Part shown: positions 1-64,000 of the stretch, piece by piece
How the letters are laid out: each line of letters opens with the position of its first letter
How positions within the stretch are numbered: position 1 is the first letter of the stretch
NCBI GenBank assembly: GCA_963930775.1
Contig: OZ005694.1
Coordinates: 1,612,001-1,676,000, forward strand
Source: Cliona cf. orientalis
Lineage: Eukaryota > Porifera > Demospongiae > Clionaida > Clionaidae
Direction: 5' to 3'
Length of the DNA stretch: 64,000 nt
The notes under the pieces: generated by a model
What the model was told of the DNA's origin: nothing
The model's database searches: none
The model's input: the letters and a program-made list of their open reading frames with translations, nothing else
Position numbers and translations under genes: made by a program

Positions 1-2175
1 AACTGGGGTTACTAGGAGTTTATACCCGATACAACCATACTGATTATACGAATTATAATCAGATGTTATTTTCTTGATCCAATTTTCATAATTAAAGATA
101 TCAGATTCTGTTGGTTTATTGCTAATGACAAAAGTTACTGGCAGAGATGATGGTTGCAACATTAAAACTTCATAATCACGTTTTGAGTAAACTGTATAGT
201 TAAAAGGAACACATTTTCCACTGTCAATTACTAATTTGGGTTTGTCTTGTTTTGAATGAGAATCTGGATAAAGGTATCTGGCATGGATTGTACCAACTGC
301 AGTGCCGAAATCATAACCCACTATACACACTGGTAATGTGATGGTTTCACCACGATAAACACGGGTATTGGTGAAAATGTATGAGATATTAGCACACTGT
401 GGTTTACCATCGGAGTCACAAAGACACACACGCTGAGGAGCAGAGGATACTGGAGATAGGATCTCATTGAGGCCAGGGTCAAAGGAGATGTTAACATAAC
501 CTTCAGGTTCTTCGTATATATAAGAACAGTGAGGTTTACCTTGTCCATTCACAGAAATTATTATATCTCTAGAACATGAATAATCCCTTACACTTGCTCC
601 ATACATGTGATGACCAACACCACGTTGTGCATAATTTCTAATAAAAGATACTTTAGCAGAGTAGTCTGTAATCATGAATATACAAGGTTGTGAAGACTGA
701 GAATACACTGCTCCACCAACATCAAATGCTGTGTTGTTGATAAACTGAATACTCGACTGATATCCCATTGTGGTCATAAGTAAAGATGGCATGCTACTAT
801 AGACAGCACCTCCTTGAAATGCAGAGTTGTTGAAAAGGATTAATTTAGTATAATTACCAACAATGATAGTGGGATGGACACCTTCTTGTATAAAAATTGC
901 ACCACCTCTCTTTTGTGCAGAATTCATAATGAACTGTACTAATATTTTAGTACTAATGACCATAGTTCCATACAAAAACCCTATTGCTCCTCCACTGCTT
1001 GATGCTCTATTGTCATAAAATTCAATACCACTTGAGTTTACATGAACAATTGAATTCAATAATCTTAGAGCTCCTCCAACATTTGCAGAATTGTGGCTGA
1101 AAATCAGGTTTGCTTTTTGCTCAACAATCAATGTTCCATGGTCGAGCCCAATCGCTCCACCGCCCCCGTATGCATGGTTGTAAGTAAATATCACAGATGA
1201 TTCAGCACCTACAGTGATCATTCCATCCCACAATTTCACCGCTCCACCAATTCCATAATCTCTGACAGTATTATACATAAAGATCACCGTTGCTTTAGTA
1301 TCAATGTGCATCATTGCACCCCACCCATACACTGCTCCTCCGCCACCACTGCATGTTAGGTTGATAAAGTACACAATTGCACCTGTTGTGATGTTAAGTG
1401 AAGATTTGAGCTTAGGGTGAGTGGTTTTTAGATGCACTGCTGTACTTGTCGAAGAGTGGATCACTTTAGTACTGTTGGTAAAGTTTACATTTCCTGCTAA
1501 TGTTACTACACTAGAAAAGGCAACAATAATTGAATGTGATCGATGTCTGTAGGACTGAAATGTGCTGTTGCTTACAATTATCCCATCACTAAGGTTACTC
1601 CTAATAAAGCAGTTTTCTTTGAATGTACAGTTGTCCAATAAAGCTTGTGAGCCTCTTCCTGCAATATAGATGAAGGATAATCTTTCATTTATGCCAGGGT
1701 AGCCATAGAGGTTGGAATTCTTCACTGTAATGTAGCTCTCTATAGAATTTATTGCAGGACATCTCATGGTCAGGGTTGTGATGTTCACAAAGCTGACATT
1801 GAAGAACTGAATAAGTGTGCAATTGGGTTTACCAACTTGCATACCAAACTGATGGTCAATTATGACATTTTCTGTGGATTCCTCAGTTCCTTTCATGACA
1901 AATGAGTGAAAATTTTGTACAACCAAGTCCTTTGTATAGTTGTGGACTCCACACATGAATATCAGTGTTACATTGACGTGGTGTGGTAAAAAGAACTCAC
2001 TGCTATGCTCGGTTAAGTAGTCCATTGTGTAGCAGAGCTGACCAGACGGGCAGCTACTGTTTCCAGGGCAAGAGCTGAGATACTTCACTGGCTTGACATA
2101 GTAGACCTTACCCTCAGATAGCCTGATGCAAATTGATCCAAATATCAGGATGAAGAAAAGAGACAATAGTCTCAT
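1..2175 (-). CDS. PMP-like beta-helix / multi-pass membrane protein, copy A (3' end off window)
   Basis: I read this frame codon by codon from the ATG at 2175 to base 1; it is open throughout (725 codons), with no stop inside the window. It starts MRLLSLFFILIFG, a signal peptide. A Cys-containing N-terminal region follows (SCPGNSSCP, MCGVHNYT), then eight GGA(I/V/L) rungs with F-x-x-N turns between about residues 280 and 500. Next come a GKPHC variable stretch, the CLCDSDGKPQC block and the IVGYDFGT block. The Cys-rich juxtamembrane block and membrane helices lie beyond base 1. The ATG was chosen because MRLLSLFF is shared by copies D, E and G. There are many N-x-S/T sites, as expected of a secreted ectodomain. 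The promoter at 2351-2357 serves it. Function is unknown; a surface receptor is the inference. Family call is strong by comparison with the other copies. Confidence 0.85.
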   Translation of the reverse strand, partial: MRLLSLFFILIFGSICIRLSEGKVYYVKPVKYLSSCPGNSSCPSGQLCYTMDYLTEHSSEFFLPHHVNVTLIFMCGVHNYTKDLVVQNFHSFVMKGTEESTENVIIDHQFGMQVGKPNCTLIQFFNVSFVNITTLTMRCPAINSIESYITVKNSNLYGYPGINERLSFIYIAGRGSQALLDNCTFKENCFIRSNLSDGIIVSNSTFQSYRHRSHSIIVAFSSVVTLAGNVNFTNSTKVIHSSTSTAVHLKTTHPKLKSSLNITTGAIVYFINLTCSGGGGAVYGWGAMMHIDTKATVIFMYNTVRDYGIGGAVKLWDGMITVGAESSVIFTYNHAYGGGGAIGLDHGTLIVEQKANLIFSHNSANVGGALRLLNSIVHVNSSGIEFYDNRASSSGGAIGFLYGTMVISTKILVQFIMNSAQKRGGAIFIQEGVHPTIIVGNYTKLILFNNSAFQGGAVYSSMPSLLMTTMGYQSSIQFINNTAFDVGGAVYSQSSQPCIFMITDYSAKVSFIRNYAQRGVGHHMYGASVRDYSCSRDIIISVNGQGKPHCSYIYEEPEGYVNISFDPGLNEILSPVSSAPQRVCLCDSDGKPQCANISYIFTNTRVYRGETITLPVCIVGYDFGTAVGTIHARYLYPDSHSKQDKPKLVIDSGKCVPFNYTVYSKRDYEVLMLQPSSLPVTFVISNKPTESDIFNYENWIKKITSDYNSYNQYGCIGYKLLVTPV

Positions 2176-2400
2176 ATTTTTATTATATATATTCTATTTT
2201 CACTGTTTAGTTATATGGCAACAGCCAATGGATCCAGATATTAAGATTAGTGCTTTTTAAGAAGAGTGAGAGATCCTGAGAAGGTTCATGCACAGACACG
2301 CAGCAGCGAGACTCAATCTGACTAGTGCAATAGAACTCAGTCACTGTGACTTAAATACAGCAGGTCAAGCGTGGGTGCATGGTAGGGTAGGGTATAATGA
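2176..2400 (-). promoter_or_regulatory. Conserved promoter and 5' leader of copy A
   Basis: Read on the minus strand, this block holds TATTTAA (2351-2357), then a GTCACTGAGTTC stretch, a TCAGATT initiator-like site and a GC-richer leader with CGCTGCTGCGTG, ending at the ATG at 2175. The same block precedes copies D, E, G and the broken copy near 47280. Retention in so many copies suggests a real core promoter with a leader of about 110-140 nt. The transcription start is inferred from TATA spacing only. Confidence 0.55.
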
Positions 2401-3453
2401 TGATTTTCAAATAATGGTGTAAGAACCAGGGGAGCTGGGAGGACTTCAGCCCTATGATTCAAAATATTGGGGGGCTTAGCCCCCTCCCCAGTGAAATTCC
2501 TCTACCCAATATTATGTGCTCTAGTATACTAATTACTTTATTTTGGTTGAGTTAGGCTTTTACAGGTACAATATGACCAGCTGTGAAAAAAGGGACCCTT
2601 TGTGTTTGTTGTATATATATATAATATGTAGCTTATTGTAATAGTGTGTATGGAGCATACATACAATACATGACATTGTATAATTATGATACATGTACTG
2701 TTGGTGTATCCGCTCTTTGTTAGTGTCTATACACTGATACAAGTATACTCACTACTACATCTGTAGAAAGCAAACTGGCCATTGTCATGATAAAATTGGT
2801 CGTGTTTCATACTATTACCATGAATGGTCCCTTTCTTAGAGCAAATCACATACTGGTATTAATTTTGCTCAGAATATTATAATTTAATTAATATTATTAT
2901 AGCTCTAAGAAGATGTGAAAATCTAAATTTGTCCTGGGGAGCATATCAGATTTGTGGCGGGCATAGCCTGCCACAGCTATGTATATCTATTTAAAATTTT
3001 CGATTACTATTCTCAGTCCCTCTACTCCAAAACATCTTCTGACGCAACTGTCAAAGTTCTTGGCCATGGGACATAAATTAGGAGAGTTTGGATAATTACA
3101 AGAAATTTTATTTTATACCTTGTGATAAAAATTTTTAAGACTTGGTCGAACTTTTCACTTGGGTTCCTCCCCGCTAATAATAATAATATTATGAAAAATC
3201 CCAAAATTAATACTGATAGTCCCCTATCTCAAAGTTGGTCACATCAAATATACTGCTTGAGTCATGCATTTAATATCCTTGAAGTTTCCTTATAGGAGTA
3301 ATTTACATGTAACTTTACATTCTAATATACACTATAATACCAGCCAGCAGGCTGGAATACTAATCTGCCAGTCCGTCAATTTAATAGAAACATAATATTA
3401 TAGTTATAATGTACAGTATACTGTTCTATGACTAATTATTAATATAGGAATAG
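2401..3453. repeat. 5' spacer of the duplicated unit
   Basis: No gene seen. The stretch recurs upstream of copies B and D (about 15525-16230 and 25540-26500). Shared landmarks are AACCAGGGG...CTTCAGCCC with GGGGGGC (2430-2500), AAAGGGACC(C)TTT, TCTGTAGAAAGCAAACTGGCC and GTTCTTGGCCATGGGACAT. It marks how far the tandem duplication extends beyond the gene. Confidence 0.6.
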
Positions 3454-3528
3454 CCAGTTGGCACACTGGAAGAGTTGCTGCTGAGTGCTATTGAAGGACG
3501 AGGACTAAGGTCTGTCAGCAAACTGTGA
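3454..3528 (+). pseudogene. Peroxisomal Lon protease (LONP2-like) last-exon remnant 1
   Basis: The plus strand reads P-V-G-T-L-E-E-L-L-L-S-A-I-E-G-R-G-L-R-S-V-S-K-L-stop with no break. Lon C-termini have a (V/L)EEVL..AF(E/D)G helix, and the peroxisomal form ends in a Ser-Lys-Leu type 1 import signal. The 5' part of the exon and its acceptor are missing here. The same exon recurs at 8691, 16691, 36227 and 49252, each tail to tail with the 3' side of a receptor-gene unit. This is the least damaged copy of the terminal peptide. Identification is by motif only. Confidence 0.55.
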
Positions 3529-3930
3529 CAGTAGCTACTCCACATCTTGATCCCTTTAAACTCTCCTCTATCTCATTAATTGTTCAAAGAAGTGTTCCTT
3601 GATTGCAGCTACTGTAACAATAATGTCGATACTCTCACCTGTGCTAATTAGCTACAATAATAATAATATTATTATAACAATATTTATCTCCATCATTAAA
3701 ATGCATGACATAGCATATTTGCTTGCTATTTCTGTAATAATTATTTGCTAGACTGCAATTGTTTTTCTCCCACTAATTCCATGTTCTGGCATAACAGAAT
3801 CTGATGCATGAATTTTTACCTATTTTACAACTAAAAATTATTATTCCTCAAAAGTTTACAGTACTAAAAACCAAAAAAATTAATAAAAATGAAAGGGGAA
3901 AGGATACACTAACAACTAGTCTATTGCAAT
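3529..3930. repeat. 3' spacer of a unit whose receptor gene is lost
   Basis: This matches the spacer that elsewhere separates the Lon remnant from the receptor stop codon (for example 8746-9230 and 16939-17400). Landmarks are CTTGATTGCAGCTAC, ACCTGTGCTA, CCTCAAAAGTTTACAGTACTAAAA and GATACACTAACAACTAGT. No receptor tail follows at 3930, so a whole gene appears deleted between copies A and the 9240 fragment. Confidence 0.5.
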
Positions 3931-4757
3931 AATTGCTTGATTGCTTTTTGAGTAGCTATACGCATGGGGAGCAAAGTAACCAGTAATAATGCGATGAATC
4001 AAAACTGAGCCATCAGTGATAGGGGACAAAATTTCTCCCACATGTAAGTCAAAATACTTGGATAGCATGAACAAGTCGACATCAATAGGTGCATGATAAG
4101 CAAGCGTAGGGATGTATAGTGGATGTGGTTATCCCTACAAATCTTGTTTGTATACTTTTTGACCCTGCCATCCCTACTTCATCCTTCAATTTTTTCAATT
4201 GCATTTTATACTTGTAGCTATAGTGAGGTTGACTTAAGTACAGCTGGTCAATCATGGGTGGTAGAGAGACAAGCAGTGTGTGGTTGTGTGTGTGTGTGTG
4301 TGTGTGTGCCAGGAGGGGGAGGGTAAGGATACATACTAAGCTAAGGACTACATCTATTTGCACACTAAGTTTTTCAAAGATTTTGATGAATTCATTAGCC
4401 ACTCAGATGCCTAGACCTTGACGTTCGGTGGCTTTTATACTGAGATAAAACCGATTGCTTTACCATGGTCTGGCAGATTGGGTGCAGATCAAACCACATG
4501 CACCCCCTTGACAAAGCCACTGATAATGACATCAAGGTGATATATAGCTAGCCTTCCAAGCATAATGTGGGTGCTATTAAAGGCCTGCATGAGGGTCTCT
4601 TAACTTAATAAGAGCTAGCCCAAATCCCATTGGACGAGGTAGCTATTTAAAACATTGCAATTGTAACGATGATAGCATGAAAAATTCAAACATAATATTA
4701 TTGTGAACGTGGTTCAAGTGCAGTCCTGAATGATGACATTGTAGCATTAACTTATAG
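3931..4757. repeat. Repeat-rich spacer with a (TG)n microsatellite
   Basis: No gene seen. 4100-4210 matches the arms of the inverted repeat at 18140-18525. 4225-4270 matches the GCTGGTCAAGCATGGGTGGTAGAGAG repeat of 20690 and 38530. A (TG)n tract runs from about 4282 to 4308. 4560-4660 is a degenerate copy of the GAGGGTCTCTTA foldback element. Short open frames here are products of these repeats. Confidence 0.5.
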
Positions 4758-4975
4758 CTAATTTTGTGCAGGGCTATATCTTGTGCCTTTGAATATCCCA
4801 CCTATGACATAGATCAAAACTATCACCAGGGCAATGTAGCTACTGGATAATAGGGCAATAATAAGTATCATGATATTATATCCCTGTGGTACAGTGAGTA
4901 TATTATATGTACCAGCTGCCAGTGCATATCTGGGCCCAATTTGTGATCTAGAAAACATGCATACATCTGCAGCAT
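4758..4975 (-). other. Recurrent spacer block with a possible small exon pair, copy 1
   Basis: A block of about 200 bp is repeated at 10795-10990 and 39471-39663. On the minus strand it begins ATGTTTTC(T/C)A and ends near GTCATAGGTGGGATA. Differences among the copies cluster between a GGTAC(A/G)TAT and a CCAG/ACAG, leaving the outer parts almost gap-free. That pattern fits two small exons around a 65-75 base intron. One frame of the second part gives a hydrophobic IALVVVLIYVIGGI stretch. I do not recognise the product. Confidence 0.3.
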
Positions 4976-6270
4976 AAATATAATTATAATATTACTAATA
5001 GAAAATCTTAAGTAGTCCATAGCTTTTCTCACAGTTGGTCACATAGCTATGTATATTTAAATACACATGCACATATACACACAAACACAGACACGTATAC
5101 TACCAACAAAGAGTCTCAATTGAGTGGTCCATAGCTTTTCTCATAGTTGATCACGTATGTATAATAATTATTATAAACACAATGCAAAACATAATGCACA
5201 CAGCAAACATGCACGCACTGAAAGAGGGACCTGTTTGGAGTAGCTAGCTACAGACTGTAGTGTAATGTTAAAATTTTGAAAACATCCACTATACTTTCTA
5301 CAAAATTAACGTAGTTATGAGCATACTTGTACCTATGTATGTAATAACAGGAACAAACCTGGTCCCAGGAGTAATACATTCAAACAACAAGGTATGTAGT
5401 CTCAGTACTACTAACAGAGTCTCAAGTAGTCCATAGCTTTTCTTATAGTTGGTCACGTATGTATAATATTAAAAACACAATGCACACACAAACATGCACG
5501 CACTGCATGCACACACGCATACTGCCCCATACAAACGGTTCTTGCAAGAAACTTGCAAGTCAGGCCGGCCAAGATCTTACACGTCTTGCAAAAGCAGTCA
5601 AGATTCTTGCAAGATCTTGCCAGCTTGTGGCCATTTCTCTTGCATTTTTGCAAGATTATGAGTCTTGCAAGAATCTTGTACATGCGTGACACATGCATGC
5701 ACGTACACATACACCCACACACACATACACACATGAGACTCTATCACTTTCAGTAGCTCCCTCGGTTTGCTGTTGTAGCGTGCTGTAGTGGCTCCGTGCT
5801 GGAATGGCTCGGCCGCATCATTAACTCCGTGATCACGGAATTACCGAATACTTTGACGACCCCTTCCATATGCGTAAACTTAACTGGCAGGAATATTCGC
5901 TACGCATATTAAAGAAGTGCGCAGGAATATTCGCTACGCACATTAAAAAAGAAGTGCGCGCATTAAAAAAAGTGTATTATTATAGCCTGCGTGACAGACC
6001 ACCAGATGTAATGCTTGGTGGAGCATACATAATAATTAATATTATGCATAATAGTACATGTACATATTACCTGTATTAAAAACATCAGCTATATCAGAGT
6101 ATATATAATTTTTATACAGCATTAAAAAAAGTTCATGATGTACAGTGAATGCTGTTCTTTACTGCAGGTTATTGAAGTCACTTTGTCATCAGAAACTGAT
6201 GTGCATTATAATTATCATGAATATTACAATCAAATTAAAACACCAGTATGATATATCATGGTACTACATA
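4976..6270. repeat. Repeat-rich spacer with TTGCAAGA cluster
   Basis: No gene seen. 5220-5350 is a spacer repeat also found near 34420-34540, 34700-34850 and 39930-40010. 5535-5690 is dense in TTGCAAGA/TCTTGCAA palindromic motifs. 5740-5775 is the start of the CTCTATC(G/A)CTTTCAG repeat of 11215, 29125, 35365, 40195 and 40850. 5875-5975 holds a short tandem duplication around GAATATTCGCTACGCA. Confidence 0.5.
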
Positions 6271-6749
6271 TACAGTGGAACCCCTCTAGAGCGGACACCA
6301 TTGGGACCAAATTTTTGTCCACTGTAGTGAGGTGTCCTTAGTTCAGGGGTTAGTGGTTGACCACGCCCCTCCTACAATCACAGCCAGCTATGATGAAGCA
6401 CTACTGAGGATGACGAAAAAGACCATATTGATGAGAAATCTGTCAACTGACAGCTACTAATTATTATAAGTAGGAATTTAGGCTTTACTGGTTGCTGAAA
6501 CCGACTGATTCTTATGATGGTGTGGCCTACCTGTCCGTTATGTGAGGTTGTTCACTACTATGCAGGCTCGAACGGGACCAAAATTAGTGTCTGTCATACA
6601 GAGTAGCAGGGTGTCTGCTGTTATTAAGAGGGTTTGAATATATTATTGAAGTCTATGGAAATACAATCCGGACATTCAGAATTGTCTGTTATATCGCAGG
6701 TGTCCACCGGCGCCATTGAGGGGTGTCCATTAAGTGGGGTTCCACTGTA
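6271..6749. mobile_element. Tc1/mariner-type MITE
   Basis: The terminal inverted repeats start CAGTGGAACCCC and end GGGGTTCCACTG. They continue inward to GGACACC/GGTGTCC and are flanked by TA dinucleotides at both ends. A TA target duplication with CAGTGG termini is typical of Tc1/mariner-derived non-autonomous elements. There is no transposase frame inside, so it is a MITE of about 475 bp. Confidence 0.75.
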
Positions 6750-6837
6750 CATACTAATGGACAAAATGATGCATATCAGAATTAATTTTCTCTGCTGAAG
6801 GTTATCAAAGTCAATATGTCATCAGGAACCAGGAACC

Positions 6838-8000
6838 TACGGTGGCCCAGAAGGGCCATGTCCATTACCCGATACAATATTTCCTATTACCAATTTCGAC
6901 TTTTCTCATTACCAGCTTCCAATTTGATTATTTCTCATTTCCAATTTTCAGTTTTCTCATTACCAACTTCCAATTTGGTTATTTCTCATTTCCGATTTTG
7001 AGTTTTCTCATTACCAATTTCCAATTTGGTTATTTCTCATTTCCGATTTTGAGTTTTCTCATTATACTAGCTAACTTCCAATTTGAGTATTTCTCATTAA
7101 TTTTCTGTTATTAACTGGGATACTTCAATGTGGATTCTCTTTGCAAGTATAGTTAACTATCATAGGCGCCAGTTGTATGCATGTGCCAATGTGTTCTGAT
7201 CCACATTAAATTTTGTGCAACATGGACGCTACATGTTAGTCTTGTGCCCAGCCCCCTTCGTGCATGAAACAGTGAAGAGGGCTGGGCACAAGACTAATGA
7301 TATGTCTAGCTAAACCTCTGTAGAACTTTTTTATACGATGACTGTTTAGCGTCATTATATATAATAATAATCATGATGTTAAGGGGGAAGAGGTTGATAG
7401 CTAGTCAGGGCCTGTCAGGTATGACAACAGCCTGGCCTTTGGAGCCACCCACACCCCTCTATGCTTAAATTGCATTACAGATGTGTCCATGGCTCTACGA
7501 CTGCTATGACGTCGACGCTAACTTAAAGGGGGAGAGGGGAGGGTGTCCAAGATTAATTAATGTCATAATGATGTTAGTGCCCCCTTAATCAAGGATAATT
7601 CGGAAGGTTGTCAGAAGAAAAGGGTCTTTAGGTAGATATAACATAGCCAGCTGCACTGTGTGATCTCAGCCATAGGGTAGCTATAGCTACCGTATAAATA
7701 GTATTTAACGACCAGTTTCCGCCTTCAACGCATACCTGTCCACCCTCTCTTGCTTTCCATGTGTACACGCCTATCAATACTATCATAATGATACTTCACT
7801 AACCCTATACCTACCCAAATTGAAATAATTATCCAAGTTAGTTATAAAACGAGAAAACTTGAAATTGGAAATTGGAAATACCCAAATTGGAAGTTAGTAA
7901 TGAGAAAACTGAAAATTGGAAATGAGAAATAACCAAATTGGAAGCTGGTAATGAGAAATATTGTATCGGGTAATGGATATGGCCCTTCTGGGCCACCGTA
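6838..8000. mobile_element. TIR element with subterminal repeats
   Basis: The two ends are inverted copies of CGGTGGCCCAGAAGGGCC followed by a further ~28 bp including TTACCCGATACAAT, with flanking TA on each side. Inside the ends are tandem degenerate units of about 50 bp built on TTCTCATT(A/T)CCAATTT (6890-7110, and inverted at 7845-7965). Subterminal repeats of this kind often bind the transposase. A hairpin with GTGCCCAGCCC arms (7237-7296) is nested inside. No transposase is visible, so the element is non-autonomous, about 1.16 kb. Confidence 0.7.
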
Positions 8001-8430
8001 AGTTTTGGCCATGGGACATATTTTTTTCAGAGAGTTTGGGTAATTTTGATCAATACGAAATGCTAGTAGCTAATTTGAATTTATACCTTGTGATAGAAAT
8101 TTTTAAGACTTGGTCTAATTTTTTGTTTGGGTCCACCCCCTCCCCCAAATAATAATACGGTCCCAAAGCTAGTCACATCATTCTTATTCTCCTGGAATCA
8201 TGCATGAACCTCCTCAAAGGATCTAAACATTCTTATAGCATTATAGTTGCAACACTAAATCTGCCGACCCGTCAAGTAGCTATATAATGCTACCATGTAC
8301 TGCTCTATAGACTCTAGTGGAATTAGAATAATATAGTTGTAACAACAAATACAGCAATCTGATTGGTCAATTGGAGGTCCATCATTTCATTTAAGTTCAC
8401 TTATAGACCTCTTATAAGAGAGGTAGTTCT
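8001..8430. repeat. Remainder of 5' spacer
   Basis: No gene seen. It continues the GGCCATGGGACAT spacer interrupted by the preceding element and matches 15985-16440 closely, including TTGGGTCCACCCCCTCCCCCAAATAATAATAC and CATGCATGAACCTCCTC. Confidence 0.5.
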
Positions 8431-8690
8431 ATTATTGGGCTGCCAAGGGCAAAGAAAGATGCACAGTGCAACAGTAGCCTAGCTAAATGTCATGGTTACA
8501 GTTGCTATATTATTCTAAATCCATTAGAAAACCTTGTCCAATGGTCTCTACGCTTTTAAGAGATCCTCAGGCCCTTAGTAGCACCCTCGCTTTTGCTCGA
8601 GATGCTATCAGGGCCTTTGGGTCTCTTAAAAGGCGTAGAGACCTTGGACTCGGTCTCTAACTATTATTTATAGGGATAGCTAGCGAGCAC
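8431..8690. mobile_element. Foldback MITE (GTCTCTACGC family), copy 1
   Basis: A long hairpin: GGTCTCTACGCTTTTAAGAG pairs with the arm at about 8620-8642 across a CCTCGCTTTTGCTCGAG apex. The left side carries GCCAAGGGCAAAGAAAGATGC. A close copy lies at 16440-16680. Half-elements in opposite orientations lie at 61385-61640 and 62830-63000. No coding content. Confidence 0.65.
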
Positions 8691-8745
8691 ACTGGAAGAG
8701 GTATTGCTGTACACTTCTGAAATAAGACCTACCAGCAAACTGTAA
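8691..8745 (+). pseudogene. LONP2-like last-exon remnant 2
   Basis: CACACTGGAAGAGGTATTG, then a shortened segment, ends in AGC-AAA-CTG-TAA (Ser-Lys-Leu-stop, 8734-8745). The frame is broken before the terminal tripeptide. It sits about 500 bp from the 3' end of the 9240-10475 receptor pseudogene on the opposite strand, the standard tail-to-tail layout of the units. Confidence 0.45.
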
Positions 8746-9239
8746 CAGTAGCTATATACTCCATCTCAATCCCTTCAAATTCTTCTCTCTATTTCATTTG
8801 CAAAAAAATGTTACTTGATTGCAGCTACAAGAATAAAATTTAATGCCGATACTGTCACCTGTGCTAGTTGGCTAGTTATTTAGTGCTAATTAATAACATA
8901 ACAACATTAAAATGCATGAAAGTGTATGTGGAAATTTTGCTAGCTATTTCTGTAATTTGCTAGACTATGAAAGTTTTCTCCCACTGATTCCATGTTCTGG
9001 TATAATAAAATCTGATGCACAAAACCACACAATAATTATTATTCCTCAAAAGTTTACAATACTAAAAACAATAATCAATGATAATGAATTTGAAAGGGGT
9101 GAGGATTCACTAACAGAAGTTAATTACTAGTTTAGATTAGAATTGCACACGTAAAATTGTTTAGGAACTACTAATTAATGAAGATCAAAAGTAAATGTGT
9201 AGCTGAAAAAGTATCACTCAATTTTGCAATGAAGTTTAT
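8746..9239. repeat. 3' spacer of the unit
   Basis: No gene seen. The spacer is shared with 16939-17400, 36323-36760 and 49350-49890, with landmarks CCTCAAAAGTTTACA, GAGGATTCACTAACA and AATTATCACTCAA (here AAGTATCACTCAA). Confidence 0.5.
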
Positions 9240-10475
9240 TTTGGTATCTGCTTCGATCATTTTGTGATTTAGCAGAAACTGGCATGGTAATGGGCCGAGG
9301 AGTATCATTGATCAGCCGTTCAAGTTCAGGGTCTTCAATTCGCTCATGAGCGATATCATCATCATCAATAATGCCATGGCCTTGATTTTGTCTGCACCTC
9401 CAATCAGCACTGAGATAGGGCTTGATTAAACTCCACACAACAATGACACAAAATTGAGCAAAAGTGATTCCAATTGACACCATAAGTAATTTTGACCTTG
9501 ATTTGGTATATAGATTCCCACCTGTACAGAGTTCCAGAACTCAAGACAATACGTTTCAGTAAATATAAGGTAAAACATTCTAGAACTCTCACGTCTACTC
9601 GCTAATAAACATTTTTGATCAATATGAAATAAAATAAGAAGGCTATGAACAGAAATAGTGCAAACACATTCAATTCTGGATTGAATACTAAAGTTACTGG
9701 CAATAGAACCAGGAGTATTCCTCAAACAAGAAGCATTGCTCCAAACCAGTATTGATGCTTATCCTTCAAAGGAGAGAAGTCAGTATCGACTTGCAGTAGA
9801 GTAGGGGACAGAATTTGTTGTACATGATACCTGGTCCAGTGCTATGACCCTCATTGAAGGTTGCGTTCACCCACACAGTGCCGTTCCACTGCAGCAGGAG
9901 ACCAGTTCAGTCTGTTTTTTAATAAACAACTAAAGCCAACAACTAAAGCCATTGTTAGCCAAGACAGGATAACAGTTGCATATGGTTTTATCATGATTAA
10001 GAGTCAGTCCTGGAGGGCAGCCTGGGAGTAAGGTGATATTTATGAAAATTGGGGTTGTTAAGAGGTCAGGATTGATACAACCATAATTATTATATGAAAA
10101 GTAGTCAGATATTTCATCATTGATCATATCTTCATAGTTAAAGATATCATACTTTGTTGATTTATTGCTTACGTAATCAGCTGCAGGTACTGGCAAAGAT
10201 GATGTTTGTAACAGTAATAGTTCATAATCATATTTTGAGTAAACAGTATAATTGAAGGAACACATTTTTTTACTGTCGATTACCAGTTGTAATTTGTCTT
10301 GCTTTGAGAAAAAATCAGAATAAAGGGATCTGGTATGGATCGTACCAACTGTAGTGCCAAAGTCATAACCCACAATACATGACGATTTCATCATGATAAA
10401 CACTGGTATTGGTGAAAATACATGAGATATTAGCACACTGTGGTTTACCATTGGAGTCACAGAGACACACACGCT
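9240..10475 (-). pseudogene. PMP-like receptor pseudogene with large internal deletion
   Basis: Two parts of a receptor copy are fused. 9240-9783 holds the cytoplasmic tail and last membrane helices (VSIGITFAQFCVIVVWSLI, IAHERIEDPELE). 9784-10475 holds the juxtamembrane ectodomain (LPGCPPGLTLNH, IVGYDFGTTVGT). At about 9783 the sequence jumps from the SPLKD loop straight to the LLYCKSGN segment, removing the CGAC block and about six helices. Further damage: a lost stop codon, a frameshift near 9530, and a 13-bp tandem duplication at about 9927-9952. Homology ends near CACACACGCTG (10470-10475). The cleavage/poly(A) signal AATAAA is still visible near 9240. Clearly dead. Confidence 0.8.
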
Positions 10476-11607
10476 GGTACTCAAACACAGTGACCTTGAC
10501 CTTACAATCATACAGTCAAGTTACCCAGCTGCCATCAATGACCCAGGTTATGCCCAAATTAATCCTACCTCGCATTGCTTAATAACTAATAGACATGTAT
10601 TGTGCTTACTAGATCAAATGTTCCGATATTATGTGCTTGGTACATGTACTTACACAAAGATCAATCACACGAGTTTAATGGGTAAGTTCATTATACTCGT
10701 GGAGACGGCATGTAGCTAATAGCTATTATTGTGAACATGGCCCGGTTCAAGTGCATTCCTGAATGGTGACATTGTAGCTATAACTAGCTAATAATTTTGT
10801 GCAGGGCTGTTCTTGTGCCTTTAAATATCCCACCTATGACATAGATCAAAACTACCACCGGGGCAATGTACTGGATATTAGGGCAATAATAATTATCATG
10901 ATATTGATATCCCTGTGGTAGTGAGTATATTATTATATACGTACCAGCTGCCAGTGCATATCTGGCCCCAATTTGTGATTTGGAAAACATGCATACATCT
11001 GCAGTACAAATATCAGCTGAATGACTGATACAGCTAGATTTACATGCAAGTATTGTCTATCTAAATCTAGCTGTATCAGTGCACTGTTCTCATTCAGCTG
11101 ATGAAGGTCCACGGACCGAAACGTACTGAATTATAATTGTTTCCACTGCTATTGACAAGCTCAATAATCATTCTCTACAACTTGAGTCATAGCAATGAGC
11201 CTATATCAGATCATAAGACTCTATCGCTTTCAGCAGCTTCCTCGGTTTGCTGTTCTCTAGTTAATACAATATTAATATTGGCAAGAAAGTGCTGCTTGAC
11301 TATATACTAAATTGAACGTACTAACTGTACTAAAAATGACTAATAATTTTTGCCTGCTATTGCTGGTTGCATATATAAATAAATTTTGCTAGACTGTGAA
11401 AGCGCGCAATAATATATTATTCCTCAAAACTTTAAGCTATACACAGCAGTAAACAAGATTACGTGATGAAAGGGGGAGAACTCGCTAACAATTAGTCACA
11501 TAAAATTATTTAGTAGCTACCTACTAAATGAAAGTAAAACTATAAGTTTATAGCAAAAAATTATCCATTACAAATATTTGCAGTTACAGTTTATCTTGGT
11601 AGCTACT
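10476..11607. repeat. Spacer with recurrent block 2, hairpin and CTGATGA...GAAA motif
   Basis: No convincing gene. 10795-10990 is the second copy of the recurrent block described at 4758. 11013-11101 forms an imperfect hairpin (CAGCTGAATG... / ...CATTCAGCTG). It is followed by CTGATGA, a small GGTC/GACC stem and GAAAC (11098-11122), a pattern like the hammerhead cores carried by Penelope-like elements. 11215-11310 is the AGACTCTATCGCTTTCAGCA repeat. Confidence 0.4.
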
Positions 11608-14600
11608 TCATTTTGTGTATTTAGCAGAAGCTGGCATGGTAATGGGCCGAGGAGTATCATTGATCAGCGGTTCAAGTTCAGGATCTTCAATTCGCTCATG
11701 AGCGATATCATCTTCATCAATGACGTCATGGCCTTGATTTTGTCTGCACCTCCAACCAGCACTGATATAAGGCTTGATCAAACTCCACACAACAATGACA
11801 CAGAATTGAGCAAAGGTGATTCCAATCGACACCATAAGCAATTTTGATCTAGATTCGATAGATTCCCATCTGTACAGAGTTCCAGAACTTAAGATAATAA
11901 GGTTCAGTAAGATAATGCTTTCTAGAATTCTCACATTTACTCGCTTGTAGACATATTTAACAGATGTGAAGAAAAATAAGAAAGCTATGAAAAGGAAGAG
12001 TGCATATATGTTTAGTTCAGGATCGTCCACTGAAGTTACTGTCAATAGGGCCAGGAGTACTCCTCGAATAAGAAGCATTGCTCCAAACCAATATTGGTGT
12101 TTGTCCTTCAAAGGAGAGAAGTAAGCATCGTAGACAGGGGCTAGCTTGTTGATCCACTTGAGTGGCCTTAGATGAGACACTCTCCTCAAAGGCTGAATGA
12201 ACAGAAGCACGAGTGTGTAAGGAAGCCACAGAAACACAAGAGTAGCAATGGCCGCTACGAAAAGGTAAATATGAGGGTGCTGGCAGTAGTATAGGTTTCC
12301 ATCGAGGTACCACACAGCATAGGAGGTGTTCTGTGGGTACTGTGCTACTACTGCAACTGAGCTGGCATCTATCACAGTACGAAGGAGCTTCATGTAAGAG
12401 AGAAGGAAGAGTGTGGCTAGAAGAGGAACAGCTCTGCTACCGATGAGGTTAGTGAGGCGAGAGGAGTAGCGGCAAGCAACAATGGTAACACCAGCAATGG
12501 CCCACACGTAGAATGGGAATAGAAACTGCAGCCATGTCTTCCAATAAGCATCCAGTCCAACAAAGAAGCAAGTCTCAATTCCAAAATCCAAATTGAGCCA
12601 GGCAATAAAAACTTGGAGAAACGTGAACAAATAATTTGCTCCAATGTCTGCGGGAAAGAGTATTATTTTGTAGGCCCATACAATATTAGCATAGAAGATG
12701 ACTCCATTAATGAGTCCTTGAGTGGCAGTGAGGTTGAGTGCAAGGATAAAGAATACAACAAGGACACCAGCAGCAGCAAAAGCAAGAAGGAGCGCCACGT
12801 TATGACTGTTGGGACATTCAATGCACCGAGAAGATCCAATTGCCAGGCTATAGCTGTCCATGCAGGCACCACACAGGATGCCAGTTCGGTTGGAGGCACA
12901 CTGCTTACTGGGATCTTTTCCAATGTTGACTGTCTTGTTACCTGACTTGCAGTAGAGTAGAGGACAGAATCTGTTGTACATGATACCAGTGCTATGACCC
13001 TCATTGAAGGTTGCATTCACCCACACAGTGCCGTTCCACTGCAGGAGACCAGTTCTGTTTTTTACTAAACAACTGAAGCCATTGTTAGCCAAGACAGGAT
13101 AACAGCTGCATGTGGTTCCATCATGATTTAGAATCAGTCCTGGAGGGCAGCCTGGGAGTAAGGTGATATTTATGAGAATTGGGGTTGCTAGGAGTTGAAG
13201 CATGATACAACCAGACTGACTATGCGAAATATAATCAGATATTTGACCTTGGATCGTATTTTCATAGTTGAAGATATCATTATCTGTTGATTCATTGCTA
13301 ATGTAACTAGATACTGGCAGAGATGATGTTTGCAACAATAAAAGTTCATAATCACGTTTTGAGTAAACTGTATAGTTGAAAGGAACACATTTTGCACTGT
13401 CAGTTACCAGTTGCGATTTATCTTGTTTTGAGAAAGAATCTGAATAAAGGGATCTGGCATGGATCGTACCAACTGTAGTGCCAAAGTCATAACCCACTAT
13501 ACATGCAGATAATGTGATGGTTTCACCACGATAAACACTGGTATTGATGAAAATGTATGAGATATTAGCACACTGTGGTTTACCATTGGAGTCACAGAGA
13601 CACACACGCTGAGGAACAGAAGATACCGGAGATAGGGTCTCATCGAAGTCAGGTTCAAAGGAAATGTTTAGTTCACGGTAGGAACCTTCATCTGGAAGAA
13701 AACAGTGAGGTTTTCCTTGTTCATTCACAAAACTTATGAAATATGCAGAACATGCCTTATCCCTTACACTTGCTCCATACATGTGGTGACCAACACCGCT
13801 TCGTGCATAGTTTCCTGTAAAAGATATTTTAGCGGAGTAGTCTGTGATCATGAATATGCAAGGTGGTGAAGACTGAGAATACACTGCTCCACCAACATCA
13901 AATGCTGTGTTGTTGATAAACTGAATACTCGACTGATATCCCACTGTGGTCATGAGTAATGATGGCATGGTACTATAGAGAGCACCTCCTTGGAATGCAG
14001 AGTTGTTGAAAAAGAGTAGTTTGGAATAATTACCAACAATGATAGAGGGCTGGACAGCTATTTCTATATTAATTGCACCACCTTTCACTTGTGCAGAGTT
14101 CATAGCGAAATTTACTGATGTATTGGTGTTCATAATCATGGTTCCATAACAAAAATTTATTGCTCCTCCATATGGTGCTCTATTGTTATAAAATTTGATA
14201 CCACTTGTGTTCACATGAACAGTTGAATTCACTGATTCTAGAACTCCACCATTCGAAGTTGCACAATTGTGGCTAAAAATCAACTTTGCTTCACTATTAA
14301 TAATCAATGTTGCACTGTGAAGCATAATTGCTCCACCGAATATAGCATGGTTGTATGTAAATATCACATATGAATCAGTGCCTACGGTGATCATTCCATC
14401 TAACATGGACACTGCTCCACCACTCACATCAGCGGTATTATTCATAAAGATAGCCCTTGCTTTGGCAGCAACGTGCATCATTGCATTAAGCCCATACACT
14501 GCTCCTCCATTACCACCGCATATTAGGTTGATAAAGCACACAGTTGCTCCTGTTGAGATGTTAAGTGAAGATTTAATCTCAGGGTGAGTGGTTTCTAGAT

Positions 14601-15339
14601 GCATTGCTGTACCCGATAAAGAGTGGATCGTACCATTGGTAAAATTCACATTTCCTACTAATGTTACTACACTAGAAAAGGCAGCAATAATTGAATGTAA
14701 TCGATGTCTGTAGGACTGAAATGTGCTGTTGCTCACAATTATCCCATCACTAAGATTACTCCGGATAAAGCAGTTCTCTTTGAATGTACAGTTGTCCAGT
14801 AAAGCTTGTGAGCCTCTGCCTGTAATATTAATGAAGGATAAGCTTTCATTTATGGCAGGGTAGCCATATAGGTTGGAACTCTTCACTGTAATGTGGCTCA
14901 TTTCAAGATATAATATTGCAGGACATCTCATTGTCACAGTTGTAATGTTCACAAAGCTGACATTGAAGAACTGAATAACTGTGCACTTGGGTTTATCAAC
15001 TTGCATACTGAACTGATGGTCAATGATGACATTCTCTCTGGATTCTGCAGCTCCTTTCATGACAAATGAGTGGAGGTTTTGTACAGCCAAGTCCTTTGTA
15101 TAGTTGTGGACTCCACACATGAATATCAGTGTTACATTGATGTGGTCTGGTGAAAAGAACTCACTGCTATGCTCAGCTAAGTAGTCCATTGTGTGACAGA
15201 GCTGACCAGGTGGGCAGCTGCTGTTTCCAGGGCAAGAGATAAGATGCTTTACTGGCTTGATATAGTAGACCTTACTCTCAGTTAGCCTGATGCAAATTGA
15301 TCCAAATATCAAGACGAAGAAAAGGGACACCAGGGTCAT
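11608..15339 (-). CDS. PMP-like beta-helix / ten-pass membrane protein, copy B (intact)
   Basis: Single open frame of 1243 codons. Residues 1-20 are a signal peptide. About 275-490 hold eight GGA(I/V/L) rungs with FxxN turns, spaced 27-29 residues, as in Chlamydia Pmp-type right-handed beta-helices. About 560-600 is the GKPHC variable stretch and CLCDSNGKPQC. About 735-760 is LPGCPPGL and CSCYPVLANNGF. CGACMDSYSL near 830 precedes the membrane. Hydrophobic helices follow at roughly 847-870, 877-895, 903-919, 937-956, 970-985, 1024-1049, 1085-1104, 1112-1127, 1140-1156 and 1167-1189. The tail (1190-1243) contains IAHERIEDPELEPLI. The frame runs 99 codons further upstream, but MTLVSLFF aligns with the MRLLSLFF starts of the sister copies, and upstream is leader. 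Function unknown; a cell-surface receptor is inferred. Confidence 0.85.
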   Translation of the reverse strand: MTLVSLFFVLIFGSICIRLTESKVYYIKPVKHLISCPGNSSCPPGQLCHTMDYLAEHSSEFFSPDHINVTLIFMCGVHNYTKDLAVQNLHSFVMKGAAESRENVIIDHQFSMQVDKPKCTVIQFFNVSFVNITTVTMRCPAILYLEMSHITVKSSNLYGYPAINESLSFINITGRGSQALLDNCTFKENCFIRSNLSDGIIVSNSTFQSYRHRLHSIIAAFSSVVTLVGNVNFTNGTIHSLSGTAMHLETTHPEIKSSLNISTGATVCFINLICGGNGGAVYGLNAMMHVAAKARAIFMNNTADVSGGAVSMLDGMITVGTDSYVIFTYNHAIFGGAIMLHSATLIINSEAKLIFSHNCATSNGGVLESVNSTVHVNTSGIKFYNNRAPYGGAINFCYGTMIMNTNTSVNFAMNSAQVKGGAINIEIAVQPSIIVGNYSKLLFFNNSAFQGGALYSTMPSLLMTTVGYQSSIQFINNTAFDVGGAVYSQSSPPCIFMITDYSAKISFTGNYARSGVGHHMYGASVRDKACSAYFISFVNEQGKPHCFLPDEGSYRELNISFEPDFDETLSPVSSVPQRVCLCDSNGKPQCANISYIFINTSVYRGETITLSACIVGYDFGTTVGTIHARSLYSDSFSKQDKSQLVTDSAKCVPFNYTVYSKRDYELLLLQTSSLPVSSYISNESTDNDIFNYENTIQGQISDYISHSQSGCIMLQLLATPILINITLLPGCPPGLILNHDGTTCSCYPVLANNGFSCLVKNRTGLLQWNGTVWVNATFNEGHSTGIMYNRFCPLLYCKSGNKTVNIGKDPSKQCASNRTGILCGACMDSYSLAIGSSRCIECPNSHNVALLLAFAAAGVLVVFFILALNLTATQGLINGVIFYANIVWAYKIILFPADIGANYLFTFLQVFIAWLNLDFGIETCFFVGLDAYWKTWLQFLFPFYVWAIAGVTIVACRYSSRLTNLIGSRAVPLLATLFLLSYMKLLRTVIDASSVAVVAQYPQNTSYAVWYLDGNLYYCQHPHIYLFVAAIATLVFLWLPYTLVLLFIQPLRRVSHLRPLKWINKLAPVYDAYFSPLKDKHQYWFGAMLLIRGVLLALLTVTSVDDPELNIYALFLFIAFLFFFTSVKYVYKRVNVRILESIILLNLIILSSGTLYRWESIESRSKLLMVSIGITFAQFCVIVVWSLIKPYISAGWRCRQNQGHDVIDEDDIAHERIEDPELEPLINDTPRPITMPASAKYTK

Positions 15340-15524
15340 TGTTAACGTTGGGCTTATAATATTATATAATATTCTATTTTCACCGTTTATATGACAACAG
15401 CCAAGAGATAAGTGCTTTTTAAGAAGAGTGAGAGATCCTGCAAAGGTGCATGCACAGACACACAGCAGTATGACTCGATCAATCTGACTAGCGCAACAGA
15501 ACTCAGTTAGCTGCTGTATTTTTG
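15340..15524 (-). promoter_or_regulatory. Leader of copy B with damaged core promoter
   Basis: The leader matches the other copies from the ATG back to the GAGTTCTG(T/C)TGC segment at about 15505. The next bases, TAACTGAGTT preceded by AAAATACAGCAGC, replace GTATTTAAGTCACTGAGTT. So the TATTTAA box is deleted and the leader is fused to the distal spacer (GAGTTATAGGCTTTTAC). Copy B is intact in its frame but may be poorly or differently transcribed. Confidence 0.45.
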
Positions 15525-16439
15525 GTGAGTTATAGGCTTTTACATGTACCGTGTGACTAGCTGTATGAAAAGGACCCTTTGTATTAATTTTGTCAATGTA
15601 GCTTATTGTAATATTTGTATGGAGTATACAATACACGATAATATATTGTAATCATGAATTAATATATACTGTAGGACCTGGTGTATCTGGTTTTTGTTGG
15701 TGTCTATACACTGATACAGTATACTCACTACTAGCTACATCTGTAGAAAGCAAACTGGCCATTGTCATAACAAAAATTGGTCGTGTTTCAAACTACAACC
15801 ATGAATGGTCCCTTTTCTTATTGCAGGTCATATTAAGTTTATGTAAATAGCTCTAAGAGGATGAATTTTCCTGTGTAGCTAGATTTGTGGTTGGCATGCA
15901 TAGCCTGCCACAGCATTAATGTATTGATTTAAATATTTACCATTCCCAGCCTCTACTCCAAAACGTCTTCTTACACCACTGTCAAGTTTTTGGCCATGGG
16001 ACATCTTTTTAGGAGAGTTTGGGTAGTTTTTTGATCAATAAGAAATGCTAGTAGCTAATTTGAATTTATACTTTGTGATAAAGATTTTTTGTTCGGGTCC
16101 ACCCCCCTCCCCCAAATAATAATACAGTCCAAAGCTGGTCACCCCCAAATAATAATACGGTCCCAAAGCTGGTCACATCATTTTTATTCTCCTGGAATCA
16201 TGCATGAACCTCCTCAAAGGATCCAAACGTTCTTATGGCATTATAGTTGGAACACTAAATCTGCCGACCCGTCAAGTAGCTAATGTTACCATGAACTGCT
16301 CTATAGACTCTAGTGGAATTTAGAATAACATAGTTACAACAACAAGTACAGCAATCTGATTGGTCAGTTGGAGGTCCATTATTTCATTTAAAGACCTCTC
16401 AGTTCACTTATAGACCTCTTAGAGAGGTATATAGGTCTA
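15525..16439. repeat. 5' spacer of copy B
   Basis: No gene seen. Parallel to 2540-3450 and 8000-8430. It contains a small tandem duplication of CCCCCAAATAATAATAC (about 16107-16160). Confidence 0.5.
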
Positions 16440-16690
16440 TTATTGGGCTGCCAAGGGCAAAGAAAGATGCACAGTGCAACAGTAGCCTAGTCCCCAGGCT
16501 AAATGTTATCGTTACAGTTGCTAAATCTAAATCCATTACTTAGTAGATACCTTGTCCAATGGTCTCTACACTTTTAAGAGATCCTCAGGCCCTTAGTAGC
16601 ATCCTCGCTTTCGCTCGAGATGCTACCAGGACCTTTGGGTCTCTTAAAAGGCGTAGAGACCTTGGACTCAGTCTCTAACTATTATTTATA
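16440..16690. mobile_element. Foldback MITE (GTCTCTACGC family), copy 2
   Basis: Near-identical to 8431-8690: same arms and same CCTCGCTTTCGCTCGAG apex. Sharing the insertion point relative to the Lon remnant shows the element was present before the unit was duplicated. Confidence 0.65.
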
Positions 16691-16938
16691 GGGATAGCTA
16701 GTGAGCACACTGGAAGAGGTATTGCTGTACACTTCTGAAATAAACTCGTAAATAAAGGTAAATCATGAATATATAGATGCAGGATAAGTATGTTATTGCA
16801 AATAATAATTATGTAGTAGCTGGATCAATTTTAGCCAGAAAGCAGCCACGGGTCAAGATAAGTTACACCCTTTTGTACAGCGATCCAGCGGAGGGCAGCA
16901 GCGACCGCATTAAAAAGACCTACCAGTAAACTGTAACA
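16691..16938 (+). pseudogene. LONP2-like last-exon remnant 3, split by an insertion
   Basis: CACACTGGAAGAGGTATTGC (from about 16708) and the terminal AGT-AAA-CTG-TAA (about 16925-16936) match remnant 2. About 170 bp of unrelated sequence (roughly 16743-16916) lies between them; the same site is uninterrupted at 8716-8725. The inserted sequence shows no coding content. Confidence 0.45.
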
Positions 16939-17399
16939 GTAGCTATATACTCCATCTCAATCCCTTCAAACTCTTCTCTCTATTTCATTTGCAAAAAAAG
17001 TGTTACTTGATTGCACTACAAGAATAAAGTTTAATGCCAATACTGTCACCTGTGCTAGTTGGCTAGTTATTTAGTGCTAATTAATAACATAACAACATTA
17101 AAATGCATGAGAGTGTATGTGGAAATCTTGCTAACTATTCCTGTAATTTGCTAGACTATGAAAGTTTTCTCCCACTGATTCCATCTTCTGGTATAATAAA
17201 ACCACATAATAATTATTATTCCTCAAAAGTTTACAATACTAAAAACAATAATGAATTTGAAATGGTTGAGGATTCACTAACAGAAGTTAATTACTAGTTT
17301 AGATTATTACAATTGCACACGTAAATTGTTTAACTACTAATGGAGATCAAAAGTAAATGTGTAGCTGAAAAATTATCACTCAATTTTGCAATGAAGTTT
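16939..17399. repeat. 3' spacer of a collapsed unit
   Basis: Closely matches 8746-9239. No gene seen. Confidence 0.5.
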
Positions 17400-17620
17400 A
17401 TTTTGGTATCTGCATCGATCATTTTGTGTGTTTAGCAGAAGCTGGTTGGGTAATGGGCCGAGGAGTATCATTGAACGGACAACAGCCAAGAGGTAAGTGC
17501 TTACCAAGAAAAGTGAGAGATCCTGCGAAGGTGCACACACAGACATGCAGCAGACTCAATCTAACTAGCGCAATAGAACTCAGTGACTCATATTATCATA
17601 CATGGGCCAGTGCATGGTAG
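17400..17620 (-). pseudogene. Collapsed receptor locus: tail fused to leader
   Basis: 17400-17476 is the 3' end of a receptor gene (AATAAA signal, stop region, the GPITQPA- and DTPR-like tail codons). At about 17477 it joins directly to the 5' leader (GACAACAGCCAAGAGGTAAG...), which continues to the TGACTAG/GAACTCAGTGACT promoter region near 17590. The whole 3.7-kb coding region is missing, so a complete gene copy was removed by an internal deletion. Confidence 0.7.
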
Positions 17621-18611
17621 CGCAGGTCTAAAGGTTACGTGAAGGTGGGAGGGGAGGACGAAGTGGGAGGAGAGGACGAGGGGGAAGAGGACGAAGCGGG
17701 GGGAGGTGGAAAAAGAAAACAGGAGACCTTGTAAAGGACTTAATAGTAAAGTATGCCACCAACCTATATTATTATATCAATATTACATATTATTATTATT
17801 ATTATCAGATCAAAAACTGCAAGGTTACCATTAACTTGGCCGAACATCATCATACATCTTATAATATTATATTTATTGTATCACTAAACTATTACTCTTG
17901 TGCATTATGTACAGCAATATTTATTACTATTATTATTATCAGTCTTGATATTCTGCCACAGCAACGTTATGTTACACGTACACTAAAGCAGCTGCAGTCA
18001 ATGCGCATGCGCATACATGCGCGCGCACATTAAATATTATTATTACATGACGTCATTCAGTCCTGCGCATGCGCGTGAGAGTATACACGTACCAATTGGA
18101 CAGTATGCAATTATCATTGACAAAAAAAAAGAGACAACAGGAATAAAACAATGAAATTGAAGGATGAAGTAGAGATGGCAGGATCAAAAAGTACACAAAC
18201 AAGATTTGTAAGGCATAAGCATCTGCTATACATCCCTTCAATTCGCTTGCTTTTCTCAATTATAAGCACCTATTAATGTTGATATATTTGTTGAGTGTGG
18301 CATGTGGGAGACATTGGCATGCAGGTTAATTGCCACGGTTCCCTGGTTGTTACGATGGTTCGGGATAGTCAGTTTTGATTCAGTTGCATTATTCTTGCAC
18401 CCCTCAAAAAGCAAGCGTATACAGGGATGTATAGCAGATGCTTATGCCTTACAAATCTTGTTAAACTTTGTGTACTTTTTGACCTACTTCATCCTTCAAT
18501 TGTTTTTATACTTGTTTCTGTTCTTTTTTATTGCTCTTAGCCTATTCATCAATGCCAATATATATGGCTTGCTCATTCAACTCTCACTGTGTAATTAAGT
18601 AGCTAATAGAT
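17621..18611. repeat. Spacer with inverted repeat and purine-rich tract
   Basis: No gene seen. 17640-17710 is a GGGAGGxGAGGACGA purine tract. 17780-17950 is TTA-rich microsatellite. About 18140-18260 and 18400-18525 are inverted copies of one sequence, also present at 4100-4210, probably arms of a non-autonomous element; the two small open frames here both come from these arms. Confidence 0.5.
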
Positions 18612-20590
18612 ACTTGAGCAGAGTAGTCTGTAATCATGAATATACATGGTTATGATGACTGAGAATACACTGCTCCACCAACATCAAATGCTGTGTTGCA
18701 ATTGTTTATAAACTGAATGCTTGATTGATATCCCACTGTGGCCATGAGTAATGATGGCATGCTACTATAGAGAGCACCTCCTTGAAATGCTGAGTTGTTA
18801 AAAAGGAGTAATTTAGCATAATTACCAACAATGATAGTGGGTTTGACACCTTCTTGTATAAAAATTGCACCACCTTTCACTTGTGCTGAATTTGCTATGA
18901 ATTTTACTGATTTTTTAGTGCTATTAACCATGGTTCCATAAAACTTGAAAAGCTATTGCTCCTCCATTTGATGCAGAATTGTGGCTGAAAGTCAGGTTTG
19001 TATTTCGGTCAACAATCAATGTTCCACTCAAGTCTAAGAGCACAATTGCTCCACCGAGTCCAGCACGGTTGTATGCAAATATCACACATGATTCAGCACC
19101 TACAGTATAATCGTTCCATCCCACAATTTTACCGCTCCACCGTAATATCTGACAGTATTATACATAAAGACCACCCTTGCTTTAGCACCAATTAATGTGC
19201 ATCATTGCTCCCAACCCATACACTGCTCCACCATGATACCTGGCAGTGTTATACATAAAGATCACCAGGCTTGCTTTAGCACCAATGTGCATCATTGCAT
19301 TGTACCCATACACTGCTCCACCATGACCACGGCATGTTAGGTTGACAAAACACACGGTTGCACCTGTTGTGTTGTTGAGTGAAGATTTGAGCGTGAGTGG
19401 CTTTTAGATGCACTGCTGTACCTGATGGAGAGTGGGTCACTTTAGTACCATTGGTAAAGTTTACCTTTCCTGCTAATGTTACTACACTAGAAAGGGCAGC
19501 AATAATTGAATATAATCGATGTCTGTAGGACTGAAATGTGCTGTTGCTCACAATTATCCCATCACTGATGGGACTTGTCCAAAGTCCTTGTGGAAAAATT
19601 AACGTCATTATGACGTTGGGGGGGGGGGGGGGGGGGGGGGGAGGGGGTCCTGGTCCATGACATTTACAACTGCATTGTCATGACGTCAGCAGACTTTATC
19701 TTTAGTTGTGATTATGCACTCTTGTGGTTGAAGAAGTCTAGACACACCTCCAGCAGTGTCAAATTTGCATTTCAGTGACAGCTGTGTCAAGCACTATAAT
19801 TATAGCTAAAAGTGTGCACGTAGCTACAGGCAAGCAAGAAACTGTTAAAGAAGCACAGGTATGTAATGAATCCATGAAGACATAGCTAGCACTGTAGAGA
19901 ATACAAGTGAATTAATATCGAATATTATGTAGGCTATATTGAGCATAATCAGAGTTTCAGTATTGAATCTATGCTGAAATGCTGTGACGTTAAGATGGGG
20001 GGGGGGGGGAGGGGGGTAAAATGTTAACGTCATAATGACGTTAATTATTTCACTAGGACTTTGGACAAGGCCCCTAAGATAACTCCTAATAAAGCAGTTT
20101 TCTCTGAATGTACAGTTGTCCAGTAAAGCTTGCGAGCCTCTGCCTGTAATATAGATGAAGGATAAGCTTTTACTTATGCTAGGATAGCCATATAGTTTGG
20201 AACTCTTCACTGTAATGTGGCTCTATCACAGGACATGTCATTGTCAAGGTTGTAATGTTCACAAAGCTGACATTAAAGAGCCGAATAACTGTGCACTTAG
20301 ATTTACCAATTTGCATAACGAACTGATCGATGGTCAATGATGACATTCTCTCTGGATTCTGCAACTTTTTTCATGACAAATGAGTAGAGGTTTTGTATAG
20401 TCAAATTCTTTGTATAGTTGTGGACTCCACACATGAATATCAGTGTTACATTGACATGGTCTGGTGAAAAGAATTCATTGCTATCTTCGGCTAAGCAGTC
20501 CATTGTGTGACAGAGCTGACCAGGTGGGCAGCTGCTGTTTCCAGGGCAAGAGCTGAGAGGCTTCGTTGGTGAGATGTAATATACCACATC
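18612..20590 (-). pseudogene. PMP-like receptor pseudogene C (ectodomain half), interrupted by a MITE
   Basis: Only the N-terminal and beta-helix parts survive. From 20590 downward come VVYYISPTKPLSSCPGNSS, MCGVHNYTKN and LLDNCTF. The MITE then intervenes, followed by STFQSYRHR and rungs ending at GGAVYSQSS near 18650. The signal peptide is gone, the 5' edge abutting another repeat at 20595. The region after the last rung is missing too. Frameshifts occur near 20330, 20200, 19390, 19110 and 18950. Rung 1 is present twice (about 19142-19315), and two rungs are fused at about 18945-18985. The duplicated rung makes this copy informative about how the array evolves. Confidence 0.8.
19569..20074. 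mobile_element. MITE inserted in pseudogene C
   Basis: Inverted ends GGG(A/C)CTTGTCCAAAGTCCT continue into the palindrome AACGTCATTATGACGTT and then a G-run (19617-19644) or its C-run/G-run partner (about 20000). Flanks are TGA on the left and TAA on the right. The uninterrupted copies have TAA at this site, so a 3-bp TAA-like target duplication, as in PIF/Harbinger elements, is likely. It has no coding content and is 506 bp. Confidence 0.7.
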
Positions 20591-21580
20591 CAAAGAAAGT
20601 CTTATTTATCAGCTCTATTTTGTCATACAGTGCTTATGCAGAAGGAGCATGCACAGACACACAGCTATAGCTAGTGAGGTTGATTTAATTACCGCTGGTC
20701 AAGCATGGGTGGTAGAGAGATTAAGAAGCCACAATAAGCAGTGGCGAGGTTTTGCTCTCTACCACCCATGCTTGACCAGCTGTAATAATAGGCTAAGGAC
20801 TATAAATTAGCACATACGTGGAACACTCCATAACCACTGTATGACAAAATAGAGCTGATAAATTAAAAATTAAGATTTTCTTTCTCTCTACCGTCTTAAT
20901 ATTTGGACTGATTTGGTAGAGAGATTAAAACAAGCAGTGCCGTGGTTTTGTGGGGAGGGGGGGGGGGGCAGGTTAAGGATACATATTATCATGATAGTAC
21001 TATTGATATCCAGTGAGTATATATAGCTACTTAGAATTAGAGGCTGCACGGTGTGCACTGATTAGGAGTATAGAATGACGTCGTGCTCAAGATAAATAGT
21101 GCTGTGTTGAAGCGCTATGATATATGAAATGTTAACTGATAAGAGGCATGGAGTTATTGCATATTAATACTGCTAAAGTACTCAGTATAGCTATTTACTT
21201 TGTGGTAAATACTCTGTTAGCAAATTGATATTATTGTGAAATTATGGCCTCCCAGTGTCCTGTTCAGGTGTAGGGTATGTAGTTCAATATTCCTGATATT
21301 GGACATGCACAGTACATACACAGTGAGCCATGCTATATTATGCATGCATCTAACGATGAGGGTTCTGAACTCCTGTGCATTCATACTTCATGCAATTATT
21401 ATCATATCATATTCAGCCTCGAAATTTCAAGGTATACACAGTATTCTAAACAAAATTACATGATGAAAGCAGGAGGATTCACTAATAACTAGTCACATAC
21501 GATTATTTAGTAGCTGCTACAAAGAAAGCAAAATTAAGCTTGTAGCAAAAAATTATCCATCACAAATTTTGGTGTCTGCT
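20591..21580. repeat. Spacer with nested hairpins
   Basis: No gene seen. ATCAGCTCTATTTTGTCATA (20607-20626) has an inverted partner at about 20843-20862. Inside that pair, GCTGGTCAAGCATGGGTGGT (20694-20713) pairs with the arm at about 20757-20780. 21425-21580 is the usual 3' spacer before the stop of copy D. Confidence 0.5.
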
Positions 21581-24500
21581 TCATTTTGTGTATTTAGCGG
21601 AAGCTGGCATGGTAATGGGCCGAGGAGTATAATTGATCAGCGGTTCAAGTTCGGGATCTTCGATTCGCTCGTGAGCAATGTCATCATCATTGATGATCTC
21701 ACTGATGACATTATTACCTTGATTTTGTCTGCACCTCCAACCAGTACTGAGACAAGGCTTCATCAAACTCCACGCAACAATGATACAGAATTGAGCAAAA
21801 GTGATTCCAATTGATACCATAAGCAATTTTGACCTTGATTCAGAAGATTCCCATGTGTACAGAGTTCCAGAACTCAAGACAATAAGGTTCAGCAAGGTAG
21901 AACTTTCTAGAACTCTCACATTTACTCGCTTGTAGACATATTTGACAGATGTGAAGAAAAATAAGAAGGCTATGAAAAAGAATAATGCAAATACGTTCAG
22001 TTCAGGATCGTCCACTGAAGTTACTGTCAATAGAACCAGTAGTACTCCTCGAACAAGAAGCATTGCTCCAAACCAGTATTGTTTTTTATCCTTCAAAGGA
22101 GAAAGGTAAGCATCGTAGACAGGGGCTAGCTTGTTGATCCACTTGAGTGGACTTAGATGAGACACTCTCCTCAAGGGCTGAATGAACAGAAGCGTGAGTG
22201 TGTAGGGAAGCCACAGGAACACAAGAGTAGCAATGGCTGCTATGAAAAGGTAAATATGAGGGTGTTGGCAGTAGCGTAGGTTTCCATCGAGGTACCACAC
22301 AGCATAGGAGGTGTTCTGTGGGTACTGTGCTATCACTGCAACTGAGGTTGCATCTACTACCGTGCGAAGGAGCTTCGTGTAAGATAGAAGGAAGAGTGTG
22401 GCTAGAAGAGGAACAGCTCTGCTGCCGATGAGGTTAGTGAGGCGAGAGGAGTAGCGGCAAGCAACAATGATAACACCAGCAATGGCCCATACGTAGAATG
22501 GGAATAGAAACTGCAGCCATGTCTTCCAATAAGCATCCAGCCCAACAAAGAAGCATATCTCAATTCCAAAATCCAAATTCAGCCAGGCAATAAAAACGTG
22601 AAGAAATTTGAACAAATAATTTGCTCCAATGTCTGCGGGAAAGAGTATTATTTTGTAGGCCCATACAATGTTAGCATAGAAGATGACTCCATTAATGAGT
22701 CCTTGAGTAACAGTGAGATTAAATGCAAGGATAAAGAACACAAGGAGGACACCAGCAGCAGCAAAGGCAAGCAGGAGTGCCATGTTATGACTGTTGGGAC
22801 ATTCAATGCACCGAGAAGATCCAATTGCCAGGCTAAAGCTGTCCATGCAGGCACCACACAGGATGCCGGTTCGGTTGGAGACACACTGCTTGCTGGGATC
22901 ATCTCCAAAATCAACTGTCTTATTGCCTGACTTACAGTAAAGTAGGGGACAGAATTTGTTGTACATGATACCAGTGTTATGACCCTCATTGAAGGTTGCA
23001 TTCACCCATACAGTGCCATTCCACTGCAGGAAACCACGTTTGTTTTTCACTAAATAATTGAAGCCATTGTTAGCCAAAACAGGATAACAGCTGCATGTGG
23101 TTTCATCATGATTTAGAGTCAGTCCTGGAGGGCAGCCTGGTAGTAAGGTGATATTTATGAAAACTGGGGTTGCTAGGAGTTCAGGCCCGATACAACCAGA
23201 CTGATTATATGAAACATAACCAGATATTCCATCCTTGACCATATATTTAAAATTTAAGATATCTGTTGATTCATTGCTAATCAAACCAGTTACTGGCAGA
23301 GATGATGTTTGCAATAATAAAAATTCATAATCATGCTTTGAGTAAATTGTATAGTTGAAAAGAACACATTTTTCACTGTCGATTACCAGTTGTGATTTGT
23401 CTTGTTTTGAGTGATAATCTGGATAATAGGATCTGGCATGGATCGTACCAACTGTAGTGCCAAAATCATAACCCACTATACATGCAGGTAATGTGATGGT
23501 TTCACCACGATAAACACTGATATCAGTGAAAATGTATGAGAAATTAGCACACTGTGGTTTACCATTGGAGTCATAGAGACACACACGCTGAGGAGCAGAG
23601 GATACCGGAGATAAGATCTCGTTGAGGCCAGGGTTCAATGAGATGCTAAGCTCACCGTGGACAACACTTTCGTGTGGATCTGAACAGTGAGGTTTTCCTT
23701 GTTTATTTAGGAAACCTATAACATATGCATTACATGACTTATCCCTTATACTTGCTCCATACATGTGGTGACCAATACCGCGTTGTGCATAGTTTCCTGT
23801 AAAAGATATTTTAGCGGAGAAGTCTGTGATCATGAATATACAAGGATATGAAGACTGAGAATACACTGCTCCACCAACATCAAATGATGTATTATTGATA
23901 AACTGAATACTCGACTGATATCCCACTGTGGTCACGAGTAATGATGGCATGCTACTATAGAGTGCACCACCTTGAAATGCAGAGTTGTTGAAAAAGAGTA
24001 GTTTGGAATAATTACCAACAATGATAGGGGATTGGACACCTTTTTCTATATTAATTGCACCACCTGCCGCTTGAGCAGAATTCATAGTGAAATTTATTGA
24101 TTTATTTGTGTTGATAATCATGGTTCCATAAAAAGAATTTATTGCTCCTCCATATCGTGCTCTATTGTCGTAAAATTTGATACCACTTGTGTTCACATGA
24201 ACAGTTGAATTCACTGATTCTAGAGCTCCACCATTAGAAGTTGCACAATTGTGGTTGAAAATCAGGTTTGCTTCACTATTAATAATCAATGTTGCACTGA
24301 CAAGCATAATTGCTCCACCGAATCCAGCACGGTTGTATGTAAATATCACACACGATTCAGCACCTACAGTAATTACATCGCTCCACCATTACCATAATCT
24401 ATGGCAGTATTATACATAAAGACCACACTTGATTTAGTATCTATGTGCATCATTGCACCTGACCCATACACTGCTCCACCATGACCACCGCATGTTAGAT

Positions 24501-25305
24501 TGACAAAGAACACAGTTGCACCTGTTGTGATGTTAAGTAAGGATTTGAGTTCAGGGTGAGTGGCTTTTAGATACACTGCTGTACCTGATGAAGATTGGAT
24601 CACTTTAGTACTGTTGGTAAAGTTTACATTTCCTGTTAATGTTACAACACTTGAAAGGGCAGCGATAATTGAATGTAATTGATGTCTGTAGGACTCAAAT
24701 GTGCTGTTGCTCACAGTTATCCCATCACTATAATAACTCCTAACAAAGCAGTTTTCTTTGAATGTACAGTTGTCCAGTAAAGCTTGTGAGCCTCTGCCTA
24801 TAATATAGATGAAGGATATGCTTTCATTTATGCCAGGATAGCCATTGAGGTTGGAGCTCTTCACTCTAATATGGCTCTTTGTAAGATTTATCGCAGGGCA
24901 TCTCATTGTCAGGGTTGTGATTTTCACAAAGCTGACATTGAAGAATCGAATAACTGTGCACTTGGGTTTACCAACAAACTGATGGTCAATGATGACATTC
25001 TCTCTGGATTCTGCAGCTCCTTTCATGACAAATGAGTGAAGGTTTTGTACAGTCAAGTCCTTTGTATAGTTGTGGACTCCACACATGAATATCAGTGTTA
25101 CATTGACGTGGTCTGGTGAAAAGAACTCACTGCTATGCTCGACTAAGTAGTCCATTATGTAACAGAGTTGACCAGGTGGGCAGCTGCTGTTTCCAGGGCA
25201 AGAGATAAGATGCTTTACTGGCTTGACATAATAGACCTTACCCTCAGTTAGCACAATGATAATTGATCCAAATATCAAGATGAAGAAAAGGGATAACAGT
25301 CTCAT
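21581..25305 (-). pseudogene. PMP-like receptor copy D, nearly complete, one 16-bp frameshift
   Basis: Starts MRLLSLFFILIFGSII at 25305 and ends with the usual PRPITMPASAKYTK tail at 21581. One break is visible. At about 24366-24378 a 9-base stretch lies between CCTACAGT and GCTCCACC where copy E has 25 bases, a loss of 16 bases that shifts the frame inside the second beta-helix rung. Both sides are otherwise open (N-terminal part to 24373; 922 codons after it) with all eight rungs, the Cys-rich block, about ten helices and the tail. No splice signals flank the gap, so an intron is not the explanation. It is a recent pseudogene, a null allele or an assembly error. Confidence 0.75.
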
Positions 25306-25530
25306 TGTTAGCGTTGGACATATGTATATATATTCTATCTTCACTGTTTATATGACAACAGCCAAGCGATCCAGATTAGTGCTTTTTACGAAGAAGAGTG
25401 GGAGATCCTGAGAAGGTGCATGCACAGATACGCAGCAGTGAGACTCAATCTGACTAGCGCAATAGAACTCAGTGACTTTAATAAATACCGCAGGTCAAGC
25501 ATGGGTGCATGCACGGTAGGGTAGGGTATC
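25306..25530 (-). promoter_or_regulatory. Promoter and leader of copy D
   Basis: Same leader as copy A, with a TATTTATTAAAG box (25477-25488) in place of TATTTAA and the GTCACTGAGTTC segment after it. The open frame continues upstream to a GTG at 25344, but the first ATG in the family position is at 25305. Confidence 0.5.
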
Positions 25531-26820
25531 ACGATAATTTTCAAACAGTAGCATAAGAACCAGGGGGGCTGGGGGGTCTTCAGCCCCCTGGTTCAAAATG
25601 TAGGGGGGCCTACCCAGTGAAATTTCTCTACCCAATAATATGCACTATAGTACAGGTATATTAAAATTGGGTAAGTTGAGCATTTACGGGTACAATGTGA
25701 CCATGCAGCTGTGTGAAAAGGGACCCTTTATGTTTGTCATAATAATTATGTAGCTTATTGTAATAATGTGTATGGAGTATATATACGTACATGACATTGT
25801 ATAATGTACTGTAGGTGTATCCACTTTTTGTTGGTGTCTATACACTGATACAAGTATACTCACTACTACATCTGTAGAAAGCAAACTGGCCATTGTCATG
25901 ATAGAAATATTATTGGTCTTGTTTCATACTACTACCATGAATGGTCCCTTTTCTTATAGCGGATCACATTTGTGCTCAGAGTACTATAGCTCTAAGAAGA
26001 TATGAAAATTTAAATTTCCTAGGGAGCATACCTTACTAGTAGCTAGATTTGTGGTGGACATAGTCCGCCACAGCTATGTAATGATTTGATTACCATTCCC
26101 AGCCCCCCCTACTCCAATTTTGAAAATATCTTCTTACAGCATTGTCGAAGTTCTTGGCTATGGGACATATTCTTTTTTAATTAGCAGAGTTTGGGTAATA
26201 TTTTGATAAACAAGAAATTCTGAAACATCTTCCTACACTATACTGTCAAAGTTCTTGGCCATGGGATATTATAATATACATTATTAGGAGAGTTTGGGTA
26301 ATAGAAATGCTAGCAATTCGATTTTGTGATAAGAAAGTAAAGACTTAGTCTTATTTTTTGCTCGGGTCTTCCCCCTCCCAATATAAATAAAAAATTCCAA
26401 AATTAATTATTGAATATCGTATACTTAATCCTGGTATCATGCATGCATATTAAAACATCCTTGAAGTTTTCCATAGGATGCAAATATATAATATGTTATT
26501 ACTGCACTAGCTATATATATTATATAATATTATATAAATATTATAACTCTTATTATAGTTACTAGCTCTCTACTACACCTTGTTTTTGGTGTGATCATAT
26601 ATTACATTACATCCTAAGTGGGAAAAATCAATCTAATGTAATGTAATGTAATGTAGTGCAATATGAGTAAACTCAGCCCCAGAATTAACATGCTACGACC
26701 ATAATTCAAAGACCAGCAGATAGAGCACAAAAATTTACATGTTCCAGAATTTCAATTTCACTTTCATTGTCGAGTTATAAGCGAAAATGTCCTTGTCAAA
26801 ACACAAAAGCCACAATTATA
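25531..26820. repeat. 5' spacer of copy D
   Basis: No gene seen. Parallels 2400-3450 up to about 26500, including CTTCAGCCCCC...GGGGGGCC. The TTCTTGGC(C/T)ATGGGA segment appears twice (26153 and 26253), a local tandem duplication. 26510-26560 is an AT microsatellite and 26635-26660 a TAATG repeat. Confidence 0.5.
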
Positions 26821-26823
26821 ATA

Positions 26824-26925
26824 CTGTCAGGATGGTCTTAGACTAATGGTTAAGCACTGAGTCTGCCAGGTAGTGTGAAATGCGCGCCCCGGTTAGAATC
26901 CTTCCAGGGCCGATTTTTTTTTCCA
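26824..26925 (+). mobile_element. tRNA-like sequence, probable SINE head
   Basis: GTCAGGATGGTCTTAGACTA resembles the 5' half of a tRNA-Leu/Ser with an A box. GGTTAGAATCC (26891-26901) is one base from a consensus pol III B box, and a T-run follows at 26914-26922. The 3' end does not pair with the 5' end as an acceptor stem, so a working tRNA is unlikely. A tRNA-derived SINE or tRNA relic is more likely. Confidence 0.4.
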
Positions 26926-26970
26926 ACTCTTTCTAACAGCCAATGATGCCGGGAAAAGTTATCTTACATG

Positions 26971-27798
26971 TAGCGTAAAACCTCGAATATCGGCCGACAT
27001 CTATTATCGGCTGCCCAATTTACGAGCAGTTTACGTTCATTTTACGGGAAGTATACGGAATTCTATGAAGGGAGGCAGAAAAGATACAGTTTATGGATGG
27101 AGACTCGCACTTTATAAGCTTTCCAAAGCTAGTTTCAAGGACTGGTAAGTTACTTCTACTTACAAACTGGCCGATCGAGAGTCGGACTGCTGTATACAAT
27201 GAGGTAAGTTTGAACGTTAGCGATCAGAGGGTCATTTTGGCTTATTTTGGCCTAATTTCATGCTATAACCTCGTATTTACTGTCAACTTACCTTTGTTTC
27301 AGGTCTCTCTACCTATATATAAGTCAGGAACGACATAAAGATCGACAAACAACTCCGAACAAGTTATTAGTTAGCTTGATATGTATCAAATTTATTGTCA
27401 TTTTACTCATCATACAAAAATAGCACATAAGAAATCGACCATTACCTTCTGGTAAGGGGTAGTCTGACCTGCTGGTTGACGTGGTGGTGCTGAAAAATTG
27501 TAATTTTGTACTCATAAACAGTTATGACACATTTTAACAGTCCAGCCGATAATCGTGAATACAAATTTATATGGGCGGCCGATAATGGATGGTGGTGGAC
27601 GATAACCGAGGACGGACTAGAGTCCCTTTTCATGACCACAGCTCAAAAGGTATTTGTCTGGGAGAATTTTTAACTATACAGTAGTGTGAAGGAGTAAATG
27701 CTCGTCATGCAGAACTTTGAGCTGGCTTCTAGAAGTGTTCCAAACAAGAGTTATGAAGCGAGGCGCAAACTCTGGCCGTTAATTGAGGTTTTACGCTA
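26971..27798. mobile_element. TIR element (GCGTAAAACCTC ends)
   Basis: TAGCGTAAAACCTC at the left has an inverted partner GAGGTTTTACGCTA at the right, with CGGCCG close behind both ends and TA at the borders. The inside has GATAATGG/CCGATAAT-type subterminal repeats. The two short open frames inside do not resemble a transposase I know. About 828 bp, probably non-autonomous. Confidence 0.6.
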
Positions 27799-28036
27799 TA
27801 ATATTGGAGAATAAAAGATTAAATACTAGTATGTATACTGATGCATCATCATTAATACACAGTTTAGGCCAATGACAATATTCACAATAGCTAAATAGCT
27901 ACTAGAGTGAAGCAAAGTTAGGTAAAGATCGTCATCGGCTGCTTCATGCTCTAGATAACATCTATACTCATTTTTTCCTCCTAATGCGGATGTTTTTCTA
28001 GCTAAATGAACACACTTTTTCCCACTTGGGATGCGG
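27799..28036. other. Intergenic, nothing recognised
   Basis: I see no gene. An (AAT)n tract lies at about 28046-28069. Confidence 0.4.
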
Positions 28037-28159
28037 TCAGTCTTGTAATAATAATAATAATAATAATACCAGCCAGCAGGAACAAGTGCTTAATAGCGTA
28101 CATAGACGTAACACATGAAATACATTTCTAAATAATGCCCGGCGTGAGCATCTCAGTGA

Positions 28160-28453
28160 TACCTGAGGATCATCTTCAAGCTGAGAGAATGGCGGCTCAC
28201 GACGGTGACTGAATGTGATCAGCTCTTCCTCTGCTGGTTCGAGTGGTTGATCACGGTGACTTGGAGAAGACCAGGCATGTGCTCCACGTCCTGATGCTGA
28301 CATGAAAACACTCTGGGGTGCTGGGCCGTGTTGACCGTTGGATGCTTGAGGTACTGGATATCTCACATGGCTTGCTCCAGCATAGGTCGCTGGATATGCA
28401 CCCCAGCTATTATGGTAGTAACTGTCCCACCTTTCCATAATACACCAGGACAT
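28160..28453 (-). other. Possible isolated coding exon of unknown gene
   Basis: An open frame from an ATG at 28453 reads a Tyr/Pro/Gly/Ser-rich peptide (YYHNSWGAYPATYAG, then PSHRDQPLEPAEEELI and PPFSQLEDDPQ). It meets GATCCTCAG|GTATCA at about 28163, a good splice donor. After that the frame degenerates into Leu-rich codons over a repeat, which supports ending at the donor. It lies between repeats with no visible partner exon. It is unlike the receptor family, and I do not recognise it; it could be a captured exon or chance. Confidence 0.3.
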
Positions 28454-29691
28454 GTACAGCTAAATACATGTACATGTAGCCGGCCAGAATCTCGCGCTCA
28501 ATTCGATTGCGCACGCGCATAGTGCACGTACCGCGCGGCGCGGCGCGGCGCGGAAAACGGAACGGAACGAATGTTCAGAAATCAACAGTATAAGCGCATA
28601 TCCTGCGCATACTCGTTTACCGCTATAAGCGCATGCGCTTATTAACCAGAGTCTACGGTAATTGATCAGCCGTTCAAGTTCAGCATCTTCAATTCGCTTA
28701 TGAGCGATGTCATCATCATTGATCTCACCTTGGCAATGCAACTATTAATGACATAAAGGTGATAGCATTCCAAGTGCATTGAAGGTGCTTGTAAAGGCCT
28801 GAGGGTCTCTTAAGAGTGTAGATCCCGTTCATGATTGGATGAAGTATTAAAAACATTGCGACTGTAACCATGACGGCATGAAAAATAATGTAATATCTTG
28901 TGAAGGTGGTTCAAGTGCCTTCCTGACTGGAACATAATAATGGTGATATTGTAGCTAGCTATATTCAGCTTTTATATAATTTGCAGGATATAGCTATACT
29001 ACTTATAAGTAGTCCATAACTTTCTCAGAGATGGTCACGTATACGTATTATTATTAAAAACATAACGTGCATGCACATACAAACATGCATGCATGTATGC
29101 ATGCACACACACATACACACACATCATAAGACTCTATTGCTTTCAGCAGCTTCCTTGGTTTGCGGTTCTCTACTTCAACACAACGTTGGCAAGGAAGTGC
29201 TGCTTGACTACTAAATTTCAATGTTAAAATATTTTCGGGTAGCATGGTTTGTTCAAACGCACGAAATACGTATGCAATATTAACGACAATGCGGTACAGG
29301 GTCGCTTGTTCAAAAATTATTTAATGCGAAAAACTATCGCATAAAATATTTTAATATTCACGATTTATGGTAGAATACAATATCTTTGCTAATAATGACT
29401 AACAAATTCTTCTTTTATCTTTGTGCAAAAGCATGCAATTAGCTATTATTCCTCAAAACTCTAAGTTATACACAGTAGTAAAAATAAAAATTGCTTCATG
29501 AAAGGGGGAGGATTCACTAACAACTAGTCACACAAAATTATATAGTAGCTACCTAGTAATAATTATATTACAGATCAATGAAAAAGTAAATTTATATTAA
29601 TTTTGTAGCAGAAAATTATCACTCAAAAATATGTACAGTTTGGTTATGTGCTTTATTTTGTGTATATAACAGAAGCTGGCATGGTAATGGG
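28454..29691. repeat. Spacer with GC repeat, receptor-tail scrap and recurrent repeats
   Basis: No complete gene. 28529-28553 is a GCGCG tandem repeat. 28580-28657 is a truncated end of the element seen whole at 63306-63693. 28655-28735 is a fragment of the receptor cytoplasmic tail (IAHKRIEDAELERLI), with a twin at 40381-40490. 28780-28880 matches 40520-40620. 29054-29240 is the recurrent AALPCQRCVEVE-coding repeat. 29450-29690 is the 3' spacer of copy E, with AATAAA near 29660. Confidence 0.5.
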
Positions 29692-32600
29692 TCAATAAGG
29701 AGTATCATTGATCAGCGGTTTAAGTTCAGGATCTTCAATTCGCTCATGAGCAATGTCATCATCATCAATAATGCCATGGCCTTGATCTCGTCTGCACCTC
29801 CAACAAGTACTGAGATAGGGCTTGATTAAACTCCACACAACAATGACACAAAATTGAGCAAAGCTGAGTCCAATTGATACCATAAGCAATTTTGACCTTG
29901 ATTCGGTAGATTCCCACCTGTACAGAGATCCAGAACTCAAGACAATAAGGTTCAGCAAGGTAGAACTTTCTAGAACTCTCACGTCTACTCGCTTATAAAC
30001 ATTTTTGATTGATATGAAATAAAATAAGAAGGCTATGAACAGAAATAGTGCAAACACATTCAATTCTGGGTTATATACTGAAGTTACTGTCAATAGAACA
30101 AGGAGTAGTCCTCGAACAAGAAGCATTGTTCCAAACCAGTATCGATGCTTATCTTTCAAAGGAGAAAAGTAAGCATCGTAGATAGGGGCTAGCTTGTTGA
30201 TCCACTTGAGTGGCCTTAGATGAGATACTCTCCTCAAAGGCTGAATGAACAGAAGCAGGAGTGTATAGGGAAGCCACAAGAATATAAAAGTAGCAATGGC
30301 TGCTACGAAAAGGTAAATGTGAGGGTGCTGGTAGTAGTGTAGGTTTCCATCGATGTACCACACAGCATAGGAGGTGTTCTGTGGGTACTGTGCTATCACT
30401 GCAACTGAGGTGGCATCTATCACAGTACGAAGGAGCTTCATGTAAGATAGAAGGAAGAGTGTGGCTAGAAGAGGAACAGCTCTGCTACCAATGAGGTTAG
30501 TGAGGCGAGAGGAGTAGCGGCAAGCAACAATGATAACACCGGCAATGGCCCAGATGTAGAATGGGAATAGAAACTGCAGCCATGTCTTCCAATAAGCATC
30601 CAGTCCAACAAAAAAGCAAGTCTCGATTCCAAAATCCAAGTTGAGCCAGGCAATAAAAACTTGAAGAAATGTGAATAAATAATCTGCTCCGGTGTCTGAG
30701 GGAAAGAGTATTATCTTGTAGGCCCATACAATGTTAGCATAGAAGATGACTCCATTAATGAGTCCTTGAGTGGCAGTGAGGTTGAGTGCAAGGATAAAGA
30801 ACACAAGGAGGACACCAGCAGCAGCAAAGGCAAGCAAGAGCGCCACGTAATGACTGTTCGGACATTCAACGCACCGAGATGATCCAATTGCCAGGCTAAA
30901 GCTGTCCTTGCAGGCACCACACAGGATACCGGTTCGGTTGGAGGCACACTGCTTGCTGGGATCATCTCCAATATTGAGTATCTTGTTACCTGACTTGCAG
31001 TAAAATAATGGACAAAATTTGTTGTACATGATACCAGTGCTATCACTCTCATTGAAGGTTGCATTCACCCACACAGTGCTATTCCACTGTAGAAGACCAT
31101 GTTTGTTTTTTACTAAACAACTGAAGCCATTATTAGCCAAGACAGGATAACAGCTGCATGTGGTTTCATCATGATTTAGGGTCAGTCCTGGAGGGCATCC
31201 TGGGAGTAAGGTGATATTTATGAAAATTGGGGTTGTTAGGAGTTCAGGCTTGATACAACCAGACTGATTATGCGAAAAATAACCAGATATTTCATCCTTT
31301 ATCACATTTTTATAGTTTAAGACATCATGTTCTGTTGAATCATTGTTAATGACAGCATATACTGGCAGAGATGATGTTTGCAATAATAAAAGTTCGTAAT
31401 CACTTTTTGAGTATACTGTATAGTTAAAAGGAACACATTTTTCACTGTCGATTACAAGTTGGGATTTGTCTTGTTTTGAGTAAGAATCTGAATAAAGGGA
31501 TCTGGCATGGATCGTACCAACTGTAGTGCCAAAGTCATAACCCACTATACATGCAGGTAATGTGATGGTTTCACCACGATAAACACTGGTATTAGTGAAA
31601 ATGTATGAGATATTAGCACACTGTGGTTTACCATTGGAGTCACAGAGACACACACGCTGAGGAGCAGAGGATACCGGAGATAGAGTCTCGTTGAGGCCAG
31701 GGTCAAAGGAGATGTTAAGTTCACCGTGGAGACCTTTATGTATATCCGAACAGTGAGGTTTTCCTTGTTTGTTCACTAAAATTATTTTTTCTCTAGAACA
31801 TGAACTATCCCTTACACTTGCTCCATACATGTGTTGACCGACACCGTGTTGTGCACAATTTCCAATAAAAGATACTTCAGCAGAGTAGTCTCTGATCGTG
31901 AATATACATGGTTGTGAAGACTGAGAATACACTGCTCCACCAACATCAAATGCTGTGTTGTTGATAAACTGAATGCTCGACTGATATCCCACTGTGGCCA
32001 TGAGTAATGATGGCATGGTACTATAGAGAGCACCACCTTGAAATGCAGAGTTGTTGAAAAGGAGTAATTTGGCATAATTACTAACAATGATAGAAGGGCA
32101 GATACCTGCTTCTATTAAAATTGCACCACCTTTCACTTGTGCAAAATTTACAACAAACTTTACTGATCCTTTAGTGCTAATAATGATTGTTCCATAAAAA
32201 AAACCTACTGCTCCTCCTCCATTTGATGCTCTATTGTCGTAAAACTCAATACTATTTGACTTCACATGAACAATGGATTTCATTAACCTTAGAGCTCCTC
32301 CAACATCTGCAAAATTGTGGCTGAAAGTCAGGTTTGCTTGTCTATCAACAATCAATTTTCCATACCAGAGCCCGATTGCTCCACCGAATCCAGCACCGTT
32401 GCATATAAATACCACACAAGATTTAGCACCTACAGTGATCATTCCATCCCACAATTCCACCGCTCCACCATAACCTCTGGCAGTATTATACATAAAGACC
32501 ACGTTTGCCTTTGTATCAATGTGTATCATTGCATAAGACCCGTGCACTGCTCCTCCATGACCACCGCATGTTAGGTTGACAAAGCACACAGTTGCACCTG

Positions 32601-33393
32601 TTGTGATGTTAAGTGAAGATTTGAGCTTATAGTGAATGGTTTTTAGGAGCAATGCTGTACCTGAGTGGCTCACTTTAGTACCGTTGGTAAAGTTTACATT
32701 TCCTGCTAATGTTACTACACTAGAAAGGGCAGCAATAATTGAATATGATCGATGTCTGTATGACTGAAATGTGCTGTTGCTCACAATTATTCCATCACTA
32801 AGATTACTCCTAATAAAGCAGTTTTCTTTGAATGTACAGTTGTCCAGTAAAGCTTGTGAGCCTCTGCCTGTAATATTGATGAAGGATAAGATTTCATTTT
32901 TGCCAGGATAGCCATTGAGGTTGGAGTTCTTCACTGTAATATGGCTTTCTTCAAGGTATATTGCAGGACATTTCATTGTCAGGGTTCTGATGTTCACAAA
33001 GCTGACATTGAAGAACTGAATCAACGTGCATTTGGGTTTACCAACTTGCATACTGAATTGATGGTCAATGATGACATTCTCTCTGGATTCTGCAGCTCCT
33101 TTCATGACAAATGAGTGGAGATTTTGTACAGTCAAGTTCTTTGTATAGTTGTGGACTCCACACATGAATATCAATGTTACATTGACGTGGTCTGGTGAAA
33201 AGAACTCACTGCTATGCTCAGCTAAGTAGTCCATTGTATGACAGAGCTGACCAAGTGGGCAGCTGCTGTTTCCAGGGCAAGAGCTGGGATGCTTTACTGG
33301 CTTAACATGGTAGACCATACCCTCAGTTAGCCTGATACAAATTGATCCAAATATCATTGACAAGACGAGGGAATAATAATATAACAATCTCAT
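29692..33393 (-). CDS. PMP-like beta-helix / ten-pass membrane protein, copy E (intact)
   Basis: Open frame of 1233 codons from the ATG at 33393 (MRLLYYYSLVLSMIFG, signal peptide). The frame extends ten codons upstream only through a GTG. It holds the same order as copy B: N-terminal Cys region, eight rungs (GGAVHGS to GGAVYSQSS), GKPHC variable stretch, CLCDSNGKPQC, CPPGL, CGACKDSFSL, about ten helices and the acidic tail. The tail ends early: a short insertion changes ACTCCTCGGCCC into ACTCCTTATTGACCC, giving LINDTPY-stop and removing about 13 residues. AATAAA lies about 30 bp past the stop. Its TATTTAA promoter is present, making this the best candidate for an expressed copy. Confidence 0.87.
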   Translation of the reverse strand: MRLLYYYSLVLSMIFGSICIRLTEGMVYHVKPVKHPSSCPGNSSCPLGQLCHTMDYLAEHSSEFFSPDHVNVTLIFMCGVHNYTKNLTVQNLHSFVMKGAAESRENVIIDHQFSMQVGKPKCTLIQFFNVSFVNIRTLTMKCPAIYLEESHITVKNSNLNGYPGKNEILSFINITGRGSQALLDNCTFKENCFIRSNLSDGIIVSNSTFQSYRHRSYSIIAALSSVVTLAGNVNFTNGTKVSHSGTALLLKTIHYKLKSSLNITTGATVCFVNLTCGGHGGAVHGSYAMIHIDTKANVVFMYNTARGYGGAVELWDGMITVGAKSCVVFICNGAGFGGAIGLWYGKLIVDRQANLTFSHNFADVGGALRLMKSIVHVKSNSIEFYDNRASNGGGAVGFFYGTIIISTKGSVKFVVNFAQVKGGAILIEAGICPSIIVSNYAKLLLFNNSAFQGGALYSTMPSLLMATVGYQSSIQFINNTAFDVGGAVYSQSSQPCIFTIRDYSAEVSFIGNCAQHGVGQHMYGASVRDSSCSREKIILVNKQGKPHCSDIHKGLHGELNISFDPGLNETLSPVSSAPQRVCLCDSNGKPQCANISYIFTNTSVYRGETITLPACIVGYDFGTTVGTIHARSLYSDSYSKQDKSQLVIDSEKCVPFNYTVYSKSDYELLLLQTSSLPVYAVINNDSTEHDVLNYKNVIKDEISGYFSHNQSGCIKPELLTTPIFINITLLPGCPPGLTLNHDETTCSCYPVLANNGFSCLVKNKHGLLQWNSTVWVNATFNESDSTGIMYNKFCPLFYCKSGNKILNIGDDPSKQCASNRTGILCGACKDSFSLAIGSSRCVECPNSHYVALLLAFAAAGVLLVFFILALNLTATQGLINGVIFYANIVWAYKIILFPSDTGADYLFTFLQVFIAWLNLDFGIETCFFVGLDAYWKTWLQFLFPFYIWAIAGVIIVACRYSSRLTNLIGSRAVPLLATLFLLSYMKLLRTVIDATSVAVIAQYPQNTSYAVWYIDGNLHYYQHPHIYLFVAAIATFIFLWLPYTLLLLFIQPLRRVSHLRPLKWINKLAPIYDAYFSPLKDKHRYWFGTMLLVRGLLLVLLTVTSVYNPELNVFALFLFIAFLFYFISIKNVYKRVDVRVLESSTLLNLIVLSSGSLYRWESTESRSKLLMVSIGLSFAQFCVIVVWSLIKPYLSTCWRCRRDQGHGIIDDDDIAHERIEDPELKPLINDTPY

Positions 33394-33570
33394 TGTTGGA
33401 AAGTGTATATCTTCTATCTTCACAGTTTATGTGACAACGACCAAGAGATAAGTGCTTCTCAAGAAAAGTGGGAGATCCTGTAAAGGTGCATGCACAGACA
33501 TGCAGCAGCGAGACTCAATCTGACTAGTGCAACAGAACTCAGTGACTTAAATACAGTATGTCATGCATGG
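33394..33570 (-). promoter_or_regulatory. Promoter and leader of copy E
   Basis: TATTTAA at 33547-33553 is followed by GTCACTGAGTTC, TCAGATT and the shared leader down to the ATG. Spacing from box to ATG is about 155 bp. Confidence 0.5.
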
Positions 33571-34909
33571 ATGCGTAGGTAGCCTGCCGCCAAGCAGTCT
33601 GACTGCACGAAGACCCCACATTGAAGTTTTTAATAATTATGGTCATGATGATTTTGTTGCTTTGTACAAAATATAGTAGTGAGTAAAATTATTATTATAA
33701 TAATATACCTGCATCAGTGGATAGGCACAAACTGACTGGCTACACTGCTGTACATTATTCCATTATGTATACATCTATAGAACAAACAGACTTAGAAATG
33801 ATTAAAATTGCTGCAGTCTCTGCATGGTCTGCTGGTCACATTTTGTCAATTTTAGTGAAGGGGGCCCTGTCAATTGGTGCTATAGGGTGAACTATTTTAT
33901 AACAATTATAGTGGCATACCACTATAATTGGTATGCATCGAGACTTAATAACGCTCTCAGGGGTGCTGGTCAAACGAGGTTCCCTTAGTATCATTATTCA
34001 TTATAATAATTATTATACTCTTGGTATCAGTAAACCCTATCAATGGTGTAGAGGTTGAAATCCATAATTGCATCCAAAACATTCAATATAAAACCATGGA
34101 GCACTGTGCAGAGGCGTAGGAAGAAGATTTGGTAAATGGGTGCTCTGGTGCCTATGCATGTTTACACTAATTGATAATATAAAAGTAGCTAAGCACTTCA
34201 GAGCGAAATATAACAATGTTTGTGTTCAGTTTACACTCAGAAATTAATTTTCATTGGTGCACCAGCACCCAGTGCACCCATGCTTCCTACACCAGTGCTG
34301 TGTACCTTAATTTCTATAAAGATACTGTCATCATAATGATTCATGGTACATGTATACAATAGTATATCATGCATGATCGGGGTATAGTATATTCCAAGGC
34401 CGTTCACCAGAGGACCGCTTGGAGTATAGCTACAGACTATAGTATGATAATTAAAGTTTTGAAAACATCCAGCATATGTTCTATAAAATTAATTTTATGA
34501 GCATCGTTAGCTACTTGTACCAACATGAACAAACATGGAGTAGATTTACATGTACAGTACAAATTCATATAACGAGGTACATATAGTATATTACCAACAA
34601 AGAGTCTCAATTGAGTAGCCATATAGCTTTTCTCATAGTTGGTCACGTATGTATAACTGTATTAAAAACACAATGCACACAGAAAACATGCACGCACTGA
34701 AAGCTAGAGGGATCTGCTTGGAGTAGCTACAGACTGTAGTATAATATTAAAATTTTGAAAACATCCAACATATATATATACTTTCTACAAAATTAACATA
34801 GTTATGAGCATACTTGTACCTATGTATGTAATAACAGGAACAAACATGGAGTAGATCATGTTACATAATTATACAACAGTACAAATTCATAAAATAAGTT
34901 ATATACTAC
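33571..34909. repeat. Spacer, mostly unrecognised
   Basis: No gene seen in 33571-34400. 34420-34545 and 34700-34850 are two tandem copies of the ACTTTCTACAAAATTAA(C/T)ATAG spacer repeat also present at 5220-5350. Confidence 0.45.
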
Positions 34910-35218
34910 CAGGAGTACATTACTAGGAGTGTGCAACGCACACTATAGTAGTGCAAATATCTCTTTCCAGATTTGACATCACAGAATATCATTAATATGC
35001 AACCACTAAAACCATGAAGCCATGAAGGTTATGTCTGCACTGTCCTATCAGTAACTAGCTGCAGCTGCAGCTATACAGAATGTAACTCAGTGGTTGCTAC
35101 TTAAGTACCTTCTAATGATATTCAGGTCCATGTACAAGGGTGGTTGTGATGTCAAATCTGGAAAGAGATGTTTGTACTACTATTGTGTGCGTTGCACACT
35201 CCTAGTAATGTACTCCTG
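34910..35218. mobile_element. MITE with about 75-bp inverted ends
   Basis: CAGGAGTACATTACTAGGAG at the left runs inward for about 75 bp to GATTTGACATCACA; the right end is its inverted copy with few mismatches. Flanks ATACTAC repeat on both sides (7-8 bp target duplication). CAG termini and an ~8-bp duplication suggest hAT-type mobilisation. No coding content. Confidence 0.7.
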
Positions 35219-35846
35219 ATACTACCAACGGAGAATCTCAAGTAGTCCATACCATAGTTGGTCACGTATGTATGTATTAAAAACACAATGCATGAACAAA
35301 CATGTACGCACTGCACACATGCACGCTGCGTGATGCATGCATGCACGTACACATACACACACATGAGACTATCGCTTTCAGTTGCTTCCTTGGTTTGCTA
35401 TTCTCTACTTGAATACAACGTTGGCAAGGAAGTGCTGCTAGACTATTAATAATATTATTTTCTACAAAATGCAACGCTGTGAATACTTTTTGGCGATTTC
35501 TAAATCACCAGATATAAAATCTCTATCATCCCACGTGCACGTACATCTACTGGCATGCCATTTTGAGCTGGAGGTGAGTGAAGGTTCTCAAAGGTCCTCA
35601 CCTCAATGTATGCTCCGTGGCGGAGAAGAAGCTGATTCAGAACCATCTTATTATCTTTATGCTAACAACTCAGAAAACATTGTTTTCCCTCTAGCTTAGT
35701 AGCTGTAGCCACCACTCCCCACACAAAACACTATCACGTCTTTAGGCCCACTGCTGCATATTATTAATTTTAGCAATAATAATTATACACAACTAGCTAT
35801 ACTACAATTTCATTGCTCCATTGTCTTCAGTTGGTGTATAATCCAA
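35219..35846. repeat. Spacer with recurrent repeat
   Basis: No gene seen. 35365-35460 carries the repeat whose minus strand reads AALPCQRC(V/I)(E/Q)VEN. The rest is unrecognised. Confidence 0.4.
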
Positions 35847-35950
35847 GTTGGTGGTATAAAGGATGAAGTGCTGGCCACCTACAGGGACGGGATTAGTCAT
35901 GCATGTGATCATACCTTGGAGAAACAAGGACTTGAAGGAGCTACCAAATT
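35847..35950 (+). pseudogene. LONP2-like penultimate-exon remnant
   Basis: The plus strand reads V-G-G-I-K-D-E-V-L-A-T-Y-R-D-G-I-S-H. After a 4-bp GCAT duplication it continues V-I-I-P-W-R-N-K-D-L-K-E-L-P, the conserved Lon proteolytic-domain segment (GGIKxKVLAAxRAG...VIIPxxNxxDL) that ends just before the C-terminal helix. A TTGTCTTCAG splice-acceptor-like stretch precedes it (35821-35830). The duplication breaks the frame. Together with 36227-36322 it recreates the exon order of a Lon gene 3' end. Confidence 0.65.
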
Positions 35951-36226
35951 AAAGGAGTGAAGATCGGCAAGCTGATGTTTAATAATCTTTACACAGGAGG
36001 GATTATACTGTAAAGGGAAGATGGTTTGATAAAGGGGCTCCTGATTTATTGGCAATGGCTATGATGCAATTGAGTAAATGTATACAGTCCTAATTTCGTA
36101 CCTTGTTATGGTAAGCATCTGTATACACAATAATTAATGTAAAGTACACACTTTTCATGGTTGATGAATATTATCAAGATCCCTGGTGAAAATGTGTATA
36201 ACTATTATCTCTCTTTCTGCATGCAG

Positions 36227-36322
36227 GAGATGTTGAAGTTCACTCCAGTGGACAGATGGAAGAGGTGTTGCTGAGTGCTTCTGCATGAAGGACGAGGACT
36301 AAGACCTGCCAGTAAACTGTAA
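36227..36322 (+). pseudogene. LONP2-like last-exon remnant 4, with splice acceptor
   Basis: TCTCTCTTTCTGCATGCAG (to 36226) is a good acceptor. The exon then reads D-V-E-V-H-S-S-G-Q-M-E-E-V-L-L-S-A before a premature stop; downstream, AGT-AAA-CTG-TAA (36311-36322) is the Ser-Lys-Leu-stop. The intron between this and 35950 is about 270 bp. Confidence 0.6.
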
Positions 36323-36764
36323 CAGTAGCTGCTCCATCTCAGTCCATTCAAATTCTTCTTTATTTTGTTTTTAAAGCAGTGTTACATGATTGCTGCTACG
36401 TGTATAACAATGTCTATACTGTCACCTGTGCTAATTGGCTAGTTATAATAATAATACCTTTGTATCACTGATTCCATGATAACAGAATCTGATGCACGAA
36501 TTTTATAAAACCACGCAATAATTATTAGTCCTTAAAAGTTCACAGTACTATGATAATGAATTCAAAAGGGGTAAGGATTCACTAACAGCAGTTAATAACT
36601 AGTCTATAGATCTATTACAAGTGCATGCAGAAAATTGTTTAGTAATTGCTAATTAATAGAGATCAAAATAAAATTAATGTGTAGCTGAAAAAAATTATCA
36701 CTCAAATACTCAATTTGCAGTTTGAGTTTATTTTGGTATCTCGTTTGATCATTTAGTATATTTA
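36323..36764. repeat. 3' spacer of pseudogene F
   Basis: The shared spacer between Lon remnant and receptor stop; no gene seen. AATAAA on the minus strand lies near 36727. Confidence 0.5.
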
Positions 36765-38505
36765 GCAGAAGCTGGCATGGTAATGGGCCGAGGAATAAAA
36801 CTGATCAGCGGTTCAAGTTCAGTCTTCAATTCGCTCGTGAGCAATATCATCATCATTATAATTATCATCATCAGTGACAGCGTCATTACCTTGACTTTGT
36901 CTGCACCTCCAACCAGCACTGAGGAAAGGCTTGATCAAAATCCACACACAAATGACACAGAACTGAGCAAAGGTGATTCCAATTGACACCATAAGCAATT
37001 TTGACCTTGATTCAGTAGATTCCCACCTGTACAGAGTTCTAGCACTCAAGATAATAAGGTTAAGTAAGAGAGCGCTTTCTATAACTCTCACATCTACTCA
37101 CTTGTAAACATTCTCAATTGATATGAAGAAAAATATGAAGGCTATGAACAGTAACAGAGCAAACACATTCAGTTATGGATAGTCCACTAAAGTTACTGTC
37201 AATAGAACCAGGAGAATTCCTCGAACAAGAAGCATTGCTCCAAATCAGTATAGGTGCTTATCCTTCAAAGGAAAGAAGTAAGTATGTATTGTAGATAGGG
37301 GCTAGCTTATTGATCCACTTGAGCAGCCTTAGATGAGACACTCTCCTCAAAGGCTGAATGAACAGAAGAAGGAGTGTGTAGGGAAGCCACAGGAACACAA
37401 GAGTAGCAATGGCCGCTATAAAAAAGGTAAATGTGAGGGCGCTGGCAGTATCGTAGATTTCCGTTAAGGTACCACACAGCATAGGAGGTGTTCTGTGGGT
37501 ACTGTGTTATCACTGCAACTGATGTGGCATTTATCACAGTACGAAGGAGCTTCATGTAAGATAGAAGGAAGAGTGTGGCTAGAAGAGGAACAGCTCTGCT
37601 ACCAATGAGGTTAGTGAGATGAGAGGAGTAGCGACAAGCATTAATGATAACACCAGCAATGACCCAGATGTAGAATGGAAATAAAAACTGCAGCCATGTC
37701 TTCAAATAAGCATCCAGTCCAACAAAGAAGCAAGTATCGATTCCAAAATCCAAGTTGAGCCAGGCAACAAAAATATGAAGAAATGTGAATAAATAGTTTC
37801 TCCAGTGTCTGCAGGAAAGAGTATTATCTTGTAGGGGCACCCATACAATATGTTAGCATAGAAGATGATCGATTCCGTTAATGAGTCCTTGAGTGACAGT
37901 GAGGTTGAGTGCAAGGAAAAAGAACACAAGGAAAACACCAGCAGCAGCAAAGGCAAGCATGAGCTCCACGTTATGACTGTTGGGACATTCAATGCACCGA
38001 GAAGATCCAATTACCAGGCTAAAGTTGTCCATGCAGGCACCACACAGGATGCCGGTTCGGTTGGAGGCACACTCTTCACTGGGATCATCTCCAATGTTGA
38101 CTGTCTTTTTGCCTGATTTGTAGTAGCTAGAGTACGGGGCAGAATTCATTGTACATGATATCAGACTGGGTGCTATGACCCTTATTGAAGGTTGCGTTCA
38201 CCCACACAGTGCTGTTCCACTGCAGGAGACCAGTTTTGTTTTTCACTAAACAACTAAAGCCATTGTTAGCCAAGACAGGATAACAGCTGCGTGTAGTTTC
38301 GTCATGATTTAGAGTCATTCCTGGAGGGAAATCTGGGAGTAAAGTGATATTTATGAGAACTGGGGTTGCTAGGAGGTCAGTATCGATACGACCATGATGA
38401 CTATATGAAACACAATTAGATATTCGTTCCTTGATGAAAAAATTTTCATAGTAGAAGATATCATATTCTACAGTTGATTCGTTGCTAGCTAATGGTAGAA
38501 GATAC
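36765..38505 (-). pseudogene. PMP-like receptor pseudogene F (C-terminal half)
   Basis: Covers the cytoplasmic tail, the helices, the CGACMDNFSL block and the CPPG region up to the second variable segment. It breaks near 38505 where the sequence changes to the GTGGCTCAGTAGCTGGTCAAG repeat. The beta-helix and N-terminus are absent. There are multiple frame changes (about 37095, 37280, 37410, 37800, 37845, 38130 and 38320) and small insertions. Residues around the helices still match copies E and G closely, so the decay is moderate. Confidence 0.8.
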
Positions 38506-39109
38506 TGGCTAGTGTGGCTCAGTAGCTGGTCAAGCGTGGGTGGTAGAGAGATTAAGAAGCCATGACAAGCAGTGGCGTGGTTTTGTAGGGGGGGTTAAGG
38601 ATACTTACTAAGCTTAGTCAGGACTACAGATCAGCACATACCCGGCACACTGAATCTATTTGCACAATAATGAAATACATTTTTTTTCAAAGATCTTGAC
38701 TAATTCACTAGTCACTCAATGACATATGCCTAGACCTTGAAGTGTGGTAATTTTTGTGCTCGATTAATTAATTGCTTTACCCCGCCCCGGCGAATTGGTT
38801 ACAGATCAACCCCCTAGCAACGCCACTGACAATGACATCAAGGTGATAGCATCCCATAATTAAGCACATTGAGGGTGCTAAAGGCCTGAGAGTCTCTTAA
38901 GATTGTAGATCCTATTGGATGAGGTAGCTATTTAAAATATTGCAACTGTAACCATGACAGCATGAAAAGTTTAAACATAATAATAATATTATTATAATGA
39001 AAGTGCTTCAAATACAGTCCTTTTTTTATAATAATTTCTGCTCAAAATAGAACAGCAGTTAACATGAATAGCTGGCAATACCTAAACTAGCATGACATTG
39101 TAATCTATG
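38506..39109. repeat. Spacer of degenerate repeats
   Basis: No gene seen. 38520-38600 is the GGGTGGTAGAGAGATTAAGAAGCCA repeat. 38860-38960 is a degenerate GAGTCTCTTAAG foldback copy. Confidence 0.45.
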
Positions 39110-39425
39110 GAGGGAGTGCAAACAAGTACGAGTTAAAAGTTAAAATAGCTATCTGAGGCCGGATTTAATAGAAGTTAGGGAGATACATGATAGAAGTGAT
39201 GAGGGAAGAGAGTTCCAGAGATCAATAGTCACGTTTTGCGAAAAAAGAATTATAAAACTGGTTGGTTCTAGTCTGGATGTTGACTAACTTCAGGGGATTG
39301 GTATACCTGTTGACATAAGCAATATCTCTTTGCTGGATGGGAGTGTCAGGAAAGTCACACAAATATTGAGTAGATATTCCAGCCTAGCATTAAATTGTCT
39401 CAGGGTCCTGATTTAAAAGCAATAA
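39110..39425 (-). mobile_element. LINE (CR1/Jockey-like) ORF2 C-terminal fragment
   Basis: The minus strand, over shifted frames, reads pieces like NRYTNPLKLVNIQTRTNQFYNSFFAK and LWNSLPSSLLS (split here by frame changes). That is the layout of the poorly conserved C-terminus of CR1/Jockey reverse-transcriptase proteins (Tyr-x-x-Ser-Phe-Phe...Trp-Asn-x-Leu-Pro). There are several frameshifts and stops, so it is a dead, 5'-truncated fragment. Confidence 0.45.
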
Positions 39426-40380
39426 TGGTGATATTGTATATATTCAGCTTTTATAATTTTGTGCAGGGCTGTTAGTTTTTGTGCTTAGCATCAAGCATCC
39501 TTGAAGTAGCTATCCCACCTATGACGCAGATCAAAGCTACCACCAGGGCAGTGTACTGTAAATTAGGGCAATAATATCATGATATTGATATCCCTGTGGT
39601 GCAGTGAGTATATGTACCAGCTGCCAGTGCACATCTGGCCCCAATTTGTGATCTGGGAAACATACATGTACAGTACAAATTCATACACACTACTAATAGA
39701 GAGTCATATGTAGCTAGTCCATATGTACCAGTGCACATCTGGCCCCAATTTGTGATCTGGGAAATAATATTATGACCAACGTTTACTTCAAATATCCTAC
39801 TATACAGTGTCTACTACCCACTGAGAGGAAATTTAGGAAAGTGGTCACAATTAACCATGACACAATTTAGGTTCCTGAAGGCTTTTGATCTTGGCATTAG
39901 TGATTTAGTGGGGGAATCCTTGTCAAACTTAATTTTGACTACATCCAACATACTTTCTACAAAATGAGCATACTTGTACCAATATATTATGTCAAACAAA
40001 TATGGAGTAGATTTACATCTACAGTACAAATTCAAACATACTACCAACAGAGATACTTAAGTAGTTCATAGCTTTTCTCATAGTTGGTCATGAATGTACA
40101 TTAAAACACGCAATACGCATGCATACACAAACATGTACACACTGCATGCACGCCGCGTGACACACACACACACACACACGTACACAACGTATGTCATAAG
40201 ACTCTATCGCTTTCCGAGCAGCTTTCTCGGTTTGCTGTTCTCTATTTCAGTGAAACATTGGCAAGGAAGTGGCAAGGAAGTGCTGCTTGACTACTAAACT
40301 TAATCGAATACAATATCTCATTCTGAGCTAATAATAACTAGTGCAAAACCACACAATTAGCTATTATTCCTCAAAACTGT
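39426..40380. repeat. Spacer with recurrent block 3
   Basis: No gene seen. 39471-39663 is the third copy of the recurrent block of 4758; its CTGCCAGTGCACATCTGGCC end is repeated at 39725-39765. 39930-40010 and 40195-40300 are the other shared spacer repeats. A (CA)n tract lies at 40161-40178. Confidence 0.45.
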
Positions 40381-40490
40381 AGCGTGGTAATGGGCTGAGG
40401 AGTATAATTGATCAGCCGTTCGAGTTCAGCATCTTCAATTCGCTCATGAGCGATATCATCATCATTTAACTCACCTTGGCAATGCAACTA
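40381..40490 (-). pseudogene. Receptor cytoplasmic-tail scrap
   Basis: The minus strand encodes IAHERIEDAELERLI and the PITT(L) codons of the tail, bounded by a CCAAGGTGAG-type edge at about 40473. It is the twin of 28655-28735 with the same flanking repeat, so the scrap was duplicated together with its spacer. Confidence 0.55.
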
Positions 40491-41425
40491 TTAATGACAC
40501 TGATAAAGGTGATAGCATTTCAAGTGCATTGAAGGTGCTTCTAAAGGCCTGAGGGTCTCTTGAGAGTGTAGATCCCGTTCATGATTGGATGAAGTATTAA
40601 AAACATTGCGACTGTAACCATGACGGCATAAAAAATAATGTAAGATCTTGTGAATGTGGTTCAAGTGCCGTCCTGACTGGAACATAATAATGGTGATATT
40701 GTAGCTATATTCGAATTCAGCTTTTATAATTTGCAGGATATAGCTATACTACAGTACTTATAAGTAGTCCATAATTTTCTCAGAGTTGGTCACATATACA
40801 TATTATTATTAAAACATAACATGCATGCACACACACACACACATCATAAGACTCTATTGCTTTCAGCAGCTTCCTCGGTTTGCGGTTCTCTACTTCAACA
40901 CAACATTGGCAAGAAAGGGCTGCTTGACTACTAAATTTCGATACTAAAATATTTTCAGACAGCATGGCTTGTGCGAAATTAAATGCACGAAATACATACA
41001 CAATATTAAATAAATGGCAATGTGGTACTTGTCCAAATATTATTTAACGCGGAAAATTATCGCATGAAATATTTTAGACACGAACTATTCGCGATTTATG
41101 GTAGAATATAATATCTTTGCTAATAATGACTACTAAATTCTTCTTTTATCTTTATGCAAAAGCATGCAATTAGCTATTATTCCTCAAAACTTTAAGTGAT
41201 ACACAGTAGTAAAAATAAAATTGCTTCATGAAAGGGGGAGGATTCACTAACAACTAGTCACACAAAATTATTTTGTAGCTATCATTCTACTAATAATTAT
41301 ACTATAGAGATCAATGAAAAAGTAAATTTATATTAATTTTGTAGCAGAAAATTATCACTCAAATATGTGCAGTATGGTTATGTCCCTTATTTTGTGTATT
41401 TAATAGAAGCTGGCATGGTAATGGG
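40491..41425. repeat. Spacer and 3' flank of copy G
   Basis: No gene seen. Near-duplicate of 28740-29690 in the same order, showing that the units carrying copies E and G arose from one another. Confidence 0.5.
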
Positions 41426-44400
41426 TCAAGGAGTATCACTGATCAGAGGTTCAATTTCAGGATCTTCAATTCGCTCATAAGCGATGTCATCATCATCAAT
41501 AATACCATGGCCTTGATTTCGTCTGCACCTCCAACCAGCACAGAGATAGGGCTTGCAATTGATTAAACTCCACACAACAATGACACAAAATTGAGCAAAG
41601 GTGATTCCTATTGACACCATAAGCAATTTTGACCTTGATTCGGTAGATTCCCACCTGTACAGAGTTCCAGAACTCAAGACAATAAGGTTCAGCAAGGTAG
41701 AACTTTCTAGAACTCTCACGTCTAAACATTTTTGATTGATATGAAATAAAATAAGAAGGCTATGAACAGAAATATTGCAAACACATTCAATTCTGGGTTG
41801 TATACTGAAGTTACTGTCAATAGAATCAGGAGTAATCCTCGAATAAGAAGCATTGTTCCAAACCAGTATCGGTGCTTATCCTTCAATGGAAAGAAGTAAG
41901 CATCGTAGACAGGGGCTAGCTTATTGATCCATTTGAGTGGCCTTAGATGAGACACTCTCCTCAAAGGCTGAATGAACAGAAGCAGGAGTGTGTAGGGAAG
42001 CCACAGGAACACAAGAGTAGCAATGGCCGCTACGAAAAGGAAAATATGAGGGCGCTGGCAGTAGCGTAGGTTTCCATCAAGGTACCACACAGCATAGGAG
42101 GTGTTCTCTGGGTACCGTGCTATCACTGCAACTGATGTGGCATCTATCACAGTACGAAGGAGCTTCATGTAAGATAAAAGGAAGAGTGTGGCTAGAAAAG
42201 GAACAGCTCTACTGCCGATGAGTTTTGTGAGGCGAGAGGAGTAGCGGCAAGCAACAATGATAACACCAGCAATGGCCCAGATGTAGAATGGGAACAGAAA
42301 CTGCAGCCATGTCTTCCAATAAGCATCCAGTCCAACAAAGAAGCAAGTCTCGATTCCTAAATCCAAGTTAAGCCAGGCAATAAAAACTTGAAGAAATGTG
42401 AATAAGTAATTTGCTCCAGTGTCTGAGGGAAAGAGTATTATCTTGTAGGCCCATACAATGTTAGCATAAAAGATGACTCCATTAATGAGTCCTTGAGTGG
42501 CAGCGAGGTTGAGTGCAAGGATCAAGAACACAAGGAGGACACCAGCAGCAGCAAAGGTAAGCAGGAGTGCCACGTTATGACTGTTGGGACATTCAATGCA
42601 CCGAGAAGATCCAATTGCAAGGCTAAAGTTGTCCATGCAGGCACCACACAGGATGCCGGTTCGATTGGAGACACACTGCTTGCTGGGATCATCTCTAATG
42701 TTAACCGTCTTGTTGCCTGACTTGCAGTAGAGTAGGGGACAGAATCTGTTGTACATGATACCAGTACTGTCACTCTCATTGAAGGTTGCATTCACCCACA
42801 CAGTACCATTCCACTGCAGGAGACCAGTTATATTATTTACTAAACAAGTGAAGCCATTGTTAGCCAAGACAGGATAACAGCTGCATGTGGTTTCATCATG
42901 ATTTAGAGTCAGTCCTGGAGGGCGACCTGGGAGTAAGGTGATATTTATGAAAATAGGGGATGTTAGGAGGTCATTGTATATGCAACCAGACTGATTATAC
43001 GAATTATAATAAAGTATTTGACTCTTGATCACATTTTCATAGTGGAAGATATGTTCTGTTGATTCAATGCTAATCAAACCAGATACTGGCAGAGGTGATG
43101 TTTGCAACAGTAAAATCTCATAATCACGTTTTGAGTAAACTGTATAGTTAAAAGGAACACATTTTTCACTGTTGATTACTTGTTGGGATTTATCTCGTTT
43201 TAAGTGAGAATCTGAATAAAGGGAACTGGCATGGATCGTACCAACTGTAGTGCCAAAGTCATAACCCACTATACATGCAGGTAATGTAATGGTTTCACCA
43301 CGATAAACACTGGTATTTGTGAAAATATATGAGAAATTAGCACACTGTGGTTTACCATTGGAGTCACAGAGGCACACACGCTGAGGACCAGAGGATACCG
43401 GAGATAGGGTCGTATTGAATTTGATGCCAGAATCAAAGGAGATATTAATGTACCCATCAGGTTCTTCACCTTGAACCAAACAATGAGGTTTTCCTCGTTC
43501 ATTCACATAGCCTATGAAACTACTAGAACATGAGTAATCCTTTACACTTGCTCCATAAATGTGGTGACCAATACCATATTGTGCATAGTTTGCTATAAAT
43601 GTTACTTTAGCGGAGTAGTCTGTGATCATGAAAGTACAAGGTGGTGAAGACTGAGAATACACTGCTCCACCAACTTCAAATGCTGTGTTGTTGATAAACT
43701 GAATACTCGACTGATATCCCACTGTGGTCATGAGTAATGATGGCATGGTATTATAGAGAGCACCTCCTTGAAATGCAGAGTTGTTGATAAAGAATAATTT
43801 GGAATAATTACCAACAATGATAGCCGGGTGGACACCGGTTTCTATATAAATTGCACCACCTTTCATTTGTGCTGAATTCATAATGAATTTTAATGATTTA
43901 TTAGTGTTAATAATCATTCTTCCATACGTAAAAAATATTGCTCCTCCAACTGATGCTCTATTGTCGTAAAATTCAATACCACTTGTGTTCACATGAGCGA
44001 TTGAATTCTGTAATAATAGAGCTCCACCACCTTTGACTGCATGGTTGTGTTTGAATATCACAGATGATTCAGCACCTATAGTAATCATTTCACCCAAAAT
44101 GATCACCGCTCCACCAGACAAACCAGCAGTGTTATTCATAAAGACCACACTTGCTCTAGCACCAATGTGCATTATTGTATTCCCTCCATACACTGCTCCA
44201 CCACCGCTACATGTTAGGTTAGGTTGACAAAGTACACAGTTGCAAACGTTGTGATGTTAAGTGAAGATTTGAGCTCAGGGTGAGTGGTTTGTAGAAACAC
44301 TGCTGTACCAAATGAAGTAATTGAAGAAGGGATCCCTGTAATACTGTCAGTAAAGTTTATATTTCCTGTTAATGTTACTGCACTAGAAAAGGCAACAATA

Positions 44401-45038
44401 AGTGATTGATCTTTATGTCTATATGACTCAAATATGCTATTGCTGACAATTATCCTATCACTACAATAACTTCTAACAAAGCAGTTCTCTTTGAATGTGC
44501 AGTTGTCCAGTAAAGCATGTGAACCTCTACCTGTAATATTTATAAAGGACAAACTATCGTTTATGCTAGGGTAGCCATAGAGTTTGGAGTTCTTCATTGT
44601 AATGTAGCTCTTTTCAAGATATATTGCAGGACATCTCATCGTCAGAGTTGTAATCGTCACAAAGCTGACATTGAAAAAGTGAATTAGTGTGCAATTGGGT
44701 TTATCAACAAACTGATGGTTAATGATGACATTCTCTCTGGATTCTTCAGCTCCTTTCATTACAAATGAGTGAAGATTTCGTACAACCAAACCCTTTGTAT
44801 AATTGTGGACTCCACACATGAATATCAGTGTTATATTGACGTGGTCTGGTGAAAAGAACTCACTGCTATGCTCGACTAAGTAGTCCATTGTGTGGCAGAG
44901 CTGACCAGGTGGGCAGCTGCTGTTTCCAGGGCATGAGATGAGAGGCTTTACTGGCTTTACATGGTAGACTGTACCCTCAGTTAGCCTGACACAAATTGAC
45001 CCAAATATCAAGATGAAGAGGAGAGATAGCAGCCTCAT
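41426..45038 (-). pseudogene. PMP-like receptor copy G, nearly complete, two frameshifts
   Basis: Starts MRLLSLLFILIFGSICVRLTEG at 45038. The first break is a tandem TAGGT duplication at about 44214-44223 (GTTAGGTTAGGTTGAC where sisters have GTTAGGTTGAC). It lies just before the first rung. The second is a 10-bp loss at about 41722-41728 (GTCTAAACATTT versus GTCTACTCGCTTATAAACATTT in copy E) between helices 8 and 9. Between them 823 codons are open, covering the rungs, Cys block and eight helices. This copy has seven rungs rather than eight: the third is missing in frame. Otherwise well preserved; a recent pseudogene, null allele or sequencing artefact. Confidence 0.75.
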
Positions 45039-45215
45039 TGTCAAGCAGTTTTTTCACAGCTTATGTCTACCACAATAATCAATTAAGAGGTAACAGGAAG
45101 AGTGAGAGATCCTGTGAAGGTGCAGGCACAGACACGCAGCAGCGAGACTCAATCTGACTAGTGCAACAGAACTCAGTGACTTTATATACAGCAGGTCATG
45201 CATGGATGCATGGTA
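45039..45215 (-). promoter_or_regulatory. Promoter and leader of copy G
   Basis: A canonical TATATAAA box (45181-45188, read on the minus strand) precedes GTCACTGAGTTC, TCAGATT and the shared leader. It is the best TATA match in the array, and the aligned position in the other copies supports their weaker boxes. Confidence 0.55.
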
Positions 45216-46039
45216 GGGAAGGTCATATGAGAAATTAAGAAGCAGAGCTAATTAAGGACTACAGATAGTATGGCAGCCAATAGCACACTCCCTATTTGTG
45301 ATCTGGGAAATATGACAGATGTTTACTCTTAAGTTCCCTGCTGTCAGCTACAGCCACTGACTCAGGGGAAATCAACCCTTTCATGGGCGATGCCCATGCA
45401 ATTAACTATACCAGGCAAGTGTTTTTGGCAATCTATACGGTATTCATAGTCAATCTTCCTGTTTGAGATCTCTATGAACCTTCCCTTACTTCTCTGTGGC
45501 TTCAGGTCATGACCAACTGTAGCTACGTAATACACAGTGCCATACACATGTATGCGTGAAGGGTATAGCTAATGTAAATATAGATGCCCCAATACGTACC
45601 TGTGCTAAAATAGAAACTCTCCCCATCATTAAAATGCTTGTATGTGGATATTTATCATTTTTGTCTGCTATAGCTGTCACAGTGTTGTGTATAAATAAAG
45701 TTAATCTTGCTAGCTCAGCTAGACTGCAAAAGTTTTTCGCCTATGAAATCTATGGTACGGTCATCTAAACGAATGTGTTAAAATGCAGCTGATAGAATTG
45801 TTTATCTATAGCGCAAAACCATGCAATTATAATTGCATGGGTTTGCGCTAAAGATAAAATAATTGCATGGTTTTGCGCTAAACATAAAAAATTCTATCAG
45901 CTAATTAACCATTATTCCTCAAAACGCTTAGCTATACATAGTAGTAAAAACAAAATTACATAGTAAAAGGGGAGCATTCACTAACAACTAGTCACATAAT
46001 TATTACTCTACAGAGAGAGAATGATAAAGCATCAAATTT
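45216..46039. repeat. Spacer with a long hairpin
   Basis: No gene seen. 45787-45905 is a hairpin: AGCTGATAGAATT pairs with AATTCTATCAGCT, and TAGCGCAAAACCATGCAATTA has two inverted partners inside. 45905-46039 is the 3' spacer of a receptor unit (CCTCAAAACGC..., ATTCACTAACAACTAGTCAC). Confidence 0.5.
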
Positions 46040-47280
46040 TACATTTCGAGTATATTTTGGTATCTGGTAAACCACAGAATTGTTGAAAAAGAGTAATTTG
46101 GAATAATTACCAACAATGATAGAGGGGTGGACACCTGTTTCTGTATAAATTGCACCACCTTTCACTTGTGCTGAATTCTTAATGATTTATTAGTGTTACT
46201 AGCTATTAATGCTTCCATACGTAAGAATTCATAGTAAACTTCACTGATATATTAGTGTTAATATGAATAATTTCCATTGTTCCTCCAGATGTCATTGCTC
46301 TATCATCATAAAATTCTATACCATTTGTGTTTATATGAACATTTGAATTTTCTACAACTAAAGCTCCTCCATAATCTGCTGAGTTGTGGTTGAAATTGAG
46401 GTTTGCTTCATTATCAACAATCAATATTATACTTTGAAGATAAACTGCTCCTCCAGCTGCGGTATGGTTGTATTATTGGAATATCACACATGATTCAGCA
46501 CCTATAGTAATAATTTCACGGTCCTCCATGAATAGGCCTGGGCCAAATATTCGTGAATAATTTTTTTGAATAAGTAAACTTCTCAAGGAAGTATTGTGCA
46601 TATACACAATGTGTGCTTAAAATAGAAAACTTTGTGTCATTTGATATGAGTCTGTGATCAAATGGAGGAAGCACTTGAGCAAACAGTTCAGATAACTAGT
46701 TCAGGTAACTAGTTGGTGATCATTTTTGGGAGTGCTGAAAGTTCCTTTAGCCTTAAAAGAAAAAAAAATTCATGTAATCCAGCACTTGTTGGCCAAAGTG
46801 TACATGTACAATGTCATTCTGGTCATATTCATGTTTCATTTGCATTTTGTCAACTTTTTTTTAATGTCAGACTAACTAAGGATAGGGTACCGGTGTACCA
46901 TGTCAAGTCAGTAAAGCCTCTCAGCTCTTGCCCTGGAAACAGCAGCTGCTCACCTAGTCAGCTATGTCTACATCACTACAGGTGCAATTGTGTACTTAAC
47001 ATGTATTAGTTATGGAGGAGCAGTATCTGGGGGAATGCAATGATGCACATTGGTGCTAAAGTAAGGGTGGTCTTCATGAATAATACTGCTTATTTACTTT
47101 GTATACTTCTGCTATGCGTGTTGGAGTGATGTTTGTGGGCCAAATATTCCTTTAGATTTGCCAATTATTCAGGTAATTATTCTTCACTTATCTACCCCAT
47201 TATTCAAGAGAAAGTAATCTATTAACTATTTTAAATTGACTCAAATATCAAGATGAAGAGAAGAGATAGCAGCCTCATTG
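46040..47280 (-). pseudogene. PMP-like receptor pseudogene H with internal inversion
   Basis: The pieces lie in an order that only an inversion explains. The signal peptide (MRLLSLLFILIFESI) is on the minus strand at 47277-47231. The continuation (VRLTKD..VYHVKSVKPLSSCPGNSS, then a deletion joined to GAIVYLTC and GGAV...MMHIGAKVRVVFMNNTA) is on the plus strand at about 46866-47095. The following rungs resume on the minus strand from about 46520 down to 46080 (ITIGAESCVIF, NHNSADYGGAL). The inverted block is roughly 46530-47228. All downstream domains are missing. Confidence 0.7.
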
Positions 47281-47460
47281 TCGAGCTATTTTTTCGCAGC
47301 TTATGTGTATACCTACAACAATAAACAATTAAGAGATAACAAGAAGAGTAAGAGATCCTGCAAAGGTGCATGCATAGACACACAGCAGCGAGACTCGATC
47401 TGACTAGTGCAATAGAACTTAGTGACCTAAATACAGCAGCTAGCAGACAGCGGGGCACTT
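47281..47460 (-). promoter_or_regulatory. Leader and promoter relic of pseudogene H
   Basis: The shared leader with a TATTTAG box (47427-47433) in the usual position. It now drives only a broken gene. Confidence 0.4.
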
Positions 47461-48837
47461 AAGAGTGAACATCCGTGACTCATGTTTCCCAGATCACAAA
47501 TAGGGGATGTGCTATTGGCTGCCATACTATCTTTCTGTATAGTCCTTAATTAGCTCTGCTTCTTAATTTCTCGTGTATACATGCATAATTATTATAATAT
47601 CACCTGTCCTACCATGCACCCACACACGACCCACTGACTCTGAGAAATTAAGGAAGATGGTTAACTATGATATAAGTAAGGATCCTAAATGCTTTTGACT
47701 AGAGATCATTAATTAGTGGGGGATCATCCTTGTCACATAGAGCATGCACAGTAGCTAGTTCTGGGAAGCATGAAGATGTTTACAGTAGAAACACAATATT
47801 TAAGACAGCAGCCACCTTATAGCGTATTATATGATTCATGGGCCATAATACAGGTACCTCACCCAGTGGTAAGACTCAGACACCACACTAGCTTAATTTG
47901 GGATACACCCCTCTACAAGTGCTGTATTACCACTTTAGCCCTGTGGCCAATATTGTTGAATTCTAAGCAGCTACTAGCCACTGAGGGGAATTAAGGAAAC
48001 CAGATGGTCACAGTTAACCATGACTAATTGGTCACTAATTTAGGTTGCTGATCCTGGCATTAGTGATTTAGTGGGGGAGCCCTTGTCAACTAGAGATTCG
48101 TACCATGTCATAGTAGCATCCTGTGTAAGTACCCAATTGCAAGGGCACTTAATCAACTTGCAATTTTTGGTCCCTTTAAGTTTTATGGGTACTTATCCAG
48201 GATAATAACTATTATACAGTTACATTGGCACATGGGCTCTCACCCCTTAATTAACACTACAGCAATTCTATGATGTATATAGTTACATTCCAAAATCTTG
48301 ATCTGGATATTTTAATTACAGATCACTGTAACAGTTGCAGTAAAATAATAGAACACTGTGTTGATCTTCACTTTTTTATAGTACCATCCATTCATCACTG
48401 CCCGTAGGGTGACAGGTCTAAGCCAATCCCGGAGGTGGGAGGGGCTAGTGACTGGAAACCACACCCACTTGTCTCTCTATCACTGGCTGCATTACTCTTC
48501 TCTTTGTAGTCACTGTGGGAGTCTGCAAAGTCAGCAATAATGGACGCAGGACAGTGACTTTTCACTGAAAGTGATAGCTAGTTCAAAATTTCTTCAGATA
48601 ATTTCAAGTGATCAGAGTTTGGATTTTTGTGAGTAGAATCGACTTTTGCTGAGGTATCATTCATCAAAATAGGTAGGAAGCTGAGTTGTTGCCATGGCGA
48701 CCACCGAGTGATGTGGACGGAGTCAGGAGGCATGGTGCTCAAGGAGGAGGATAGGGAGGTGATGGAGAAGGGGAGAATTATTGGAGCACTATCATCAGTT
48801 GATGCCGGTCACAAACTTGATGTATCATCCCAATTGC
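47461..48837. other. Intergenic, little recognised
   Basis: No gene seen. 47520-47580 is an inverted copy of the TTAATTAGCTCTGCTTCTTAAT segment at 45237-45258. Confidence 0.35.
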
Positions 48838-48935
48838 CACAGTGGTATAAATTAAGGAGAAGGTGCTGGCTGCCCACAAGGCCAGGATTAGTCATGTGAT
48901 CATTCCTCGGAGAAACAAGAAGGACTTAAAGTAGT
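48838..48935 (+). pseudogene. LONP2-like penultimate-exon remnant, second copy
   Basis: The plus strand holds AAGGTGCTGGCTGCCCACAA and then A-R-I-S-H-V-I-I-P-R-R-N-K-K-D-L-K followed by a stop. This is the Lon segment of 35847-35950, better preserved at its 3' end but with the GGIK codons shifted out of frame. The wider match runs to about 49000. Confidence 0.65.
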
Positions 48936-49251
48936 TACTCAAAGGAGTAAAGGTCGGCAAGCCAATGTTTGACTATCAGTTACACGGGCTAGCTAGGGAG
49001 GATCAGAGGAATGTTGGTGGTGGGAGAATGTCTGATGTTTTGATATAGGGGGCTCTATATATGTAGCTATATAGGCAGGGCTGAAGTGTGTACGATGTCT
49101 ACTTAATCAAGCGAAACTATAGTTCTGTAAGTACATTGTAATAAGCTACAATGCAAGAGTAGGGAATGCTATGTCTATTTTTAAGGTTAAATAGGTATCC
49201 ATGGTAAAAATGTGTACATTTTTTGTTCAGAGTCTGTTTCTCCTTCTACAG

Positions 49252-49350
49252 GAGACACTGAATCGAAATTCACACTAGTTGGCACGCTGAAAGAGGTGCT
49301 GCTGAGCACTTTTAATTAGAAGGACAAGGGCTAAGACCTGTCAACAAACA
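49252..49350 (+). pseudogene. LONP2-like last-exon remnant 5, with splice acceptor
   Basis: Acceptor GTTTCTCCTTCTACAG ends at 49251. The exon reads F-T-L-V-G-T-L-K-E-V-L-L-S-T-F then a stop. GTCAACAAACAGTGAC at its end is a decayed form of the Ser-Lys-Leu-stop codons. The intron after 48935 is about 310 bp. Confidence 0.6.
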
Positions 49351-49899
49351 GTGACAGTATAGTAGCTACTCCATCTCTGTCCCTTCAAACACTTATTCGT
49401 TTCATTTTCAAAGAAGTATCCTTGATTGCAGCTACAATGAAATTTAATGTTGATACTCACACCAGTGTTAACTATTATTGGCTAGGATTATTATAACAAC
49501 AACTGTCTCCATTATTAAATCCATGACATTGTATGTGGAAAATAAATTTGCTTGCTATTTCTATGATTTGCTAGAATTCAAAAGTTCTTCTCCCATGATT
49601 CTAGCATAGGCAGAACAGAATCTGATGCACAAATTTTTATCTTTTGTATAAACCACGCAATAATTATTATTCTTCAAAAGTTTACAGTTACTGTACTGAA
49701 ACAAAATTTAATTATTAATTCGAAAGGGGTGAGGATTCACTAACAACAGTTAATTACTAGTCAATAATTGCATGCATAAAATTATTTAGCATCTGCTATA
49801 TACTTAATAGAGACCAATGGCAAAGTAAATGTATAGCTGAAAAATTATCACTCAAATATGTGGTTTGAGTTTGTTTTGGTAGCTGCTTAGATCATTTTG
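49351..49899. repeat. 3' spacer of the last receptor unit
   Basis: Shared spacer; no gene seen. Confidence 0.5.
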
Positions 49900-51672
49900 T
49901 GTATTTAGCAGAAGCTGGCACGGTAATGGGCCGAGGAGTATCATTGATCAGCGATTCAAGTTCAGGATCCGGCTTCAGTTCGCTCATGAGTGATGTCATC
50001 ATCATCAATGATGTTATTGCCTAGATTTCGTCTGCACCTCCAGGCCCGTACACAGGGGGGGTTCGAGGGGGTTCGGAAGAATCCCGCTTTTTTTCCAACC
50101 TAGCATAGCACTAGAAACAATTCAGGTGTAACCTTACATGCTTCTTTACAAAACGAAGTGTTACTTTCCAAATAACCCACACCGGTTGTGCAATAGATTG
50201 CATTGCCAGTGTACATATTATTGCTATTAGCTAGCAGCATCAGCCAGCCTATGTATAAAATTTGGAATTGTTAATGACTGTCAGAATGCCTCAGAATCCC
50301 CCTCAAAGAGTCTAAATTTCCAAATTTTTCTGAAGTAGCATGCCCCCAGACCCCCCCTAGGTGGGCTGTGGGCTAATGCCAACAGCATACCTGTCTGACC
50401 CACGCCCCCATGTAACCCCCCCCCCCCCCCTTGAGAAAGGCTGCGTACGGGCCTGACCTCCAACCAGCACTGAGGCTTAATCAAACTCCACACAACAATG
50501 ACACAGAATTGAGCAAAGGTGATTAGAATTGACACCATAAGCAATTTTGACCTTAATTCAGTAGCTAGATTCCCACCTGCACAGAGTTCCAGAACTCAAG
50601 ATAATAAGGTTCAGCAAGGTAGAACTTTCTAGAACTCTCACATCTACTCGTTAAAAAACATTTTTGATTGATATGACATAAAATAAGAAGGCTATCAAAA
50701 GAAATAGTGCAAACACATTCAATTCTGGGTTGTATACTGAAGTTACTGTCAATAGAACAAGGAGTAGTCCTCGAACAAGAAGCATTGTTCCAAACCAGTA
50801 TCGGTGCTTATCCTTCAAAGGAGAGAAGTAAGCATCGTAGACAGGGGCTAGCTTGTTGATCCACTTGAGTGGCCTTAGATGAGACACTCTCAAAGGCTGA
50901 ATGAACAGAAGCAGGAGTGTGTAGGGAAGCCACAAGAATGTAAAAGTAGCAATGGCTGCTACGAAAAAGTAAATATGAGGGTGCTGGCAGTAGCGTTGGT
51001 TTCCATTGAGGTACCACACAACATAAGAGTTGTTCTGTCGGTATCGTGCTATCACTGCAATTGAGAAGGCATATTAGCTATATCACAGTACGAAGGAGCT
51101 TCATGTAAGATAGAAGGATGAGTGTGACTAGAAGAGGAACAGCTCTGTTACCGATGAGGTTAGTGAGGCGAGAGGAGTAGCGGCAAGCAACAATGATAAC
51201 ACCAGCAATGACCCAGATGTATAGAAACTGCAGCCATATCTTCCAATAAGCATCCAGTCCAACAAAGAAACAAGTCTCGATTCCAAAATCCAAATCGAGC
51301 CAGGCAATAAAAACTTGAAGAAATGTGAATGCTCCAATGTCTGCAGCAAAGAATATTATTTTGTAGGCCCATAAAATGTTAATATTGAAGATGACTCCAT
51401 TAATGATTCCTTGAGTGGCAGTGAGGTTGAGTGCAAGGATAAAGAACACAAGGAGGACACAAGCAGCAGCAAAGGCAAGCTGGAGTGCCACGTTATGACT
51501 GTTGGGACATTCAATGCACCGAGAAGATCCGATTGCCAGGCTAAAGCCTTCTATACAGGCACCACATAGGATAGCTACCAGTTCTATTGGAGGCGCACTG
51601 CTTGCTGGGATCATCTCCAATATTAATTAATTGATTGTCTTGTTACCTGACTTGCAGTAGAGTAGAGGACGG
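49900..51672 (-). pseudogene. PMP-like receptor pseudogene (C-terminal half), split by a transposon
   Basis: The tail and final helix (49900-50040) are separated by a 415-bp element from 50456-51672, which holds helices and the CGACIEGFSL block. Frame breaks occur at about 50570, 50655, 50890, 51065, 51215, 51320 and 51570; several are short in-place deletions inside helices. Homology stops at about 51672 (GTAGAGTAGAGGAC). No ectodomain is attached. Confidence 0.8.
50041..50455. mobile_element. TIR element (CAGGCCCGTAC ends) in receptor tail
   Basis: Ends CAGGCCCGTAC and GTACGGGCCTG are exact inverted copies, and ACCTC is duplicated on both sides (50036-50040, 50456-50460). Removing the element and one ACCTC restores the family sequence, which proves the insertion. 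G/C runs lie inside each end. No transposase; 415 bp. Confidence 0.85.
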
Positions 51673-52064
51673 GTTGGTGTAAAACCTGGACTCTGGACTG
51701 GACTCATGGACTGGACTATGGACTGAGATTTAGACTCGATTTTGGACTGATGGGCAGGGTAATGACGACCATTTCCAAGAGACTATGGATAGAAGGCACG
51801 GTAGCTACTACAACTGCAAGCTAGGCTAGTCACAAGCAGTCTTGTACGTAAACAATGATAGAGGGGTGGACACCTACTTCTATATAGATTGCACCACCCT
51901 CCACTTGTGCTGAATTCATAATGAGTTTTAATGATTTAGCTATTAATATTTACTACTGAGCCTTGTTTCCTAGGTAATAAGCAGGAATTATATTCCATAT
52001 CATACTTCCCATGGGGCAATACGTTCGATATGAAGATATCATACTTCCCCCAGGGGGGCACTTG

Positions 52065-52143
52065 TAGCCTCGTTCCCAGGCTCCCCCTCTCCTTTTCTCA
52101 CTTTTTTTCGCGCGCGAATATTACACGCGAAAAAACGAGGCTA
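52065..52143. mobile_element. Short foldback MITE with 9-bp target duplication
   Basis: TAGCCTCGTT at the left and AACGAGGCTA at the right are inverted. GGGCACTTG is duplicated exactly on both sides. Long (9-bp) duplications point to Mutator-like mobilisation. A related hairpin lies at 54878-55000. Confidence 0.65.
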
Positions 52144-52663
52144 GGGCACTTGAGCCAATCACAGTTGAGATCTTGCATAGCAACTGAGCAAGTGTAAAAT
52201 GCACTTGGAAACAACTCAGCAGTTGAACTTGAGAAATTGTATTGCATAAGTTGAATGCACACACATAGGAGAACACATTACAGTAGCAGACATTGCCATA
52301 CCACCACAAAGTATTTCAATTAGGTCGCTTGTGTAAACAAAGTGGGAGGAGCTATCTCTAACTAGTGCACACCTCCTATAGAGCAGCTGCGAAGTCTGTC
52401 TGTTTTGTGATGAGTTCTAGTAGCTGTATACATGGATACTGTGACTAACAAACGATGAGAACCTGAACTAAAGTTGACCTGTAAGGTACTATGCTACTCT
52501 GGAATAGTTTTTAGCTGTTTAGGTTGTCATACAATGAGCTTGATAGTGTCCAGTGACAGACTACAAGTTTTACTAGCTAGCTACTTCATTTCTACTTTCA
52601 AATTTTGGTTAGTTTTGTTTCTAGGTACTGAATGCGTAACCTAGACGATCAGTAGTAAATATA

Positions 52664-52781
52664 TTAGTGATTCACTGGTTGCCAAGGAATTATGGCAACG
52701 TAAACAAACCTCACCCTCGGGCTGCGCCCTCGGGATCGGTTCGTTTACTGCCATAATTCCTTGGCCCCCAGTGAATAACTA
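52664..52781. repeat. Long hairpin with CCCTCGGGC apex
   Basis: CCAAGGAATTATGGCA in the left arm pairs with TGCCATAATTCCTTGG in the right; arms are about 45 bp with few mismatches. The apex CCCTCGGGCTGCGCCCTCGGG resembles the apices at 55412, 61685 and 62730. Confidence 0.65.
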
Positions 52782-53140
52782 TAGTGTATTGATAATTATA
52801 GTTCCATAAAACAACACTATTGCTCCTCCAAATTTCATTACTTTATTATTGTAAAATTCCATACCATTTGTATTCACATGAATAGTTAAATTTATTAACC
52901 TTAGGGCATTGTTGTATATAAATGTGATGTATGATTCAACACCTACAGTGATCATCCCATCCTCTATTGACACCGCTCCACCTAAATATTCAGCAGAATT
53001 ATTCATAAAGACTACCCTTGCTTTAGCAGCAACGTGCATTGTTGCATAATCCCCAAACACTGCTCCTCCATAATTGTTACATGTTAGGTTGACAAAGTAC
53101 ACAGTTACACCTGTTGTGATAATAAGTGAAGATTTGAGCT

Positions 53141-53924
53141 ACCAATGGCTCGTATCGTGTGCATGATCCTGTAGTACCTCGTGGCGCGAGTCACAAGCTT
53201 CACTGTCCATGGCAAGGACCATTTAAAATTGTACAACGTATCGGTAATGTCTTGTACAAGATTCAAGATGAAAAGAAGCTAAAGAAATGTAGAGTTGTAC
53301 ACTTCAACCGACTTAAGCCTTTCAGGCAACGTCCCGAATCGCTGACATCCCCCATGCCCCTTGCGCCCAGGCAAAGTATTTCTGAGGAGTCCGACAGTGA
53401 CAGCGACAACAGTGAGCTAGAATCCCCTTCTGCAAGCTCTGACAGTGAAAGATAACTCTGGGGATCAGGCAGATTCTCTCACACGGCCATCCACTACAGA
53501 CAACTCAAATCCCGAGGTTGCCGAAGAACCGGCACCCGTGTTGCGTCGCTCTATATACACGATAAAGACGTCAGCCACACTGGTATGGAAACGTCACCAT
53601 ATGCATGCAAACGGAACTCGATGACTAGTGCGAGGACGCACATCATTCTCACATGGAGGCCGAGGGGAATAATGTAACAAACTAAAACAAGCTGAACAAT
53701 GATTCCAGACCAAGCTGTTTCTTGTTTGTGTGTGACTTAATTAGTGTTCTGTGACCCTGGCTGTCTGTAAGCAGCCCTTACACTTTATCATGTTTTATGC
53801 ATAGCACCTTAAGTAAGTATATAAGCACAGTGTGATTTCTGACTACTATCTCTCTATCTATATCTGAATCTCTAAACATCACTATTTCGGGCTACAAGCC
53901 CTGTGTGAACAGTACGGGATTACA
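53141..53924 (+). mobile_element. Ty3/Gypsy LTR retrotransposon, 5'-truncated
   Basis: An open frame to 53455 encodes the C-terminal end of a Gypsy integrase/pol: CPWQGPFKIVQRIGNVLYKI and KCRVVHFNRLKPF, then an acidic Ser/Asp/Glu tail. A polypurine stretch (GGAGGCCGAGGGGAA, 53656-53670) precedes the 3' LTR 53673-53924, which starts TGTAACA, ends GGGATTACA and contains TATATAA (about 53818-53824). Gag, protease, reverse transcriptase, RNase H and the 5' LTR are absent, so it cannot move by itself. Confidence 0.8.
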
Positions 53925-54877
53925 ATAGCTCTGTTGGCCCGCGACCTCTCACCATTAGTGTAATAGAACCATGCACTGCATATATACATTGTTGTATATA
54001 GTAGCATGTGCTGGACCAGAGGGTACATGTACTCCACACCAACAGATTTGACAGAGAGCAGGCAGTAGCATGCCTCAAAGCTGTGGGAAAATGCTCTCAC
54101 CGCAATCTTCATTAGACAGAGAGCAAGCAGCAGCATGCTGTAATCTTGCAGTGCTTGCACAACCCTATAGGGTAATACAAATACTAGTGAGCTTTTTGCT
54201 GTGTTTTACAATCACATCCTTGTGTTGTCCCCCAAATGGATACATACACATACCAGCCAGTATTTGAGACCACACAAACTACAAGAGAGAGAGAGCTACA
54301 CAAATGTATGCGCGCAAAATTTAATTTGTAACATAAATAGATACACATGAACCAAAGCTACGAAAGTTTTTAAAGTGACTTTAATATTTCGTGTGTTTAA
54401 ATTTTGTAGTCAGATGGGCCTATGAAAACTATTTAACAACGAAATTTTCCCAATTTACGGTACAGGCAGGTTTGGCCGGAGACTAGTCAAAATAGGTGGC
54501 ACTGGTGTTTTGCGTCTTCATCAAGCACATGCACAATACAGAGTTATGATAAAATAATAAATGGATAACTGATGAAGAAAGTTAGATTAATTTACTTGAA
54601 AGTATTAACCCTAATGTGATGTAAATTAACTTAAGAAATTGCATACAATGTCATGAAAACAGATCAGTTGATTAGACATTGAGTGCATGTGGAGGTACAC
54701 ATGTAGCTAGGAACAAGTACTTTTTGTACTTCACTGTACATAATAGAAGGTATAACAAGCTGTGTAAATGTTCTGTGACAGTTAGGACTTAAAGTTACTT
54801 GGCTCAAAGTCAGTGATATGATGCACAGGATTTGATCTGAGTGGACAGTGTCGATATTACTTTTCCAACTTTCGTAT
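53925..54877. other. Intergenic, nothing recognised
   Basis: I see no gene or repeat structure beyond a short GAGA tract near 54282-54292. Confidence 0.35.
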
Positions 54878-55000
54878 AATTAGATGTAGCCTTGGCCTAG
54901 CGCCTTCCCATGTTTTTTTTCAACGTTACACGCGAAAACCAATTTTTCGTGTGTAACGTTGAAAAACATGGGAAGGCCTGGGAACGAACGAGGCTAATTA
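54878..55000. repeat. Foldback hairpin element
   Basis: CTTCCCATGTTTTTTTTCAACGTTACACGCGAAAA pairs with its inverted copy ending CATGGGAAGG. The outer ends TAGCC/GGCTA match the short MITE at 52065. Imperfect ATTAGA flanks suggest an older insertion. Confidence 0.6.
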
Positions 55001-55059
55001 GAATAGATCAAGGTTTTCACTATGGAGTGTATGGTAGAAAAAAAATATCAACTATTAAT

Positions 55060-55510
55060 ATCATGACATAGCCTTGTATCCTAGGTCTCCCATATACCCC
55101 AGCCCTCAGGCATTATAACTCCCTACCCCTGACAATAGTCCCGAATAACACAGTTGCACTGACATGCCAAGTTTGTGTTGTAGCTACTAGCTTTTCACTA
55201 GCTATAGCCAGTAGCTCCCACACATAATACAATCACTAGGAGGGTTCCAGCTTGATAGACTATTGAGATTGTCATTATGATAGAATTTAGCTACCTACTA
55301 CTCCAACTCAAAAGTAAACTGTCTGCTGATTACACTAACCAATCATGGTCAAGATATTAAACAGATAAACATGTTTGCCCAGGATACACCGTTCATATAC
55401 CATGCACCTTCGCTCTCGGGCTATGCCTTTGAGCTCAGGGTGGTAGCTATATGAACGGTATATCCTGGGCAACCATATAGTTTATCTATTACTTATAATT
55501 ATATTCACTA
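55060..55510. repeat. Interspersed repeat R1, copy 1 (with hairpin)
   Basis: About 450 bp that recur inverted at 61629-62085. It contains a hairpin (GCCCAGGAT(A)TACCGTTCATAT arms, CTCTCGGGCTATGCC apex, 55378-55478). Landmarks are ACTCCCTACCCCTGACAATAG and GGTTCCAGCTTGATAGACTA. Non-coding. Confidence 0.7.
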
Positions 55511-55530
55511 GAGTCCAGCACTGCTCTGTC

Positions 55531-56781
55531 TCAGAATTCTATTGTCAGTGGTTGCCCACCCTCGCTTGACCTCCTCTGTCTTTTCCTTCTTGGTGTGTTC
55601 TCTGGGGTGGTCCTAGGTGATGTCCCACTGCAAATTCTAATCAACTGCGTCATTAAATTCAGTTGAATTCTTTCATTACTGGCTTTCAATTTTTCAATCT
55701 TTTGTTTCTGTACAATATCTGCATCTTTTAACTCCCTTAGTTCATTCTTCTGTCTAGTATCCTCATCCTTCAGTTTCTTATGTTCTTCTTTCAATTCAGT
55801 AAGTTCTTCCTTTACCTTCTCCATTTCCTTAATTACTTGTGCATAACTCATTTTCATTTCATCTCTTGATACATCAAACACAAAAGGTTGTTCATAGAGC
55901 ATGTCCGAAACTTTCTTGAGGGCTGGATTATCAACTACCACTGAAATAGATGGTATGTTTATAAGTAACACTGTTGACAGTAACAGTAGTCCACTTTCAG
56001 ATACAGCTGTTGGTGCTACTGCAGGGAGTCTCCATGCTATTGGTGGTGTCACATATGTAATGGGAACAAGTCTGCCACCTTGAAAAACCAGCGGAGAAAG
56101 GGCAACTCTAAAAAAATGATGGTCCATTACCAGTCCAACAACTGATCTATTGAGGTAGGCCCTCCCAGTGCCCACCTTCCACATATAGACAGAAAGCTGA
56201 GAGATGTGCTTGTCCAGCAAATCCTGCTTCGCCTCACCTGGGACAAAGCCAACAACTTGACCATACTCATCTCTAAGGACGACACAGAAGTCAACAGTGG
56301 CTGGACATCCTGAACCCAGATGCAACCTAATTGCTTGCTCCATAGTTAGCGACGCTGTGAACAGGGAACACTCCTTGGGTGGCTCTGATGGAAGGCAGCT
56401 TAAATATTGTGTGAGCTCTCTCATTACAGGTTCAATCAGGTATGCTCTGATATTTGTTTCTCCTGATGTACTGAGACTTCCATACGAGAACAAGGGTCCA
56501 CTGATTCCGTTCATGACATGTGAATACAGTGCTGACCAAAATGTAGCACTAACAGGCTGGGAGTACACGTTCAGCAATGTCTTCTCAACTTCCCGAAACC
56601 ATGGCTTACTCAGGTCACATCCCACACTGATATGCATAGCTTTAGCTGACTCCAGACTCAATAGAGCCGCTGTTGCTAAATCCGTACCGTTTGTCGCAAT
56701 AGTCTTCCATAAGCTTCCATCTCTGAAGAGACTTACTATTGTCTCTTTTGTTTTTTCAACAACAGACGGCTTGATGGTCAT
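55531..56781 (-). CDS. Single-exon PD-(D/E)XK-like nuclease-fold protein with coiled coil
   Basis: 416 codons from the ATG at 56781 (GGAA before the ATG, acceptable context). Residues about 1-140 are alpha-helical with no family I recognise. About 155-205 reads TVDFCVVLRDEYGQVVGFVPGEAKQ...HISQLSVYMWK, a D-x(n)-E-x-K pattern with strand-strand-helix spacing like PD-(D/E)XK nucleases. About 315-385 is a charged heptad-rich coiled coil (KEELTELKEEHKKLKDE). A basic TPRRKRQRRS stretch near the end is a likely nuclear localisation signal. No introns, no transposon ends attached directly. It may be related to the REase-like domains of Crinkler-type proteins, which is a guess. A host gene or a transposon passenger are both possible. 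Confidence 0.6.
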   Translation of the reverse strand: MTIKPSVVEKTKETIVSLFRDGSLWKTIATNGTDLATAALLSLESAKAMHISVGCDLSKPWFREVEKTLLNVYSQPVSATFWSALYSHVMNGISGPLFSYGSLSTSGETNIRAYLIEPVMRELTQYLSCLPSEPPKECSLFTASLTMEQAIRLHLGSGCPATVDFCVVLRDEYGQVVGFVPGEAKQDLLDKHISQLSVYMWKVGTGRAYLNRSVVGLVMDHHFFRVALSPLVFQGGRLVPITYVTPPIAWRLPAVAPTAVSESGLLLLSTVLLINIPSISVVVDNPALKKVSDMLYEQPFVFDVSRDEMKMSYAQVIKEMEKVKEELTELKEEHKKLKDEDTRQKNELRELKDADIVQKQKIEKLKASNERIQLNLMTQLIRICSGTSPRTTPENTPRRKRQRRSSEGGQPLTIEF

Positions 56782-56859
56782 TTCCTAATAGTAATACTAC
56801 ATGTAAACCAAGAACTATAAATTAGAATATAGCTGTAATAAATACTGCAATCTGATTGG

Positions 56860-57227
56860 GGGGCTTTCACAAACTGAATTTGCTAACGCTTAGCGTCATT
56901 ATGACGCTAAGGGGGGAGGGGGTTGGGGGCATGACGCTAATTTTCTAAGTAATGCTCACCATCGACCATTTGCTCCGAGTCCAGCTAGTGACTGTATTGA
57001 AGATCACTCATTGGTAAATATAAATCAATCCTGATATGTTGTACATACCGTTAATGTAGCCATGCATCGTCAGTGTATAAAGACACAGCTAGATGGAATG
57101 GCTGGATTATAGCTAGCTGGCCTACCTGCATTGTATACTATGTGACGCTAAGAGAGGGGGGGAGGGGGGTCTAGACTTAGCGTCACAATGACGCTAAAGG
57201 TGAGCAAATTCAGTTTGTGAAAGCCCC
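56860..57227. mobile_element. MITE (GGGGCTTTCACAAACTGAAT ends)
   Basis: The ends are inverted copies for about 50 bp, running into the palindrome TTAGCGTCATTATGACGCTAA and G/C-rich runs. TTGG flanks on both sides suggest a short target duplication. The architecture (inverted end, GTCATTATGAC palindrome, homopurine run) is the same as 19569-20074 although the outer sequence differs. No coding content. Confidence 0.7.
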
Positions 57228-57556
57228 TTGGTCAAACCAATGCTTCTAACCAACTTAGAAACCTGCACGTTTACTAAGTGCTACAGGCACGTAGTAAACC
57301 TAGCATAGCAACAAGGCTGTAGCTACGTGATGATCGCGCATTGCTAGTTCAAATCAGCGCTGAACTAGCTGACCACACTCACAATAATTAGTCCGTAGCG
57401 CTTGCACGATAGCTCGTTACTGGACACGAGCGCGAGCTAGCCACGTTTGGTCACACCCGTAATGCATTGAAGAACGCGTCAAAGAAATCAAGCGATAGCG
57501 TTGGTGACTTGAGAGTTGCTCAGGCGCTAGGGTTGGTTACTAACAGTTCTTGTTCA
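57228..57556. other. Intergenic, nothing recognised
   Basis: I see no gene. Composition is more GC-rich than the array. Confidence 0.3.
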
Positions 57557-60500
57557 TACACAGCAAAATATCCACATATCCGTACACGGCTGTATAATTA
57601 TACGGCCGTATACGGAAGTGTAACGGCCCGTGGACGACTACGGCCAAGAACGTGGACGTAGCTTATGGCTTGCCTACAGGCTGTGGACCTCCACGTGCGC
57701 GGTACAGGCAGTACATTCACGTTGTAACTGACATGGAATATACGTATAGCGTATTTTGGAGCGATGTAACAGCCCGTGGTACCTACGTCCATGCTACGGA
57801 CTGTATCTTCAGCGCTGGAAAAGGCTGTGAGATGGTCAAGTGGGCGGAGCAACCGTTGCCAGGCCAACTATCTATGGGCCAATGAAGACAGAATGGGACA
57901 AAATCTTTTGACTCGGGGTGCATTCGGAGGTGAGGCTTCCATGCATGATATTCGCACGCTAGGACAGAGTGGCTGAGTGTATATACATTCTTCCCTCACA
58001 CTCAGCTAGCTGCAAACTGCATCTTTGAAGGCTGAAGCACAAAAATGGAGGTGAGCAGTGAGTCTCTAAATAATGCACGCCATAATGGTTGAATGAACTT
58101 GCAGGTTTCTCATGGTGTGATTCTAGGTGAACAATACTTTAATACGGTAAACAAAGGATAAGTAATAGTAAATTTGATATATAGACCTATTATAAATATT
58201 TGTAGTGATGCTGGAGTACCAGATGTGTCACTTGGGATTTCTGGGATCATAAACAGTACGTTTTTGTTGCTACAATAGTTTATAAAGTATGGCTGTACTC
58301 AAGCCTGTATGTATTTGTGCTCTAGACCTAATGAGTATACATGTGAAACTCCATGGGTGGAGGATAAGCGTCTATGTAACTTGTACTAGTGTGCGCTTAA
58401 TGGTGCTATTGCTCAATCATTGTGTATGGGCGCCAGCCAATTAAGTGATACGCTGAAGCATACTGGGGTTAGTCTAACATACATGTATAAAACCTTGAGA
58501 AAATGGATGCTTGCCTTCTTAGCAAACGAGCAACAAAGGCAACCTCTGTACATTTTCACCCATAGAGTCTTCTATCCAAAGCCATTTCAACCCCGGACAC
58601 CATAAATACGTGACATCATACATTCCTCGGTGACACGGGCCCTGTACACATTTGGCCAGACCCCTTCTCCGCGTGCGTGAAAGGGGGTTGGGCACGAGAC
58701 TAGTTGGGACTATATCAAGTACCTTAGATATAGAATGATAGTAGTTCTCATTAGCCTTGTCCACTGGGATAGTCTAATTCCTAATCTTTCTGTGCGTTAG
58801 CTGATCATTTTTGCGATGTTTGGTGATCCCTACACAACCCTATCATTTTTACTGTGTTGGTGAAAACTATAATGTATTATACTATTGGCGAAAATTAAAT
58901 TAATAGTCATGCAAAGGTAGCGGGGCTTGGTGAAAGTTTTATCCAGCGAAAATTTCTTATCCACACAAAAGGAGTACGAAGATATTATCCAAGTCTATAG
59001 TCACAGTGTATTGCAACGAGGTGCACATAATGCAACACATCGCAGGGCTGCATTTAGGATTTCGGGGTTGAAATGGCTTTTTCTGTGTACTGCAAGGAGC
59101 ATATCAAAGCCACATTACAGACCTCAATTGCCCCCCTCTCCCCCCCCCCCCCACCACTCTAGTCTCCCGGAGCCAGATCCTTACTAGTCTCGTGTCCAGC
59201 CCCCTTAATGCACGCGCGAGAAAGGGTCGCACTTCCTTGTCCTCGAGGTACTATATTGCGGCCCAACCAGATTGCAGAACCATGGTCACATGACATTAGT
59301 GGAATGTAATTATGCGTGGTCCGTAAGCACGCGCGTGTGATCAGTCTATACGGTACGGTATGGATCGCGGAAGTGGCAGTTAGTTTCTATTTTACACATA
59401 CCAGAATGTGTTAGTGCAACACTTTTGACTAGACCCTTTCTCGCGCGTGCATGAAGGGGGCTGGGCACGAGACTAGATCCTTACATGTACATGTACATGG
59501 GGGGAGGGGGGTAGTAGTTTGATGACTTCAGTTTTTCTGCATTACATATCTGCAATAATCATGCGTTATCATCGCACGCCCATTAAAAAAATGACAGGCA
59601 AACATGTGCCGTACATTGTATTTCAGCAGCAAAACTCTGTAGCAATTATATTATTATGATTATCACGTGATTTGTGTCGTTATGCAATACCCTATCTACC
59701 TCGTGTGTGTTAATGAATTCTGATCTTGCCAAGAATTGATTGTATCCTCGGTCAATAACGTTACAAATTCTGAGTATAGCAAGTCACCAGACCCTCTCAC
59801 CCTGCGTAAGGGTCTGGCTTCGCAAGATTACCCCTCCCCCCTCCCCCCAACCACCACACACACAAATGCAGCCCAGCATGGTATTGACTTACAACGCTTT
59901 ATGTCTTAATGTTAACACCATGCAAAGTTAATCTTCTGTTTCTTGTACCCGCCCGCACGTACATTAAACCCTCCGTGTGTACTTTTGATATTCAGATTTC
60001 AACTGGATGATGTCATCAAGCCATGACTAATAACTTTGCTCTAGTTTAGCAGTTATTAATAAGATCACTTTCACCATTACTTTCTTTTCTATATTGCTTA
60101 TACTGTTCCGACTATTGGACCTCCTGGGGCATCAACAGTAACTAAATGGGTGGGGTGTTGACACCATGATTGTTAATGACAGTAGAGGCCCTTCAATAGG
60201 TAGTAATATTTACAGGTGATTTTTGCTTTTTTCTCTGTAGGTGACAGTCTATCGGATCCACAATCACTTGTACGGTCATTCAAGTTGCCAACATGAAGGC
60301 TTGAACCAACTGGACAGATTACATATACAGGTCATTTTTATTGCTGCTAGCGCTAACTGTTATTGATGTTTCTTGTCTTGTATTCAGTTTAGACTTTATA
60401 GAGTCACTGTATCAATATATACCTTCTAGTTTTGTGTTGCACTTTATACACGTCTTCACAACTGATTCAATATTGCTGTACAGTATTGCTATGTAGAGCG

Positions 60501-60703
60501 CGAAAATTACGAGCAATGAATAGCGCAATTATAGCAAATATGTGCATACGGACATGTATATACGGGTGCACACAGATATGTATGCCCACGGATGCATACA
60601 TAGCAACTAAATGAGACTTTGCATACGCGTCCGGCCGTACCTTACCATGCTGTAACGGCCTGTAAGTTTTCTCCGTAACAGTGTGTGGATATCTTGCTGT
60701 GTA
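57557..60703. mobile_element. Candidate 3.1-kb TIR element
   Basis: TACACAGCAAAATATCCACA at the left has an inverted partner at 60684-60703 with 20 of 22 matching, and GGCCGT...TAACGG motifs follow inward on both sides. TA borders would fit a Tc1/mariner-like target. The inside holds small open frames but nothing I can read as a transposase, plus nested elements (59185-59475). The pairing could also reflect two independent repeat copies. Confidence 0.4.
59185..59475. mobile_element. MITE with 9-bp target duplication
   Basis: TAGTCTCGTG...GCACGCGCGAGAAAGGGTC at the left is inverted at the right end. GATCCTTAC is duplicated exactly at 59176-59184 and 59476-59484. A single related end lies at about 58660-58705 and a hairpin form at 7237-7296. 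The 9-bp duplication points to Mutator-like mobilisation. Confidence 0.8.
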
Positions 60704-61384
60704 GCTAGCTTTCTTTGACTCTCCTTTTCAATTTTTACGCTGTCATGGTTACTGTTGCTATATGTGACCGGATTTGGGAAAACCCTCCATATGGGATCCC
60801 CACGCGATTCGTGCAATGCGCGTTTTTAGTAGCTCAGGTCGAAATTTGTCAAAGTCCAGATTTTGTCATATACATGTCGAACAACCCTTCTTCTAACTGT
60901 TGCCGTCTTCTACGGAGGCTAGTTGTGCTATACGAAGGCGAAATAAGCCTTTATTTTGACCCACCTAGTCGGCACAGCCGCCGTACACGGAGCCCGTTGC
61001 TATGGGCGGTAATTAGAATTCTCTACCTAGAGACAGCTAGATTCATCGATCTATTGTACGTTCGCTCGCCTTTTTACCTTCTTGGACATCTAAGAACAAT
61101 CGGCTGTCGTTGTCAACAACAAAATTCAACTCTTGCTCGATCTTTACGTTCATTTCGAACGGCTCTGCCCAGGTCCATTTAATTGATTTCCGGGTCACTG
61201 TAGTATGCGAAAACGCCATACGCGTGAATAGCAACGCCTTTAGACCGTAATTTTTCGATTATTGTGGGTGCAGCGTGATCTCAAACAAAGCGCTGTATCT
61301 CCACAACCAAGCACACGATCGGCCTAAGACTTGAACGCGGAATAGCTCTATGGTAGAGCTTATCAACCATACATCAAACTCAAT
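60704..61384. other. Intergenic, nothing recognised
   Basis: A 155-codon open frame on the plus strand (60715-61182) has no domain, signal or compositional support. I do not call a gene here. Confidence 0.3.
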
Positions 61385-61628
61385 TTCTGAAAAAATTTCA
61401 TAAGGGCCTGAGGGTCTCTTAAAAGCGTAGAGACCACTGGACGAGGTCTCTAACTGATTTAGAATAATTGTAGCAACTATAACTGTGGTAGTAGACCTGA
61501 GGACTAGGCTACTGTTGCACTGTGCATCTTTCTTTGCCCTTGGCTATACTTGTAGGTCTCTATGAAACTTGTAGGTCTCTATGATATGTGCATCTTTCTT
61601 TGCCCTTGGCTATACTTGTAGGTCTCTA
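61385..61628. mobile_element. Half of a GTCTCTACGC foldback element
   Basis: GGGCCTGAGGGTCTCTTAAAA through GCATCTTTCTTTGCCCTTGGC is the inverted counterpart of 62830-63000. A GTAGGTCTCTAT(G/A) unit is repeated three times at 61550-61628. Confidence 0.55.
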
Positions 61629-62085
61629 TAAGTAATAGATAAACTATGGTTGCCCAGGATATACCGTTCATATACCACCTTCGCTCTCGGGCTACGCCCT
61701 CGAGCTCAGGGTGGTATATGAACGGTATATCCTGGGCAAACTGTTTAATATCTTGACCATGATTGGTCAGTGTAATCAGCAGACTGTTTACTTTTTCATA
61801 TTTGAAACTTGAAGAGTTGGAGTATAGTAGGTAGCTAGATTCTATCATAATGATAATCTGAACAATAGTTAGTCTATCAAGCTGGAACCCTCCTCAGCTA
61901 GTGATTGTATTATGTGTGGGAACTACTGGCTATAGCTAGTGAAAAGCTAGTAGCTACAACACAAACTTAGCATACCAGTGCAACTGTGTTATTGGACTAT
62001 TGTCAGGGGTAGGGAGTTATAATGCCTGAGGGCTGGGGTATATGGGAGTTACACCATGGCTGTTACCTAGGATACAAGGCTAAAT
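61629..62085. repeat. Interspersed repeat R1, copy 2 (inverted)
   Basis: Inverted copy of 55060-55510, including the GCCCAGGATATACCGTTCAT hairpin (61645-61740) with apex CTCTCGGGCTACGCCCTCGAG. Together the two copies bracket the 416-aa gene. Confidence 0.7.
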
Positions 62086-62686
62086 CATGATATTTTATAT
62101 CCCGTTGCTATGTTGTTGCTATGTGCTATATTAGCCATATTGCACTGGTAACTGTGCAATATGAGTAGCCTCAGGTAAATTTACTGTTCAATATTAAATA
62201 CCGCAGGCCTTGAACAATAAACATGTTGGTAGCAACAAAAGTAAAACTATCAATGGAGCGTCTCGCGAGACTAAATGGAACGTATGGCGGGAAAAGTAGC
62301 GGGAGATCGCTAGTTCGAACAGATTGGCAGAGTCGTCGATCGATCGCGAATCAAAATGTGTACGCGTATCCAGGTAAGCTAAGTAATACTGCGTAGGCAC
62401 GTAGCCTTGCTTTTAGGATAGTCAACAGCTCGAGCTTCGTTTCTTGGCTTCTGAGCTTGACGTTGCAGTTGGTAGTTCATCGTCAAGAGTCTGATGGCTA
62501 TAGAAAGCTGTGTGGGTTTGACCACACCCCTCGATCACGAGACGTTCAGAAGTTCGATTGACTTTCGAGAACTTGACTCAGAGAGCGGCTTTGTGTGTCC
62601 GTTTTGAGTAAGATAGCCTTGCCTTTTCTTTCTTTTTTAGTGTTCTATGTGTATCTATGGTAGCTATGCCCACGGGATATAAACTA
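62086..62686. other. Intergenic, nothing recognised
   Basis: I see no gene. Confidence 0.3.
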
Positions 62687-62813
62687 GTTATATCACGCAC
62701 ACTCGGGATGCATAGCATTTATTGCAGCTCAACCCTCGGGCGCTCTGCGCCCTCATGCTTCGGTGCAATAAATGCCATACATCCCTCGCGCCCGTGATAT
62801 AACTATTACATAT
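62687..62813. repeat. Long hairpin with CCCTCGGGCGC apex
   Basis: GTTATATCACG and GCATTTATTGCA in the left arm pair with TGCAATAAATGC and CGTGATATAAC in the right. The apex again contains CCCTCGGGC...GCGCCCTC. Confidence 0.65.
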
Positions 62814-62829
62814 ATACTTATTGCCATAG

Positions 62830-63000
62830 TAGAACAAGTATAGCCAAGGGCAAAGAAAGATGCACAGTGCAACAGTAGCCTAGTCCTCAGGTCTACTACC
62901 ACAGTTAGAGTTGCTATAATTATTCTAAATCAGTTAGAGACCTCGTCCAATGGTCTCTACGCTTTTAAGAGACCCTCAACCGGGCCCTTAGTACGAATCT
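62830..63000. mobile_element. Half of a GTCTCTACGC foldback element
   Basis: GCCAAGGGCAAAGAAAGATGC through GGTCTCTACGCTTTTAAGAG, in the same orientation as the left sides at 8431 and 16440, and inverted to 61385-61628. Confidence 0.55.
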
Positions 63001-63305
63001 CGTTATGTACAGACTTACTCATTGGTATTTAATCACAGGGGTTCCCCCAACCCGCCAAGGAGCATTCCACGCCCTTGCGCTTGCGCTGACACACTCTTGA
63101 TAGCAGTATTAAATACCGGTATTCTGTCCCTACAAAACTGTCCCTATAAAATTCATAAGGATGTTTATCGTTACAGGTCAGTAGCTATTGCACGACAAGC
63201 TAACCTTGCAAAGCACAGTTGCCTTAGCTGAGCTCTTGAGTCCCGATCCGCACTGACAGAGGCTAGGTGTGCCTCGGTCCACCTACATGTACTAGTACTC
63301 CAATA

Positions 63306-63693
63306 CCGTAGAAACTGGTTGTTAAGCGCTGCTCGCTGTTAAGCGCATACTTTTTATTAAGCGCATAGTTTTGTGCGAGCTTTACCGCTCTTTGTTAGGC
63401 GCACATGCCCAGCAAGCCACCTGAACGACGAGCGATCGGTTACACGAGCCCAGAAAGAAGGCTAGAAGTAGGCTGGAGAAGAAAACGTCGAGAATTACGC
63501 TCTCTGATCGCTCCTTGGCCATTGCTGTAGGCCTTTCTACCCTCGACACGTTCTTTACGCACGCCCCACCTACCTTTTTTTAGCACTTTTAATTAAGCGC
63601 ATACTTCCTGTTAAGCGCATACTTTTTGTTAAACGTATATTTTCTTGCTGCCGCGTGTTACAAGCGCATGTGCTTAACAACCAGTTTCTACAG
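63306..63693. mobile_element. MITE (GTAGAAACTGGTTGTTAAGC ends)
   Basis: Inverted ends C(C/T)GTAGAAACTGGTTGTTAAG with TA on both sides. TTAAGCGCATA units recur inside each end. A truncated copy lies at 28580-28657. TA target and lack of coding fit a Tc1/mariner-type MITE. Confidence 0.65.
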
Positions 63694-64000
63694 TAGCTAC
63701 ATGTAGCTAGCCACTATGTTGCTGCCCTGGTTCTTCAGAAGTTTTCTTGTAAGTTGTTTCACTCTCAAGGACGTCCTGTGGCTCGGACACCATGCTTTGA
63801 GTCGTGGTGATATTAAATTAGCTAACTGTCTTTATCAGAGCTGTCTCCAAGGTACTATTTGCTCAGGAGGTTTTGTATCTTACTTCAATAACTGTGGCCA
63901 TGTTGTCTCAGCTGGCCACAGCAAGATATGAAATCTCGTAGTCTCCCGGCTTTATATCCTGAGGAGTCTAGCAGACTCTGTAGTGAAAAGCTTCAACATT
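63694..64000. other. Window end, possible exon not resolved
   Basis: An open frame 63716-63931 (plus) reads a Cys-containing peptide (HALSRGDIKLANCLYQSCLQG). It is too short and unsupported to call; it could be part of a gene beyond the window. Confidence 0.2.

What the first reader, a model, noticed from the sequence alone, without database searches (positions are those of the whole stretch)
1..53141. Tandem array of sponge beta-helix / ten-pass membrane receptors in birth-and-death turnover
About eleven copies of one gene family lie head to tail on one strand. They range from intact through single-frameshift to scraps, all carrying the same flanks. The proteins pair a Chlamydia-Pmp-like GGA(I/V)...FxxN beta-helix with a C-terminal ten-helix domain. 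Recent duplication, decay and an exposed repeat ectodomain are what a polymorphic recognition locus would look like. Function is inference.
Basis: partly seen in the sequence, partly recalled or inferred. Interest (0 to 1): 0.8.

Follow-up and report, generated by a model that had tools for sequence, protein, structure and literature searches.

The report
Mosaic beta-helix membrane protein gene cluster
This stretch is one piece of a very large, apparently animal, gene family for cell-surface proteins whose outer part is built from fast-changing coils that are gained, lost and traded on a slowly changing membrane anchor, a design that looks suited to recognising many different things, although what they recognise is unknown.

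Summary
The tandem array is real: 12 loci, all minus strand except one small inverted piece. Three frames are open (A, C, G), two long copies are broken (E, J), seven are scraps. PMP-type repeats pass the Pfam cutoff. "Ten-pass" is probably wrong: ten hydrophobic segments, but charges favour nine crossings with a cytosolic tail. The window lies in a 217-Mb assembly where three capped searches found at least 171 loci with the same membrane domain, 54 of them within 0.85 Mb around the window. Across 21 chosen intact paralogues the membrane segment keeps 342-345 residues (omega 0.28) while the coil array differs by roughly whole coils (-1 to +2; omega 0.71). Outward and turn positions change 15-18 times faster than the GGA/N scaffold. 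Ectodomain and membrane-domain distances are uncorrelated, so genes exchange segments. This fits birth-and-death plus gene conversion of a cell-surface recognition family. Omega above 1 is not shown; ligand and signalling are unknown; individual variation could not be tested. Collagen domains suggest an animal; "sponge" is plausible, not proven. Ten literature searches, several with only the top rows listed, showed no description of the family.

The parts
1..2193 (-). Copy A: open reading frame cut by the window edge; complete and open (1253 codons) in the genome
9298..10476 (-). Copy B: scrap, G residues 589-811 and 1082-1242
11608..15339 (-). Copy C: intact intronless gene
18604..20605 (-). 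Copy D: scrap, G residues 30-520, several frames
21581..25305 (-). Copy E: full length with one break (16-bp deletion)
28661..28741 (-). F: scrap of the C-terminal tail, same position relative to G as I is to J
29692..33393 (-). Copy G: intact intronless gene, reference for residue numbering (P0002, numbered from the ORF start at 33423)
31849..33021 (-). Copy G residues 135-525: predicted beta-helix, the only part of the model with usable confidence
   Evidence: PF02415
32134..32556 (-). Copy G residues 290-430: variable coil array, in which paralogues gain or lose about one coil at a time
30862..31014 (-). Copy G residues 804-854: cysteine-rich juxtamembrane segment (sub-threshold DUF7630 match)
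29824..30849 (-). Copy G residues 859-1200: membrane domain, ten hydrophobic segments, nine probable crossings
29692..29823 (-). Copy G tail with an acidic dileucine-like motif, DPELKPLI (motif class recalled)
36822..38531 (-). Copy H: scrap, G residues 676-1239, several breaks
40398..40478 (-). I: scrap of the C-terminal tail
41426..45038 (-). Copy J: full length with two breaks and about one coil missing
46075..47439 (-). K: gutted copy with promoter-proximal flank, signal-peptide start and a helix fragment; 46866-47090 is inverted
49934..53156 (-). L: scrap in pieces, membrane domain well kept, helix fragment at 52785-53156, end meets a retroelement

Best explanation
The window is part of a large, reshuffled family of intronless cell-surface membrane proteins. 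Each protein is exported by a signal peptide, displays a long beta-helix outside the cell, and is anchored by a conserved membrane domain of about nine crossings with a short cytosolic tail that carries an endocytosis-type sorting motif. The GGA(I/V)...FxxN scaffold of each coil is held constant while outward-facing and turn residues vary. Copies gain and lose coils, duplicate in tandem, decay, and exchange segments by gene conversion or unequal crossing-over. The most likely use is recognition: each copy binds a different surface or soluble ligand (microbe, food particle or another cell) through its coil array, and the constant membrane domain passes on or internalises the signal. Shown here: sequence architecture, array, lower bound on copy number, coil gain and loss, site-class rates, mosaicism. 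Inferred: signal peptide (hydropathy only), topology, cell-surface location, ligand binding, endocytosis, biological role.
For: PMP repeats and a beta-helix model for residues 135-525. At least 171 loci, 54 in 0.85 Mb. In 21 chosen intact ORFs: omega 0.71 (0.58-0.87) for residues 231-430 against 0.28 (0.23-0.34) for the membrane domain; dN 0.018 scaffold, 0.123 inward, 0.324 outward, 0.277 turns; near the same with 10 disjoint closest pairs and with the open window copies A, C, G. Coil segment 121-207 residues while the membrane segment is 342-345. Spearman -0.10 to 0.11 between distances in residues 231-430 and in the membrane domain; an identical 60-codon tract between genes 9.3 Mb apart. 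Shared tracts longer than permutation allows in window copies; site-pattern support shifts along the gene in 3 of 5 quartets. Tail on the cytosolic side by charge.
Against: No region or site class has omega significantly above 1: all seven regions lie below 1 with their limits; in the small five-copy sets residues 641-735 (1.04, 0.62-1.99) and turns (1.32, 0.78-2.35) reach 1 but include it. Relaxed constraint on surface residues could give these rates. Two of five quartets show no shift, and silent sites alone support only two tracts. No ligand, expression or individual data. The membrane domain could not be modelled (pLDDT 38) and matches no PDB sequence, so a transport or channel role is open. 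Inward and outward positions were assigned by alternation in the model's strands after the variability table had been printed.
Confidence: 0.5

Rival explanations
1. A channel or transporter family: the conserved multi-helix domain does the work and the beta-helix is a protective or regulatory cap whose surface drifts under relaxed constraint.
For: The membrane domain is among the slowest parts (omega 0.28) and is still 51-55% identical between distant subfamilies; omega is not significantly above 1 anywhere.
Against: Drift alone does not explain why large length changes fall in the coil array in the 21 intact genes or the segment exchange. No known transporter match.
Confidence: 0.22
2. An endocytic capture or adhesion family (feeding or scavenger receptors): coils bind bacteria or particles and the acidic dileucine tail drives uptake.
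For: The tail motif is kept in 18 of the 20 loci whose frame ends were printed (L052 altered, L042 truncated before the tail); cytosolic tail by charge; many of the beta-helix proteins in the weak Foldseek list act on glycans (50 of 98 matches shown).
Against: The fold matches are not significant (best E 0.21). The motif's role is recalled, not tested here.
Confidence: 0.2
3. Mostly a by-product of unequal crossing-over in a repeat-rich region: an expanding array with little function.
For: Seven of 12 loci in the window are scraps; duplicated flanks and dispersed repeats.
Against: Purifying selection on the membrane domain and scaffold in 21 intact copies (though these were chosen for being intact); long open frames on many contigs.
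Confidence: 0.08

Closest known systems
Chlamydia polymorphic membrane proteins (Pmp, PF02415 / TIGR01376)
   Same: GGA(I/L/V)...FxxN repeats above the curated cutoffs; multigene family with a variable passenger (Pmp biology recalled)
   Different: Hydrophobic helical segments in place of an autotransporter beta-barrel; in an apparently animal genome; coil number varies between paralogues
Sponge aggregation factor and other invertebrate allorecognition gene families
   Same: A polymorphic genetic system is expected for graft recognition (PMC5450542, passages read)
   Different: No Pfam domain other than Chlam_PMP passed its cutoff in the long ORFs; no allelic or graft data here
Variable lymphocyte receptors and LRR repertoires (recalled)
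   Same: Constant scaffold residues, variable exposed residues, variable number of repeat modules
   Different: Beta-helix coils instead of LRRs, multi-pass anchor, germline paralogues; somatic assembly not tested
DUF7630 / Ephrin_rec_like cysteine-rich segments
   Same: Weak match at the juxtamembrane cysteines (E 0.0014 in G, 0.33 in C)
   Different: Below the curated cutoffs

Membership tests
Chlamydia Pmp | PMP repeats above the curated cutoff | tested here: met
   PF02415 33.9-50.6 bits against 20.6 in 4 of 7 proteins scanned; the two N-terminal fragments and P0007 were negative; TIGR01376 in 2 of 3; L040 positive, P0008 (no helix fetched) negative
Chlamydia Pmp | C-terminal autotransporter beta-barrel | tested here: not met
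   No barrel family matched; the C-terminus is ten hydrophobic segments
Parallel beta-helix | Regular coils of short strands | tested here: met
   Model residues 135-525, pLDDT 50-92 per ten-residue block, strand pattern with a period near 28. Handedness was not measured. Foldseek lists many beta-helix proteins but no match is significant
Seven-helix GPCRs | 7tm family match | tested here: not met
   None at E up to 10 for the membrane domains of G and C (HMMER filters drop most matches above about 0.1)
TRP / polycystin-type channels | Sequence match to Pfam or PDB members | tested here: not met
   fold comparison not possible, the model is too poor
Allorecognition locus | High allelic variation between individuals that predicts fusion or rejection | not testable with these tools
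   One assembly only
Birth-and-death multigene family | Tandem intact, broken and relic copies of different ages | tested here: met
Animal (sponge) gene family | Genome of a sponge | tested here: inconclusive
   COLFI domains, 26 of 29 matches over the cutoff, suggest an animal; the control genomes named in these searches are prokaryotes, so 'animal only' is recalled. The silicatein lead decided nothing

The most novel reading that the evidence does not exclude
A germline-encoded recognition repertoire of well over 170 genes and relics in an early-branching animal whose specificity is written in beta-helix coils: coils are added, lost and traded between genes by gene conversion while a fixed membrane domain signals, a histocompatibility or microbe-sensing system independent of Ig, LRR and NLR folds.
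Probability: 0.2. Interest if true: 0.9.

Novelty: new variant of a known kind. Interest (0 to 1): 0.64.

Why it matters
The genes behind self/non-self and microbe recognition in sponges and other early animals are poorly known; one graft study of Amphimedon saw no significant enrichment of genes for aggregation-factor-mediated adhesion (PMC5450542, passages read). A family of at least 171 loci with a fixed membrane module and a shuffled, coil-built ectodomain is a concrete and testable candidate, and would be an example of a repeat-built recognition surface that is neither Ig nor LRR.

Tried and rejected
No relatives in viral contigs or genome contigs, at the sensitivity of short exact patterns. 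PDB sequence search of P0002 (E up to 1) and of the stalk-plus-membrane profile A2 (E up to 10): nothing. Membrane-domain structure: pLDDT 38, not used. Foldseek of the whole model: no match with E below 0.2. VIA-align library not available. The 19-position PF02415 model itself, searched over the whole genome, passed E 0.001 at only 2 places, both on C2 and neither in the window (E. coli was the one control of 14 that rang): the model is too short for a genome search, so copy number rests on membrane-domain queries. Positive selection: not shown; the 40-codon window with omega 1.61 is not treated as evidence. Region trees are mostly weakly supported; C with E has bootstrap 100 in residues 331-430 and 1083-1200 but not in 31-330. 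PHI tests and site models were not run. Silicatein as a sponge marker: the one multi-exon cysteine-protease gene read has the ordinary catalytic Cys motif and one exon matches cathepsins and similar proteases (103 matches, 60 shown). Frameshifts as homopolymer error: rejected for E and J.

Rows dropped: scrap L is left out of ectodomain rate statements because its middle does not align (p about 0.55-0.64), and fragments were left out of the group statistics; L042 is left out of the 21 because its frame ends at residue 1084. The 21 intact ORFs are chosen (G and C from the window, 19 of 20 fetched places, one of which, L041, is copy A), taken from the 55 rows for long open frames; not a random sample. 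The 5' core motif (within 6 mismatches of 31) is in 10 of the 20 fetched loci. Sequon at residue 881 would lie on the cytosolic side under the nine-crossing model, against it but next to the membrane; letting segment 5 or 6 be the non-crossing one scores nearly as well (19 inside, 6 outside). Literature: ten searches showed no paper on this family, but four listed only the top of a longer list (20 of 58, 15 of 1,064, 8 of 16, 12 of 4,659); passages only were read in PMC3386278, PMC8078820 and PMC5450542, the rest only as search listings.
Full report
OBSERVATION. The window holds a head-to-tail array of one gene family. Searching the intact copy G against the window and the window against itself gives 12 loci between 1 and 53156. 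C (11608-15339) and G (29692-33393) are intact, intronless ORFs; A is open to the window edge and continues open to 1253 codons in the genome. E has one break and J two; they are indels of 16, 2 and 10 bp, not homopolymer changes. B, D, F, H, I, K and L are fragments. All are on the minus strand except 46866-47090 inside K. F and I are the same tail scrap about 1 kb downstream of G and of J, which suggests that gene plus downstream relic were duplicated as a unit. The last scrap meets a Ty3/gypsy-type integrase C-terminus at 53138-53455, plus strand (PF22938, E 1.2e-13, 1 of 10 ORFs scanned).

PROTEIN. The product reads as a signal peptide (hydropathy only), a beta-helix, a stalk, a cysteine-rich juxtamembrane segment and a multi-helix membrane domain. 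PF02415 repeats score 33.9-50.6 bits against a cutoff of 20.6 in 4 of 7 proteins; TIGR01376 matches 2 of 3. AlphaFold2 on seven window sequences has usable confidence only for residues 135-525 (50-92 per ten-residue block), a beta-helix with a period near 28; mean pLDDT of the whole is 44. Foldseek lists many beta-helix proteins (PL6 lyases, P22 tailspike) but with E of 0.2 or more, so the fold class rests on the repeats and the model, not on that list; handedness was not measured. The membrane domain could not be modelled and has no sequence match in the PDB or in Pfam beyond sub-threshold matches at the cysteines.

TOPOLOGY. There are ten hydrophobic segments. If all cross, 4 K/R are inside and 21 outside; if one of the first four does not cross, 21-22 are inside and 3-4 outside, the loop with the sequon at residue 1016 is outside and the tail is inside. 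Leaving out segment 5 or 6 gives 19 inside and 6 outside. Segment 3, which contains NLD, is my candidate for the non-crossing one (inference). Against it, a sequon at 881 would then be on the cytosolic side, next to the membrane. The tail ends with DPELxPLI or a variant that keeps [DE]xxxL[LI] in 18 of 20 fetched loci (L052 altered, L042 truncated), which reads as an acidic dileucine sorting signal (recalled).

RATES IN THE WINDOW. The long copies differ by an overall dS of 0.21-0.31 over ten pairs, so most of the array is not recent. Among C, E, G and J, omega is 0.20-0.28 in the membrane domain and 0.53-0.86 in residues 231-535. Group values with bootstrap: 0.77 (0.59-1.00) for 231-430 against 0.24 (0.17-0.31) for 856-1215; 641-735 reaches 1.04 (0.62-1.99). 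E and J are broken, but the open copies A, C and G (C and G alone for the membrane domain) give the same picture. Site-pattern support shifts along the gene in 3 of 5 quartets. Shared tracts longer than permutation allows were found for A-E, A-G, C-E and G-J; with silent sites only, E-G and G-J. Region trees are mostly weak; C with E has bootstrap 100 in residues 331-430 and 1083-1200 but not in 31-330.

THE GENOME. After twelve unanswered tries the own-genome search worked: the window is C6:1612001-1676000 of an assembly of 216.8 Mb in 149 contigs. Three queries with membrane domains from three subfamilies gave 106, 109 and 150 rows, in each of which the tool scored only the best candidates; merged they are 171 distinct loci, with 54 on C6:1.450-2.302 Mb, 16 on C2:3.25-3.72, 10 on C6:10.90-10.98 and 9 on C5:9.33-9.41 Mb. 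The union was still growing (104, 134, 171), so this is a lower bound; it counts membrane domains, broken ones included. Of divergent members, L040 has PMP repeats and the start of the membrane domain, L061 the stalk, cysteines and membrane domain (its N-terminal part was not fetched), and L039 PMP repeats in a 511-codon frame. A block of 5.5 kb around G recurs 330 kb away at 98.8% identity: duplication is also recent. COLFI domains (26 of 29 matches over the cutoff; 0 of 14 control genomes, those named in these searches being prokaryotes) suggest an animal (the domain's restriction to animals is recalled). I found nothing that proves sponge.

21 INTACT PARALOGUES. They are G, C and 19 fetched loci, chosen for long open frames. 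The length from residue 285 to 435 is 148-156 in 14, 121-122 in four, and 180, 185 and 207 in one each: plain, about one coil less, about one more (twice; the +35 of L056 is not an exact coil) and two more. The membrane segment is 342-345 in all 21. Adjacent coils in L054 are 91% identical in 81 bp of DNA, which points to intragenic duplication. Omega: N-terminal part 0.44, 231-430 0.71 (0.58-0.87), 431-535 0.42, 536-640 0.59, 641-735 0.62, 736-855 0.27, membrane domain 0.28 (0.23-0.34). Within the coils dN is 0.018 at GGA/N scaffold positions, 0.123 inward, 0.324 outward and 0.277 at turns; omega 0.11, 0.36, 0.74 (0.50-1.09) and 0.89 (0.59-1.23). Ten disjoint closest pairs keep scaffold and inward low and outward and turns high. 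No class is significantly above 1. The inward/outward assignment follows strand alternation and was made after the variability table was seen, so it is not blind.

MOSAICISM. Distances in residues 231-430 do not predict distances in the membrane domain (Spearman -0.10 to 0.11), and no pair of segments correlates above 0.40. C and L048 differ by 2-6% over residues 131-430, yet the nearest membrane domain to C's is that of L041. G and L060, 9.3 Mb apart, are identical over a 60-codon window starting at residue 586. Genes therefore trade segments, also between clusters. Gene conversion or unequal exchange are both possible for neighbours; for distant loci conversion is likelier (inference).

READING. 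Constant scaffold and membrane module, variable exposed positions, variable coil number, large copy number and segment exchange together fit a recognition family best. I give this 0.5, because relaxed constraint with a transport function, or an endocytic capture role, would leave much of the same record, and because there is no ligand, expression or individual data. The resemblance to Chlamydia Pmp is in the repeat and in the multigene variability; it is not a Pmp, since no beta-barrel anchor was found. The resemblance to VLRs is in logic only.

NOVELTY. Tandem receptor families under birth-and-death are a known kind. A coil-built beta-helix ectodomain on a multi-pass anchor, at this scale and this mosaic, is a variant that I did not find described in ten full-text searches of an open-access library, four of which listed only the top of a longer list; most subscription papers are not in it. 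The changes made on checking my calls did not require new odds.

Noticed in passing
53138-53455 (+): C-terminal part of a Ty3/gypsy-type integrase (PF22938, E 1.2e-13) ends the array; described only.
   Followed up: partly
55531-56781 (-): A 416-residue ORF whose weak matches are coiled-coil-like in its C-terminal part, with no family over a cutoff.
   Followed up: partly
61401-61553 and 62834-62990; also 16450-16598 and 8442-8580: A short dispersed element, 95.5% identical as an inverted pair, with diverged copies inside the array.
   Followed up: no
55057-55497 and 61627-62094: Inverted pair of about 0.45 kb, 81% identical.
   Followed up: no
6878-7098 and 7851-7958: 51-bp tandem repeat present in opposite orientations about 1 kb apart.
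   Followed up: no
G000 C16:0.190-0.198 and 4.848-4.863 Mb; C19:4.508-4.580 Mb: Groups of cysteine-protease (PF00112) matches: two with nearly whole domains in single frames, one in exon-sized pieces.
   Followed up: partly
G000 C2:3.25-3.72 Mb: A second cluster of the family, 16 loci; its member L040 has a membrane domain 55% identical to G's over the part held.
   Followed up: partly
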